DNA from: Hexactinellida sp. DTS-2022
Taxonomy: Eukaryota; Porifera; Hexactinellida
Assembly (NCBI GenBank): GCA_028753945.1
Contig: JAPNXP010000001.1
Location: 12,266,501-12,330,500 of the forward strand
Direction: 5' to 3'
Length of the DNA: 64,000 nucleotides
The position numbers and the translations under genes are program-made. Under the pieces are notes generated by a model, which saw nothing but the letters and a program-made list of their open reading frames with translations, ran no database searches and was not told the DNA's origin. Shown in pieces: positions 1 through 64,000 of this stretch (positions within the stretch are counted from its first letter, which is position 1; every line of letters begins with the position of its first letter).

Positions 1-3000
1 TCCAATCCAACGTGTTCCCAACGGACCCAAGAATACCCAGATATCTATATTAAATAACAAAGCAGTTGCAAAGAGTTCAAGATCAGTAGCCCATTTCCCA
101 CTCTTCCTCATTCCTGTTTTGTTGACCCAGTCTTGTACATTTCGATAATTACCCTGCGTATAAACATATTTTGTGCGTAAATATTTATTGCAACTCATAC
201 TTAGGTCACCTAGCATATTATCAATTATTAGCTCCCTAAACTCTGCATGGAAATCTTGACTACCAGTGATGAGATAAGAAATTGTCGAGAAATAGCAATT
301 TCCATCGCCAATTATATATTGAGTCAAGTTTGGCGAATAACTAAATAAACTTTCTTCATTATCTACAATATCATTATAGGAGTACGGTAACTCCTCGCGA
401 AAGTGAAACTTCCACTTTTTACATGTAGAAATCTGCCAGTCTGTATGTGGCGGACGAAAGCTTGGTAGTACATATCGTATTAGCCCCGTCTCAACTATTT
501 CCTCATCTGTAATTATAGAGGCCACTCGCATTACCTTTGATGCAGTTTGCGTACGTAAACTAGATAACTTTTCGCATTTTCGTGGGACAAATTTACGCTT
601 AATTTTACATATTTTATTTTTCTTCTCAACTTTTTTCTTCTTAAATGTTTGAAATTCATATGATTTAGGTTGTAAATAACCGCAATACACTTTCTTTTTT
701 CGTGACCATTCTTCAACACTTTCCTCTTCCAAACTATTTCTTACTCTTTTATGACCTTTAAATACCTTATTCGCTCGCGGGTGAAAGGCAAATTGAAACG
801 CTGATAACCTACTTACTATACCAGGATACAACAATTGTATCAAATCTCCAGGCCTCAAATTAGTTTTGGATTCCAAAATATTTAACTTCACAATACGCAT
901 CCAATTCTCCACAATAGCGTTGCTAAAGATGCTAGTCTTGTTCTTATCCGCTACACTAATAGGTCCTAAGATTATTCCACTCCATAAAGGTAATATAGGT
1001 AGGTAGAATGTTAACAAGTATTCTATAAGCTCAGGATTATAACAAGGATTTGGATCTGCATTTTTTCCTGGATTATTGTTGATCCAAGATTTGCAATTTT
1101 TTGCAATATTTACAAAATGTTTGCCGAAAGGGGATTTTTCTCTGTATGTTTTACTATCCTTGTTATCAATAGCAATATTATTATCGTCCATATGTTCTTC
1201 AACCAAATATTCATTAGTCTCTGAGGAGTTTACGGAATCATTACTAATGAATGTTTCTAGCAAATGAGTATGTGTCTTTACTATTGCACTTAAAGAACTA
1301 CTCATAAATACAATGCATAAAGATTGGAATAAATTATTGATACTTGTCATTTCAACAGCGCGTACAATAAATCCGATACTATGTAAAAACAGTTTTCTCA
1401 CTTCTTTTTGTAGTTTAAATTTTTTATTTATATGAAATCCTATGCTGTGCATTAAATGAGCCGAACATAAGTGAAGAATTACTTTAAAGTCCGTCTCATT
1501 AACTGCAGAATTTACATCTACCATATTCCAACACTTATGGAGATAAGTATCTATATCACACTTGAGAAAAATACTACAAGAACTGTGAATCAAAACCCAG
1601 CTGAAATCTATTTCAACTTGTGAAATGTTTAGATCGCCCAGTATTTTCTTTGCATCAAGGGACCATTTGTGCAAAAAATAACTTATTTCAGCACTGGTGT
1701 GTCCTGAACTAATCATTTCTGCTAGTGGAATTGGACTAGTGGAGTAAGTAGGATGTCTTACAGTTAGAGCGTAATAGAATACTTTCTTTAGTGAGGGTTC
1801 TATTTTCCTAACAATTGATCCTGTGGCATCCAAGTGAAGAACAATTCTTGTATCTTTAAACAATTTCAATATTTTGATTTGATCTTCAGTGTACATATGT
1901 ACAATAAAAGGATTATGACTTAGTGACTGTATGTAACCTCTAACATGAAGGCCAATAACACTATTTCTATAATACTGTTGTAAGCTAATTAACTCAGTCC
2001 AGTTATCATTAGAATACCTCTGTAAACTAGACAAATCAAATTTAGCTTTTCGCAGGACTGCAGAACTTCTAACCTTATTTAGGTTACCATAATTAAGCGC
2101 TAAGTTTGTGTTCTCTACAGAATCAAATTGATCATAGAAATATGCATTTACAGATGTATCTGCTACCCCTCTAGCTACTTCTAACCTATGCGAATGTGAT
2201 AAATTTCGTGAGTGCACAGTTGTATTATCGAAATGCTGTTCAGATAAGGTTCCATAAGCTACATACTCCACAATAATATTTTCATCAATTTTACACTCCA
2301 ACGGCTCTTTCTTTATTACAAATGTAAATTCAAAACAATCTTTAAACTTACACACTGCTTTAGCTCTAAAAAAACAGCTATTTTGTTTTCTACTACTAAG
2401 TTTATTAACCTTTTTGTATTGAAAAGAAAGAACACATACAAAATTTCCCTCGATTTTTGAACTAAATAAATTGGTCCAATCTTTAGAAAATACTACAGAG
2501 TCTCCATGAATTAGTGTAATACTTTTCCATTCCATTCCACTTAGCAAAAATTCACCACAGATTTCCTCACTAAACATGGATTGTTCAACTATGATTTCAT
2601 TACCCAGAGTACTGTCGTCATCTTCTGATGGCACTAGCAATTTGGACTCAGGGATATTAGAGGTAATAACAATTTCAGGTTGCGGGTCATCGGTAGATGA
2701 CAATACCGGGACTTGTTGATTTGAAGAAGAAGAAGAGGTATGATGCAATTTTAGGCACAGAGATTCATGAAATGAGCTTAAAGTATCTGAACTTTCTCGA
2801 CAGGCTAGAATAAAGCTAGTGAATAAATCTAGTTGTTGCACTGTGATAGCTATATATGAATTCCCGAATAGCTCTAATATCCTACAACTAATGTTTTCAA
2901 CTAAAATCCACGCTTCCACTAAGTTACAATTTCGCCTGATTAGTCGAATCCATTGCATTGACTCCATTAGACAGCAACTAAACTTTTTCGACTGGTCGTG

Positions 3001-3612
3001 GAGTTTGTCATCCACTAGCATGAACTCACCACTAACAAGCGGACACTCTAAGCTGAAAAATTTCATTGCATCTAACCATAGACTATTATTACAGTTTATG
3101 AATGACCAAAAATGGCTATCAGTCCTCCCTGTTTGGGGAGGAGGAGAAGCTATCTTAGACATGAGACCGTAAAGCTGGCAGTCATCGCAACCAGATGCCA
3201 ATAAACCTAGCAAACTGTTATTCGTTACGTCTCGCTGTAAACTAGGAAAACTGAAATCGATTTCATCCAAACTCCTCTTACTGAGTTCTATAGTGTCAGG
3301 ATATGAGCTAGCAGATACTAACTGAGTACTGATATGCTCTACTGCCAATCGGGATACATCATTGGTGATAGACTTACGCGTACTGATCATTTGCTTTACG
3401 AGATGCTGAAAGTTTCCTCTATTCAATCTCCATTTGGAGCTGAGAGAATCGCGCTTAGTAGCCTTGTTTTTTCCAAAAAGAATAATTGATAATTTTCCCC
3501 AGACAGATTTTGGCTTATGTTTGTCTCCTTTGTTCAAAGCATCTCTTACGCTATCGAAGCTTTCATAGCCGAGTTTCTGGAGAGCTTCCACGAATTGCTC
3601 TATTGAAGTCAT
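1..3612 (-). CDS. MULE/foldback-type transposase fused to OTU-like protease, partial
   Basis: Translating the minus strand from the ATG at 3612-3610 gives an open frame of 1,204 codons without a stop, leaving the window at base 1. A MULE-type catalytic core can be proposed: Asp in LHLDATGS (1828-1830), Asp in VEIDFSW (1606-1608), a CSAHLMH Cys/His motif after it, and Glu in NAIVENW (907-909). The second-to-third spacing (about 233 residues) is long for the family, so the Glu is tentative. Near the edge, GDGNCYF (about 290-309; Asp 304-306, Cys 295-297) followed by WATDLELFATAL matches the OTU cysteine-protease signature; the catalytic His would lie outside. OTU-type proteases attached to Mutator/foldback transposases are known. 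The N-terminal 600 residues are unrecognised. The intact frame suggests a young or still active element. A foldback element starts 50 bp upstream of the ATG. Confidence 0.72.
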   Translation of the reverse strand, partial: MTSIEQFVEALQKLGYESFDSVRDALNKGDKHKPKSVWGKLSIILFGKNKATKRDSLSSKWRLNRGNFQHLVKQMISTRKSITNDVSRLAVEHISTQLVSASSYPDTIELSKRSLDEIDFSFPSLQRDVTNNSLLGLLASGCDDCQLYGLMSKIASPPPQTGRTDSHFWSFINCNNSLWLDAMKFFSLECPLVSGEFMLVDDKLHDQSKKFSCCLMESMQWIRLIRRNCNLVEAWILVENISCRILELFGNSYIAITVQQLDLFTSFILACRESSDTLSSFHESLCLKLHHTSSSSSNQQVPVLSSTDDPQPEIVITSNIPESKLLVPSEDDDSTLGNEIIVEQSMFSEEICGEFLLSGMEWKSITLIHGDSVVFSKDWTNLFSSKIEGNFVCVLSFQYKKVNKLSSRKQNSCFFRAKAVCKFKDCFEFTFVIKKEPLECKIDENIIVEYVAYGTLSEQHFDNTTVHSRNLSHSHRLEVARGVADTSVNAYFYDQFDSVENTNLALNYGNLNKVRSSAVLRKAKFDLSSLQRYSNDNWTELISLQQYYRNSVIGLHVRGYIQSLSHNPFIVHMYTEDQIKILKLFKDTRIVLHLDATGSIVRKIEPSLKKVFYYALTVRHPTYSTSPIPLAEMISSGHTSAEISYFLHKWSLDAKKILGDLNISQVEIDFSWVLIHSSCSIFLKCDIDTYLHKCWNMVDVNSAVNETDFKVILHLCSAHLMHSIGFHINKKFKLQKEVRKLFLHSIGFIVRAVEMTSINNLFQSLCIVFMSSSLSAIVKTHTHLLETFISNDSVNSSETNEYLVEEHMDDNNIAIDNKDSKTYREKSPFGKHFVNIAKNCKSWINNNPGKNADPNPCYNPELIEYLLTFYLPILPLWSGIILGPISVADKNKTSIFSNAIVENWMRIVKLNILESKTNLRPGDLIQLLYPGIVSRLSAFQFAFHPRANKVFKGHKRVRNSLEEESVEEWSRKKKVYCGYLQPKSYEFQTFKKKKVEKKNKICKIKRKFVPRKCEKLSSLRTQTASKVMRVASIITDEEIVETGLIRYVLPSFRPPHTDWQISTCKKWKFHFREELPYSYNDIVDNEESLFSYSPNLTQYIIGDGNCYFSTISYLITGSQDFHAEFRELIIDNMLGDLSMSCNKYLRTKYVYTQGNYRNVQDWVNKTGMRKSGKWATDLELFATALLFNIDIWVFLGPLGTRWIG

Positions 3613-3662
3613 TACTAGATGAAATAATAATAATAATTTTAATTAATCAATACATATATATA

Positions 3663-4922
3663 GGGGCTGACTGAATAGTGGAATCTAGTGGAATCTAGTG
3701 GAATCCAGTGGAATCCAGTGGAATCTAGTGGAACCTAGTGGAATCCAGTGGAATCTAGTGGAATCTAGGGTGACTGAATGGTGGAATCTAGTGGAATCTA
3801 GTGGAATCCAGTGGAATCTAGTGGAATCTAGTGGAATTACTAAATTTTAGTGGAATTGACTGAACGGTGGAATCGAGTGGATTTTCTAAAAACCGACTGA
3901 ACAGTGGAATCGAGTGGAATCTTTGACTGAATAGTGGAATCGAGTGGAATCGAGTGGAATTTGACTGAATAGTGGAATCTAGTGGAATCGAGTGGAATTT
4001 GACTGAATAGTGGAATCTAGTGGAATCTAGTGGAATTTGACTGAATAGTGGAATCGAGTGGAATCGAGTGGAATTTGACTGAATAGTGGAATCTAGTGGA
4101 ATCTAGTGGAATTTGACTGAATAGTGGAATCTAGTGGAATTTGACTGAATAGTGGAATCGAGTGGAATTTGATTAAATTGTTAAACACTACGTATATGCT
4201 ATAAGCTACGTGTGTATCATATTACGTTAATTTTCGCCCATGTAAAATTGTTTGCAACGATTAAACTAGTGTTGTGCATGAAGTGGCACAATATGATACT
4301 ATATTAGTATTCTTACTAATTATCTCTATTGAACTGCCCAATGAATACCAACTGGATTTGATAAGGAATTGTTGATAAATAATGTTAATAAGATGTGTCT
4401 AAATAACATGGTAACAAAGCCTAACTAATAAATCCTATTGTGTCACTTCATGCACAACACTAGTTCAATCATTGCAAACAATTTTACATGGGCGAAAATT
4501 AACGTAATATGATACACACGTAGCTTATAGCATATACGTAGTGTTTAACAATTTAATCAAATTCCACTCGATTCCACTATTCAGTCAAATTCCACCAGAT
4601 TCCACTCGATTCCACTATTCAGTCAAATTCCACTCGATTCCACTCGATTCCACTATTCAGTCAAATTCCACTCGATTCCACTGTTCAGTCGGTTTTTAAA
4701 AAATCCACTCGATTCCACCGTTCAGTCAATTCCACTAAAATATAGTAATTCCACTAGATTCCACTGGATTCCACTAGATTCCACTAGATTCCACCATTCA
4801 GTCACCCTAGATTCCACTAGATTCCACTAGATTCCACTGGATTCCACTAGGTTCCACTAGATTCCACTATATTCCACTGGATTCCACTAGATTCCACTAG
4901 ATTCCACTATTCAGTCAGCCCC
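3663..4922. mobile_element. Foldback element with repeat-built inverted arms
   Basis: The element begins GGGGCTGACTGAATAGTGG and ends with its exact reverse complement. The left arm (about 3663-4285) and right arm (about 4430-4922) are inverted copies joined by a unique loop of about 140 bp. The outer arms are tandem arrays of a roughly 10 bp unit (TGGAATCTAG and its CGAG variant), broken by TGACTGAATAG; the inner arms are non-repetitive and match over more than 100 bp. A 9 bp direct repeat, ATATATATA, flanks it (3654-3662 and 4923-4931). This is the target-duplication size of Mutator/foldback elements, though the AT-rich flank makes the exact length uncertain. The arms differ in length (about 620 and 490 bp) through repeat number. 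It carries no ORF, so it needs a transposase in trans; the neighbouring MULE-type ORF is a candidate. Confidence 0.85.
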
Positions 4923-4976
4923 ATATATATATACTACTACAGTAGAACCTCGTTAGTACGAACACGGTTAATTAAG

Positions 4977-5083
4977 TCATTACTAGATGAAATAATAATA
5001 ATTATTATAATTAATCAATACATATATATATACTACTACAGTAGAACCTCGTTAGTACGAACACGGTTAATTAATACGAATTT
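4977..5083. repeat. Tandem duplicate of the foldback insertion site
   Basis: This segment repeats the 5' leader of the transposase ORF (TCATTACTAGATGAAATAAT, 3609-3662) joined directly to the sequence that follows the foldback element (4932-4974). It is therefore a second, uninterrupted copy of the roughly 105 bp site into which the foldback element inserted. The copies differ in an ATT/AAT run. Confidence 0.75.
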
Positions 5084-5206
5084 CCGGATAAGAAGAACAG
5101 TTCCACAAAATCAGGTCCTTACAATGGCGATTGAATGGGTATTACTCCGGTTAATACGAACTCCGGATAAAGCGAACAAATTTTTATTGTCCGTTGGTAT
5201 CGACTG
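5039..5206. mobile_element. Pogo/Tigger-like MITE (CAGTAGAACCTCGTTAG family)
   Basis: It starts with CAGTAGAACCTCGTTAG after a TA and carries the subterminal words ACGAAC, GGTTAAT and CCGGATAA in both orientations. It ends near CGACTG. The same terminal family recurs at 4940-4975 (partial), 59870-60012, from 60548, and at 63425-63596. It has no coding capacity. Confidence 0.6.
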
Positions 5207-6238
5207 CATATAGTAATTATATTAGTATTCGAGGCCAGCGGTATTTCCTTCCGCCGGACTTGGGCATCCAAAGCTTGAAGGCCACGTTATTGTAAATTAA
5301 ATTTTAGATCTGATCATTCAAAATGTAGTGGTAAAAATATCGGTCTGGCCATGGCCTGCCCTGGTATTAAAATAAATAACAAAGTAGCTAAAAGGCAAAT
5401 AAAATAAAAAAACTCACTTGAATTGGAAGAATCGACTTGGAGGAATAAAGAAGAGAGCAGAAAATAAATGAGAAGAAAATGGAGATGAGAAATATGCTGT
5501 AAAGTCAAAAAGATCTTTGAAAAAAAAGTGAAAAGTGTGTTTGAAAAAAATGAAATAAATTCGAAGAAAATCAAGTACACGTAGAAGAAAGGCAGTGTAC
5601 CATTTATAGTGAGAAATCATTGAATTATAAACAAGGATATAATAAATTCTGATCAATAGTTATTAGACAACATATTCTACATTGTGGATATTGGATAGGT
5701 ATTCAAATCATCATTGTAAGCCGATTTTAGAAAAATTTATGTTAATAATATTTTTTCAAAAATGAATATTTTGTTTTGAAATTTGCATGACAGGTTGTCA
5801 TAGGTGAGATAGACATGTGATTAAAAGGAAAATTTGATTTGATGGATAATTTTTGAGTTATTATGGAAAAACCGAGGTCTAAATTTGAGCGAAAATTGCT
5901 GAGTCATCTTAAGGAATTTTGACATTTTGGGATTATATATGGGTTGTCACAACTTTCATCTTCCCGCTGATGTGAAAATTTTTCACGTACAGCGTAAACT
6001 TTTTGAGTTATTAGCATAAACGTGAGGTCTGCGAATCCGCCGATGAATCCGCCGCTAAGATAACACTCGTTATTAATTAACTAATAATTAATAACTATTG
6101 AGCAATGAGAATAACTTACTCAACATAATTCCCCAAACAAATTACAGTAATCACAACCCAAAATGAATTTTAGACACGCATTATTAAGTAATGGTGTATA
6201 ACTCATTAGTAATATTATAGCTTTTTTGGGAAGGGAAA
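5207..6238. other. Non-coding, AT-rich spacer
   Basis: I see no supportable gene. The short open frames around 5314-5656 come from a purine/pyrimidine-biased tract and code for Phe/Leu/Ser-rich low-complexity peptides. Confidence 0.6.
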
Positions 6239-6338
6239 GGCCGCGAAGCGGCCGTTAATTGTATCGCGTAGTGCCTAACACGAACGAACAAAAGTCGCGA
6301 AGCGACTTTTGTGAGAGAGTGATCCGTCGCGAAGCGAC
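6239..6338. repeat. Three hairpins with a GCGAAGC core
   Basis: Three perfect short inverted repeats lie within 100 bp, each centred on GCGAAGC: 6239-6253 (6 bp stem), 6290-6310 (9 bp stem) and 6326-6338 (5 bp stem), all with a GAA loop. The heptamer GCGAAGC is known to form an unusually stable DNA mini-hairpin. The patch is GC-rich in an AT-rich setting. I cannot assign a function. Confidence 0.8.
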
Positions 6339-6529
6339 CGAGACCGAAGGGCTCGTAGATTTAAATTCCTATCAGGAATAATCAGAAAAATCTTAATTAA
6401 AATATTATTATTACTATACTACGATCTTATGCTCTATTTATTATGTAATGGAGTCATCAATCAATACACAATTACATTAATTCAACATATTTGCATGATT
6501 GGTCAAGTGTCAATAAAATATTTGATCAA

Positions 6530-6592
6530 TCCCGGGATCCCGGGATCCCGGGATTGAAATGATTCCAATCCCGGAATCCCGGGATTGGAAAA
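6530..6592. repeat. CCCGGGAT palindrome cluster
   Basis: Overlapping CCCGGGATCCCGGG units are followed by an inverted copy (AATCCCGGAATCCCGGGATT). It is non-coding and may be the end of a decayed inverted-repeat element. Confidence 0.6.
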
Positions 6593-6779
6593 AGGCTCCG
6601 GAATTGAGACCCCTAGTCGCAACTAGTTACTCTTTAGACTCGGGAATTAACCTGGTTATATTTATATCTAATAATGTCTGGCCAGTACAGTATTTTCATT
6701 ATTTCAGGAATGTCACTAACAGTAGATATATTACCATACCTGCCAACTGTACATGGATTTTAATCATTTTGGCCTAAAC

Positions 6780-6985
6780 AGCTTAACCACAAATCTCAGA
6801 TTCTCAAAAGTGGTTCCATTGGACTCGCAATGGTTGATTATCCCATATAAAATAACAATTAATAACAATTAATAACAATAGGAGGCATAGTTTAGCTTAT
6901 AATGAAAATTAGAAACTGGCCTTCTCGTTTCATGGCCTTCTCGCTGACATATTTAGCCGATATTAAGTAGGCCATGGCCGCTATA
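6780..6985. mobile_element. Solo arm of the Harbinger-like element
   Basis: This stretch matches the inner inverted arm of the element at 21669-22702 over about 200 bp, including GCTTAACCACAAATCT, AAGTGGTTC and the TAAGTAGGCCATG end. No second arm is visible here, so it is a truncated copy. Confidence 0.65.
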
Positions 6986-7107
6986 AGCTTAAATGTATAA
7001 ATTCATAATATTATTGTTCAAATACTTTTGGCCGGTAGTGTACATATTTCTTAATCATGGAGACAAGATAAAGAACCCTAAATTTATAATCTATAAATTA
7101 AAATAAT

Positions 7108-7660
7108 TTATACACAATCGATAGATAATCGATAAATAATCGATAGAAAATCGATAAATAATCGATAGAAAATCGATAAATAATCGATAGAAATCGAGAT
7201 ATAATCGATAATTAACCATAAATAATTGATAGATTATCAATTATTAAAATTAGAAATACGTAGTCTATAATAATCTGTAAATTTATCGATAGAAATCGAC
7301 TAGTAATCGTAAATAATATACAGTGGAGCCTCCCATAACGGACACTCCAAATAGCGGACAACCTCTAAATAACGGACAACCCTCGTGGCACGGATATATT
7401 TATTTAGCATATGTCTAATAGAAAAGCAACCTCTAAATAGCGGACAACCTCTAAATAACGGACAACGGTTCCGGTCCCAAGGTGTCCGTTGTTCAGAGGC
7501 TCTACTGTATATAGAAAATTGACAAACAATCGATAAATAATCTATAGAAAATCAATAAATAATCGATTGAAAATCAATAAATAATCGATAAATAATCGCT
7601 ACATAATCTATGATCTTCATCGATTATCGATTGGATTGGATTGGATTGGCAACCCTGCCG
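7108..7660. repeat. ATCGATAAATA-type tandem repeat array
   Basis: Diverged repeats of AATCGATAAATAATCGATAG run on both sides of a 187 bp MITE (7321-7507), which evidently inserted into the array. The array ends in GATTGGATTGGATTGG. Confidence 0.75.
7321..7507. mobile_element. Pogo/Tigger-like MITE, 187 bp
   Basis: It begins CAGTGGAGCCTCCCATAACG and ends CAGAGGCTCTACTG. TA dinucleotides flank it at 7319-7320 and 7508-7509. Subterminal CTCTAAATAACGGACAAC words repeat inside. The ends and TA target duplication fit the pogo branch of Tc1/mariner. It is non-autonomous. Confidence 0.8.
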
Positions 7661-7810
7661 CTAATAGAGGTTCATTTGTATCGAAATTAACGAATATGGA
7701 CCAAAATTTCCCCGCTTAGAGGTTGCACTGTCATATATATTATTATTACACTATATAGTGACTCGTGCCACTATCGCAATCCATGCCGCTCCCTTAAAGT
7801 GGTACTTTGA

Positions 7811-10800
7811 TTACACGAAGTTGCACCGGAAACGAAATTCTACTATCATTGGTACTACGTACGTAAATATACTTAAACTGTTAAAAGAAAGTGGATTCAC
7901 AATAAGAAACCATAAAACTAAGAACTTACAATTTTCTAGCTGTGCCATTATAAGAGATTGATCAGGACGGTTCCACATTATATCAGCATCAGGAAACATG
8001 ATATCAGCAATTATTGGAAACTGTGACTTCACAAGATCCAATATGTTGGAACCGTGTTCAATTGCCTCCCTGGCTGTACTAACTGAAATGTGCTCCATTG
8101 GCAAACAACAGCCTATACCGGGTGTCATTAAAGGATTTCTGGCATTCTCGTCAAAGTTAAGAAGAGAAATGCAATTAAATCTAAAGGCTGAATAAGCAGA
8201 ACAAGAGGGGAAAAAATTCTTAACAAGCTCCAAAAGAATGTCTAGATTCCGTTGACAAGAGATATTAGCTTCTTTGAATCTGTGCAAATAAAGAATTGCA
8301 ATACAAGTCTTCATTGCACACTCGAAACAGTTAGTACAAGCATGAGAAGGAAATATGTCACTACCACTATCTTCAGAAACTAGTTTTTTAGCTGCTCTCA
8401 AGTCACATTGAGCAGTGCGGATCCATAGTTTAGCAGTGAACTTGTCCACTCCGAGTTTGCTTTCTGATATGGGAGGAATGTCACTGGTAGGATCGGGATC
8501 AGTGTGAATAATCTGAAACAGCATTGGTCTGGTTACACCTGCACTTGCAGCTGATGCGCGCGTGGTAGAGAAAATGGATTTTAGAGGGACTGGAGGTTTG
8601 GCAGGAGATTGAGGTAAGATTATACTGGATATAAAAGGACACCGTTGGATGTTATAAGAATCCAACTTGTGCATAATATCGCAGGTATTCTCACAGGATA
8701 AGCATAGATCTAAAGCAAATAACATACCACTGAAGATGTTTCCAAGGTGTAGGTTCAGCGCATAGGTCAGATCATTGAAGAAGTTAACATCGGTCATTTT
8801 TAAACCATTGGCATATAAAACCGAGTTTTCAATAAAACAATCATAAATATCGCGTTTCTGAACAACGCAACCGGTGTGATCATTAGTTACTCGGAGTGTA
8901 ATACTATTCAGAGTTTTAATAGTTAAATTTTGAAGAACTTGAAAAATAGTCAAGAAATGGGGGTCTTTAGCAATTTTTGGTTCATCGGTAATATCTTTAA
9001 CAACATCATTATTTATTCTAATTAGGTTCAAGTTTCCATTACCATCGGATTTAGTAGCATCATAATATATGCGAATCAAACCTTCAGCGAATTCTCTGCA
9101 CTTAAGTAGGTACTCTAAAGCTCTTGATTCATCTTGGAAGCGAGGACTAGAAGCCATCCCAACTAAATTAGGGTCCAGACTTTCGTGAATTATCCTACTC
9201 AAGTGTTTGATCTTAAGAGAAGAAGGTGGGTCACAAGATCCCCGAGAGTTAGGTTGGAGTTCGAGAAGTATTTGAAGATGTGACAAGTCAGGGAAATCTT
9301 TCAAATGAACCTTCAGTCTTGTGTTGTCTATATACACTACACTCTCAATAGGTACAATATCAAAATCTTCTGAGAGTACTTTAATCGATTGAATATCTAG
9401 ATCGAAAGGAATGCATGAGTCTTCTGCTTTCCGTAGTGATGCGATGAACAAATGGAATGTATTGATACTAAGTTCCTTTCTTTCTACTCCTAGTGTCGTG
9501 TCACAGTTGATATCCTCCAACACATCCACGTAATGCTGGTAAGTAGGAGAGTCAGCCACGCCAACAAGTTCAAGAAAGGAGCGGTACTTCTTGAGGGAGT
9601 CAGGTAGTTTGAATAAATAATCCCTCAATAGAATGTCCAGGGAGAATACCATGTTCCTGGGATAGAAAAGACTACCATCATAAAATATACACTTCATTTT
9701 ACGGAGTTTATGAACATCACTGGGATCGCTACAATTATCAGTTAAATATTTGTATGTATGACTGAATAGCAATTCAACGAGAATTAAATTTTTTTCATGG
9801 TCAATAATTTTTTGTAGGTTAAGGCAGATTAGCTCAAAGTGTTTAATAACAGTTTGAATTTTGGGTTTTGAACGTATTTGCAAATAAGATCCTGGTGAGT
9901 TAGGCCCTTCAGTACTAATCTTCGAAACCAGTAAATCGTGAATGTAGGTAGACGCGCAACAACAATGTTGGAAACTAGATAATTCGGCTTCATTGAATGA
10001 TACAAAATTTGTAGTAAAAATAGCGGTATTTGGCATGTATTTCAAAACTGGCAAAAATCTAATTAAAGCAAGTTTACGTAGAAGACAGATATTATCATTA
10101 CTCATTTCAATACCACTTGAAAGTACAGCAACTAATGAGGATAGTGGAACGTTTCTATCTTTTGATTTTAACAATATTTTATTATCTTGTATCATGATAG
10201 CGGATTTAACTATTGAAGCTAAATCAGGTTCGTCATGTAACCCAGCCTTGGATAATATGGACTGATCTGCCATAGACCATTCAGTGGGTAAGATCAAATT
10301 AGGGAAGAACAAATTGTACAATTGAACACTGGGTGAGTACAATTCATGTAAAGAATATAAGTTCATTGACTCCGGTTTTAATATGAATTTAATGGATTTG
10401 AGTTTGTTGATAAAATCATTATAAACAGGTGTCGAATGTGCAGCATTTAATAAGGTTATTTGCTCGTCAATATCTAGCTGTGTAAAATATGGTATAACAT
10501 ACTCCATGTAAAATCCACTCAACGTTATTATTTTTATATTCAATTTATTTGTCATGTGTTTAATCATTGAGTCTTGCTTCGAATTTGACATAAATATAAT
10601 AATTCCATTCCTAGTTAGTATATCAGTCATTATGGTGCCTATTTTGACATTTGCATTGATTATGAAACAACTTTTGAAGTCATTTATTGAACACAATAGT
10701 TTGCTGTGAGCTACGAAGATTTTGAGAGAGGATAATATCTCGATATCTCTCAATGGTAAAATAGAAATGTTATTGGTATAGAATAAATTTCTAATTGAGG

Positions 10801-13800
10801 CAGCTTCTGACTCAGTATAGTTAATATTATTTAATGTGCTGGTAGATAGTTTCAAGGATGCTAAAAAATGTTGCATTGTAATATTACTGTGTATAGTTAA
10901 GCTTTTCAAATAATCGTCAAGTGCTGGTATTGAAAGATTTGAATCGTTAAAGTGATCGAGATCTAACTCAGGACAGTTTGACTTGATTAAGGCGTTACAT
11001 AGTTCTGTCTGGGAAACAAAAAAGTCAGGTAAATTGGAGTCTCCAACAGTAACTTCTTCTTTAAAATGTCCAGCTGGTATATTCAGAACAGCTGGTAAGT
11101 TTGATATGAGGGTGAGAGTCGTACTGGATAGAGTCTTTATCGGTATTAGAGAATGATTGCCGAATACTAATATCAGTTCATGAGATAGGAACTTTGACCG
11201 AAGAATAAACTCCCAAAAGAGTATGCGATCTTTCAAATTAAATACATTCGAATTAAGATTTTCTGCTAAAAATTCAACAGTTAGTTCTTTTATAAAACCT
11301 TGTAAATTAAGTTGAATAATGCTAGATTGTGGAAAGTTTGGAGCAAGGAATCTCCCGGCACAGTAAGGAAGAAGTTTGGCGAATTTGGATGTGAAGGTAC
11401 ACTCTCTTTTCGAAAAACAACATAAACTCCCATTGTAATCTAATTTTAGAGGAATAGTTGTATATAATCCTATAGTGGCAGGAGTAGCCATAAAAATATA
11501 CTTTAACAGTATTTCTATTTCTCCCACTTTTAATGCTAACTCTGTGTTACAACACAAACTATCCTTGTTTGCATTCAGAAATGATAGCAAATAATTATGA
11601 TCTAGTCTTGTTAGTACAAATGAAAACACTCTAAAGCTTGTCTCTATGTGATCTGGTGCACAAGTTAATGGTAGATTGATTTTATTGAGCGAAAGATAGA
11701 AAGTATGCACTCCATCTGGAGACTCATTAGAGGTTCTAATTCGTTTCTTACCCAATTTAGATTTACCTGACGACTCCTGAGGTCCATTGATTGATGCGTC
11801 TGAGAATGAAAAATCTTTAAAGATTCCCCTATTTTCACCTCCTAAGCATAACATGTGATTGTATGAGGAATCAATCAAGATAGCCTCATTGTTCTCAAAT
11901 AGTAGAGAGTAAAACTGCTTACATACAACGTATAGGATATTACTATTGTTGTTATTCTGACGTATAAACTTCTCCATATCAGGATAGAGAGAATAGTACC
12001 ACGTATAATAGTCAGAGAGGTCAGTAAAAGTATCCAGTAGAATAGCAGTCCTTTTACGAAAATAGAGAATTAATGCGATATACATGGGAGTGATTACATG
12101 TTCAATAATGGCAGAGTGCCATACGTCTTCCCATCCCATTGTTCTAGAAGAATCTTGATCGCTATCTCTGAAACGAATGTACTGTCTCTCAGGCTCAAGT
12201 ATAAAAGGAGCATTGATCCGGATAGGAAATGAAATAGGTTTATCGTCCCCAATTGGAAGATACGAATACAAACAACTTGTCTGAATTATTTTATTATAAT
12301 TTTTATCTCTTGGAATCTCTACGGCTATTCCTGCATATACTTCATTAGTTAACTTCTCCGTCGCAAGAATGCTTTTATGCTCATTAATGGTCGGAAAATA
12401 CTTTTGAAGCTGTTCAACAGAGCCTTTGTGTGTAAATATGAGCCAAGATTTATGTTGAGCATTATTTCTCCTTCTTTTACCAAGATTAGAGTCCTTAATA
12501 GAAATATTTTTCTCAACGTAAATATTCTTTACGGACATTTGGATGTTATTCATATAGCCACATGTTAATGGATTAGAAATGGGAGAGGTTTCTGAGTTAA
12601 CAACTTCAGCATTGACAGTTCCGAGGATACGAATGGTGTTATCTTCATTGCGTTGGAGAACGGATATGCGAGTAATATTTTGTAAAAATAAATTCAAATT
12701 CGACAAATTATTAATAAGTTTCGCTAACATATCCTCAATCTTAATATTTGTGTTCGTTATCGGAATTCTGAAGATAGAGTAATCGCCACTAGTTAGTTCT
12801 GGAAAGCTACAGACTTTAGAATCATTTAAGGATTGCAGGGAATAAGGTAGAAATTGGTCTTTAAATTTCTTAAAATAATTGGAAGTAAAATCAAGCCTCT
12901 TTCCTGGTAGACTTGCTGGTTCTAGCGTCAAGTGCTTTCGGAAAGGATCAAAAACACAAAATGTTATGTTGTTATCAGAGCTCCTCCGGCTTAGTAAGCA
13001 CGGTGAATCAGTGAGATGATAGACAACGTTGAAACCCAATCCAAACTTACCAATCGTATCTCTTTCCTTCTTCCCCCCTAGACCTACTGACTGTATGCCA
13101 CGTAAGTCTTGTTCACTGAAAAAGCTGTTGTTATACACAAGTAGCGAGGGAGCGTATTGCTGGTACAGGTGCCAGTTATTATGTTCTTCTTCACTGAAGC
13201 ACAGAGAGTCTGTGTTAGAAGAATAGTCTCTCTTGTCTAGGATAAAAGCTATTTCAGTAGCGCCGGCATCCTCAGCATTCTGTATAAGCTCTTTAAATAT
13301 AGTCGTACCACATGGAAAGCTTCGTTTAAGACAGTTAATTCTGTCTGCAATATCCTCATGCTGACCGAAATCAGTGATGACGAATTCTTTCATCTTAAAA
13401 CAATTACTCCTAATGCTTCTAGCGCCAAGGTTAAAAGCAGCTATCGGTAGAATTCTACTGTGAATAAATGAATTATTTGAGAAATGCTTTACTCCCTTCT
13501 CCCAGAACATATCATTGATTTTCAGTTTATTCGGTTCACAAAGTTTATAGTCAGAAGAGAGGAGAACAGATTTAGTTACATTAGAGTATCTATACGCGTC
13601 GTAGTCATTGAAAAAGGTATTAGTAAGTTCGATGATCAACTCGATAAGCAGTGTATCTTTAATGCTACCATTGTATTCAGTTGCTATTTGAGCTAATATA
13701 ATGTAAGCATCTTCTGTGGAGATATCAGGTCTAACACCCAATGCATTCAAGAAGGCATTCCTAAATTCCTCATTTTTAGTTAGGGTGTAAGGAAATGAAT

Positions 13801-16800
13801 TAAGAAACTTGCTCTTGTAATGTAAATATTTATTTGAACAAACTAAGGATGTTATTTCACAAAATGAGCTGGTCATTGGATGCCATATCCAATTAATTTC
13901 TTGAAGAAATTTCAGTATTTCAGGCTTTTCTATTTTTTTACATTTCTTCCAATCTGTAAATATTGTTTTGTAAATATATTCTGCTCTTTCAGATAACTCC
14001 TCTTCAAGGTTTAAGTCAATTACTGTTTGTTCTTCTTGCTGTAAACATCTTAATAATGATATTGGTAATTCGATGTTAATTAAGTTATTTGTTTTTGTTT
14101 TGTTAAGCCCTAGAAACTTCTCTAATTGAGAGAACTTGGAAACTTCTTCCCTAACAGCATAGTATTCAGGGGAGATTATATATCTTAAAGAATATGGAAA
14201 ACACTGATTCGGGCTAGCAAATTCTGAAGGTTTCTGTAATCCGAGCGCAGTGAGAAACTCATCTCTCCAAACAGGAAGTAAATGTATCGTCATTAACTCT
14301 TTTTTCAGCTGATCCAATTGTTCCTGTGTGTAGCGAGAAGGAGACGGCATACAACTCATATTAAGGTAGTCTAGTATTTCCATACAATGTGTGGTTCTCA
14401 GTAGAGTATCACAGAACTGCTCTTGACATCTGCACCTGTCAATAAGATCATCAACAGGCAGCAACTTATCAATAATATTCAACATTACCATGGCTCTATA
14501 ATGGTCCGACTGATCATCAAATAACTCTGCTATGTCTGGATCGATTGTCCGTTTGTCACTAAGTTTGTATAACTTTGAAAATTTTGAATGAGGACTCACA
14601 ACTCTACAGGGAAGGAGCAGCGAAAAATCTTTCTTACTACCACAAGGGATACATGGAAAGGTAGAAAAAAGTTCCATTGCCCAGTCTTGTTCTGTAAGAT
14701 GAACCAGAGGAAGCAGTGAAGTGAGGACAAGTTTAACTTGAAGGAAGGTAAAGGTATGGAATTTCGGGAATATAAAGTCACGACACATCCTCTCTAAACT
14801 ATAACACTTTCTAGTGTCGTTAAGGAACAATATTTTAAATAAATGTTTCTCTTGTAACTCAATTTCTATATCGACTAATGATAAGTTGAATTTATTACAT
14901 TGCTTTCGGACGAAAAGGAAAAATTGTTTCAGCTCATTCAATTCATAATAATGTTCATAAACAATGAAGTTTCCGTCAGAATACCCAATCCATTTGGCAG
15001 TTAATAGTCGATTGTAAAACAGAGGTATATCAGATTCTAAAACTCTCTTTGCGAATGCCAGAGAAAATTCCTGCCAAATAATAGTGTGTTGTTTACAAAG
15101 CGGCCATAAAGAATAATATTGTAAAATAGGATACTTGTTTTGGGGGAAATATGTCTTAATATAATTAAACAACTGAATTAAAGCATTGACTAACGCATCA
15201 TTGATTAGAGCCTGGTTCCATTTCGTCCTTTCACTTCCATCTTCTGTACAGGCTATGCCTCTCCGAGATTGGTCCAATGCGAAATAACCATTAATATACA
15301 TCTGATATGGCGAAGTCACTGGGAGGGGGAGGAAACAGTACATGGTATATCTATCTGCACTGTTTTTGGAAGATTCCATTTCTGAAAAAGGAAGTGCAAC
15401 TGAACTAACAGGTGTAAATTCTGAAATAAATCTAGTCTCACTTTCTCGTATAAAGTTCCTGCATTCACAGGTCCCAGTTGAGTAAGATACGATAAAACGT
15501 TCGGATCGTTTCCTACCACTTCGCTCACTGGAAATGGTAATTGACTGAATATGAGAAACTGAATTAACAGGTGAGATAGATACTATTTCATCAAAATGTC
15601 TTGAGTTTGTAGAAATAAAAGTTTCATGGTTTGGAAAAGGATTCGAATCTACTTTTTTACAGACTCTCAGAAGCAAAACTTCATTTGAATTCATTCTCTT
15701 TTCAAATATCTCAATACAGGTAATATGCTGAACGAATCGAATGCAGGCTTCAGCACTTTCTAAAATTCGGGATTTCAGCTCTTCTATTCGTGAATCGTCG
15801 TATATTATAGTACAAATATCAGATGATACGGATTTGGGTCGAAAAGGTAACCGGAATAAAGTACCCTTATAAGTTTGAGGTTTGAAAATATCACATTCAA
15901 ACAGCTCCGATTTAAATACAATAAACTGGTCATGGTACTGTAGAATACTTTCGTTATTATTAATAAAGTCTACCTGTATGCCTGGCTTTAATTGTACACC
16001 TACAATATACTTTCTATGAGGATCCAACATATGTATATATTTCCCGCTGACAAAACTGGGCAAATCTGTCAAATGGTAAACAGTATTGAATCCTAAACCA
16101 AACTTGCCAATTTTTAATTTATCTTGAGCTTTTGTTTGCCCAAATATTTTCATTATATTAACAAAATCTTTCTCGCTAAACTGAGCATTATTATAGAAAT
16201 ATAGAGCGGGTCCTTGCCAATGTTTCATTGAAGCGTCTAACAGTGAACTATCGGGAAAACTTGTATAATCAATTAGAACTTTTATAGCACTAGCCTGTGC
16301 GTCATCTGCATTCTGCAACAGTTCTTTGAAAACATCAATACTAGACTCGTAGTCTTTAATAATACTCTTAATCCTGGTGGTTAAATCTTCATGTTGACCT
16401 ACATACTCACAAAAACCCCAAACATTTCCCAACATAGTATGTTTCAGAGATTTAGCGCCAAAGAATTGAGCTACTTTGCGTGAAATTTTAGAATTGACAA
16501 TAAAATATATTTTGCCGTGTTTCTTCACTTCGCAAGAGGTAGTGGCTGGTGAATCATTGAATACACACTCCTTAGACAAATGTAGTCGATTGTCTTCTCC
16601 TAATAGGAGATAATATTCAACTTCCAAAAGGTCTTGTGACTCAGCTAAGGAATCAATAATATTAATTATGAGACGAGTATCTTTCAATTTCTGATCTCGT
16701 TGTTCCTCATACAAGTTTCGAAGGATCTCGTATAACTTCTGAGAAGAAATAGTTTCGCATGCTCCATACAGCTGGAATAACTTCCAAGCATTTTCAGAGT

Positions 16801-18172
16801 AATTAAGCTTTTCAAAAGAATAGTAATATGGCTCAAGAGTGTAATCTAATCTTTTTATGACCTGTCCAGCATTGATAAAAATATTTTTTGATTTCACAAA
16901 GACGAACTCTGGTAGGATTTGATGTGTTAAATTTAGAATTGAATTTGATGCATAAATCGTATTCAAAATACGGTGAATTTTCTGTGAATCACATCTCTGA
17001 ATTTTTGTTTGAGAAATCTTATTTAACTGTTGTACTAACATATCACCTGTCACTAAGGTACTACACTTTAAGTGTTTCAACAGGGATTTCAAGTCAGCTA
17101 CTTCGTTAAATAAACAGCAACTTGTAAATAAAGGTGAGCATTTCTTAACACTAGCAATGAGCTGAACTTCTTCGATATTACAGAATACAACTGAATTCAT
17201 TGAAACCAATGTCTGCTCTCCTAAGAAGGGCAGACAAGGAGGGAAGTTCTCAGGTCTCTCATAGCATGGAAGTACAATTGGACTATTTTGTAGAAGGTTT
17301 ACAATCTTTGAATTAATTTTCAATAAAGGAGATTTCCAACATTTGTTAATAAAGCGTAGAAGATTTAAGAAACGATTTATACATAGCGGAATGGGAAGTG
17401 AAATTAAATTACTAATAGCTGAATTAATAACTTCTTCGAATAAGCATTGATTGCAAAGTGTAGCGGACGTATTAAATAGCTGGTTCATCTTCATAATATG
17501 GAAGTACGGCTCATATTTACTATGTGGAAAGTAACAGGAATTCTCAGTTAATAAATCTATCAAAATAGCATCGTCGGGATCAAACAGGGTATTAGGCTTT
17601 CGGTACCTTGAGCGAGAAGAGAGGGGAGTTTTTGTATTATCAGCGATCCATTCAATTTCTTTCAATTCTTGAATCAATTCAGTGGGAAAATTAATCAAAT
17701 TTTTCAACAACCATTGGCTAATCTTAAATAATACGTTTTTTATCTTAGTTTGCAGGAATACCAAAATATTATTTCTAACAAATAGGCTGATATTCGGGCT
17801 ATACTTTCCTAACTTATTGTACAATTTAAGCATATCGGGGAAATTAGATGATAGCAAGCTAGGTGGATATTTTAAGCCTTCAGGCAAGCTGATATTTGAA
17901 GGTACTAGGACACAGTTATTGGTTAATTGAACTTGATAACCATTAATGTTAAGAAAGATGGGTAGTTGCTGAATAATTTGTTTTTGATTTACACTAAATG
18001 AGCAATTAAAATTCAGAACTTCAACTATATTCCTGAATAAGTCTTGGTTGGTACATGAATTTAGTTGACAGATAAATGAATTTAAGATAGAACTGTTCTC
18101 CAGAAGAGTTAATAATCCGTTTGGTAGCTGTCTAATAACTAGACCAGAGTGGACCATGGGTCGATGGGTCAT
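7811..18172 (-). CDS. Sacsin-like, 3' ORF: repeats 2 and 3 plus HEPN
   Basis: This open frame of 3,453 codons has its first 12 codons, including the ATG, inside the transposon, so the nominal start is an artefact or a new start. Sacsin repeat 2 begins near residue 590 (EYVGQHEDL, KELLQNADDAQAS, GKFGLGFNTVYHL). Repeat 3 begins near residue 1,600 (DFGQHEDI, KELIQNAEDAGATE, GKFGLGFNVVYHL). The HEPN domain spans about 3,240-3,390. HEPN domains occur at sacsin C-termini and can bind nucleotides. At the 3' end a GTAAGT donor (7929-7924) and a TTTTAACAG acceptor bound a possible 52 bp intron (7878-7929). Using it replaces the last 40 or so residues with a single Phe and a stop at 7873-7875; reading through ends at 7811. 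The length and repeat order rule out chance. Confidence 0.9.
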   Translation of the reverse strand: MTHRPMVHSGLVIRQLPNGLLTLLENSSILNSFICQLNSCTNQDLFRNIVEVLNFNCSFSVNQKQIIQQLPIFLNINGYQVQLTNNCVLVPSNISLPEGLKYPPSLLSSNFPDMLKLYNKLGKYSPNISLFVRNNILVFLQTKIKNVLFKISQWLLKNLINFPTELIQELKEIEWIADNTKTPLSSRSRYRKPNTLFDPDDAILIDLLTENSCYFPHSKYEPYFHIMKMNQLFNTSATLCNQCLFEEVINSAISNLISLPIPLCINRFLNLLRFINKCWKSPLLKINSKIVNLLQNSPIVLPCYERPENFPPCLPFLGEQTLVSMNSVVFCNIEEVQLIASVKKCSPLFTSCCLFNEVADLKSLLKHLKCSTLVTGDMLVQQLNKISQTKIQRCDSQKIHRILNTIYASNSILNLTHQILPEFVFVKSKNIFINAGQVIKRLDYTLEPYYYSFEKLNYSENAWKLFQLYGACETISSQKLYEILRNLYEEQRDQKLKDTRLIINIIDSLAESQDLLEVEYYLLLGEDNRLHLSKECVFNDSPATTSCEVKKHGKIYFIVNSKISRKVAQFFGAKSLKHTMLGNVWGFCEYVGQHEDLTTRIKSIIKDYESSIDVFKELLQNADDAQASAIKVLIDYTSFPDSSLLDASMKHWQGPALYFYNNAQFSEKDFVNIMKIFGQTKAQDKLKIGKFGLGFNTVYHLTDLPSFVSGKYIHMLDPHRKYIVGVQLKPGIQVDFINNNESILQYHDQFIVFKSELFECDIFKPQTYKGTLFRLPFRPKSVSSDICTIIYDDSRIEELKSRILESAEACIRFVQHITCIEIFEKRMNSNEVLLLRVCKKVDSNPFPNHETFISTNSRHFDEIVSISPVNSVSHIQSITISSERSGRKRSERFIVSYSTGTCECRNFIRESETRFISEFTPVSSVALPFSEMESSKNSADRYTMYCFLPLPVTSPYQMYINGYFALDQSRRGIACTEDGSERTKWNQALINDALVNALIQLFNYIKTYFPQNKYPILQYYSLWPLCKQHTIIWQEFSLAFAKRVLESDIPLFYNRLLTAKWIGYSDGNFIVYEHYYELNELKQFFLFVRKQCNKFNLSLVDIEIELQEKHLFKILFLNDTRKCYSLERMCRDFIFPKFHTFTFLQVKLVLTSLLPLVHLTEQDWAMELFSTFPCIPCGSKKDFSLLLPCRVVSPHSKFSKLYKLSDKRTIDPDIAELFDDQSDHYRAMVMLNIIDKLLPVDDLIDRCRCQEQFCDTLLRTTHCMEILDYLNMSCMPSPSRYTQEQLDQLKKELMTIHLLPVWRDEFLTALGLQKPSEFASPNQCFPYSLRYIISPEYYAVREEVSKFSQLEKFLGLNKTKTNNLINIELPISLLRCLQQEEQTVIDLNLEEELSERAEYIYKTIFTDWKKCKKIEKPEILKFLQEINWIWHPMTSSFCEITSLVCSNKYLHYKSKFLNSFPYTLTKNEEFRNAFLNALGVRPDISTEDAYIILAQIATEYNGSIKDTLLIELIIELTNTFFNDYDAYRYSNVTKSVLLSSDYKLCEPNKLKINDMFWEKGVKHFSNNSFIHSRILPIAAFNLGARSIRSNCFKMKEFVITDFGQHEDIADRINCLKRSFPCGTTIFKELIQNAEDAGATEIAFILDKRDYSSNTDSLCFSEEEHNNWHLYQQYAPSLLVYNNSFFSEQDLRGIQSVGLGGKKERDTIGKFGLGFNVVYHLTDSPCLLSRRSSDNNITFCVFDPFRKHLTLEPASLPGKRLDFTSNYFKKFKDQFLPYSLQSLNDSKVCSFPELTSGDYSIFRIPITNTNIKIEDMLAKLINNLSNLNLFLQNITRISVLQRNEDNTIRILGTVNAEVVNSETSPISNPLTCGYMNNIQMSVKNIYVEKNISIKDSNLGKRRRNNAQHKSWLIFTHKGSVEQLQKYFPTINEHKSILATEKLTNEVYAGIAVEIPRDKNYNKIIQTSCLYSYLPIGDDKPISFPIRINAPFILEPERQYIRFRDSDQDSSRTMGWEDVWHSAIIEHVITPMYIALILYFRKRTAILLDTFTDLSDYYTWYYSLYPDMEKFIRQNNNNSNILYVVCKQFYSLLFENNEAILIDSSYNHMLCLGGENRGIFKDFSFSDASINGPQESSGKSKLGKKRIRTSNESPDGVHTFYLSLNKINLPLTCAPDHIETSFRVFSFVLTRLDHNYLLSFLNANKDSLCCNTELALKVGEIEILLKYIFMATPATIGLYTTIPLKLDYNGSLCCFSKRECTFTSKFAKLLPYCAGRFLAPNFPQSSIIQLNLQGFIKELTVEFLAENLNSNVFNLKDRILFWEFILRSKFLSHELILVFGNHSLIPIKTLSSTTLTLISNLPAVLNIPAGHFKEEVTVGDSNLPDFFVSQTELCNALIKSNCPELDLDHFNDSNLSIPALDDYLKSLTIHSNITMQHFLASLKLSTSTLNNINYTESEAASIRNLFYTNNISILPLRDIEILSSLKIFVAHSKLLCSINDFKSCFIINANVKIGTIMTDILTRNGIIIFMSNSKQDSMIKHMTNKLNIKIITLSGFYMEYVIPYFTQLDIDEQITLLNAAHSTPVYNDFINKLKSIKFILKPESMNLYSLHELYSPSVQLYNLFFPNLILPTEWSMADQSILSKAGLHDEPDLASIVKSAIMIQDNKILLKSKDRNVPLSSLVAVLSSGIEMSNDNICLLRKLALIRFLPVLKYMPNTAIFTTNFVSFNEAELSSFQHCCCASTYIHDLLVSKISTEGPNSPGSYLQIRSKPKIQTVIKHFELICLNLQKIIDHEKNLILVELLFSHTYKYLTDNCSDPSDVHKLRKMKCIFYDGSLFYPRNMVFSLDILLRDYLFKLPDSLKKYRSFLELVGVADSPTYQHYVDVLEDINCDTTLGVERKELSINTFHLFIASLRKAEDSCIPFDLDIQSIKVLSEDFDIVPIESVVYIDNTRLKVHLKDFPDLSHLQILLELQPNSRGSCDPPSSLKIKHLSRIIHESLDPNLVGMASSPRFQDESRALEYLLKCREFAEGLIRIYYDATKSDGNGNLNLIRINNDVVKDITDEPKIAKDPHFLTIFQVLQNLTIKTLNSITLRVTNDHTGCVVQKRDIYDCFIENSVLYANGLKMTDVNFFNDLTYALNLHLGNIFSGMLFALDLCLSCENTCDIMHKLDSYNIQRCPFISSIILPQSPAKPPVPLKSIFSTTRASAASAGVTRPMLFQIIHTDPDPTSDIPPISESKLGVDKFTAKLWIRTAQCDLRAAKKLVSEDSGSDIFPSHACTNCFECAMKTCIAILYLHRFKEANISCQRNLDILLELVKNFFPSCSAYSAFRFNCISLLNFDENARNPLMTPGIGCCLPMEHISVSTAREAIEHGSNILDLVKSQFPIIADIMFPDADIMWNRPDQSLIMAQLENCKFLVLWFLIVNPLSFNSLSIFTYVVPMIVEFRFRCNFV

Positions 18173-21100
18173 GGGTCATGGGTCAGATGGGTCACCTAAA
18201 TCGATGGGTCAGATGGGTCATGGGTCACGGCTCTGTGACCCATGACCCATGACCCATTTGGAATTTCGATGTTCGTCCAGTTAGAGTACGATTCAAATTA
18301 ACCCAGAAACATTACAGGGTATTTCTTTGGTATTAGAAGTCTACCAAATTAATTGATTGACAAACATCATACTTATATTGTAAGTCGGATTGTGTTACAT
18401 AATGTTTAGATATTAAAAAATAGATATTTAACAAGGTCAATTGGTAACACGTAGGTCAAAGCGTTACTTGATGGGTCAATGGGTCACTCGATGGGTCATG
18501 GGTCAATGGGTCAATGGGTCATGGGTCACAAATGCGATGGGTCAGATGGGTCATGGGTCACCAATGTTGACCCATGGTCCACTCTGAGTTACTAGACTAT
18601 CCAAACAGTCGAGAAATCGATGAGAATGGATAAATACAGCACCAGAGTCAACTAACATATCTTCTATAGGTGAGTATCTAGCATCAAAGGAACAGAGAAC
18701 ATACTCAGCAGAACTAACAGTAGGTTTAATGGATAACAATTTATTGTTCTCAGAACGAATGTCTTCCTTTGGGAGCAATGGGAGGGCACCTAATGATGAA
18801 GCTAAAGTGGAATCTGAACCTATAAAGGACCACACACGTTTCAACCAATCTCTGTCAAAGGGAGAGCGGTTAGGATTCCAATGCATGGGAGAAGTGAGCT
18901 GCTTGAAATAAGACTCCAAAGAGAGTTTGAATAACTGATTCAACAGAACTGAGTCTGACCTGAGTTTGGAAATATCTCTAATGTTAATTTTACCAAAGAA
19001 TCGCTGAGAAATGGTTAGGAGACAGTTGTACGACTCAGTTGGGAGCTGCGAATGCACGAATAAGTGTTCTGTTCCCGGGAACATACATAGGTTTCTAATT
19101 CGTTTTTCATAAATATATAAGGGAGTTGTAGAATTAATTGAAAATTTTAAACTCTTAGAAGAGGCACTTAAGAGAAGAGGAATATTATCAAGAATATTTG
19201 GAATGTGATCACGAGAAACATCCAGGTCTGATAGAATGAAACTAAGAACAACAAGTGTATGTGTAGCAATGTTCTTTTCAAAATACTTAATTAATTTCTT
19301 ATTGCTGTGATTTTTCAAAATCTGACGAATTATAACTGGTGTGATCCTGTTCTTATCCATAGTACTTTTCAGTGCGTCTATCTTGTTGAATAGAGATAAT
19401 ACATTGTTGGGAAGAATTACTAATGGCTCTTGTAGGAATTCCAATAGAGCTTGAATAGCACGCTTAACTTGAGTACAATCATATTCATTAATCGAGTACT
19501 GAATTGGGTGAAACAAGGCAACATCAACTCTAATCCATTCATTGATAATATGAGAGTACACAATCCTATCATTGACTATCCTCCCTAATCCCTGGTTAAC
19601 CAATATCCTGGGGATGTGGTGTGAATCTGTTGTCTCTCCCCCTAACAATCTGTAGTGATACACGTCAGGATTCCAATGATGGAAACAGTGCACTAGAATG
19701 CGATAGAAAATAGCAAAAGCACTGACACCAAGCTGCCCTAGCAACAGTTCGTTCCATTTGGAATCTGTGTCATCTGAGTCGCGGGAGGGCCATTTGATCC
19801 GACGTCTGTCATTTGACAGAGCAAAGTATCCATGCAAGTTGAATGGCAGATAGGAAGGCTCGGGCGTGGGAAGGAAGCAAAACAGATTTCCTGAGTTGAG
19901 AGTTAATTTGTGGTCGAATGAAACAGTAAAACGTAACATAATCTCCGAGAGAATTGACTCTATCAAACTCACAAGCTCACTCCCATCCCAATCACGGGTG
20001 AAATTAAACGTTTGTGAAGTAGTAAGCTGATCCTCTCTGATGCCAGTTTCCATTGCTATCCCAATCCACGGCAGATAATCTAGCTTCTTATCAGAGTAGA
20101 ACTGTGAGAGCGTAGGGGGCGACTGAGGAAATCCAATCAAATTCAAAACGAGCCAAACCTTGTCTCCACTCGTTGATGAAATAGGAAATATATTGACAGT
20201 TACTTTTATACTTTTGTGGAATTGTTTATTCAGAACATGGCCTGATAGCAGGGCATTGGAGCCTTGTACCCCCGTAAGATAGCTATCCGGTATCTCAACA
20301 AGGAAGGTATAGCTGCTCTGTAGGCCTAAGGCGTCCCTTGTGAATAGTTTTATAGACTTTACTCGCTTGAGGAATATCAACACATTGTCAGCTTCAGCCT
20401 CCAGAGCCTCAAACAGAGTCTTCTTAACCTTCTCTGCGGTATACACACCCTCAGGCTTGATAGCAGAGTTACACTGCTCGGTCCTCAGAGGGAACCTGAA
20501 TATCGTCCCATCGTACTCGCCTGCGCCGCTGTAGCCAAAGTACGAGCGGAAGCAGCTCTGGTGGTCTGAATACTTATCCTCTCGGAAGAAACTACTCAAC
20601 TTGAACTTCCTACCAGGCTGCCTATGGAATATCTGCTCCTGGGGATCCAATAGTCCGATGCTTTTATCGCTCAGAACAATCGGCACATCTAACGAGGACA
20701 TAATTATAGTGTATCGATAGAGAAATATATATTATCAAGTGACTACCTGTTATATGGTAGACAGCTACGAATCCCAGACCAAATCTTCCCACTTTGAGAG
20801 ATTCCTTTGCCTTCCCACTCACGCCCACACTCTGGATTCCCTTCCAGTCAGCAGTCTGAAACTTCGCGTTATTCCAAGAGTACAAGGCTTGTCCCTGGTA
20901 TCGTGAACAGACGGGATGGATTATATTATCGCAGCTGTGTGTGCTGTAGTCGAGAAGGAACTCTATCCTAGTGGCGCCTGCGTCATCTGCATTCTGTATT
21001 ATCTCCTATACGGCTATACCAATAATGTTGTTATTAACCTAATATAGTCGACTCCGCTTAATAGAGTCACCTCGGGACCAGGTTGCTTTGACCCGATTAA

Positions 21101-21584
21101 GCAGTTAAATCTATTAACCGGTGGCTCTATTAAGCGGAGTTGACAGTATATTCAATGTATTAATGTGTACCTTTAGTATCTGACTCCCATCAGGGTAGTT
21201 GCTAAGAATACCCTTTATATAGTCAACGAGAGACGGAGGCTTCTGGCCAAAGTCACATTCATCTGTTTAATGTTAGTTAATAATTAATTACGTAATAGTA
21301 ATACTTTCTTCGAGATATATTTAATTGATTCTTGAATCTCACTTTATATTATAAATTACAGGAAGGGCAGTAAACAAATACAATACGAAGATAATTACAG
21401 CTTAAGCTCTGACAAACTTACCCTCACTACTCGATTCCTCAGTTTTATCTAATAATAATGATAATATAAATAAATAATAAAGGAAGATAGCTACACACTA
21501 AACTAACTAACGAGATAGTAGTTGACGTTTGGGTTTATTAGATCCGAGACTCGTAACACGTTTTCGCCTATTCCTCTCAGCCAT
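7811..21584 (-). CDS. Sacsin-like giant protein, whole gene model with insertion
   Basis: Splicing the minus strand gives a protein of roughly 4,290 residues: exon 1 21584-21512, exon 2 21448-21422, exon 3 21262-21171, exon 4 21005-20747, exon 5 from 20688 onward. Every junction is GT-AG and phases agree (1, 1, 0, 1). Sacsins are very large proteins linked to chaperone and intermediate-filament/mitochondrial quality control. This one has three sacsin repeats, each opening with a GHKL-type ATPase module (FGQ...QNADDAGA, then GLGF...VYH), and a C-terminal HEPN domain. Human sacsin (about 4,580 aa) also has a ubiquitin-like and a DnaJ domain; I find no HPD tripeptide before the HEPN here. Exon 5 is cut by a 442 bp element at 18145-18586. 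The gene is therefore a pseudogene, an insertion allele, or functional through splicing of the insert. Confidence 0.82.
18145..18586. mobile_element. 442 bp MITE with GATGGGTCA repeats, inside the sacsin-like exon
   Basis: The termini are CAGAGTGGACCATGGGTC and its reverse complement. Inside are many GATGGGTCATGGGTCA units in both orientations around a unique core. Flanks on the minus strand are GTCTAGTAACT and GTCTAGTTATT (18587-18597 and 18134-18144), an 11 bp duplication with two mismatches. Another copy at 42512-43311 has an exact 8 bp duplication, and a truncated one lies at about 41120-41444. Target duplications of 8-11 bp suggest a Mutator-like family. Both sacsin ORF halves read a short way into it before stopping. 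Confidence 0.85.
18551..20701 (-). CDS. Sacsin-like, exon 5 upstream half (end of repeat 1)
   Basis: The true exon start is 20688, after the acceptor TCGTTAG; the ATG at 20701 lies in the intron. The first codon is made of G from exon 4 plus AT, giving VYHIT-D-VPIVLSDKS, which matches the sacsin repeat consensus (compare VYHLTDLPSFVS in repeat 2). The domain continues through LLDPQEQIFH, a GTIFRFPLR block and a region of about 700 residues typical of a sacsin repeat body. The last codons before the insertion (DCLDSLV) are in frame with IRQLPNG on the far side. The frame ends at a TGA within the transposon. Confidence 0.88.
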   Translation of the reverse strand: MSSLDVPIVLSDKSIGLLDPQEQIFHRQPGRKFKLSSFFREDKYSDHQSCFRSYFGYSGAGEYDGTIFRFPLRTEQCNSAIKPEGVYTAEKVKKTLFEALEAEADNVLIFLKRVKSIKLFTRDALGLQSSYTFLVEIPDSYLTGVQGSNALLSGHVLNKQFHKSIKVTVNIFPISSTSGDKVWLVLNLIGFPQSPPTLSQFYSDKKLDYLPWIGIAMETGIREDQLTTSQTFNFTRDWDGSELVSLIESILSEIMLRFTVSFDHKLTLNSGNLFCFLPTPEPSYLPFNLHGYFALSNDRRRIKWPSRDSDDTDSKWNELLLGQLGVSAFAIFYRILVHCFHHWNPDVYHYRLLGGETTDSHHIPRILVNQGLGRIVNDRIVYSHIINEWIRVDVALFHPIQYSINEYDCTQVKRAIQALLEFLQEPLVILPNNVLSLFNKIDALKSTMDKNRITPVIIRQILKNHSNKKLIKYFEKNIATHTLVVLSFILSDLDVSRDHIPNILDNIPLLLSASSKSLKFSINSTTPLYIYEKRIRNLCMFPGTEHLFVHSQLPTESYNCLLTISQRFFGKINIRDISKLRSDSVLLNQLFKLSLESYFKQLTSPMHWNPNRSPFDRDWLKRVWSFIGSDSTLASSLGALPLLPKEDIRSENNKLLSIKPTVSSAEYVLCSFDARYSPIEDMLVDSGAVFIHSHRFLDCLDSLVTQSGPWVNIGDP
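20747..21005 (-). CDS. Sacsin-like exon 4 (ATPase core of repeat 1)
   Basis: This exon encodes EIIQNADDAGATRIEFLLD, then YSWNNAKF and VGRFGLGFVAVYHIT, the N-box and glycine motifs of the sacsin GHKL-type ATPase. The acceptor is CCGTATAG and the donor CATATAACAG/GTAGTC. The downstream intron (20689-20746) is only 58 bp. The upstream intron (21006-21170) is 165 bp because it carries a MITE. Confidence 0.85.
21045..21147. mobile_element. Small TA-flanked MITE in sacsin-like intron 3
   Basis: Inverted ends GTCGACTCCGCTTAATAGAG and CTCTATTAAGCGGAGTTGAC enclose the words GACCCGATTAAGC and CTATTAACCGG. TATA lies on both sides. A related, partly decayed copy is at about 50650-50821. It explains why this intron is longer than its neighbours. 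Confidence 0.65.
21171..21262 (-). CDS. Sacsin-like exon 3
   Basis: The exon has 92 bp, phase 1 in and phase 0 out, and encodes ECDFGQKPPSLVDYIKGI followed by LSNYPDGSQILK. This is the conserved entry to a sacsin repeat (FGQ, then ILKE with the next exon). The acceptor is TTAAACAG and the donor AAG/GTACAC. Confidence 0.82.
21422..21448 (-). CDS. Sacsin-like exon 2 (27 bp micro-exon)
   Basis: The acceptor TTATTATTAG and the strong donor G/GTAAGT bound a 27 bp exon encoding an acidic, serine-rich linker (KTEESSSE). It keeps phase 1 on both sides, so it fits the neighbours, but such a short exon is a prediction until transcripts are seen. Confidence 0.55.
21512..21584 (-). CDS. Sacsin-like exon 1 (start codon)
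   Basis: An ATG at 21584-21582 opens a basic N-terminus (MAERNRRKR, then LGSNKPKRQLLS) resembling a nuclear localisation signal. The donor is CTATCTC/GTTAGT, phase 1, matching exon 2. No ubiquitin-like domain precedes repeat 1 in this model. The start could lie further upstream, and this exon is the least certain part. Confidence 0.5.
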
Positions 21585-21668
21585 GTACCAATTCTGTAGA
21601 AAAGCTAAAGTCTCAAATAACAAGACTCAGCTCAGGTGGTGAATTAGAATTGATGTAATTCTTATTTA

Positions 21669-22702
21669 GGCCTGTCACTGGAAAATTGGTCCCCGAAAAA
21701 ACTGGTCCGGGCATGGCCTACTTAATATACGGCTATATATGTCGCCGAGAAGGCCAGAAAACAAAGAGGCCAGTTTCTAATTTTCATTCTATGATAAACT
21801 ATGCCTCCTATTGTTGTTATTTGGGTTGTATATGGGGTAATCAACCAATGCGAGTCCATTAGAACCACTTTTGAGAATATCAGATTTGTGGTTAAGCTAT
21901 TTAGGCGCCATTTAATGATGACATCACAAATATACAAAAATTTACAATTCGAGTCTAAAGAACTACAAGAAAATGAAAATAATTTGCTAATATACTTAGA
22001 ATACATTTTCCGGATATATAATGAGAATGAATATATATAAACCAGCAATTACATACGTTTTATTGACGAAAATAGTAAGTTGTGATTCAGATAATACTTG
22101 TATTTTAGCATGTGGTTGCTTTATAAAAAAATTTAAAATTTAGAATGTCGCCATTTTGTGATTTAGTAGCCTTTGGGGTATGAAATATATCCCTATTTTA
22201 GTATTCCTATTATAAATTATTAGAAAGTAGGAAATAACTGAAATTTATGATATTTGATTTTTTTTTCTTTTGACCAAAAATTGTTACCGTCATCATTAAA
22301 TGGCGCCTAAATAGCTTAACCACAAATCTGAGATTCTCAAAAGTGGTTCTAATGGACTCGCAATGGTTGATTACCCCATATACAACCCTAATAACAACAA
22401 TAGGAGGCATAGTTTATCCTAGAATGAAAATTAGAAACTGGCCTCTTTGTTTTATGGCCTTCATGGCGACATATATAGCCGTATATTAAGTAGGCCATGG
22501 TCCGGGGGACCAAAATTCCATGGAAAAATGTCATAGCCTGAAATTTTGGTCCCACTATGGGACCAATATTCCATGAAATTTTGGTCCGGGAGACCAATTT
22601 TACCCAAAAATTGGTCCGGGGGAAAATTGATCCGAGACCAAAATTCCATGGAATTTTGGTCTCGGATCAATTTTTTCGGGGCCCAATTTTCCAGTGACAG
22701 GC
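21669..22702. mobile_element. Harbinger-like element with about 200 bp inverted arms
   Basis: The outer ends read GGCCTGTCACTGGAAAATTGG and CCAATTTTCCAGTGACAGGC. TTA lies directly outside each (21666-21668 and 22703-22705), the target duplication of PIF/Harbinger. Inner arms (about 21714-21920 and 22288-22505) are near-perfect inverted copies. The right part contains many GGGACCAAAATTCC words. No transposase is present. A further end of the same kind lies near 22790-22885. Confidence 0.65.
22623..22674. repeat. Perfect 52 bp palindrome
   Basis: Each half is 26 bp and the centre is CCATGG with no spacer. Flanking words (GATCCGAGACC, GGTCTCGGATC) are part of it. It lies in the right shoulder of the Harbinger-like element. 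Confidence 0.9.
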
Positions 22703-22705
22703 TTA

Positions 22706-23990
22706 TTCATAAATTTTTTGGTCCCAATATGGCGAAAAATTGCCTAGGCTAAAATTCAAGTAAATTCGGTAACTAAATAAACACAAACCTCAGAGGGACC
22801 AATTTTCCACAGAAGAACCAAATTTCCATGAAAATTTTGATCCCCCCGGACCAATTTCCCAAGGGGACTAAAATTTCCGTGACAGGCCCATTAGGGTGCT
22901 AAAACCTAAAATAGTATGTGATCCCTTATGGGGGTCAAATTTAATATTCTACTCAACTACAATACGTGGAAACGGTTATTAGTTATGTGTACAGAGTTTA
23001 AATATTTACTAAATTTCCAAAAAATATATGACCTTTTATTCCAGTTGTAGACATATAAATCTTATACGTATTTTAAATGGCAATGGTTTTTTGCTTGTTT
23101 GTTCGGAATTGATTGAGGAACTGGTACGAGCTACAACTACAATGGATGTTAATAAATAAATGAAATTTGCAACTCAATTGTGGCACAAACTAGCCCAATT
23201 TGAAAATTCGTGCACTGTGAAAAGGTGTATAATTTAATTCTCTATCAAATGTATATAAATTGAATATTCGGGCACTAATTATTGTTCCTGTTGTAAGATT
23301 AAACAGATGTAAAAATGTGTCCAAAAAATGTAATAAAAAATCGTGAAGCCAGGTGCACATCTGTATCCCATGAGACAGGCACCTGTCCTGAAATTTCACT
23401 TCTTAGTTAAAAAAACTCTGTTCTGTGAAGTATCTACGAACCAATAATATAGATTCTAAAATTGCAGCTGTGCTGACAGCATTTCCCTTTGGAGGGAGGC
23501 AGGGGTGGCACTAAGGGGGAGGCAGGGGGGGGGCAATAGCCCCCCCGTCGGGGATCAGCCCCTCTGTCGGGGAAATCCTGGCGCCACCCCTGTAAATTGG
23601 AGGCACTATCAATTACCCTTAGTCATCATTTGAGTTTTGTTATATTTATTTGTTAAGGTGATTAGCCATCGCTGACACCGTAAACGAAACCATTGGGAAA
23701 GATCCCCTCTTCCAGAAGGGGAGAGGGAGAAACAAAAATGTGAGTCTAATGTTAACAGATAAAGTATTGACTTTGTCATCACTTTATAACCTTTTATTAA
23801 TAGTATAGAAGAAGAGAAGGCGAACCCCAGCAGGGGGGAAGAAGAGAGATGGGGACAAGAGATCCCCCCTCCTCCCGGATCTGTCCCCTGGGTTGCAATG
23901 GGTTTGGTAAGTTATTATACTTCATCCGAAAAATAATGACATCTTTATCTGAGATCTCAATAACCACAGGGTGCAAATTTTCAATTCTGC
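22706..23990. other. Non-coding repeats between elements
   Basis: 23163-23402 is a dispersed repeat (inverted relative to 25980-26100 and 44280-44500) with GGACACATTTTTACA and ACAATAATTAGTGCCCG words. 23508-23592 is a G/C-tract MITE with ends CAGGGGTGGCAC and GCGCCACCCCTG. No gene is visible. Confidence 0.55.
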
Positions 23991-24019
23991 TTTCAATTTT
24001 GTGACATCTATTGAGCAAC

Positions 24020-24365
24020 TTTTTATCCTCAAGATATCAGATTCAATTCTTCAGTGGTTGTTATTCTGGAATAATCTGACTCTTGTATGCACCTATACGA
24101 ACTTGATCTGCTATCTCCAAAAGGTATTATTGTATCACGTCAACATGACATTGGATTAGCATGGTTTTTTTGTGTGGATACCGATGATAATCTTATTCTT
24201 ATGCTTTTTCTTCTGACGGGAAGTTGTTGCAGAGATAGGCCAGGGGGGAAATGAACCTGGAGACTTTATTTCACCCAAAGCTGTCACTTTTTGTATTAAT
24301 AATATTGCTTTCGTAATTTTATGTAGCAAAGACAATGGGCTACTTCAGTATTTTTAATTGTACAC
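24020..24365 (+). pseudogene. Relic of an NHL propeller gene
   Basis: Frame-shifted plus-strand fragments resemble the C-terminal blades of the NHL family in this window. DIRFNSSVVVILE then SDSCMHLY recalls DVKLTSDEIIILS then NPCVSLY. AWFFCVDTDDNLIL recalls PFFFCLDTNNNIVI in the gene at 49372-50361. GGNEPGDFISPKAV recalls the usual G-x-x-G-x-F-x-x-P entry of a blade. Stops and frame changes are frequent and no start remains. It shows the family once extended further left. Confidence 0.5.
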
Positions 24366-25363
24366 ATCATTTTCATGACCTTATTAGTGTATTAAATCGA
24401 CATTTAGTTTATCCCGTAAAGATGTGGCAAATATGATTAATTAATAAGAGTATAACATCCTTATAAACAATATTTTCTTTGAAAATAATATTTATTATAG
24501 ATACGTATATAGACCTGTTTCATTTTCATGATAAAAGAACCAGGCTTATTTTCTAAAGATCAATTCCCATATCTTTGAAAGCAGACCTTTTCAGTACCAG
24601 TCTCTTCCTTAGCGACCCGAGACGCGCCTAGCTATTCGAAGGAAGAGGTTATACTTCCTGGACAGCCTGGAGTACTAGCTGTTCCCATTTCATACTGCGG
24701 AGGTGCCAGCACCTGGTCATGTGTCTGACGTCACGTCTGCTACCTTCTATAGGTATGCTTCTCCGAGGCTGCGGAAACAATATCGGTTCTGCTCTGTTCC
24801 GGGGCACCGAGTTCTCCTCCCGGCTGGAGGCTGGCATTGAGAAAGCCGGAAGGTCTCTCGTTAGGAGTCTGAAATCATTCATTCAATAATTAACGGGCGC
24901 GAGAGAATATTCTCCCAGCTTCTTTCCCCGTCCTTGTTCGATGACGAGAACGACAAATGATTTTAGCCTCGAAAGTATACACATTCCCCTCGGAGCAGGA
25001 GCGCACCTGCATGTTCATGTTATATCCCAGTTGCCAGTCCGTGTCTGAAAACTAGACCTCGCAGCTGCAGCCCAGCCGACACGTCATCAAGTGCGAAGTG
25101 ACGACCGATAGTCCCTCAGGTATTCCATTAAGTCATGTGGAGATTTGACTAAGATTACACGTGTATTAGTTTATTAGTATTCAATACTTTAGTGAGTATT
25201 GAATTTATACTTTTGCAAAATTTTTCATAATGAGTTGGTACAATCAACTCATTTTCTGAATGAGTTGAATGAGTTGGATGTAATATGAATGAGTTGGTAG
25301 GGAGAAAATGAGTTTTTTTGCCAACTCAAAATGGGTTGATACAGCCCTGCTATACGTACAGTA
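24366..25363. other. Intergenic; GC-rich patch with one short ORF
   Basis: A GC-richer patch (24600-25110) stands out. It holds a 44-codon plus-strand ORF (24755-24889, starting MLLRGCGNNIG and ending SLVRSLKSFIQ) preceded by a possible acceptor CTATAG. I cannot recognise it or support it as a gene. 25180-25345 has repeated AATGAGTTGG words, probably from a decayed element. Confidence 0.35.
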
Positions 25364-25520
25364 CAGTAGATGTCGGATATAAGCACACCGATTATATGAA
25401 CATATCGGATATAAGAACACTATATTGGAAAACGGTTGCCATATACCCTATATAATTTATGTCGGTTATAAGCACATTAAGTGCAGTTCCCGACGATGTG
25501 CTTATAACCGGCATCCACTG
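25364..25520. mobile_element. MITE with GTCGGATATAAGCAC ends
   Basis: Inverted ends CAGTAGATGTCGGATATAAG and CTTATAACCGGCATCCACTG bound a non-coding element following TA. A second copy, with TA on both sides, is at 59648-59809 in an EMC3 intron. The ends suggest Tc1/mariner-pogo type. Confidence 0.65.
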
Positions 25521-25544
25521 TGTATAGAGAACAATTGTGCACAG

Positions 25545-26740
25545 TGAAACTTGGGGTGAAACTTGTCATGTAACATGATTTATTGGCATATTTTCAGAAA
25601 TTGTTTGGTGTAATCGCGAACTGCCTGATCTCAAATATGGTTAAAGATTATAATTCTCAAGTTAGTTTTCCTGGAATGATTATAAGTGGAGACAACTCTC
25701 GAAAGGCTAAGATCAGTTATATATTTGTTGTTTTGTAATTTACTGCCATTAGTTACTTAATACAATGATAATAGTCATAACATTGTATTTTATCCAATGC
25801 AGTAGGATGGCCTTTGAGCTCATCCATCGTTATTCAATGATCTATCCTTATACTTGAGTCCTCTATGAATAATTACTGTGCCGACTATACTATATTATAG
25901 TGGCCCAGTTCTAACCTTACTGCCTTGGTTCCTTATTAGTCCGTATCCTCTCCACAGGACAGAGTTTTATTAACTAAATGCCCAAATTTCAGGACAAGTG
26001 TTTCATGGGGTAACTTACCAATGTGTACCTGGGATCACGATTTTTATTGCATCTTTTTGGACACATTTTACACCTATTCAATGTTAGAAAAGGAACAATA
26101 AATAGAGCGCGAAATTGTAGTGCTATTGTAGTATTACTATATTGTAGTATTACTATACAATGGATTAAAGCAAATTAATTTAAATATGGAATTTGCTGAC
26201 TTAACTCAACTCACCGTGGATAACCTTGCCAAAAATAATTAACAATTTATATAATTTATTATCAATACGTATATAATTAATTAATGGCGTTAAACTCAAG
26301 ATGGTTTAAGCTAGAAATAAACTTCAAATTCATCAATCGTTACTTTGTTCCGTACCATTCGGTACCAACTTGATAAATTGTGTAAACACCTTGAGGCGTT
26401 CATGACATGTCGAAAGAAATCCCAACTTCCAGCCTGTGCCGGAAGCATTTCCTTTTGGAGGCACTACTAGTGCCCAATAAACCAAATGTAGTGCCTCCAA
26501 AGGGAAATGCGCCGGAACAGGCTGCAATTTTGTATTTTTATGCTAATCGGATTCCATTTGAAATCATTTCTTAACCTAAGTACTCCGCCCCACTATCTAA
26601 ATGCATGGTGCCCTAAATGTCTTGAAACTAATACGATTGATAATTTGTAGTGTAAATTACGTAGGTAAACTATTCAATGCGAAATCCCATCTACAGTATA
26701 TAATGTTAACTAACGTCCAATAAACAGGTTGGTTGATTGT
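25545..26740. repeat. Duplicated 5' flank of NHL gene 1
   Basis: Starting at ACAATTGTGCACAGTGAAAC, this flank aligns with 43983-45230 upstream of NHL gene 3, sharing long tracts such as TTTGAGCTCATCCAT and CGTACCATTCGGTACCAACT. Small indels separate the two. It marks the left end of the segmental duplication. A hairpin-like MITE (GCCTGTGCCGGAAGCATTTCC, inverted at 26500) sits in both copies. Confidence 0.8.
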
Positions 26741-26752
26741 ATGTATAAGGAG

Positions 26753-27255
26753 CAGAGATGCAGCGGTCTGGACCGGACTGCGGTCCAGACCGGGACCGGA
26801 CCGGACCGACCGGTCTCAGGTCGGTCCGGTCTGCTTGTTTTCAAGTGCGGTCTGGACCGGTCCAAATTAACGATATAACGGTCTGGACCGTTCATCGGTC
26901 TGGACCGGTCCATCAGTCTGGACCGGTTCAACGGTCTGGACCGGTTCAACGGTCTGGACCGTTCATCGGTCTGGACTCATCCTAGATTGGACAAGCGATC
27001 GGGCTCAAATCCGTTATTACCCATTGTTTACAAGCACATAAGTAATAAGTATCTTATAATAATAATAATAATAATGGTCCAAATAAGGGATATAACGGTC
27101 TGGACCAGTACATCGGTCTGGACCGGTTCATCGGTCTGGACCGGTCCAGACCGATCCAATATTTTGATCATACGGTCTGGACCGGTCCGGACTGTCCAGA
27201 AAAAATCATGACGGTCCGGTCCGGTCCATTAAATTTCCGGACCGCTGCATCTCTG
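26753..27255. mobile_element. hAT-like MITE built of CGGTCTGGACCGG repeats
   Basis: The ends are CAGAGATGCAGCGGTC and its reverse complement, flanked by the exact 8 bp duplication ATAAGGAG (26745-26752 and 27256-27263), as for hAT elements. The interior is mostly palindromic CGGTCTGGACCGG units. The empty site survives upstream of NHL gene 3 (TATGAGGAGTTG, near 45225-45236). It lies 40 bp before the NHL gene 1 start codon and is absent from the other copies. Confidence 0.88.
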
Positions 27256-27295
27256 ATAAGGAGTTATATTAGTATCCATTAGCAGTGCACTATCA

Positions 27296-28537
27296 ATGGC
27301 TAGTGCTGATGGCGAGGAAGATAGCTTCCTCTCTCACGTGGAGAGAGTGCGTAGCGATATACGAGCTAAGTTCCTGAGAGCTCACCTGGCACTGCAGGTC
27401 CGAGAGGCTGATCTGCTGGCAGAGCTGCAGAGACTAGCGGATGAGCACACGGGAGAGGGAATAATGCTACAGATCAAACGACTGTCGAGTTCGAAGGATG
27501 CTCTCAGGGATTCTCTTACGGAGAATGAGAACAAAGATGTTCTCGATAAGTCGTTAGCGCCTATTAATGCACGCATTGCGGCGTTAGAAATAAAGCTCCA
27601 GAGAGCAAAATATAGCTACAAGAGTGTGTCATTGGAATGGGACGTAGAGCTAGATGAGAAACTGAGTGTAGCAGGTGAGATACGACTTAATGCTGCGAAG
27701 AAAGGAGTACGAGACTACAAGCAGATAGGAGACCCTGTTGCGGTATTTGGGAAACACAGCGAAGTGCGATCTTCTTCACCTGGTGGGTTCTGGGATCCTA
27801 GTGGTATAGCTGTTAATCCAGTGAATAATTATATTTACATTTGTGATTTTGGCAATAATCGTATACAAGTTTATAACAAATCATTTGAATTTGTATTCCA
27901 ATTCAGTGATAAGATGAATTTTCCAGTTGGTATTTGTATCAAACAAAACAAGATATATGTCACACAATTTGACTCTCATTGTCTCAATGTATATTCTACA
28001 GAAGGGAAATTCCTGAACTCAGTTGGAGTGCAAGGAAAGAATGAATTACAGTTTGACAGACCAAGAGGACTTGATGTTTCCACTGACAGAGATAGAGTAT
28101 ATATAGCTGAATTAAATAATCACAGAGTTCAATGTTTGAATTTACATCTCAAATTTGACTCTTTTATTGAAGTTAATCTTGCTGCTATGGATGTCAAACT
28201 GACTTCTGATGAGATCATAATATTGTCTTTTCGTAATCCCTGTGTGTCTCTGTACACATATTCTCACCAATTGATCCGCGAGATTATTCCTAGCGGTGAA
28301 GGGAATCCAGTTTTGGTACCTTCTTGTCTCACTCTCGATAGTGCCTCAAATATTCTCATTACAGATCTTAAGGCTCATCGTGTCTGTGTCCATACTTTTG
28401 GAGGAGAGTTGATACACAGATTTGGGAATGAAGGAGAAAAGAGAGGAGATTTAAAGCCATCTGGAATAATAATTGATTTTGAAGGGAGGATTATCGTTGC
28501 TTCTTCTAACCCCGAATATTGTATTCAAGTGTTTTGA
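27296..28537 (+). CDS. NHL gene 1: coiled-coil plus six-blade propeller (413 aa)
   Basis: Residues 1-152 are charged and heptad-rich (RVRSDIRAKFLRAHLALQ), predicted coiled coil, and almost identical in all four plus-strand paralogues. Residues 153-413 form about six NHL repeats of the type P-x-G-I...I-x-D-x-G-N-N-R-I-Q-V, closing with NPEYCIQVF. NHL propellers bind protein or RNA and often follow RING, B-box and coiled-coil parts (TRIM-NHL). Here RING and B-box are absent, so an E3 activity is unlikely and a binding or scaffold role more plausible. No signal peptide or membrane segment is seen. It is a single exon. The leader GTATCCATTAGCAGTGCACT before the ATG is shared by all copies, but a hAT-like MITE has inserted just upstream of it. 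Confidence 0.88.
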   Translation: MASADGEEDSFLSHVERVRSDIRAKFLRAHLALQVREADLLAELQRLADEHTGEGIMLQIKRLSSSKDALRDSLTENENKDVLDKSLAPINARIAALEIKLQRAKYSYKSVSLEWDVELDEKLSVAGEIRLNAAKKGVRDYKQIGDPVAVFGKHSEVRSSSPGGFWDPSGIAVNPVNNYIYICDFGNNRIQVYNKSFEFVFQFSDKMNFPVGICIKQNKIYVTQFDSHCLNVYSTEGKFLNSVGVQGKNELQFDRPRGLDVSTDRDRVYIAELNNHRVQCLNLHLKFDSFIEVNLAAMDVKLTSDEIIILSFRNPCVSLYTYSHQLIREIIPSGEGNPVLVPSCLTLDSASNILITDLKAHRVCVHTFGGELIHRFGNEGEKRGDLKPSGIIIDFEGRIIVASSNPEYCIQVF

Positions 28538-29328
28538 ATACTCACTGATTAACATTTCTATTTTTTTCACATTTCCTACTTTTATTACAAACTATCTGTA
28601 GTGACTCTACTCAATTATTATCATTGTTTGTTGAATCCCGAATTGATTTATTTGTTCACATAAGGGGGTATCTTAATTTACTACATTTAACAGATTAAAT
28701 GCATTCTCAGTGGATTATATTTTTCGTTGCTTACTAGTTACTACCTTTGAGATCCGGCCTTAGTTGTTGGAATTTATTCACACTTACACATAACTTGTTT
28801 CATTATACAGCAAAGATTGCTACTATACATATGGTTGGTACAATGAATGGGAATAGGACCGTTGTGTACAGGACATGTGTAACACTTTGGTAGTATATAA
28901 GAAATATTTCCTTAAGAAATGAATTATTCCTATTCACTAGTAGTGATTGGTTAGGAGAACATTCCTTTATTTGAGACTAGCAATTGTATTGTTATTGTGT
29001 ACGTCTGAATTCGTTGGGAAACCTGAATTTGTCCTAACTTGCAATTGGAATTTTGGAATTTGTCCTAACTGTATAATTTTGATTTTGTCCTAACTTTCGA
29101 TATTAGATTTTGTCCTAATTTTTGTGCTGAATTGTAATGTATATTGTCCTACCTGCCCCTCCCCGAAAATATCGGATTTGAGAACTGATTTCAATACGTA
29201 ATATGGGAAAATATAGAATATTGAAATAATATGGAAAATATAGAATATTGGAATACCTAGAAACAATTATTTTAGGAAAACTTTCAAAATACCCATTATA
29301 TCTGCCCTGCATTTAACTTTCATGTCCA
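28538..29328. other. 3' flank of NHL gene 1, then TTTTGTCCTAAC repeats
   Basis: 28540-28760 matches the 3' flanks of the other NHL genes. 29010-29130 holds four diverged copies of a roughly 30 bp unit containing TTTGTCCTAACT. No gene is seen. Confidence 0.6.
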
Positions 29329-30810
29329 CTAAACGTTCTGCACATCCTTGGCAAAAACCTGCATGAATATGATCATATTCGCTTCTTCATCGATTGTTAA
29401 GTCATCACCAGATGAACCATTAGAGCTGGCACTATGTGGAATAATTTCAAGAGAATAATTTGCGCGTCCTATAGTTGATGCTATACTACGTATTGAGATA
29501 TTCATTTCGATATAATGTACCATTAAGTATTTTTCTTTATATTTATTTCTGAAATTTCTTTTTGCTTTTGTATTTGAATTGGCGCCCCTAGTTGTTTCAG
29601 TACCTTGAAGTAATCGTTGTAATTCTATATTATAATCTGATATTACATTGTCCAAACATACCATAAACTTCCAGAATCCAGACGTTAGGATGAGGTGTTT
29701 TACTTATTGATTTTAGGGACTTGTGAAAAGATTCTGCCCCATTGTTAGTGGCATTTTCATAAATGAAAACGGACAGATTAATTTTTCCAATTAGCCAAGT
29801 CCTACTAAAATAATTTCTAAACTTATTTACTTACTCTTTTTCAGTATCATTTAAATCAGTTGATGGTATCCCCATAGATAAGTAAACAGGTATTATATCC
29901 TCTTCTGGAAGCAAAGGCAGAGCCATTATTCTACGTATCCATATTGAAAAGAATTGATTTTGCTTATATAATTTGGAAAGCCCATGTTTCTGGATCTTTT
30001 CAAAAATTGCTTTGGTAAAATGGAACCAGCAACCAATAATGGTAATAAATGGAATGATTGATTTTAGTGCATTTCTTGAGGCCTGCTCAAAGTCTCCGAT
30101 TGCAAATGCTGGATTAAATTCAGGTATTATTCGCCGAATTGTTATCAACACAGCTTCGTAAAGCCTCTCTGTTTTACGAATCATCAGAATATGTAGCGCA
30201 GGGAGAGTATGGCCTCTAAAATGAATGAAAATTGTGAAGAGTTGATAGAAAAAGTCTGGGAACAACCTTAAACGTTGCATCAAACTGGATGTCTGTTGTA
30301 TTTCTTAAGCAATTTACCATTTGACTTGATCCCCAGATAACTGCAACTTGGTTCTTGTATATGATTAGTGTAATACTGTGATTCTTACAAGAAGGAATAA
30401 AAAAATTCTAGAGCCGAGGTTAGTTTCGGTTGTAAGATTCTCCTCCTCTTATACACGCTACTCTCCAAACTTCTGAATGTTACTGATGATGCTGCATCTG
30501 ATTCTCTACAACATTCATTGAATAATTCCCTAAGGTTGGTCGTTGAATTCTCAGCTTTGCGCTTAATTGTATTAGTGATAATAATCTTTCCAGAATAATT
30601 TGCCCCTGGGTCGTGACAGTGTGGACTGGTTAATTCTAGTAGATTTGTTTGCTTATTAATTTTCCCAGTACAAGTACAAGATTTGATTCGAAATAGTGCA
30701 CATTTGAGATAAATAAAATCTCCATGTTCTCTAGACTTTACATAGCGAAATCCTTGACATTCATAATTATTTGAATTTAGTTTCTTTCCTTCAATTACAG
30801 AATATTCCAT
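29329..30810 (-). pseudogene. FLYWCH-MULE transposase relic
   Basis: Three minus-strand fragments line up as one decayed transposase. The first (30810-30385) has a FLYWCH-type zinc finger pattern: GFRYVKS, YLKCALF, CTCTG, then SPHCHD. A stretch near 30290-30330 in another frame gives TTDIQFDATF, the first catalytic Asp of a MULE core. The second fragment (30283-29831) has AIGDFEQASRNA and GCWFHFTKAIFEKI, the second acidic motif and Cys/His motif. The third (29664-29329) is C-terminal. At least two frame changes separate them, so it is inactive. FLYWCH-MULE transposases are common in invertebrates. Confidence 0.72.
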
Positions 30811-30849
30811 CTTTATGTTTTTTTGAAATTCTTACTGATTCACAGCCCA

Positions 30850-31814
30850 TCGATCCACCGGCCCCTGGACATGACACCACCATATATGGGCATGGAATTT
30901 ATAGGATTGCAACCATTTGGATAAGGTCTCATTTGTTATTCCATTGCTCCTCTACCCACCCAGGGATACCAAGCAGTTGACCTTTTCGTCTCACGCTTTG
31001 TAGTAATGAGACTACCAACTCTGGGCAACTAGACTAATCGGCCGTACCGCTACTAGTGGGGTTTCGTTCCACTACTGGAACTCCTCAGGAGGGTGACCCA
31101 GTGACCCTATGACTCCCCTCACGTCTGTGGGTGGTCACGCTTCCTTATTGCCACACCGCCTGTGTGCCTCCTGTCGGGATGTCTCCATCAACGACACTCC
31201 CAGTCCCGATACTACACGCCTGAACAACCAGTTGGCAAAGCGTGGACCCGGAGGCCTGGGCAGTGACGCCTTCGTATTGAATGGAAGCCCTGTGAATGTA
31301 TACATGTCCCCCGACAATCCTCATCAGCCGGACTCTGTCCAAGTTGACAAGGGAGGAGACACAACAGCGATCCTTATATCCCCATTCTGGCCGAGCAGGC
31401 CTCGGTGGCCATTCTTCAGGAGTCTTTAACCCGACCACAGGCAGCTGCCACTGAGCCAAACACTAGTTAGCGACCCGCTTGGGAAATATTCTATTCGTTC
31501 GTTTCTAAAGGAACGAATATTCGTTCAATCATTTCGAATGAATATTGGAATATTCGTATACGGTATTCGTTTCATCCCTATAAGATATACTCAAGCACCT
31601 GGAACCTGAATGTCCTAGATTATCTGAAATCCCCACAAGGGGATTCCACTGAGCTCAAATACCTCACAAAGAACACAGCAACATTGATTGTCTGGATAAA
31701 TTTGGGTTCGAAATGACAGTTTCCGCATTTTGACCCCACTGTTAGACAAAATGTATCGGTATATAAATTGTAATTGTTTCAACTCGTTTTGCATTACCAG
31801 AAACATAAACTATC
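30850..31814. other. Unassigned intergenic sequence
   Basis: 30840-31470 is GC-richer than its surroundings and resembles no gene I know; open frames on both strands overlap heavily and look like shadows. 31487-31575 has TATTCGTTCG-type repeats. 31615-31810 is an inverted dispersed repeat, matched at about 50965-51110. Confidence 0.4.
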
Positions 31815-32781
31815 TTCATGTTGTCTCAAAAGAAATGTAGCTATGAAGCAAAATACAATTTCATAAAATTGATAGCGGGAATTTTGGAACCCCTAGGGGC
31901 CCCCTGGCATCGGGGGCCCTGGTTCAATGAACTGCCTGAACCGCATATTGCTACGCCACTGTGTATAGGCTAGGGAATTAAACTGTGTATTCTTGCTACT
32001 CCACTGGATACAAATTAATCCAGGGCAAAACATAGTCTGCCAGAATGAGATTGGTCACTCAAAAACCTGGAAGAAAATGACATATGAATCCCATTGTCAT
32101 ATCTCGCTTTAGTGAATGCAGTCTCATCTGCCTGCATCCACCCTAGACATGTACCTAAACATAGCAAAGGAGCTGAGCCTGACACCTCAGCGTTTATCGG
32201 CCTACTAAACCTCATAAGGGAGTCACTTCCTCTACCGTTGGCAGACCGATTAAGCGGCTTCCACTGTACTTGGCGATAGCTTTGTTGTAATGGCATGGTT
32301 CGTATTATTAACACATCTGTACTAATGTATTCAATTGTGGCTGTAATATAAGATAGCTCAGTTGAATAGACACACGAGTATGTGGTTCTATGGTTATAGA
32401 GGAATATGCATAAGTAGACTTACATAATATTAGTCACACACTGTATCTAGCTATAATTATACTCAAATTATACTATTTTCTCGATAACACTATTTCACAG
32501 AACAATTGTGTCTTTTCATATTACAAACGAATTCCTACAGTTTTTATTCTCCGATTTATCAGGTTAGTGTTATGATATAAACAAACTAATAGACTATGTG
32601 ATTATTCATTTTAATGAAATTATTTAACCTACACTATTTCTTGCTAGGATACAAACGCATAATTGAATTCTATTAAAACAAATCAATTCAATCAGAGATT
32701 ATAAAGCACCAAGCGTTTCCAATGTGGGACTTTCTAAGTGTGTTGTGTGTCGCATGTGGCATAGTCTTTGGACCCCTTGGG
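31815..32781. repeat. Duplicated non-coding block B (first copy)
   Basis: The block runs from TGTCTCAAAAGAAATGTAGC and aligns with 52045-52948, sharing GGCATGGTTCGTATTATTAA and TTATCAGGTTAGT. The second copy lacks a few short stretches. It lies between the type-I and type-II NHL genes in both halves of the duplication. Confidence 0.75.
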
Positions 32782-32935
32782 CAGAGGCGTAGCCAGGGTG
32801 CGGCACTTGGGACACAGGCCGCACCCAAAAAATGTTTAACCACAAAATGCCCACTAGTATAAAACAATAGTGCGTTAATGCCGCACCCATAATCTTCCAG
32901 TGGCGCACCTTCATGCAGAGCTAGCTACGCCTCTT
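32782..32935. mobile_element. hAT-like MITE (CAGAGGCGTAGCC ends)
   Basis: Ends CAGAGGCGTAGC and GCTACGCCTCTT are flanked by CCCTTGGG and CCATTGGG, 7 of 8 bases alike. The copy at the equivalent place in the other block (52949-53244) shows that the insertion predates the duplication. Confidence 0.7.
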
Positions 32936-32998
32936 CCATTGGGCCCACATGATCTCAAGATCTATATTACGGTCAATGTGACGGGGGTCAACAGAATT

Positions 32999-35900
32999 GT
33001 GACGCGAACGCGAACGTAAACAATAACAGGTTTAATGAATGTAAGAGAAATACTAATAAGTTTTGCTATATAACTAAACTACCTAAGATCTGTTTAACTA
33101 ATCTACTAAGTAAGAACCCTAAGGATATTATTAACTAACAACTACTGAGCGTTACATCACCCCTTCTAAAACATTTCTTCGTCTACGTAGGGCCTTTCGC
33201 ACCTAACACATAATCCTTATATTCTTTTGCTTTCCGTTCTCGCAGTGGGTACCTTCGTGCAGCTTCTTGTACCGCGTCACTGATACTAGGAGGGTGCTCT
33301 ACCCCTTCTGGCTCTTCTTCGTTCTCTACTTCAATGCTGCTCATATTGCCGGAAGTTGCTATGTATTCTTTAGTCAAGTGGCGATCCAATGTCAGCATAT
33401 AGCTACTTGCTTGACCAGGCCGATTGTTCTTTCAACCAATCCGTCTGCTTGGGGATGATATGGCGACGAGTGCCTCTTTTCTATCCCCAGCTTTTGACAC
33501 AAGTTCCTTACTCCCACCCCTTCTACGTTGTGTGCCTGATCTGTCAATCATAGGCGCCAAGTTTGGGATTTGGGGGGGGTGGGCGCCCCCCCCCCCCCCA
33601 TATTGTTGATTGGCCCCCCATATTGCTGTTTGGCCCCCCATATTGCTGTTTGGGGGGCTGGCGGTCACTGGGAGCGACCTCCCGGACCTTTCGGTGGATT
33701 TAATTTTGTATGAAAGTGGTCCTTTTGATCGACCAAGGGATGATAGAGAATCACGTTTGTTTACTCAATATATCCAGATTTTGTTTCTGAAGAAACAAAT
33801 CTAGCAAACCTCCCAGTGGCCCCTCAGACCCCCTCCAGACCCCCCCAAGTGCCCCCCCCCCATCTTTGATTATAAGTTCCAAAACTTGACGCCTATGCTG
33901 TCAATAGGGCTCTAGGCACCCCGTGCCCCCGATAGACCCAACCTCGTTCAAATTCGTGCACTAACGAGGCGGCAGTCTGATCTTGCAAGGGAACCACATT
34001 TCGTGTGAAAACGTCAACAATACAGAGGATGAGAGGAAATATCTGAACTTTTCATCAGCCCAAGGGAGAGTCGCTATATTCATGGCCACTAAGTCTCCTG
34101 GCCCTACCCCATCTAGCTGAAATTCTTCGAGGGGTACTCGTGCTTGATTTGATGGCTTTGCCTTTTTGCACACCAGGCAATCCTGGCAAAAGATCCGCGT
34201 GTCTCGGGCCATCCCAATCCAGAAGTAGGTACGTCTTAATTTTGCAGTGTCCATTTCTTCCCGAAATGACCGGCTGCATGTACTGCTTTCAACACTCTAT
34301 TTCTGGCATCAATAGGATACCTTTCGCAGCTGACCCGAGGATACTTCACCTTTACTCTTTAGTTCCTTGAAAGGGTTTTTCGGTACTTGATCGGACCTCT
34401 GCGGCTGATTAGGCTGAAAGCGCCCGCTGTATCTTCCCCAGCATCCACACTAAATATCTTATCTTCAAACACGCTCTCATCCTGGACTCCAACGTCGATA
34501 GGCAGGTTTTCGGCTCTGCTAAGGTAATCGGGTAAGTGATTGTCCTTACCCGGTCTGTGTACAATATGGTAAACATACTCCTCCAACTCGAGGATCCAAT
34601 TCGCAAAAGTCCTACGGGGGTCTCTCTGGTTTCGGAGCCATTTCAAAGGGCAATGGTCTGTAATCAACTCAACTTCTCCTGTTGCTCTTAGGTACGTCTC
34701 CCACTTCCGGCTGGCTGCTATCAACGCCCATGCCTCCAATTGGCCTGCAGAATAATTCCTCTGGGATGAACTAAGTGCTGAAGAAAAGAAGTCAATCGGA
34801 CGTAACATTCCACTTACTATGTCTCTCTGAGATAGTACTGCGGCAATTCCCGTAGAGCTAGCGTCAGCTTCGATTGTAAAACCTTTTCCCCAGTCTGGGA
34901 GAGCTAGCATCACTGGTTCTTTGATTAGTTTATACCTCAGCGTATCATATGCTTGTGCGCGTTCTATAGACCAGACCCAATCGGCTCCTTTTCTTGTTAG
35001 CTCATAAAGTGGGCTTGCTATTTGCGCCATGCGCTGGATATATGCTCTGTAAAAATTGATAGCTCCTAGGTATGGTTGCAACTCCGTCACGTTTCCGGGT
35101 ACTGGGAATTTTGAAATTTTTCTGCGGAGGAAGGCGTCGGCTTCCTTCCTGCCACAGTAACTACGTGTCCCAAGAATTCTACCTCCTCCCGAAAGAACTG
35201 GGATTTCTTGAATTTGACGTGCAGATTTGCTTGATGGAGTCTGTCGAACACGGCTCTTATATCTTGCATGTGCTGCTCGAAGTCATTTGAGTATACGATG
35301 CAATCATCGATGTAAGACTCGGTGCGTCTGAGTCCATCATACGCTGGAAAGTTGCTTGTCCGTTAACTAGCCCAAAGGGCATGACCGTCATTTCAAATAG
35401 CCCCCTTGGAGTGTTAAAAGCGGTCTTTTCGATGTCTACTTCCCTGACCGCGCCTGCCCAACAGGCTGCAGCAATATCGATGACTGAGAAGAACCGAGAA
35501 CCGTGCAACTTATCTAGTATAGTTTGTACCTGCGGAATGCCGTTCGCGTCCTTTTGGTGACTGAGTTTAACGGGCGATAATCTATGGCAAATCGCTGTAG
35601 TCCATCTTTCTTAGTAACCAAAACGACGTTACTCGCCCATGGCGAGTTAGATGGTCGACATAAACCTTGTTCCAATAGCTCGTTTAGCTGAGTGTTAATT
35701 TCCTCTTCCCAACGCGGGGGCATTCTCCTTGGCCTGGACTTTCGAGGTGCCGCGTTACCTGTATCTATAACGGCTCGCATCTTTGGTTGCGTCCTGGTTT
35801 ATCGCTAAATAATCCTTCGAATTCTTCCAACATGTCCACGAATATATCGCGCTGCTTTGGATTTAGGTCCGTTTTATGTCCGTCCATTAACTGCTTTAAC

Positions 35901-37336
35901 GAATCATTATCAATACCGACGATACGTTTTATTATCCGGGCCCTGGCGAGCGGATTTCCTCCCGTAGCCTTCTGAATTTCGAAGACGGATGTACCAAGCG
36001 TGATGGCTCCTGCTTCCCAATCAAAGGTTACACGGGCTGTATAATCTAAGGAATTGGCGGGCCAAGAGCAGCGCCTGTTCCTCTCCTTCCAAGACTTGTA
36101 CTTGTACCCAACGAGTATCCCTGTCCTGTAGCTCGATTGGGAATTCGATGGTACCTACAACGACGACGGGTGCTCCTGCAACACCATAAACTTGCCCAAC
36201 ACGCGGTTTTAGGTAGTTACTCAAACCTAGTTCTCTCATACTTTGCATGTCCATCACGTTCACTTTGGCACCGGTATCCAACAATGCACGAACTGTCAGC
36301 CCTCGCACCTTGACTTCAATAGAAGCTGAATCCTCATCTGTAAGTAGGTCATTGTGCTTATTCACCTTTTTCATGTAGTCCTTTCCTCTACGATTAGTAT
36401 TTTGTGGCTGCCCCCATTCCGAACTAGTACAGTTGGACGCGTCGTGTCCTCTTCTGTGACATTGGCTACATACGCGATCTGGGCATGCCGCATAACCATG
36501 TCCTTTCTTACCACAAGTAAAACATGTGAGGCTACTATACCTATTTGTGCTTCTATAATAATTCCTTCGCCGTCCGGCGGCAGGTTGATAAACCTTAACA
36601 CCTCTTTTGCTCTGGGTTCAATATCGGAATCGCTCGATAGATGATTATCTTCATTCTTCTTGTCCTGTTCAACGACTTTGCAAAAACTAGATCTGTTCTC
36701 CGGCTCCCGAAACCCGTAGCCTAGAGGGATATCCGCTTGGCGTAAGTTTTGTTGCACTGTTGCTAAAAGCTCTCGCATTTACTTGTCCGTAAATACGTAG
36801 CCTTATTGTTGTTGGATCCATTTCTTGGGTTGCAGAGTGAATCCTACTAGGAAGCTGCGTTGTCAGAACCATACATACTTGCCGGTTGAGGAAATGAGCG
36901 CGTTTAGCCTCTTTCCAGAGAAGGGTGAAGAATACTTCAATTCGAACCCCCCCTGGCCCAGTTCATACTACGAAAACCCGCGGTGGCCTCTAGTTGGTCA
37001 ATAGGCGGATCTAACGCATTACAAAGTACCTTGAGGGTGACCTCGATAGTTTCTTCTTTAATCGCTAACAGCACCGTATCTCTCTCGTACTCGTTCCTAC
37101 ACACATAAGATGGCAGAATCAGTACGGCTGCACGTTCTCCAGAATAGGCTGCAAGGGAGGTGGTTGCTGCTACGAATAGGGGTTGCCACTCTTCAACTCT
37201 TTCGTCTGCCTTCAGAGGAGGGATAGAGATATTCATCGGAGCGGCCATTTGAAATCAAAACTATTAGTATTTATGTGACGCGAACGCGAACGTAAACAAT
37301 AACAGGTTTAATGAACTACTGTAATAAGTTTTGCTA
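32999..37336 (-). mobile_element. Ty3/gypsy LTR retrotransposon, decayed
   Basis: In minus-strand order I see a Gag start (37248), two CCHC zinc knuckles (about 36450-36540, frame-shifted), an aspartic protease (LLDTGA, near 36285), reverse transcriptase pieces (YRPLN, DIAAACWAG, a YIDD active site near 35310), RNase H (ADASSTGIAAVLSQ), an integrase zinc region (CLVCKKAK) and integrase core (YHPQADG, VER). Gag, Pol and integrase are broken by frame changes and a MITE. The left LTR is 32999-33161 (TGTGACGCGAACG to ACATCA), next to the purine tract AGAAGGGG. The right LTR begins at 37273 and is cut after about 60 bp. It is inactive and absent from the second duplicated block. Confidence 0.88.
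33549..33897. mobile_element. hAT-like MITE with long G and C tracts
   Basis: Ends CATAGGCGCCAAGTTT and AACTTGACGCCTATG are flanked by the exact 8 bp duplication CTGTCAAT (33541-33548 and 33898-33905). It interrupts the retrotransposon integrase between the catalytic Asp and Glu. Inside are G8/C14 runs and three GGCCCCCCATATTG repeats. Confidence 0.88.
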
Positions 37337-38330
37337 TCTATCTGTATATTAAAAGCGCAATTGTTGTGTGTTTGTTTGTTTGTTTGTTGTGTGTTTGTCC
37401 AGAATTAATTGGAAAGACTACGAGTCCCAGAAAGCTGAAAATTGGTGCATAGGGGTAATTTTGTACTGCGACAACGATCTATTGGTTTTCTAAGCGAAAT
37501 AACGGGATCATGACGTCACGGTTGCAAAAAACAGATATTTTGTACTAGCTTCCCAATTTTGCTCCGATCTGTAGAAAATTCAAATCATTAGACGTACACT
37601 AAATTTCTACACCTGATAGCAGTTCACGAATTCCCATTTTACTTCTGATTGTGACACAGTTAATTAATTAGTCCCTGCACTAATCAACCATAAATAGTGT
37701 ATCGTACCAACACAGGTATAGCAAAGTGCAAGTGTGTGTTTGTGTGTGTGTTTGTCCAGAATTAATAGGAAAGACTACGAGTCCTAGAAAGCTGAAAATT
37801 GGCATGCAGGGGTAATTTTACACGCTTACAACGATCTATTGGTTTTCTAAGCGAAATAACGGGATTATGACGTCATAAACGCACATATTTGGGGATAACT
37901 CATTCAGTTTTTATTCGATTCGCCCACAATTTTCGATAATAACACAACATGCAATGAGACACACGTATACCAATTTATGGGAATGTGACGTCACGTAGGA
38001 ACTAATTTGGATTCAGCTCTTACATTTTTGGTTCAATCGACAAATAATTTTGTCACATTATAAAACAGAATGTATTGCATGTCTCTAGAAATTTTTATAA
38101 TTTTCGCACTTAATCTGCGCCAGGCAATAACAAAAATGTAACCTCCTATTGCTGCATCATTGCATATATTGAGGTTTGATGATTTAATCTTCACCTACAT
38201 TATTTCCGAAATTACATACTTGATTAATCCAGTTTGGCTTCCATCAGTTTATTTCTATTCGTGATGTATTTAGCTCACGTCAATGACATAAGTATGCATA
38301 ATATTACTATCAATCTGATTTGTTTGTTAA
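37337..38330. repeat. Two 150 bp direct repeats in non-coding DNA
   Basis: The segments at 37378-37525 and 37745-37885 share TTTGTCCAGAATTAAT, GAAAGACTACGAGTCC and CGATCTATTGGTTTTCTAAG, each preceded by GTTTGT repeats. They may be Helitron-related, but no hairpin or CTAG end could be fixed. Confidence 0.5.
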
Positions 38331-38567
38331 CAGAATGCGCTTAGAGTCTCTAATGCATTGTTTATTTATTACACCTATATTGGCTTCTATAATAAGACTA
38401 TCAATGGAACCTAGGATTTCTACTAGAAATGAATTAAGAACAATCACTAAGTGAACTAAAGAATACTTAGTAAACCTAAATATATACGAAACGAACAAGG
38501 TTATTAATTAAGACTATTGTTAACTATTGTACAATATTGATTAGTATCCATTAGCAGTGCACTATTA

Positions 38568-39812
38568 ATGGCTAGTGCTGATGGCGAGGGAGATAGCTTC
38601 CTCTCCCGCGTGGAGAGAGTGCGTAGCGATATACGAGCTAAGTTCCTGAGAGCTCACCTGGCACTGCAGGCCCGAGAGGCCGACCTGCTGGCAGAGCTGC
38701 AGAGACTAGCGGATGAGCACACGGGAGAGGGAATAATGCTACAGATCAAACGACTGACGAGTTCGAAGGATGCTCTCAGGGATTCTCTTATGGAAAATGA
38801 GAACAAAGATGTTCTCGATAAGTCGTTAGCGCCTATTAATGCACGCATTGCGGCGTTGGAAATAAAGCTCCAGAGAGCAAAATATAGCTACAAGAGTGTG
38901 TCATTGGAATGGGACGTAGAGCTAGATAAGAAACTGAGTGTAGCAGGTGAGATACGACTTAATGCTGCGAAGAAAGGAGTACGAGACTACAAGCAGATAG
39001 GAGACCCTGTTGCGGTATTTGGGAAAGACAGCAAAGAGCGATCTTCTTTACTTGGTGTGTTCTGTTATCCTAATGCTATAGCTGTTAATCCAGTAAATAA
39101 TTGTATTTACATTTGTGATGCAGGCAATAATCGTATACAAGTTTATAACAAATCATTTGAACTTGTTTTCCAATTCAGTGATAATATGGTTTTTCCATCT
39201 GGTATTTGTATCAAACAGAACAAGATATATGTCATACAGTATGGCGGTCATTGTCTCAATGTATACTCTACAGAAGGGAAATTCCTGAACTCATTTGGAG
39301 TGCAAGGAAAGAATGAATTACAGTTTGACAGACCAAGGGGACTTGATGTTTCAACCGACAAGAATAGAATATATATAGCTGAAATTGGTAATAATAGAGT
39401 TCAATGTTTGAATTTAGATCTTAAATTCAACTCTTTTATTAATGATCTTTACGCCGCAAAAGATGTCAAACTGACTTCTGATGAGATTATAATATTGTCT
39501 CTTCGTAATCCCTGTGTGTCTCTGTACACATATTCTCACCAATTGATCCGTGAGATTATTCCTAGCGGTGAAGGGAATGCAGTTTTTATACCTTCTTGTC
39601 TCACTCTCGATACTTCCTCAAATATTCTTATTACAGACATTAAGACTCATTGTGTCTGTGTCCATACTTTTGGAGGAGAGTTGATGCACAGATTCGGGAA
39701 TGAAGGAATGAAGAGAGGATATTTCATAGAGCCACGTGGAATAACAATTGATGTTGAGGGGAGGGTTATAGTTGGTTCTTGTAACCCCGAATATTGTATT
39801 CAAGTGTTTTGA
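38568..39812 (+). CDS. NHL gene 2, type-II flank (414 aa)
   Basis: It has the same architecture as NHL gene 1: a constant coiled-coil stem to residue 152 and six NHL blades. It has the most altered propeller of the four (for example YPNAIAV for the P-x-G-I entry of blade 1, QYGGH in blade 2, EIGNN in blade 3, DIKTH in blade 5). Its 5' flank (38410-38555, with GAACAAGGTTATTAATTAAG) is shared with NHL gene 4 and not with genes 1 and 3, so genes 2 and 4 are position equivalents. It is a single exon with the same GTATCCATTAGCAGTGCACT leader. No RING or B-box is present. Confidence 0.88.
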   Translation: MASADGEGDSFLSRVERVRSDIRAKFLRAHLALQAREADLLAELQRLADEHTGEGIMLQIKRLTSSKDALRDSLMENENKDVLDKSLAPINARIAALEIKLQRAKYSYKSVSLEWDVELDKKLSVAGEIRLNAAKKGVRDYKQIGDPVAVFGKDSKERSSLLGVFCYPNAIAVNPVNNCIYICDAGNNRIQVYNKSFELVFQFSDNMVFPSGICIKQNKIYVIQYGGHCLNVYSTEGKFLNSFGVQGKNELQFDRPRGLDVSTDKNRIYIAEIGNNRVQCLNLDLKFNSFINDLYAAKDVKLTSDEIIILSLRNPCVSLYTYSHQLIREIIPSGEGNAVFIPSCLTLDTSSNILITDIKTHCVCVHTFGGELMHRFGNEGMKRGYFIEPRGITIDVEGRVIVGSCNPEYCIQVF

Positions 39813-40906
39813 ATTCTGACAGATGCACTGTTTAACATTTCTTTTTCAACATTTCCTATTTTTATTCTTTTCATATTATTTCTCCTACCAACTATATGAG
39901 GTTACTTTACTCATTTATTATCCTTGTTTCTTAAATCTCGAATTGTGTATATGTTCACATAATGGGGTATCTTAATTTACAATACTTCATAACCTATGAT
40001 ACGCCATGTCAGTGGATTATATTTTTCGTGTCTTACAAGTTACTGCCTTTGAGATCCTTTGATCTCCTTTGCTCAAAAATGATTTTTATCTGACTATAAT
40101 ATACGCAGGGCCGCCGAGAGGATTACCAGAGGCTTTGCGGGCCCCGGGGCAAAACAATAATGATGGGCCTCTCTGGAACCTTTCACAAACCCAAATCTTC
40201 ATTTTTACACGATTTCCTTATTTTCACGGGCCCCGGAGCAACTGTCCTCCCTGCCCCCCCCCCCCCCCCCCAAATTCAATTTCAGATCAAAAACTCATTT
40301 TCAGATAAATTTCAGATCATTTCAAATTGTAGGCAGTTCGATCATTTTCTATTGAATAAATCAGTTCAAAATTGATTGATTTTTCAGATCAAAATTATTT
40401 GATTTCATCCTACCGGGCTATGAGTCAATTTTTTTCTTTTTGACCCCAATTTTTACTTCATGACATCGTCAAAACATCTGTTTACAATTTTGTGAGCTAA
40501 AAGGAAACTTAAAACTTCCACCTCTCAAAGTGTTGTTGCTTTCCGAAACACCTTTGTGAAACGGTTTAACACCATAGTGATGATGCTGTGACGAAAAATT
40601 CTAAAATTACATCTGTGCCGACAGCATCTTCTTTTGGAGGCACTATCAATCCTCCAACCACCAAAATATGGTGCCTACAAGGAACATGCTGTCGGCACAG
40701 GTGTACTTTTAGATTTTTAATTATGCACGGAGAAAGCCCGGATGAAAACTTGGATAAGTCTCTTGTGAGAGTTGACAACCATCTATACACAGACAGACAT
40801 ATTATTCTTCAAAAGAAATACACTCAGTAAAAACTAACCGAATCTATTACATTTCTAATAAGATCTTAACCACATACATTGTTCACTTTATAAAGCGTAT
40901 AGTCCT
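39813..40906. other. NHL gene 2 3' flank and copied EMC3 promoter region
   Basis: 39815-40080 matches other NHL 3' flanks. About 40280-40906 aligns with 58210-58865 upstream of the intact EMC3 gene, including an inverted pair around TTTTGGAGGCACTATCAATC. 40096-40275 is an inserted element with GGGCCCCGG words and a C17 run. Confidence 0.65.
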
Positions 40907-40942
40907 ATGCCAGAGACAGAACAGACTCTAGACCCTGCCATC
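40907..40942 (+). pseudogene. EMC3 5' fragment (first 12 codons)
   Basis: The first 36 bases of the EMC3 coding region are repeated here with one difference (CTG to CAG, Leu6 to Gln), after a nearly identical upstream region. Similarity stops at GCCATC. This fixes the right end of the first duplicated block inside EMC3 exon 1. Confidence 0.88.
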
Positions 40943-41119
40943 TACCTTTAGGTAGGGAAGATGTAAATATTTTTCTTAGATTTTAAAATTTCTTTCTAGA
41001 TACAGTATTCCCTACCCTCCTGCCAAATTTCAAGTCTGTAGCTCTTACCAGTTCCTCAATCAATTCTGAACAAACAAACAAATAAGCAAACAAACAAAAA
41101 GAATCTTTGTGATTTAATA

Positions 41120-41444
41120 TGTAAGATATTGTAATCGGATTGTGTTAAATAATGTTTAGACATTTAAAGATAGATATTAAAAAAAAGGTCAATTGGTCAC
41201 TCGATGGGTCATGGCCACTCATGGGTCAATGGGTCCAGTGGCGTCGTGTTCTATGGGCCCGGGGGGGCCGGGCCCCCCCAAATTTCCAATGCCCCCCCCC
41301 CCTTTTTTTGAAGGCTTGTCCCAAAAAATATTGATCTGGTCACTAATACGACACTCTGTGCCCCCCAGAATGTATTCAAGCACGACACCACTGAATGGGT
41401 CAATGGGTCATGGGTCACCAATGTTGACCCATGGTCCACTCTGG
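41120..41444. mobile_element. Truncated copy of the GATGGGTCA MITE
   Basis: This copy matches the element in the sacsin-like gene from ATTGTAA(T)CGGATTGTG to the end GGTCCACTCTG; its other end is missing. A 158 bp element is nested inside it. Confidence 0.75.
41236..41393. mobile_element. Nested hAT-like MITE, 158 bp
   Basis: Ends CAGTGGCGTCGTG and CACGACACCACTG are flanked by AATGGGTC (41228-41235 and 41394-41401). The host sequence is itself repetitive, so the duplication is less certain. It contains G9 and C9 runs. Confidence 0.7.
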
Positions 41445-41776
41445 CGCCGACGCTTGACACAGAAAATCCAATTAAGACGGTTTTAGCGATAATGGTTTCG
41501 AGTCTCCACAAAAGATGGTCAACCATTGTTCGCCTCTTCCCTCTGTCCTCTACCAATGCATCAGATTTATATATGTCCATAAAATCTGTTATTTGTGAAA
41601 TCGAAAAAGGTAATTTCGTTCAGGTAATTTGTCCTGATAACTACCCTCAAAATGTTGACATTATTAAGAAGTTTTCCCCTGATCAAAAGACTCCTACTTC
41701 CATTGTTCCTCATCCAGTTGACATTACCAGGAACTTTTTCCTGTTATTAGATGCGGGTCACATATTGAAATGTATT

Positions 41777-41942
41777 AATAGGCGCAAACTTTTAACCTGT
41801 AGCCCAAAGTGCCAGTGGTGCACCAATACAAAGTACAGGTGGACCTAGCACCACCTAGTACCACCTAGTACCACCAGCACTTCTATCGCTGAGTGCCGGT
41901 GTTGCACTTGTACCACCTACACCACCGTTCTTTGCGCCTATG
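41777..41942. mobile_element. hAT-like MITE splitting the P-type transposase motif
   Basis: Ends AATAGGCGCAAA and TTTGCGCCTATG are flanked by AATGTATT (41769-41776 and 41943-41950), an 8 bp duplication. The interior repeats ACCACCTAGT. The ends resemble the MITE at 33549-33897 (CATAGGCGC). Confidence 0.82.
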
Positions 41943-42511
41943 AATGTATTCGGAACAATTGGCTAAACACCCAAGATTATAACCACACATTCCTTTTCCC
42001 CTCTATTAATGATATTTCCACTGACACTATCGAATATCCTCAAACTCAATGCAAAGCTTGTTTTGAAGATGTGAGATTACTCTACAAACAAGAACAACAC
42101 TTTCGCCAAAATTGCACACCATCTGACAGCTAAATCGTGCTGGCCTTCGAGCATGGAACGACAGAACGTAAAACTCGTACTCAAGATATTTCATGAATCA
42201 ACTATTGCTGGCCCAGGCTGGCCTGCAAATTCAGAATGATTCGCGAGATAATGTATTCAAAACACAAACAGCCGAATTCATATCTATAATTTTTTTAATC
42301 TGGAAAATATTTAATGTCAGTACACCACAGAAAGGAACACATTTGAGAGACGAATTTTCCAAACCCCTAGTACGAGACTATCCACGCTTTTCTTTCTTAG
42401 ACCGTATTGTAGTTTGGATTGAAACCTGGGAAGCAACAACAAAAGCAAACAAAGCGTCACTCACCCGCCAGACATTCGCTAGTCTAAGGCACACGTTCAT
42501 AGCATCGCCAC

Positions 42512-43311
42512 CAGAGTGAACCATGGGTCAACATTGGTGACCCATGGGCCATGACCCATCGCATTTGTGACCCATGACCCATTGACCCATTGACCCATCG
42601 AGTGACCCATTGACCCATCAAGTAAGGCTTTGACCCATCGTGTTACTCATTGACCTATTAAAATATCTATTTTTAATATCCAAACATTATGTAACACAAT
42701 ATATGTATGATGCTTGTCAATCAATTAATTTTGGTAGACTTCTAATACCAGGGTTGCCAACCCCCCCGCTTTTTTGCCTTCTCTCATCCTCCCGACCTCC
42801 CGCCAAACTTCTAAAACTCCCGCTTTTTGGAAATTGTTTATATATTTAGATTTTATGATAATTAAGTAAAATAACGGGATTTGTTTAAATTATTCAAGTA
42901 AATTAGTCAACCTACGAGCAACAAGTTTTTCTTTTTTTTTTTTTACAAGTTTTTTTAGTTGTAGTTTTTAATTTTCAGTTTTTTTTCGAGTACTAAGTTT
43001 ATTTCCTAATTGTAGATATCAAAACATACTAAATAATCATATTATATCTTTCTATTCATGATTTTTTAAAATAGCATATATATTGAGTCTCCCGCTTTTT
43101 CATCTTCGACCTCCCGCTTTTTGGTAAACTCCCGCCAAAATTGGAAAAATCTCCCGCTTTTTTGTTTTCAGAGGTTGGCAACCCTGCTAATACCAAAGAA
43201 ATACCCTGCAATGTTTCTGGGTAAATTTGATTCGTACTATAACTGGAATTCCAAATGGGTCATGGGTCACAGAGCCGTTACCCATGACCCATCGACCCAT
43301 GGTCCACTCTG
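42512..43311. mobile_element. GATGGGTCA MITE, complete, with nested insert
   Basis: Ends CAGAGTGAACCATGGGTC and GACCCATGGTCCACTCTG are flanked by the exact 8 bp duplication ATCGCCAC (42504-42511 and 43312-43319). Removing the insert at 42749-43186 leaves about 360 bp collinear with the sacsin-like copy. Confidence 0.88.
42749..43186. mobile_element. hAT-like MITE (CAGGGTTGCCAACC ends), nested
   Basis: The ends are CAGGGTTGCCAACC and its reverse complement. CTAATAC is repeated on either side; the intact copy in the sacsin-like gene shows the empty site CTAATACCAAAG. CTCCCGCTTTTT words repeat at both ends of a T-rich interior. The 7 bp duplication is one short of typical hAT. Confidence 0.8.
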
Positions 43312-43575
43312 ATCGCCACTTCTAGTTCGTCATCTAACTAACAACTGTGATTTTTCATATGTTTTGACCTCCTTTTTACAGAATGATGCGTTAGAGTACC
43401 ATTTTGGACTGTACAGACAAATGTCTGGAGCCAATTATCATATATCATATTGTCCAATACTAGAGTCTGAGCGGCGACTGAATGTATCTAGTATGCTAAA
43501 TTGCACCAATCAAGTGCAGAACAAATTTCTGTTCAAGATTTTATTAAACGATTCTCTAATTTTTCAGTAGATGAC

Positions 43576-43982
43576 CCTGACTCTTCTGCTATATCACTTC
43601 AAACGAAAGAACGGATAATGAACCAACTCCCAAATTTAGTAGCGATAGATTATGACACCCAACTCTGCAAGCTCTAGCCTTCAGACTGGTTTTTACTGTG
43701 CTACAATTTTACAAACGATCAAATAAATGCCCTATTGTCTCGATTACCTCACCACCAACAAAGAATTAATGATCCATTTGCCCAAGGATTCAAGGTTCGC
43801 ATATTTGGAATTTGTGACAGAGCATCACTTAAATGGCCTTCAGATACTAGTATCTTGAGAGCAGTTGTTATTTTATGGAAAATTATTGTCGGATTGATAA
43901 TGACATCTCGCTGATGAAAGAACTAGTTCAGGGACCTTCAAAACAGATATTTGTTTCTCTAGCTATAAAGTACTATATCTAA
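43576..43982. other. Non-coding tail of the P-type relic
   Basis: Short fragments in several frames could be transposase remains, but none matches a motif I can name. No gene is supported. Confidence 0.4.
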
Positions 43983-45239
43983 AACAATTGTGCACAGTGA
44001 AACTAGTTCTTCATGTAACATGATTAATTGGCATATTTTCAGAAAGTGTTTCTTAATACAATGATAAGAGTCATAACATTGTATTTATCCAATGCAGTAG
44101 GATGACCTTTGAGCTCATCCATGGTTATTCAATGATCTATCCATATACTTGAGTCATCTATGAAATATATTACTGTGCCGACTATACTATTATAGTGGCC
44201 CAGTTCTAATCTTACTGCCTTGGTTCCTTATTAGTCCGTATCCTCTCCACAGGACAGAGTTTTATTAACTAAGTGCCCAAATTTCAGGACAAGTGTCTCA
44301 TGGGTTACCGATGTTCACCTGGGGTCACGATTTTTTATTGCATTTTTTTGGACACATTTTACACCTGTTTAATGTTAGAAAAGGAACAATAAATAGAGCC
44401 CGAAAATTCAATATATATGCATTCGATAGAGAATTTAAATCGACACCTTTTCTTTTCACAATGCACGAATTTTCAAATTGGGTTTCGTTTGTGCCATTAT
44501 TTGGGTGCCAATCTCCTGTATTTCCTCACACTTAAGATTAGGTAAACTGTTAAATCTAATTCTATTGTTTCAACTTGCGATAGTTATATTGATTTAACTT
44601 AGGAATTCGAGCTGGCTTCTATTTAATTGTAGTATTACAGTTACTATACAATGGATTAAAGCAAATTAAATTAAATAAGGAATTTGTTGACTTTACTCAA
44701 CTCACCGTGGATAACCTTGCCAAAAATAATTAACAATTTCTATAATTTGTTATCAATACGTAAATAATTAATGAATGGCGTTAAACTCAAGATGGTTTAA
44801 GATAGAAATAAACTTCAAATTCATCAATCGTTACTTTGTTCCGTACCATTCGGTACCAACTTGATATATTGGTGTAAACACCTTGAGGCGTTCAAGATAT
44901 GTCGAAAAAATCACAAAATGCAGCCTGTGCCGAAAGTATTTCCCTTTGGAGGCACTACTTGTACCCAACCACCAAATGTAGTGCCTCCAAAGGGAAATGA
45001 GTCGGTCTAGGCTACATTTTGTATTTTTATGCTAATCGGATTCCATTTAAATAATTTCTTAACCTAAGTACTCCGCCCCACTATCTAACTGCATGGTGTC
45101 CTAAATGTCTCGAAACTAATACGATTGATAATTTGTAGTGAAATTACGTAGGTAAACTATTCAATGCGAAATCCCATCTACAGTATACTGTTAACTATTG
45201 TCCAATAAACAGGTTGGTTGATTGTATGAGGAGTTGTAT
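43983..45239. repeat. Duplicated 5' flank of NHL gene 3
   Basis: This is the second copy of the flank at 25545-26740. It lacks the hAT-like MITE, so it shows the empty site. Internal differences include a short deletion after TTTTCAGAAA. Confidence 0.8.
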
Positions 45240-45265
45240 TAGTATCCATTAGCAGTGCACTATTA
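45240..45265 (+). promoter_or_regulatory. Conserved leader of the NHL genes
   Basis: GTATCCATTAGCAGTGCACT plus six bases directly precedes the ATG. The same block occurs at 27271-27295, 38543-38567 and 55479-55503 even where flanks beyond differ (type I or type II). It may be a 5' UTR or core promoter element. Confidence 0.55.
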
Positions 45266-46510
45266 ATGGCTAGTGCTGATGGCGAGGGAGATAGCTTCCT
45301 CTCCCGCGTGGAGAGAGTGCGTAGCGATATACGAGCTAAGTTCCTGAGAGCTCACCTGGCACTGCAGGCCCGAGAGGCCGATCTGCTGGCAGAGCTGCAG
45401 AGACTAGCGGATGAGCACACGGGAGAGGGAATAATGCTACAGATCAAACGACTGTCGAGTTCGAAGGATGCTCTCAGGGATTCTCTTACGGAGAATGAGA
45501 ACAAAGATGTTCTCGATAAGTCGTTAGCGCCTATTAATGCACGCATTGCGGAGTTAGAAATAAAGCTCCAGAGAGCAAAATATAGCTACCAGAGTGTGTC
45601 ATTGGAATGGGACGTAGAGCTAGATAAGAAACTGAGTGTAGCAGGTGAGATACGACTTAATGCTGCGAAGAAAGGAGTACGAGACTACAAGCAGATAGGA
45701 GACCCTGTTGCGGTATTTGGGAAACACAGCAAAGTGGGATCTTCTTTACCTGGTGTGTTCTGTTGTTCAAGTGGTATAGCTGTTAATCCTGTGAATAATT
45801 ACATTTACATTTGTGAATTTGGCAATAATCGTATACAAGTTTTTAGCAAATCATTTGAATTTGTATTCCAATTCAGTAATAAGATGAATCTACCAAATGG
45901 TATGTGTGTCAAACAAAACAAGATATATGTCACACAATGGAACTCTCATTGTCTCAATGTATACTCTACAGAAGGGAAATACCTGAACTCAGTTGGAATG
46001 AAAGGAAAGAAGGAATTAGAGTTTGACACACCAAAAGGACTTGATGTTTCAACCGACAAGAATATAATATATATAGCTGAACTTGGTAATCATAGAGTTC
46101 AATGTTTGAACTTTAATCTCAAATTTGACTCTTTTATTGAAGATATCTCTGGTGCTTTAGATGTCAAACTGACTTCTGATGAGATTATAATATTGTCTCT
46201 TCGTAATCCGTGTGTATCTCTGTACACATATTCTCACCAATTGATCCGTGAGATTATTCCTAGCGGTGAAGGGAATCCAGTTTTGCTACCTTATTGTCTC
46301 ACTCTCGATACTTCCTCGAATATTCTCATTGCAGATCTTAAGGCTCATTGTGTCTGTGTCTATTCTTTAGGAGGAGAGTTGATACACAGATTCGGGAAAG
46401 AAGGAGAGAAGAGAGGAGATTTCATAGAGCCACGTGGAATAACAATTGATGTTGAGGGGAGGGTTATAGTTGGTTCTTCTAACCCCGAATATTGTATTCA
46501 AGTGTTTTGA
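45266..46510 (+). CDS. NHL gene 3, type-I flank (414 aa)
   Basis: The stem (residues 1-152) differs from the others by only a few residues (AELEIKL, SYQS). Six NHL blades follow, with distinctive residues at the blade entry and after the D/E of the inner strand: CSSGIAV and EFGNN in blade 1, LPNGMCV and QWNSH in blade 2, TPKGLDV and ELGNH in blade 3, LPYCLTL in blade 5. Blade 4 (DEIIILSLRNPCVSLY) is nearly invariant. It is the position equivalent of NHL gene 1 in the second block. It has no RING, B-box, signal peptide or membrane segment, and its cellular partner is unknown. Confidence 0.88.
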   Translation: MASADGEGDSFLSRVERVRSDIRAKFLRAHLALQAREADLLAELQRLADEHTGEGIMLQIKRLSSSKDALRDSLTENENKDVLDKSLAPINARIAELEIKLQRAKYSYQSVSLEWDVELDKKLSVAGEIRLNAAKKGVRDYKQIGDPVAVFGKHSKVGSSLPGVFCCSSGIAVNPVNNYIYICEFGNNRIQVFSKSFEFVFQFSNKMNLPNGMCVKQNKIYVTQWNSHCLNVYSTEGKYLNSVGMKGKKELEFDTPKGLDVSTDKNIIYIAELGNHRVQCLNFNLKFDSFIEDISGALDVKLTSDEIIILSLRNPCVSLYTYSHQLIREIIPSGEGNPVLLPYCLTLDTSSNILIADLKAHCVCVYSLGGELIHRFGKEGEKRGDFIEPRGITIDVEGRVIVGSSNPEYCIQVF

Positions 46511-47217
46511 ATTCTGACAGATGCTCACTGTTAACATTTCTTTTATTTACATTTCCTATTTTTATTATTTTCATATTATTTCTCCTACCAACTATATGAG
46601 GTTACTTTACTCAATTATTATCCTTGTTTCTTAAATCTTGAATTGTGTATATGTTCACATAAGGTATCTTAATTTACAATACTTCATAACCTATGAAATG
46701 CCAGGCCAGTGGATTATATTTTTCGTTTCTTACTAGTTACTGCCTTAGAGATCCTTTGATCTCCTTCGCTCAGAAAATGATTTTATCTGACACTATTGGA
46801 AGACTAGAATATACGGATCGTTCGTTCAGTTCGTTCAGCGTGAAGCCCTTAAAACCTGCGTTCAGTTCAAGTTAAAATAAGTTCGTTCGTGAACCTTTCT
46901 TTCTCTGGTTAAGTCCTGTCTAAGACTACTCGCATAACATAATACCTTGTTCATTATTCAACTCAATGTCAATTTATCTATTTCCTCTATTCAAATTGAA
47001 GACAAAACCTGCTTCAATCATGAAATCTTTGTGAGGGGCGAGAAATTAGTATGTCTGCATATTCAATACAAACAGGTTATACAACACTACTAAAGCTAGT
47101 AGCTTTCTAGTATAGATACCCCAATTACGCATATTGCCCATAACAATATACTCCAAAGTTAACCTATTTCATATTTTGGGGCCCTTTTAGTAAATAATAG
47201 TAAATAATAAACAATAA
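46511..47217. other. NHL gene 3 3' flank
   Basis: 46511-47100 closely matches 56746-57430 after NHL gene 4, including GTTCGTTCAG repeats near 46820. The rest is AT-rich and non-coding. Confidence 0.6.
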
Positions 47218-48405
47218 TTATTTCATATTTTTCGTTAGAATTATTCCTCTTGGGTAATTAAACATTCCTACCTCATGTCCTGGTTCCCCTATAGTGTGGA
47301 GGTATGTGCCTTCTTTTGAGAATATTATAACTTGATTATTCATCCAATCACTGATCAGCAAATTTTGTTTTCTATCCAAACAGAAGAAGCTAGCTGATCC
47401 TATCTGCATTCCTGTACCCCGTGTGATTAGGGAGCGTATCTTCTCTCCCGCGTGAGAGAACACGAGTATGCAGGGAGAGTCATGACAGAGCACGTACACC
47501 TCATCTGGTGTCAGTTTGACGTCAAGCGGGTGTTTCATTGTTTGATGCGTTATGAATCTTTGGAAGTGTAGGGAGTCATCTAGGATTTGGATTCTGTGGT
47601 TATTAGAATCTGCTACGAACACATCTTCGTTGGTAGAGACGGTGATTCCGCGAGGAAATAGAACTGTCCCACACCAGATCCCTCACTCCCTAGCTTAGCG
47701 ACGAGACGCATGTCAGCCTCTATTTTGAATCGGAACACAGCGTGTACTCCTGTGTCCGCCACGTACAGGTTGTCTCGATGGATCACTATACCGAATGGCG
47801 CTATCATGTCTTGGTTTGTGAAAGTATTTAGGAATTCGCCTGTCTCCGAGAAGATTGAGACTCTACAGGAACCAAACCCTTCTGTGACGTAAATTATATT
47901 TGTGTTCTCATCGATAGCGACACCTTCAGGATTGAAGAGCTCTCCAGGAGCATGTTCTTTCTTCCCGACCTTTACAATCGGTCTCATTTCTTCATATCGG
48001 GGTACAACGGGCACCTCCTCCTCGACTACCTCTCCCACACCTGCGATCACCTGCTCCAGGTGTCCAGTGTCCACAGTTACCTCGGAACACCACGCGTGTC
48101 TCGGCCTGGGGTACCCTCACCTCTGCTAGCTTTTGCTCTATTTCAACTAACAGTCGCTCTTGTAACACTCTCAATTCGTTCATTTGGAGGAGACGCTCGG
48201 TTTCGGCTTTTAGTGCCATCAATTCTTCTTCTTTTCGCGTGCAGGCTATGGGTCTAGCGGTTATTTGGTCGCGTGTGTCGCGGTATGTGGTTAGGAGTGT
48301 CACTCATCGCTGCTGGAGACACATAATCAGGTGGTCGAATAGTTGGCGTATTTCCAACTCGACAGGGTCTACGGGGTGTATCGGGTCAGGGAATCGATCG
48401 GCCAT
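47218..48405 (-). pseudogene. NHL propeller pseudogene
   Basis: A start at 48405 (MADRFPDPIHPVDPVELEIR) is followed by an in-frame TGA at 48304-48306, a coiled-coil stretch (KAETERLLQMNELRVLQERL), a frame change near 48080, several NHL blades (GVAIDENTNIIYVTEG, DNLYVADTGVHAVF), a second frame change near 47660, and blades with VADSNNHRIQIL. The end at 47218 is about 25 residues short of a closing blade. Three independent lesions make a functional product unlikely. The nearest relative in the window is the minus-strand gene at 49372-50361, and both lie only in the second block. Confidence 0.82.
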
Positions 48406-49371
48406 TTGTTGTTGTATACTAGTTAGCTAGTTAGTTGCTATAGGAAAGGAAGTTGTTTGTAGTAGAATGCTATAGAGAATGTGTCTCGTATCTTATAGCA
48501 GAGCTAGGTGGTGGAACTGAGTGGAATGTGGCATCTGTTTGTGTGCCGCCTCTTCTGATGCACATGGTGACTCCATCCACTCAGGAATCTAGTAAAAGGA
48601 AATAATTTCATTTGTGAGTAATCTCACACCTCTCCTGGTTTTCCTGAGAGAGAGCTCTGTAGGATACCATATAGCTCAATTGGAATGTGACACAATCCAG
48701 TGCAAAGTACAAAATTATTTTCTTAGCTTAGAATCAAATTTATTGCAATTCTTACAGAAAATGTATAATTCAAGTAATAATTTTAAGGCCAAGTGAGAAG
48801 TGACGTCAAAGCTGACGTAGCGCCTACAGCTGCTTGTATATTAGAGGCACACAGTCTACATGCCAAGGGCGGCGGAAGCAGGGGGGCTAGGGTGGCTATA
48901 GCCCCCCTACTTTTGAAATAGGGGGGGCTCAGCCCCCCTACTTTCCCCTCATTTACATTATACTAATTTAAATAATACTACTAGTATAGTCTAGTAAAGA
49001 ACATTTCAGTACTATTTGCGTTAGTGAGTGTCACCAGAGGCGTGGCTATAGGCGGTTCATTGAACCATAGCCCTCGATGTCTCGGGGCCCCCAAAGGCAT
49101 ACCTGTCAACCTATTTGAGTCATATTCCTGTACAGGGCTCCAATTTTCCCCTGACATTGGCCAAATCCCTGTACACCTCCCAAAAAAAATTCTCGCTCGC
49201 TGCGCTCTTATGGGAGCGACAGTGGCTCCTATACGAGCATCGGATGCTCTTATGGGAGCGACAGTGGATGTTGAGAGTAGTGGAACCGTAATTTATATAA
49301 TAGGTGTGAAAATGTGGGATAGGATTTTATTGTTGTTTGAAAGAGAATAAATAACAAACTAATACAAAAAG
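48406..49371. other. Spacer with G/C-tract and CATACCTG elements
   Basis: 48868-48960 is a small element with AGCCCCCCTACTTT in inverted pairs and G6-G7 runs. 49098-49190 is the left end of a CATACCTGTCAAC MITE (complete copy at 54959-55294). GCTCTTATGGGAGCGACAGTGG is present in two direct copies at 49204-49266. No gene is seen. Confidence 0.55.
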
Positions 49372-50361
49372 CTAACTGAATATTTGGAGACAGAAATTCT
49401 TGTTATGGGACACACAAACTAATCTCCCGTTTGTATCTATTGCTATTCCATAGGGCAGATATAACATTCCTTGTTGGTGTCCCTTTGTTCCTATGGTGTG
49501 TAGGAGGTTGCCTGCTGGGGAGAATACTCGAATGGAGTTTGTGCCTACATCGCTAATGACAATGTTGTTGTTTGTGTCCAAACAGAAGAAGAATGGCCAT
49601 AACACATCCATTCCTTCTCCACAGCTAATGATAGAGTGTAGCATGTCTCCCTCTAGTGACAGTACCAGCATACACGGAGTCTTCCATGGACACAGTACGT
49701 GTACGCGGTCATGCGATACCTTGACGTCATATGGGTGTGATATTGCCTGATGTGTGATGTTCCTAATATGGTTTAGGTCTGTGTCGAATACACATATTCT
49801 GTGGTTACCGCAATCTGCTATGAACACCTGTCCGTTGGGATCTGTTGTTAGTTGTTTGGGATATTGGAATTCTCCGTTGTTCGATCCCTCCTTACCAATC
49901 CGCTTAACGAGGCTAAAATCAGTCAGCGAGTATTTTCTCACAGAGTGTATCATGTCGCAACTAACATACACACTATTTCCATGAATAGCTATGCCATGTG
50001 GATAATGCAACTGTCCGTCACCTAACTGATTGAGATACTCTCCTGTTTCGGAGAATATCTCTACTCTGTTGTTGCCATAATTAGCTACGAATATCTGGTT
50101 TGTAGCTTCATTAATGGCGACACACAATGGCCCATCCACACATAACTCGCCAGGAGCTCTACCTTGTTTCCCAGTAGCGACAGTGGGCAAATGGAATGTG
50201 GCGTAGTTAGGCCCTACTGGTACCTGTATAATATGCCTGAGACGGGAAATTCTCACTTCGAGGATTCGTGTCTCGCACTGCCTTCTTAATTCTGTCTCTG
50301 CTGGAATGTTCGTCTCTACGGGGTCTGCTGCTGGAGGGGTAATGGGATAGCGAGCTGCCAT
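49372..50361 (-). CDS. NHL propeller protein, short stem (329 aa)
   Basis: An intact single-exon frame. The N-terminus (MAARYPITPPAADPVETNI) is proline-rich, with a short charged helix (ETELRRQCETRILEVRIS) in place of the long coiled coil. Six NHL blades follow: ANYGNNRVEIF, CDMIHSVRKY, ADCGNHRICVF, a PCMLVL blade, SDVGTNSIRVF and the closing NKNFCLQIF. The blade-4 pattern DVKVSHDRVHVLC...PCMLVL matches DVKLTSDEIIILS...PCVSLY of the plus-strand family, so all share one ancestor. It lacks RING and B-box. It is divergently placed relative to the NHL genes on either side. Confidence 0.87.
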   Translation of the reverse strand: MAARYPITPPAADPVETNIPAETELRRQCETRILEVRISRLRHIIQVPVGPNYATFHLPTVATGKQGRAPGELCVDGPLCVAINEATNQIFVANYGNNRVEIFSETGEYLNQLGDGQLHYPHGIAIHGNSVYVSCDMIHSVRKYSLTDFSLVKRIGKEGSNNGEFQYPKQLTTDPNGQVFIADCGNHRICVFDTDLNHIRNITHQAISHPYDVKVSHDRVHVLCPWKTPCMLVLSLEGDMLHSIISCGEGMDVLWPFFFCLDTNNNIVISDVGTNSIRVFSPAGNLLHTIGTKGHQQGMLYLPYGIAIDTNGRLVCVSHNKNFCLQIFS

Positions 50362-52044
50362 TTTTGATTGTTTGTAGAAGATTAGTTGAATAGTTTAGGT
50401 ATGAATTGGGTAATATGGATAATCTGTGTATTTATAGCTGTGTTATGATTTGTTTGTTGCAACAAACTACAATGATGATATGATGATGTGAGTATATACA
50501 CAACAACACGAGTTATACACGTGTATGTTGTAATGTCTCGTTACTAGGATGCTGTAAGGAATGTGGTTAAAGTTCTCTATTCTGTCTAGAATAACAGATT
50601 CTCTGCTGCTAATTACATTGTGTCCCGAGACTTGCATGCTTGCTGCTGTAAGATAATTTAACCTCGGGACAAGGTTACTTTGACCCGATTAAGCGGAGAA
50701 ATTTATTAACCGAAAATATTTTAAGCTCAACTGTCATTCCATCCCAGAAATCCTGTGAAATTTTGACCCCATTAAGCGGATAAATCTATTAACCGGTGGC
50801 TCTATTAAGTGGAGTTGACTGTATATCTCAATACAGCCTATTTTACATTCCCCGCCAACCAGGGTTAGTAGGTTTTGGCCAAATTGTTAAAAACAGGTTG
50901 TTTAAACCAGGTTTAAACCGCCGTGTCCTAAAGCTAAAAATTGGACAAAACTGGACAAAACCAGGCGCGGCGCGAAGAGAGTTTATGTTTCTCGTAATGC
51001 AAAACGAGTTGAATTAATTACAATTTACATACCTATACATTTTGTCTAACAGTGGGGTCAAAATGCGGGAACTGTCATTTCGAACCCAAATTTATCCAGA
51101 TGCTTGCACTCCTTAAAATTTATAATCCAATTTGAACTAGTGGGGGCAGGGGCTCCGACACATACTTTTGAACCGGCCCCCGAAACCTAAGCTACGCCAC
51201 AGTCTATGGGGCTTTCAACTTTTCCACAAAAACTAAAGGAATGACGCTAACCAAGCATTGCATTATGTGGTCAATGCAGAATGCATGGCAAGATATACTA
51301 TCATGTTAGTTAGAATTATTTATAATATTAAGGTTGACACAAACAATTAATGACTTTGGAAAGGAGAAAACTTGAATTATAATGACTGTGAGGGTAAAGA
51401 CATTTTTTAGGTATTATTAGACTAACAATCTGTAATTTTGTCTCAACTAAAAATCCCTGTACAAATTTAATTCCCTGTACGACTGTATAGATCAGCCAAA
51501 ATAGTTTAATTAACTGTACAGTTGGCAGCCAGGTATGGGTGTGTGAAAGAGATATTGGGCCCCAGTAAATGTTAAGATCCTACATAGTGATGGTAGAGTC
51601 TGAATAGTCCATGTACATAGAATGAGGTCACGAATGAGGGCCCAATTTTTCAGGGGGGCAGCTATTCCATCTGTCAGAATTTATCTGAAAACAATGGAGC
51701 TACGATTAATAACTTTTCATACTTGCAAATTATACAGGGATTAGGGACTTTATCGAAAATCCAGTAATTTTTTTGTAATTATATTTGCTTATATTCCCGT
51801 TACTAAATAAGCAATGTACAAATAATGTTATTCTTGAAGAAAATAATTACAACATATAGTGTTAATAAATTTAATATGCAACTTTGGGGTGCGGCGATGC
51901 TACTATTCGAGCTATACGGTGAAAATATGTGTTTTAATGAAAATCGAGCGAGCTAAAATTTTTATACATTAGAGATGTGCCCAGGGGAATGAGTCTAGGG
52001 ATTGGCCTGGGTGAAGTTATCACATAGATTTTAACTTGAGAATA
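50362..52044. other. Non-coding, several MITE fragments
   Basis: 50650-50821 has a GCTCTATTAAGTGGAGTTGACTG end (family of 21045-21147). 50965-51110 is the inverted partner of 31615-31810. 51390-51536 is the right end of the CATACCTG MITE family. No gene is supported. Confidence 0.5.
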
Positions 52045-52948
52045 CGTTGTCTCAAAAGATATGTAGCTATGAAGCAAAATACAATTTCATAAAATTGATA
52101 GCGGGAATTTTGGAATCCCTGGGGGCCCCCTGGCATCGGTTCAATGAACTGCCAGAACCGCATATTGCTACGCCACTGTGTATAGGCTAGGAAATTAAGC
52201 CAGAATGAGATTGGTCACTCAAAGACCAGGAAGAAAAGACATATGAATCCCACTGTCATATCTCGCTTTAGTGAATGCAGTCTCATCTGCCCGCATCCAC
52301 CCTAGTCCTGTAGCTAAACATAGCAAAGGAGCTGAGCCTGACACCTCAGCGCTTATCGGCCTACTAATCCTCATAAGGGAGTCACTTCCCCTACCGTTGG
52401 AATACCGATTAAGCGGCTTTCACTGTACTTGGCGATAGCTTTGTTGTAATGGCATGGTTCGTATTATTAACACATCTGTACTAGTGTATTCAATTATAGC
52501 TGTAATATAAGATAGCTCAGTTGAATAGACACACGAGTATGTGGTTCTATGTTTACAGAGGAATATGCATAAGTAGACTTTCATATATTTAGTCACACCT
52601 GTAACTACAATTATACTCAAATTATACTATTTTCTCGATAGCAATATTTCACAGCGACAATTGTGTCTTTTCATATTACAAACGAATTCCTACTTTTTTT
52701 TTTCTCAGATTTATCAGGTTAGTATTATGATATAAACAAACAAATAAACAATGTGACTATTCATTTTAATTAATGAAAATATTTAACCTAATATCTCTTG
52801 CTAGTATAATTGACGCATAATTGAATTCTATCAAAACGAATCAATTCTATCAGAGATTATAAAGAACCAACTTCAACCAAGCGTTTAATTGTGGGACTTT
52901 CTGAGTGTGTAGTGTGTCGCATGTGGTATAGTCCGTGGACCCCTTGTG
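52045..52948. repeat. Duplicated non-coding block B (second copy)
   Basis: It aligns with 31815-32781 with small indels; for example a stretch after GAAATTAA is missing here. The flanking MITE follows in both. Confidence 0.75.
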
Positions 52949-53244
52949 CAGAGGCGCGGCGTAGCCAGGGTGCGGAACTTGGGCACAGTCCGCACCCAAA
53001 AAATGTTTAACCACAAAATGTCCACTAGTATAATACTATAGTGCGGACAGGGCCGCATTAAGGGTAGTCTGGGCCCGGTGCTGTCTAAAATTTCAGCGCC
53101 CCTATTTGTCTTACACTCTCTGGAGGCACGCTACGCGGGCTGCAGCACCCATAGCCCCTCTCCCTTAATGCGGCCTTGAGTGGGAAATGCCGCACCCATA
53201 ATCTTCCAGTGGCGCACCTTCATGCAGGGCTAGCTACGCCTCTT
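52949..53244. mobile_element. hAT-like MITE with nested CAGGGCCGCATTAAGGG element
   Basis: This is the same element as 32782-32935 at the equivalent site. A second element (about 53048-53178; ends CAGGGCCGCATTAAGGG and CCCTTAATGCGGCCTTG, flanks AGTGCGGA and AGTGGGAA) inserted only in this copy, after the duplication. Confidence 0.68.
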
Positions 53245-53446
53245 CCATTGGGGGCCACAAGATCTCAAGATTTGTATTACGGTCAATGGGATGGGGCCAT
53301 GGGGGTCATCAGAATGTCTAATAATTGGTTAAGGGGTCCACGTTTTCAAAAGGCTGGGAATCAGTGACTTAACCTATCAAATGCATGCAAGAGACTCTAG
53401 TTAACATGAACAAATCTTGACAGCCCCCTGGTGTCCGTATTAATAA

Positions 53447-54445
53447 AGCCCACCATACACGATGCAACAAAGTTGCATGCAAATTTTCGTGTATGTTGAT
53501 TGTTGCACGCAATATTGTTGCATGAAAATTGGACATGTTCAATTTTCTTGCAACATTGTTGCACAAAAATATGGAAATTCAGTACATATTTTTCAGATTA
53601 TTTTCGTTTGCATTTTTTCACATACTCAAAACAATTGAAAAATTCACATGTTCATGAGTCATGACTTTCTAGTGTACCTATTTAATTTACTACTTACTTT
53701 CTCAATACCCTTAATCAAGCCACCTATGATGCGATCACAAATGTATACACATATTAGAATATTGAGCACGGTTTTAAAAACACTGATCGTATTGCTGCAT
53801 ATTCTTTTCCTAGAAATACTACACATCTAAATTATCCACGACCCGTTAACGACGTTTTTTGATTTTTGAATGAATCTAGATTCTAGAAAATATGGATTAT
53901 ACACTTTGGGATTACACATGTACTAACCATTGTATCTCTAAGGTTCGGGTAAATTCTAGTTATGGGCAGCTTCCGGACGACAGTGCCCGAATAAGGGAGG
54001 TTTGGATGTATATATAAATATCCAGTTCTAACTAAGAATACCAAAATGGCTATAGCTTATTACTGGACAGACGATCCATCCTTACGAAATTTCTATACTG
54101 GATGTGTTAACTAAACAATTTCTTTCATCAACAGATGAAATGCACTTTGCGTTTCTCAATTTTGATCCAATCCTACACCCATGAGATCTCAATTTGCGTT
54201 GACGGGTCAAATGCAATTTCCTCCGGCGAAGTATAATAATTTGGAATGCGGAAACGACAACGTTTGTTTTATCCACAATAATGAACTGGGAAATAACAAA
54301 TCCATTGGGATTACACGTATAGTACTGATTTAATATAATATTTTACCATGTGTAATAAAGTAATTTACACGAAAATGATTGTTGCATGCAACTTTATTGC
54401 GTGCAACAGTTGCATGCAACAATGTTGCATTGTGTATGGTGGGCT
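53447..54445. mobile_element. PIF/Harbinger-like MITE, 999 bp
   Basis: Ends AGCCCACCATACACGATGCA and TGTATGGTGGGCT are flanked by TAA on both sides (53444-53446 and 54446-54448), the Harbinger target size. Both subterminal zones are dense in GTTGCATGCAAC words. The 700 bp interior has no transposase. It is absent from the first block. Confidence 0.78.
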
Positions 54446-54958
54446 TAAGGCTGTGTTGACCCGGTCGGGCCAGAATGGTCGATTCGCTCTACCGTAAATA
54501 ATGTTTACTGTTAATGAGATTTAAAGTACAAAATTAAAGAGTTTGTCCTCGAAATGCACACTCAAACCTGATATTAAAAAATTTACTTAATAGTAGATTA
54601 ATTTCATATATTTGTACGTGTTTTCTACTACATGACAAAATAATGAGTTTGGTAATTTGATATAATTTTATTTATGTTCATTGAACAACATGTGTGGGGC
54701 CATCTACTTAGCTCCCATGCCTAAATGGGGTTTTGGGGTGGAAAGGGTTGGATACTACTACTGCATTAATATGAATGGAGATTGCTATGAAAGTTTAAAA
54801 TATAACCTATATCGGAATTAGCACACCTCTTATTATATGTGTCCCCAGCGTGGCTCTTTTATTTACCTGCATGAGGCTGTAAATGTCTCCAAATAATACT
54901 GTTACGGTTTGGCTGAGGTCGGTGGAACAGATCTAACTATAATCCAAGGAACTAATTC
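54446..54958. other. Non-coding spacer
   Basis: I see no gene, repeat or signal that I can support. Confidence 0.4.
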
Positions 54959-55294
54959 CATACCTGCCAACTTATTTGAGTCATATCCCTGTACGAGGCT
55001 CCTATATCGCCCTGTACATTGGCCAAAATCCCTGTACACCCCAAAAAATCTTTCTTGTAAAGGTGAAAACATTAGTTTATATAGACTGTACAGGGAATCC
55101 CTGTATGCTCGAATATAATAGGAACAGATTATTTACACAAAACAAAATGTTATATTTAGATGGTGTAGACATGTTTAGGTATTAATAGACTCACAATCAA
55201 TAATTATTCCCTAGCTAAAAATCCCTGTACAAATTTAAAATTCCTGTACGGTCCAGCCAAAATGGTCAAAATCCCTGTACGGTTGGCAAGTATG
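54959..55294. mobile_element. MITE with CATACCTGCCAAC ends
   Basis: Ends CATACCTGCCAAC and GTTGGCAAGTATG are flanked by TAATTC on both sides (6 bp). AATCCCTGTAC words recur near both ends. Related single ends lie at 49098 and 51536 and near 6733. Confidence 0.7.
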
Positions 55295-55503
55295 TAATTC
55301 AAAACGATAGAAATATTGTAATTTAAGAATAATCAATAAGTTAGGAACAATTAATAAGTGAACTAAAGATTACTTAGTAAACCTACATAAATAAATACTA
55401 AGCGAACAAGGTTATTAATTAAGACTATTGTTAAAACTATTGTACAAAATATTGAGTGATAGTATGAGGAGTTGTATTAGTATCCATTAGCAGTGCACTA
55501 TCA

Positions 55504-56745
55504 ATGGCTAGTGCTGATGGCGAGGGAGATAGCTTCCTCTCCCGCGTGGAGAGAGTGCGTAGCGATATACGAGCTAAGTTCCTGAGAGCTCACCTGGCAC
55601 TGCAGGCCCGAGAGGCCGATCTGCTGGCAGAGCTGCAGAGACTAGCGGATGAGCACACGGGAGAGGGAATAATGCTACAGATCAAACGACTGACGAGTTC
55701 GAAGGATGCTCTCAGGGATTCTCTTACGGAGAATGAGAACAAAGATGTTCTCGATAAGTCGTTAGCGCCTATTAATGCACGCATTGCGGAGTTAGAAATA
55801 AAGCTCCAGAGAGCAAAATATAGCTACCAGAGTGTGTCATTGGAATGGGACGTAGAGCTAGATGAGAAACTGAGTGTAGCAGGTGAGATACGACTTAATG
55901 CTGCGAAGAAAGGAGTACGAGACTACAAGCAGATAGGAGACCCTGTTGCGGTATTTGGGAAACACAGCGAAGAGATATCTTCACCTGGTGTGTTCTGTTA
56001 TCCTAAAGGTATAGCTGTTAATCCTGTGACTAATTACATTTACATTTGTGATGGAGGCAATAATCGTATACAAATTTATGACAAATCATTTGAATTTGTA
56101 TTCCAATTCAGTGACAAGATGAATTTTCCATCTGGTATTTGTATCAAACAGAACAAGATACATGTCACACAGTTTACCTCTCATTGTCTCAATGTATATT
56201 CTACAGAAGGGAAATACCTGAATTCAGTTGGAGTGAAAGGAAAGAATGAATTACAGTTTGACAGACCAACAGGACTTGATGTTTCAACCGACAAGAATAG
56301 AATATATATAGCTGAATTAAACAATCATAGAGTTCAATGTTTGAACTTAAATCTAAAATTTGATTCTTTTATTGAAGTTATTCTTGCTGCTATGGATGTC
56401 AAACTGACTTCTGATGAGATCATAATATTGTCTATTCGTAATCCCTGTGTGTCTCTGTACACATATTCTCACCAGTTGATCCGCGAGATTATTCCTAGCG
56501 GTGAAAGGAATCCAGTTTTGCTACCTTTTTGTCTCACTCTCGATAGTTCCTCGAATATTCTTATTACAGACGGTAAGGCTCATTGTGTCTGTGTCCATAC
56601 TTTTGGAGGAGAGTTGATACACAGATTCGGGAAAGAAGGAATGAAGAGAGGAGATTTCATAGAGCCACATGGAATAACAATTGATGTTGAGGGGAGGGTT
56701 ATAGTTGGTTCTTGTAACCCCGAATATTGTATTCAAGTGTTTTGA
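55504..56745 (+). CDS. NHL gene 4, type-II flank (413 aa)
   Basis: It has the constant stem followed by six NHL blades. One residue is missing in the stem-propeller linker (HSEEISSPG). Distinctive blade residues are YPKGIAV and DGGNN (blade 1), QFTSH (blade 2), RPTGLDV (blade 3), LPFCLTL and DGKAH (blade 5), EPHGITI (blade 6). The 5' flank (55320-55478) matches that of NHL gene 2, but the last 40 bases before the leader (ATGAGGAGTTGTATTA) match gene 3, so the upstream sequence is a mosaic. It is single-exon, without RING or B-box. Confidence 0.88.
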   Translation: MASADGEGDSFLSRVERVRSDIRAKFLRAHLALQAREADLLAELQRLADEHTGEGIMLQIKRLTSSKDALRDSLTENENKDVLDKSLAPINARIAELEIKLQRAKYSYQSVSLEWDVELDEKLSVAGEIRLNAAKKGVRDYKQIGDPVAVFGKHSEEISSPGVFCYPKGIAVNPVTNYIYICDGGNNRIQIYDKSFEFVFQFSDKMNFPSGICIKQNKIHVTQFTSHCLNVYSTEGKYLNSVGVKGKNELQFDRPTGLDVSTDKNRIYIAELNNHRVQCLNLNLKFDSFIEVILAAMDVKLTSDEIIILSIRNPCVSLYTYSHQLIREIIPSGERNPVLLPFCLTLDSSSNILITDGKAHCVCVHTFGGELIHRFGKEGMKRGDFIEPHGITIDVEGRVIVGSCNPEYCIQVF

Positions 56746-58084
56746 ATTCTGACAGATGCTCACAGTTTAACATTTCATTTTTTTAACATTTCCTATTTTT
56801 ATTCTTTTCATATTATTTCTCCTACTAACTATATGCAGTTCCTTTACTCAATTATTATCCTTGTTTCTTAAATCTCGAATTTGTGTATATGTTCACATTT
56901 GGGGTATCTTAATTTTCAATAATTCCTAACCTATGAAATGCCTGGTCAGTGGATTATATTTTTCGTTTCTTACTAGTTACTGCCATGCCTTTGAGATCCT
57001 TTGATCTCCTTTGCTCAAAAAATGATTTTTATCTGACATTATTGGAAGACTAGAATATACGTATCGTTCTTCACTTCTTTCAGTTCGTTCAGTTAGTTGA
57101 ACTTCCGTTCAGGCAATCGTTGGCGTTCGTTCAGTTTGTTCAGCGTGAATCCCTTAAAAACCTGCGTTCAGTTCGTTCAGTTCAAGTTAAATAAGATCGT
57201 TCGTGAACCTTTCTTTCCCTGGTTCAGTCCTGTCCAAGACTACTCGTATAACATAATACCTTGTTCATTATTCAACTCTTGTCAATTTAACTATTTCCTC
57301 TATTCAAATTGAAGACAAAACCTGCTTCAATCATGAAATCTTTGTGAAGGGGGCGTGAAATTAGTATGTCTGCATATCCAGTACAAACAGGTTATACAAA
57401 TTACAAACTACTAAAACTACTAGTAGCTTAGTATCGATACCTTAATTTCGATGGATCGTGACCTTCGATAAATAAGGCCATACCACTTGATTATACCATG
57501 TATTAATTAAAGTCCATTGATAAATAAGTTATTTATATTTTTCTCCATAACTAGTAATGATAGACGTCATAAATGTACTAGTATAACTATTTAGGAACTT
57601 GGTATCAAGGTATGCATGGCATCCTTCAGAATTGTGCTATTTCACCATATGGTGACGTAATCGCTATTTTGGGTGCAAAATATCGTGTTTTAATAACCTG
57701 CTTTTACCATAGTTAAACGCGTTATAATGTTCAAGATTGGAAATGATGATGCCCAGGACTTGTTAAAAGAAATATATTCAAATTATAAGTGGAATGTTGA
57801 CACGGTTGCCAGGGAAATGTATATTTCCTAAAATGAACCATGACTCAAAGAATATCAATTTTATGTAATTTACTGAGCTGGTACAGATCTATACGGAATA
57901 GGTAACTTCCTATTCATTGATAATACATCATTTATGTTTAACTTCATTAACGATGGGGTTAATGAGATAATTAGCAAATCATTTTCTACGCCATATTAAT
58001 TAGACTAAAAGTTATACTACTAGGTATCTTAGATTAACGAAGAGAATTGCATTTAAATGTTATACGTGTACATCAAATAAAGAT
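56746..58084. other. NHL gene 4 3' flank and spacer
   Basis: To about 57430 it matches the 3' flank of NHL gene 3. The rest is AT-rich and non-coding. Confidence 0.6.
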
Positions 58085-58260
58085 AATATTCAGTTCCCAA
58101 GATCAAAAACTCATTTTCAGATCAAAAACTCATTTTTAGATGAAACTCAATTCAGATCAAAACTCATTTTCAGATCAAAAATTCTATTTTAGATCAGAAA
58201 CTCATTTTCAGATCAAAAGTTAATTTTCAGATCATTTTCAGATCATTTCAAATTGTAGGC
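58085..58260. repeat. CAGATCAAAAACTCATTTT tandem repeat
   Basis: About eight diverged copies of a 19-22 bp unit lie upstream of EMC3. Only two or so remain at the equivalent place in the first block (40285-40320), so the array differs in length between the copies. Confidence 0.75.
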
Positions 58261-58865
58261 GTTTCAATCAGTTCAAGCATTTTCTATTGAATATCAATAT
58301 CTCAATCAAATCAATTCAAAAATTGATTGATTTTTCAGATCAAAATGATTTGATTTCATCCTGCCGGGCTATAAGCCAATTTACTTTTTGACCCCAATTT
58401 ACTTCATGACATCGTCAAAAAAATGTGTTTTTTACAATTTTGTGAGCTAAAAGGAAACTTCAAACTTCCACCACTCCCAGGGTCGTTGACTTCTGAAACA
58501 CCTTTGTGAAACGGTTTAGCACCTTAATAGTGATGATGACGTGACGAAAAATTCTAAAAGACACCTGTGCCGACAGCATCTTCTTTTGGAGGCACTATCA
58601 ATCCTCGGATTATCCTCCAACAACCAAAAGATGGTGCCTCCAAGGAACATGCTGTCGGCACAGGTGTACTTTCAGATTTTTAATGAGCGAAGAAATCTCG
58701 GATGAAAACTTGGATAAATCTCTTGTGAAAGTTGACAACCATTTATACACAGACAGACATATTATTCTTCAAAACAAATACACTCAGTAAAAACCAACCG
58801 AATCTATTACATTTTTAATAAGATCTTAACCACATACATTATTTACTTATAAAGCGTATAGTCCT

Positions 58866-60448
58866 ATGCCAGAGACAGAACTGACTCTAGACCCTGCCAT
58901 CCGTCTGTGGGTGCTGCTGCCTATATTCCTGATTACATTCCTATTCAACATAGTGGTTCACTACGTGACCACCATATTATCCTCTCCGCCCGACAAGAGC
59001 GTTACTCCGCAGGAGCTGAGCGACAGCCAGGCGCTGGTCAGGGCTAAGCAGCTCATTCGCAACGGGAGGTATGCTATACTCTGCTAATTGGGAACCTATT
59101 TATTTAGGCTTACGTGTAGTATCTGCCAACACCTTTTCAGTACCAAAACGGTTCTGAAAAGGTAAATTTTTGATGTTAAAATTACCTTGCCAGCTGCTTT
59201 CATCCAGACAAATTTTATGCTCGCCTAGATTTAACTTGAGCTCACTCACATGCGTCTAAATTACTCAATTTTACTACGTCTATGGGAGTCCGCCTATACA
59301 AATGTATACAAGTGACTCCGGTTAAAAATTTCATATAATTCGAACGAACTTCGACTGTCCCATGGTGTTCGTATGAACTAGAGTCTACTGTAATTCCACT
59401 GTTTATGTAGACTTATTCCTAAGAACGCCTTTCTGTCTCGGAAGTCCTACTTCAATGACTCCGAGGAGGGATACTTCACACAGACCCGCCCCACCCCCAA
59501 CCTGATGCAGGACCCCTCTGCCATGCTAAACATGCAGATGGGGAAGATGGTACACATCGTGCCCATGATGCTCATCGGGGGATGGATGTCTTATGTGTTC
59601 TCTGGGTTCCTGCTTACAAAGGTACCTTCTATAGTAGCTAGCTAGTACGGTAGATATCGGATGTAGGAATAATCGGATATTAGATCATACCGGATATAAG
59701 AACATTCTACTGGAAAACTGTTGCCATATATCCCATATAATTTATGCCGGTTTAATATAAGAACATTATATGCAGTTCCCGACAATGTTCTTATAACCGG
59801 CATCCACTGTATAATATGCTATAGTAAAATAGCAAATATTTAACGCACTGAAGTGAGTATGTACCTTGATGAGTACGAACACCAACTTTGAGACGTTAAA
59901 AATTTGTTCGGTTTATCCGGAGTTCTTATTAACCGGAGTAATTGACGAACTGTTTGTTCGTCTTATCCGAAAATTCGTATTAACCGTGTTCCTTCTAACG
60001 AAGTTCTACTGTAGTTAGAACTCGTATGCTCTGTATTCCTATTAGCTTGCATTCCTAGGTGCCGTTCCCGTTGACGGCTCGGTTTAAGCCAATGCTCCAG
60101 ACGGGGCTGGACATAGAGAACCTGGACGCGAGTTGGGTCAGCAGCATGAGTCTGTACATCCTCTGTGCATTCGGACTCCGCTCCATATACCCGCTCGTGC
60201 TGGGGGAGGCAAGCGCCGTGTTCGACCAAACCAAACTGTTCGCCGAACAGTCGGGCGGGGCAATGGCTGCCGGTCTCAAGCAGCAAGACATGAATAAGAT
60301 ATTCAAGACTGAGTGGGAGGGACTGGAGGTGGCCTGCTACGAGGACGGATTGGGAGGGGTCCTGGAGCTGTTCCTGGAGCAGGAGGGGAGGAGACAGCCG
60401 GACCTGCTGACCGACAGCAAGGGGAGACACAAGGCTAAGCTAGCCTAG
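58866..60448 (+). CDS. EMC3: ER membrane complex subunit 3
   Basis: Three exons, 58866-59068, 59411-59621 and 60059-60448, join at GT-AG sites with matching phases (2, 0) to give 267 residues; the human protein has 261. EMC3 is an Oxa1-superfamily core subunit of the ER membrane complex, which inserts tail-anchored and multipass proteins into the ER membrane. The N-terminus LDPAIRLWVLLPIFLITFLF is its first membrane segment; exon 2 has MLIGGWMSYVFSGF; exon 3 starts VPFPLTARFKPMLQ and has LDASWVSSMSLY, FGLRSIY and FKTEWEGLE, all typical of the family. The C-terminal tail is slightly diverged. Introns 1 and 2 carry MITEs. The first exon and promoter also exist as a truncated copy at 40907. Confidence 0.93.
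59648..59809. mobile_element. MITE in EMC3 intron 2
   Basis: Ends CGGTAGATATCGG and CCGGCATCCACTG with TA on both sides (59646-59647 and 59810-59811). Same family as 25364-25520. Confidence 0.72.
59870..60012. mobile_element. Pogo-like MITE in EMC3 intron 2
   Basis: It ends AACGAAGTTCTACTG before TA, and has TTAACCGGAGTAATTGA and CTTATCCGAAAATTCG words of the 5039-5206 family. The left end is diverged. Intron 1 holds a shorter fragment (about 59340-59392). Confidence 0.6.
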
Positions 60449-60962
60449 TATTAGTTGTAATGAGGTGTATGTTGTATCACGTTATATGGGTATATTGGTA
60501 TATACGTAGTAATATAAACAACAGGGGTGCTGGGAAGTTGATATTGACAGTAGAACCTCGTTAGTACGAACACCAAGGGACCGTCAAAAGGTGTACTCAT
60601 CTGAAATTCGTATTACTAGTTGTGTTCGTAAAATACGGAATTTCGTACCATACAATTATACTTTGTTCAAGAACATCTCAACCAAATAATGGGTTCCGTT
60701 CAAACGTTACGTAACATAATTCCACGAATTAGACACCCTCCCTATGTCACGCTTTGTGGTCTGTCACTTATTAAGTAAATGGGAGCATTTCTCGATTTTT
60801 CCGCGCCTAGATTAAAATCCTACCAAATTTATGCGCCTCCAGGCGCGTTGCATACAACTGGATATCGTGTCTAGATGAAACCCTGGTTTGAACGGCCCTT
60901 GCATAATGAGCTATTCAGTCATTGCATAAGGTTATCTGTACTGCTTACGAATAGTTAGTGGC
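60449..60962. other. Spacer with pogo-like MITE end
   Basis: A CAGTAGAACCTCGTTAG end starts at 60548. The remainder is non-coding and presumably holds the TRAF-like promoter. Confidence 0.5.
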
Positions 60963-62447
60963 ATGTGTGCGTGTGTGGGAGCGGCTGGTCTGTACCAGGA
61001 GCTGGAGGGGGGCGGGGAGGGCGGGTACCGACAGGAGCTGCTGGTGCGAGAGCTGACACCTCTCGAGCAGAGCCTGCTGCTCTGCCGCGTGTGTGGGGGC
61101 CTCATGCGGGGTCCCTGCTTCCGGCAGCACCGAGAGGGGGAGGGGGAGGAGGAGGGACAGGTGGGGCGGACGGTGGCAGAGCTGATGATTCAGTGTCCGC
61201 TGTTCGGAGAGGGCTGCGAGTGGGTGGGGCCCACCCCCGCCGCGGAACCGCACCTCCGCGAGTGCGAGTACAAACCGCGGAGCTGCGTGTTCGCTACGTA
61301 CGGCTGTCGGGCGCTTATCCCCCGCGGGAAGATAGAGGCGCACATGCGGGAGGGCGGCGCGCCGCACCTGCAGCAGCTGATGGAGCAGGTGGGGCGGCAC
61401 GGACTCCAGCTGGAGAAAGCGAGGATAGAAACCGAGGTTTTGCGGGCCCGCTACACCGACCTGGAGGCCGGGCTGAGTCAGCAGATCGTAGCGCTACGAG
61501 CGCAGCTTAGCGCCGCGGAGGTTAGCAGTAGAATTAGGGGGGAGGGATTCTGCTGGGTTATCCAGGGGGCGGCCGAGCAGATAAAGCTCTGCAGCAAGCT
61601 GTGGAGCCCCTGCTTCTACGTGGACGGATACAAGTTCCAGGCGATGGCTGTGTTCGGACACGAGGGGACCGGCTACCTGGCGCTGTTCCTGTGTCTCGTG
61701 AGGGGCGAGCGGGACCAGGAGCTGGAGTGGCCCTTCCGACTGGACAGGGACAAGTTCGTGTTCTCTCTCCGCAACAACTCCGGTACGGATGTCCAGCTGC
61801 TGACCGTATGTGTGGAGGCTAACTCTGACCACTACAAGCGGCCCGAAACCGGCCGCAACAAGGCCCGCGGGACCTCCGAGCTGGTCTCTCTCGCGGCTCT
61901 CTCCGCTGAGTACTGCCAGGGGGACGCGGTCTCTCTGCGCGTCTGTCTCCGAACTAAGACGGACGCAGCCGAGACGCTAGGTAGAGAGGTGCAGGCGCTG
62001 CTTAGGAGCCAGGAGATACGGGGCCTGGGGTACATATGGCGGGTGGAGGGGGTGGCTCGCATGATAGCCGATAAGCGGGAGGAGTGGGGACCCGCGTTCT
62101 ACGTGGGGCGGTACCTCTTCCAGCCGTCCGTCCGCTTCCACTGCGCGTCCCTGCCTAACATGGGGCTGTACATAGCGCTGTTCCGAGGCCCGTACGACTC
62201 TGAGCTCAGCTGGCCGTTCCGCCTGGTGAGTGGGAGGTTCGTGTTCGCAGTGCTGGACTCCGCTGGGCACGAGGCGGCGGCTAGCGCTATCCCCACCAGC
62301 GAGAAGAGCCACGTATTCTCCCGACCCGAGGGGCCGCGGAACCCGGCGTACGGCTCCGCTAACCTCATCTCACACGAGTCTCTGCTGAGAGAGTCGTTTC
62401 TGGTAGAGGACTCCGTATGCATCAAGATCGTTATTAGAAGCGTGTAA
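60963..62447 (+). CDS. TRAF-like protein with two MATH domains (494 aa)
   Basis: TRAF proteins are cytosolic adaptors between receptors and kinase signalling. Residues about 40-60 hold a degenerate RING-like remnant (LLCRVCGGLMRGPC) lacking the full C3HC4 set, so ubiquitin-ligase activity is doubtful. A TRAF-type zinc finger follows (CPLFGEGCEW, HLRECEYKPRSC, YGCRALIPRGKIEAH; about 78-130), then a coiled coil (about 135-190, LEKARIETEVLRARYTDLE). Two MATH/TRAF-C domains come next, about 195-330 (WVIQGAAEQIK, FYVDGYKF, LEWPFRL) and 350-490 (WRVEGVARMI, FYVGRYLF, LSWPFRL). One MATH domain is the rule for TRAFs, so the tandem pair is unusual. It is a single exon, much GC-richer than its surroundings. 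The start ATG is the first in frame after an AT-rich spacer. Confidence 0.87.
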   Translation: MCACVGAAGLYQELEGGGEGGYRQELLVRELTPLEQSLLLCRVCGGLMRGPCFRQHREGEGEEEGQVGRTVAELMIQCPLFGEGCEWVGPTPAAEPHLRECEYKPRSCVFATYGCRALIPRGKIEAHMREGGAPHLQQLMEQVGRHGLQLEKARIETEVLRARYTDLEAGLSQQIVALRAQLSAAEVSSRIRGEGFCWVIQGAAEQIKLCSKLWSPCFYVDGYKFQAMAVFGHEGTGYLALFLCLVRGERDQELEWPFRLDRDKFVFSLRNNSGTDVQLLTVCVEANSDHYKRPETGRNKARGTSELVSLAALSAEYCQGDAVSLRVCLRTKTDAAETLGREVQALLRSQEIRGLGYIWRVEGVARMIADKREEWGPAFYVGRYLFQPSVRFHCASLPNMGLYIALFRGPYDSELSWPFRLVSGRFVFAVLDSAGHEAAASAIPTSEKSHVFSRPEGPRNPAYGSANLISHESLLRESFLVEDSVCIKIVIRSV

Positions 62448-62521
62448 TTATTCTGTTAGGTTTGGGTGAGTGTGTTTATTTATTTTGACGAATATATTAT
62501 GTTTTGCGTATGACCTATTAA

Positions 62522-63202
62522 GGTTGCAGTATACTTTTAAGCACTTTTTCTAAAGTTTTTTGCAGATTTGAAAGATCTTTTTTGTTTTAGATTCCCTGCT
62601 GCGAGATCTATCCAAAGATGCAATAATATTCGACCTTGGTAACATGGAGAAAATTTAAATTTTTTATAAACACACTTTCTTGGGATACACAAGTTTTTTC
62701 CTCTTAATGATTAAGACTTGTTTCCTGTTTTATTACATAGAGAAGCTTCTAATATATCATGTGAATGTACAACTTCTTTTTGATTACTTATGAGTCCAAT
62801 TTTTCATCAATAACAGTCGACATCACTTTTTTTATCATTAGGAAATATAATATAATTAGAAAGAAAAGTCACAAATGAAATTCGCTACATAGACAAGATA
62901 GAACTAATTGAGAGCTGTCCAAAACCGTTGAGATTTTGTTTCTAGGTTGTATATGAAGGCAAAATGTGTTTCCCAAATTGACAAAAGTTGCGGCTGGAGA
63001 TGGCGGTGTCAGAAAAAAATGAGCCCCTACAGGAGTGGCTTAGGTGGAGGTCACAAAAAAGTCGGTATTATTAAAAGTTTTCTATATTTTTCTACAAAGT
63101 TTGGAATAGAGATGCGGCATAGGCTGTTCTATCCAGAAATGAAATAAAACCTATAAGTGGCAAAATACCCGAAATTGGTAAATTTAAAGGTATACTGCAA
63201 CC
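62522..63202. mobile_element. TTAA-flanked MITE (piggyBac-like target)
   Basis: Ends GGTTGCAGTATAC and GTATACTGCAACC are flanked directly by TTAA (62518-62521 and 63203-63206). The inverted similarity extends about 19 bp with one mismatch. The 680 bp interior has no long ORF. TTAA targets are typical of piggyBac. Confidence 0.78.
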
Positions 63203-63424
63203 TTAATTTGGTTCTCTAACTCTCACCAAGTTAATCCGGGCAGCGTGTCTAATTTAGTTTGAGCTCTCTCTCACACGCCTAAATTACTTAATTTGTAATT
63301 AAGTCGATGAAGTATCTCTCGATTTTCGCGCGTTTAGAAAATTTCCTTTCTAAATTACGCGCCTGGATGGAACCTTCATCTGCCCCGACTGCCCGCATTC
63401 TAACTCCTCACTATTCTGTAATTA

Positions 63425-63596
63425 CAGTAGAACCTCGTTAGTGCGAATACCAGGGTACCGTCAATATGCGTTCGCCTTGTCCGGAAATCATATTAACCTA
63501 TATCATTTGTATTGAAAGCCCTTTGAAGGGATTGAAATAATATTCGTATTAACCGGATTTTGTATCGTACTAACGAGGTTCTACTGCATATTCCCC
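63425..63596. mobile_element. Pogo/Tigger-like MITE, 172 bp
   Basis: Starts CAGTAGAACCTCGTTAG after TA and ends CTAACGAGGTTCTACTG before CA. TATTAACC and CCGGAAAT words lie inside. It is the most complete copy of the family in the window. Confidence 0.75.
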
Positions 63597-63650
63597 TCCT
63601 CTATCTCTCCTAATCCAACCATTCCCTAGCATACCCATACACACTAGTCT

Positions 63651-64000
63651 ATGGCGGAACTGAGAGCAGAGTCCGAGGTCCCTACGGGCCCTGACTCCGC
63701 CCCCCTACCCGCGTCCCTGTCCCAGCGTCTGGAGGCTCCCTCCGAGCAGCCAGCTGTTCCCGATGTCCCCAGCTCGCATCAGTTCTCCCTCCTGTCGGCC
63801 TCGGAGGGAGACAGCACGCTCCGGTCCCGCCTCCCGAACTCCCTGTCGCTAGAGGAGGCACGACGCATACAGAAGGAGTACGAGGCCCCCTTCAAGGACC
63901 TCATACACCAGAACCCAATCAAGACAAACGATTTCAAGCGGCCCCCTGTTTGGTTCCAAGACTCTCCTTACTCCCACAACCTCAGGATGTCTGTCGGGAT
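63651..64000 (+). CDS. Unrecognised protein, N-terminal part
   Basis: An ATG at 63651 opens a frame of 116 codons to the window edge. The first 70 residues are rich in Pro, Ser and Glu and look disordered. The next part is better ordered (LSLEEARRIQKEYEAPFKD, then FKRPPVWFQDSPYSHNL). GC content and codon use match the TRAF-like gene, and the frame stays open in a GC-rich stretch, so I consider it a real first exon. I do not recognise the family. No signal peptide is present; the final residues could precede a membrane segment. Confidence 0.65.
   Translation, partial: MAELRAESEVPTGPDSAPLPASLSQRLEAPSEQPAVPDVPSSHQFSLLSASEGDSTLRSRLPNSLSLEEARRIQKEYEAPFKDLIHQNPIKTNDFKRPPVWFQDSPYSHNLRMSVG

What the first reader, a model, noticed from the sequence alone, without database searches (positions are those of the whole stretch)
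27296..56745. NHL paralogues vary at two equivalent positions in each propeller blade
The four proteins are nearly identical over residues 1-152 but differ in the propeller, and the differences recur at matching sites. The x of the P-x-G-[IL] blade entry is S/N/S/K (blade 1), V/S/N/S (blade 2), R/R/K/T (blade 3), S/S/Y/F (blade 5, P-x-C) and S/R/R/H (blade 6) in genes 1-4. The residues after the D/E of D-x-G-N-N-R-I-Q are F/A/F/G, FD/YG/WN/FT, LN/IG/LG/LN, F/L/L/I and L/I/L/G in blades 1-5. In NHL folds these loops face the binding surface. A constant stem with a variable ligand face would suit a locally diversifying recognition family, possibly undescribed.
Basis: partly seen in the sequence, partly recalled or inferred. 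Interest (0 to 1): 0.88.

Follow-up and report, generated by a model that had tools for sequence, protein, structure and literature searches.

The report
NHL propellers with diversifying binding face
An animal genome, probably a glass sponge's, carries hundreds of related genes for one propeller-shaped protein that change fastest at the few surface residues expected to touch a partner, which suggests a large, fast-changing set of recognition proteins.

Summary
The four window genes belong to an intronless coiled-coil + six-bladed NHL-propeller family with at least 324 places on all 18 contigs of a 112-Mb animal genome, 264 of them full length and uninterrupted (lower bound). The full pattern is four codons per blade: P-1, P+1, D+1, D+2 of P-x-G and D-x-x-N. 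By the strand topology of the AlphaFold model they share one face. The eight basic RNA-pocket residues that one paper names for TRIM71 fall on the same four positions. 'Constant stem' needs correcting: silent changes are rarer there too, and stem and propeller halves have conflicting trees, so conversion/recombination contributes. Best reading: a diversifying repertoire of recognition proteins, working like the per-blade hypervariable WD40 sensors of fungal NLRs, on a TRIM-NHL-type propeller without RING or B-box. Ligand, expression and immune role are inferred, not shown.

The parts
27296..28537 (+). g1, intronless coiled-coil + six-bladed NHL gene, 413 aa
38568..39812 (+). g2, same family, 414 aa
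45266..46510 (+). g3, same family, 414 aa
55504..56745 (+). g4, same family, 413 aa; modelled by AlphaFold2 (ten-residue blocks from 141 on: pLDDT 88-98)
55999..56007 (+). g4 codons 166-168: blade 1 P-1, P, P+1 (variable, fixed, variable)
56053..56058 (+). g4 codons 184-185: blade 1 D+1, D+2
56125..56133 (+). g4 codons 208-210: blade 2 P-1, P, P+1
56173..56178 (+). g4 codons 224-225: blade 2 D+1, D+2
56263..56271 (+). g4 codons 254-256: blade 3 P-1, P, P+1
56317..56322 (+). g4 codons 272-273: blade 3 D+1, D+2
56386..56394 (+). g4 codons 295-297: blade 4 equivalents of P-1, P, P+1 (A-A-M in g4)
56434..56439 (+). g4 codons 311-312: blade 4 D+1, D+2 equivalents
56521..56529 (+). g4 codons 340-342: blade 5 P-1, P, P+1
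56572..56577 (+). g4 codons 357-358: blade 5 D+1, D+2
56662..56670 (+). g4 codons 387-389: blade 6 P-1, P, P+1
56713..56718 (+). g4 codons 404-405: blade 6 D+1, D+2 equivalents
49372..50361 (-). 329-aa NHL ORF of another subfamily, about 30% identical to g1-g4

Best explanation
A large, locally duplicating family of probably intracellular recognition proteins. Each gene encodes a helical (predicted coiled-coil) stem and one six-bladed NHL propeller. SHOWN: copies differ by excess amino-acid change at four codons per blade (P-1, P+1, D+1, D+2), which by strand topology lie on one face; stem and propeller halves have different histories in four of five subfamilies, so copies exchange sequence. 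FROM KNOWN FAMILIES: the same positions hold the basic RNA-pocket residues of LIN41/TRIM71, so this face is a ligand face. INFERRED: new copies arise by duplication, blocks of blades are reshuffled and the stem is partly homogenised by conversion, selection fixes new ligand residues, and the repertoire binds changing non-self or conflict ligands (pathogen protein or nucleic acid), with the stem oligomerising and passing the signal on. Without RING or B-box the protein would need a partner to act. Intracellular is inferred from the lack of an obvious signal peptide by eye.
Against: No ligand, expression or population data. DNA-level tests use paralogues of one genome only. Subfamily B has omega about 1 over the whole propeller and 41 of 237 non-comb sites above pp 0.9, so part of its change is not confined to the face. 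Synonymous rate at the 12 positions is raised in B (p=0.018). Of three further pairs, L004/L005 is extreme (14 of 24 comb codons against 6 of 239), but L002/L003 (1 of 22 against 5 of 238) is not concentrated and L002/L007 only partly (14 of 22 against 42 of 238). The stem is not strongly constrained either (pN/pS 0.51-1.03 in nearest pairs), and in C13 and C its middle is about as divergent as the propeller. Stem helices are modelled poorly (pLDDT blocks 40-81).
Confidence: 0.7

Rival explanations
1. Relaxed constraint: redundant duplicates drift, and exposed loops drift fastest.
For: Loops evolve faster in general; 24 of 324 places hold a stop and 48 are fragments by my flags; B has omega about 1 overall.
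Against: Relaxation gives omega up to 1, not 1.9-10.5; bottom-face loops of the same proteins stay at 0.20-0.49; the P between two variable codons and the D before two others are nearly fixed; 264 of 324 places are full length without a stop.
Confidence: 0.05
2. RNA-directed repertoire (a special case of the best explanation): the propellers keep the TRIM-NHL job of binding RNA, and the variable ring retunes which RNA (virus, transposon or own mRNA) is bound.
For: The eight pocket residues named in PMC7145526 sit on the comb; patient changes R608H and R796H sit at P-1 and are said to disrupt RNA binding, and the mouse counterparts R595H and R783H bind distinct ectopic mRNA sets (PMC9910693 passages); ring is K/R 16.5% against D/E 8.3%, bottom loops 15.0% against 19.6%; best folds include RNA-bound Lin41 and Trim71.
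Against: No conserved basic pocket: about one ring residue in six is K/R, while aromatic and small residues are common.
Confidence: 0.35
3. Allorecognition or gamete recognition: the variable face tells self from non-self of the same species.
For: Same per-blade logic as the fungal het-d/het-e WD40 sensors (PMC12222747 passages).
Against: Hundreds of paralogues; no obvious signal peptide by eye; allelic data not available.
Confidence: 0.1
4. Targeted mutation: a mechanism rewrites comb codons (templated patches or a hypermutator) rather than selection alone.
For: 49 of 98 changed comb codons in close pairs differ at two or three bases, against 23 of 140 elsewhere.
Against: The silent rate is only slightly raised at P-1 and at the P codon between two comb codons (alpha 1.43 and 1.33 against a propeller mean of 1.09) and not at D (1.08); repeated selected hits would also give multi-base codons.
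Confidence: 0.08

Closest known systems
TRIM-NHL proteins (TRIM71/LIN-41, Thin/Abba, Brat, Mei-P26)
   Different: No RING, B-box or filamin match in the four proteins scanned and three; intronless; hundreds of copies; contact positions vary instead of being conserved.
Fungal HNWD NLRs (het-d, het-e, het-r) with WD40 sensors
   Same: A beta-propeller in which four codon positions per repeat are under diversifying selection and map to the predicted interaction surface, with concerted evolution (PMC12222747 passages).
   Different: WD40 not NHL; repeats over 80% identical within one gene; HET and NACHT domains. Here blades differ from each other, variation is between hundreds of genes, and the stem is helical.
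SPRY/B30.2 TRIMs (TRIM5 alpha; fish finTRIMs, recalled)
   Same: TRIM5 alpha SPRY is under positive selection, and SPRY TRIMs expand by lineage (PMC2533329 passages).
   Different: Different binding fold; RING present; not a regular per-blade pattern (recalled).
TRIM-like gene of the same genome (L099)
   Same: By eye, a helical middle and a C-terminus with propeller-like repeats.
   Different: B-box by Pfam; RING-like Cys/His cluster upstream of the ATG used, read by eye in the open frame; Pfam finds no NHL in it.

Membership tests
NHL-repeat six-bladed propeller | NHL repeats above the Pfam cut-off | tested here: met
   PF01436 68.8-78.4 bits in g1-g4, cut-off 20
NHL-repeat six-bladed propeller | six four-stranded blades | tested here: met
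TRIM-NHL (RBCC-NHL) | RING finger | tested here: not met
   No RING in Pfam scans of g1-g4 or of L079, L002, L005; in-frame stop 9-12 codons upstream of each window start. A RING on a spliced upstream exon was not excluded by transcripts
TRIM-NHL (RBCC-NHL) | B-box | tested here: not met
   Same scans; 20 B-box matches in the whole genome, all 43 candidates scored, against at least 324 NHL family places
TRIM-NHL (RBCC-NHL) | coiled coil before the NHL | tested here: inconclusive
   Helices 8-52, 54-73, 77-133 but pLDDT blocks 40-81
TRIM-NHL (RBCC-NHL) | RNA binding by the top face | not testable with these tools
   Only homologous positions compared
HNWD-type NLR | NACHT and HET domains, WD40 sensor | tested here: not met
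   No such Pfam match in g1-g4
HNWD-type NLR | same few codons of every blade under diversifying selection on the interaction face | tested here: met
   (face by topology)

The most novel reading that the evidence does not exclude
An early-branching animal holds an 'anticipatory' repertoire of several hundred germline-encoded propellers, each with its own six-fold ring of some 24 ligand residues, made by recombining blades and positively selecting exactly the positions that form the RNA pocket of LIN41/TRIM71: a variable nucleic-acid or protein receptor system built on the TRIM-NHL scaffold.
Probability: 0.4. Interest if true: 0.95.

Novelty: new variant of a known kind. Interest (0 to 1): 0.85.

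Why it matters
Variable recognition repertoires are known on few scaffolds. This would add the NHL propeller in an animal, with a variable ring read directly from sequence, and ties it to a face whose RNA contacts are solved in LIN41. Two questions become testable: how animals without antibodies hold large recognition repertoires, and whether NHL propellers are a programmable ligand face.

Tried and rejected
Rejected: relaxed drift (omega above 1 with constrained bottom loops); a mutation hotspot over the loops (silent rate at most slightly raised); a single-tree artefact of recombination (three-tree rerun agrees; tree-free counts agree).

Weak points of the method: the site test is my own grid-based Bayes codon model on FastTree trees, not HyPhy or PAML, and exchange inside the blocks is not excluded. 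In one search the B 'bottom' fit stayed at its starting value; one search repeats it from four starts (0.49). In A the silent rate at the 12 positions is badly determined (omega 35 and 40, 10.5). In one search the P-anchor pattern also caught one place in TRIM71 that is no blade entry, and found five D anchors.

Rows dropped: of 99 loci fetched, 72 genes went into the five groups. Left out: L021 (stop inside), L034, L056, L057, L072-L078, L091, L093, L095 (broken, short or missing full frame), L001-L008 and L035-L038 (other subfamilies or second copies of fetched genes), L099 (TRIM-like). 'C13' is a label: L019 lies on C4 and L024 on C5. L080 and L081 are almost identical.

Led nowhere: naming the organism. 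Collagen COLFI and Frizzled are there; Wnt and Wntless gave no match, though the tool notes that nothing rang in its controls either. Glass sponges O. minuta and A. vastus lack Wnt (A. vastus paper passages), so a glass sponge is likely, not shown. The protein records listed (120 each) carry no names. A paper search by chromosome number and size (15 of 66 listed) did not identify it.

Full report
WHAT IS THERE. The window is G000:C1:12266501-12330500 of a 112,398,167-base genome in 18 contigs. Its four NHL genes are single open frames on the + strand and begin after an in-frame stop 9-12 codons upstream. Pfam gives NHL and other propeller-type matches, no RING and no B-box (E up to 1; some weak non-propeller matches fall below their cut-offs). 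Pairwise DNA homology of the four genes starts 28-169 bases before the ATG and ends 218-338 bases past the stop (searches show the flanks).

HOW LARGE THE FAMILY IS. Protein searches with four family members each scored only 99-103 of 1,120-1,225 candidates. Their union is 324 gene places on all 18 contigs: 264 full length without an inner stop, 24 with a stop, 48 fragments, 12 of these in both classes (flags set by eye from the tables). share no place. This is a lower bound. Relatives exist in other, unnamed assemblies: 402 and 441 proteins at E up to 0.001, of which the best 120 each were listed; best identity 83%.

THE TEST. Five subfamilies were aligned: A (8 genes, including the four window genes), 'C13' (16), B (17), C (14), D (17). 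Numbering follows g4. Whole-propeller omega is 0.66, 0.43, 1.03, 0.68 and 0.90. Sites above pp 0.9 in top loops against bottom loops: A 17/41 and 2/56; C13 8/41 and 1/56; B 22/41 and 10/56; C 8/41 and 2/56; D 25/39 and 1/55.

Partition fits: omega at the 12 positions with one propeller tree is 35.3, 1.83, 3.91, 2.64 and 4.71 for A, C13, B, C, D; with three trees 10.5, 1.95, 3.71, 2.68 and 7.45, p 1.2e-5, 0.027, 1.1e-3, 2.5e-3 and 6.4e-7, against bottom loops 0.33, 0.29, 0.49, 0.45 and 0.20. Tree-free counts on nearest pairs agree. Over the rule-based 24 positions, sites above pp 0.9 are 15/24, 8/24, 18/24, 5/24 and 20/24, against 9/237, 1/237, 41/237, 9/237 and 17/231 elsewhere: B is the least confined.

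THE SHAPE OF THE PATTERN. Averaged over blades and subfamilies, beta is 2.04, 3.69, 0.32, 3.83, 0.48 at P-2 to P+2 and 0.35, 3.98, 2.69, 0.57, 1.25 at D to D+4. Sliding the 12 positions by one residue drops mean beta from 4.10 to 0.78 or 1.63. The same comb appears as amino-acid entropy in proteins of other assemblies (120 listed proteins each, representatives of 90% clusters). Eighteen-residue ring patterns are distinct in 8 of 8, 15 of 16, 17 of 17, 14 of 14 and 16 of 17 genes and in 118 of 120 proteins of the first outside set; 24-position patterns in 120 of 120 of the second. In 12 disjoint close pairs, 98 of 288 comb codons change amino acid (49 by two or three bases) with 4 silent; elsewhere 140 of 2,807 change (23 by two or three bases) with 94 silent; two of the 12 pairs show no comb change. 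Three pairs from other subfamilies are mixed.

LINK TO A KNOWN LIGAND FACE. PMC7145526 (passages) says that the 14 RNA-interacting residues of zebrafish LIN41 are conserved in human TRIM71 and names R608, R625, R655, K672, R720, R751, R796 and R814 as the basic pocket; in TRIM71 the contacts are modelled. On 7qrx_A these fall at P-1 (608, 655, 796), P+1 (751), D+1 (625, 672) and D+2 (720, 814): 8 of 8, in 24 of 269 positions, p 1.2e-9; among K/R only, p 1.5e-6 (chain numbering 590-868 agrees). The other six contacts are not named in the passage and were not tested. The register profile came before this comparison; the exact 24-position rule was written in the same script. In mouse, R595H and R783H each bind a distinct ectopic set of mRNAs (PMC9910693 passages); the human constructs named there are R608H and R796H. 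PMC9070667 (passages) states that NHL domains bind RNA through the charged top surface.

THE STEM. Silent differences per site in nearest pairs are 0.063, 0.107, 0.010, 0.062 and 0.047 in residues 1-152, against 0.130, 0.215, 0.060, 0.126 and 0.068 in the non-ring propeller (A, C13, B, C, D). The effect is strong in B and the window genes, weak in D, and not uniform: in C13 and C the window around residue 76 is as divergent as the propeller. Stem pN/pS is 0.54, 0.67, 1.03, 0.66 and 0.51, so strong protein constraint does not explain its sameness. Trees of the stem and of the two propeller halves reject each other in all six cross tests in C13, C, D and B; in A one of six is rejected. Selection at the comb could itself bend trees, but likelihood gaps of 37-261 units point to exchange. 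So conversion or recombination partly homogenises the stem and reshuffles blades.

MECHANISM, WITH STEPS MARKED. Shown: duplication, exchange between copies, diversifying selection at one set of positions that share a face. From known families: that face binds RNA in LIN41 and Brat and, by model and mutants, TRIM71. Inferred: the ring residues choose the ligand; ring composition (R, S, Y, G, L, N, W in order; 23.0% F/W/Y/H) suits varied protein or nucleic-acid ligands; the stem oligomerises; a partner supplies the effect. The driver is most likely conflict with pathogens or mobile elements.

NOVELTY. Searches of open-access papers for NHL-repeat or NHL-domain expansions with tandem/intronless, sponge, positive selection, sacsin, Oopsacas or TRIM-NHL terms listed no paper whose title or shown abstract describes such a family (1 paper; 25: 25 of 1,192 listed; 43: 15 of 28 listed; 44: 3; 52: none; 65: 9). 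The word NHL is absent from the main texts held of the A. vastus and O. minuta genome papers; supplements were not read. A. vastus does have tandem single-exon AIG1 genes (section read). PMC3503706 (passages) notes tandem TRIM expansions in animals in general. The per-blade principle is known from fungal HNWD NLRs, hence 'new variant of a known kind'.

Noticed in passing
window 7811-18172 (-) and 18551-20701 (-): Giant ORFs of 3453 and 716 aa with Sacsin domains (PF25794), next to the NHL array.
   Followed up: partly
window 60963-62447 (+): 494-aa ORF with two MATH stretches and a Sina zinc-finger match below its cut-off, TRAF-like.
   Followed up: no
window 47236-47981 (-) and 23884-24333 (+): Stretches resembling NHL proteins of other subfamilies (tblastn).
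   Followed up: no
window 34359-35090 (-): Retroelement RNase H domain (PF17917) between the genes.
   Followed up: no
window 3654-4932: Dense direct and inverted repeats, one pair of 376 bases 93% identical.
   Followed up: no
L004 and L005: A pair whose propellers differ at 14 of 24 comb codons but at 6 of 239 others, while the stem changes at 23 of 158 codons.
   Followed up: partly
G000 C7, C11, C12, C13, C15 ends: Many family places seem to lie near contig ends, which may mean a subtelomeric bias (seen by eye; not tested).
   Followed up: no
L099: A B-box, TRIM-like gene without a Pfam NHL match, in the same genome.
   Followed up: partly
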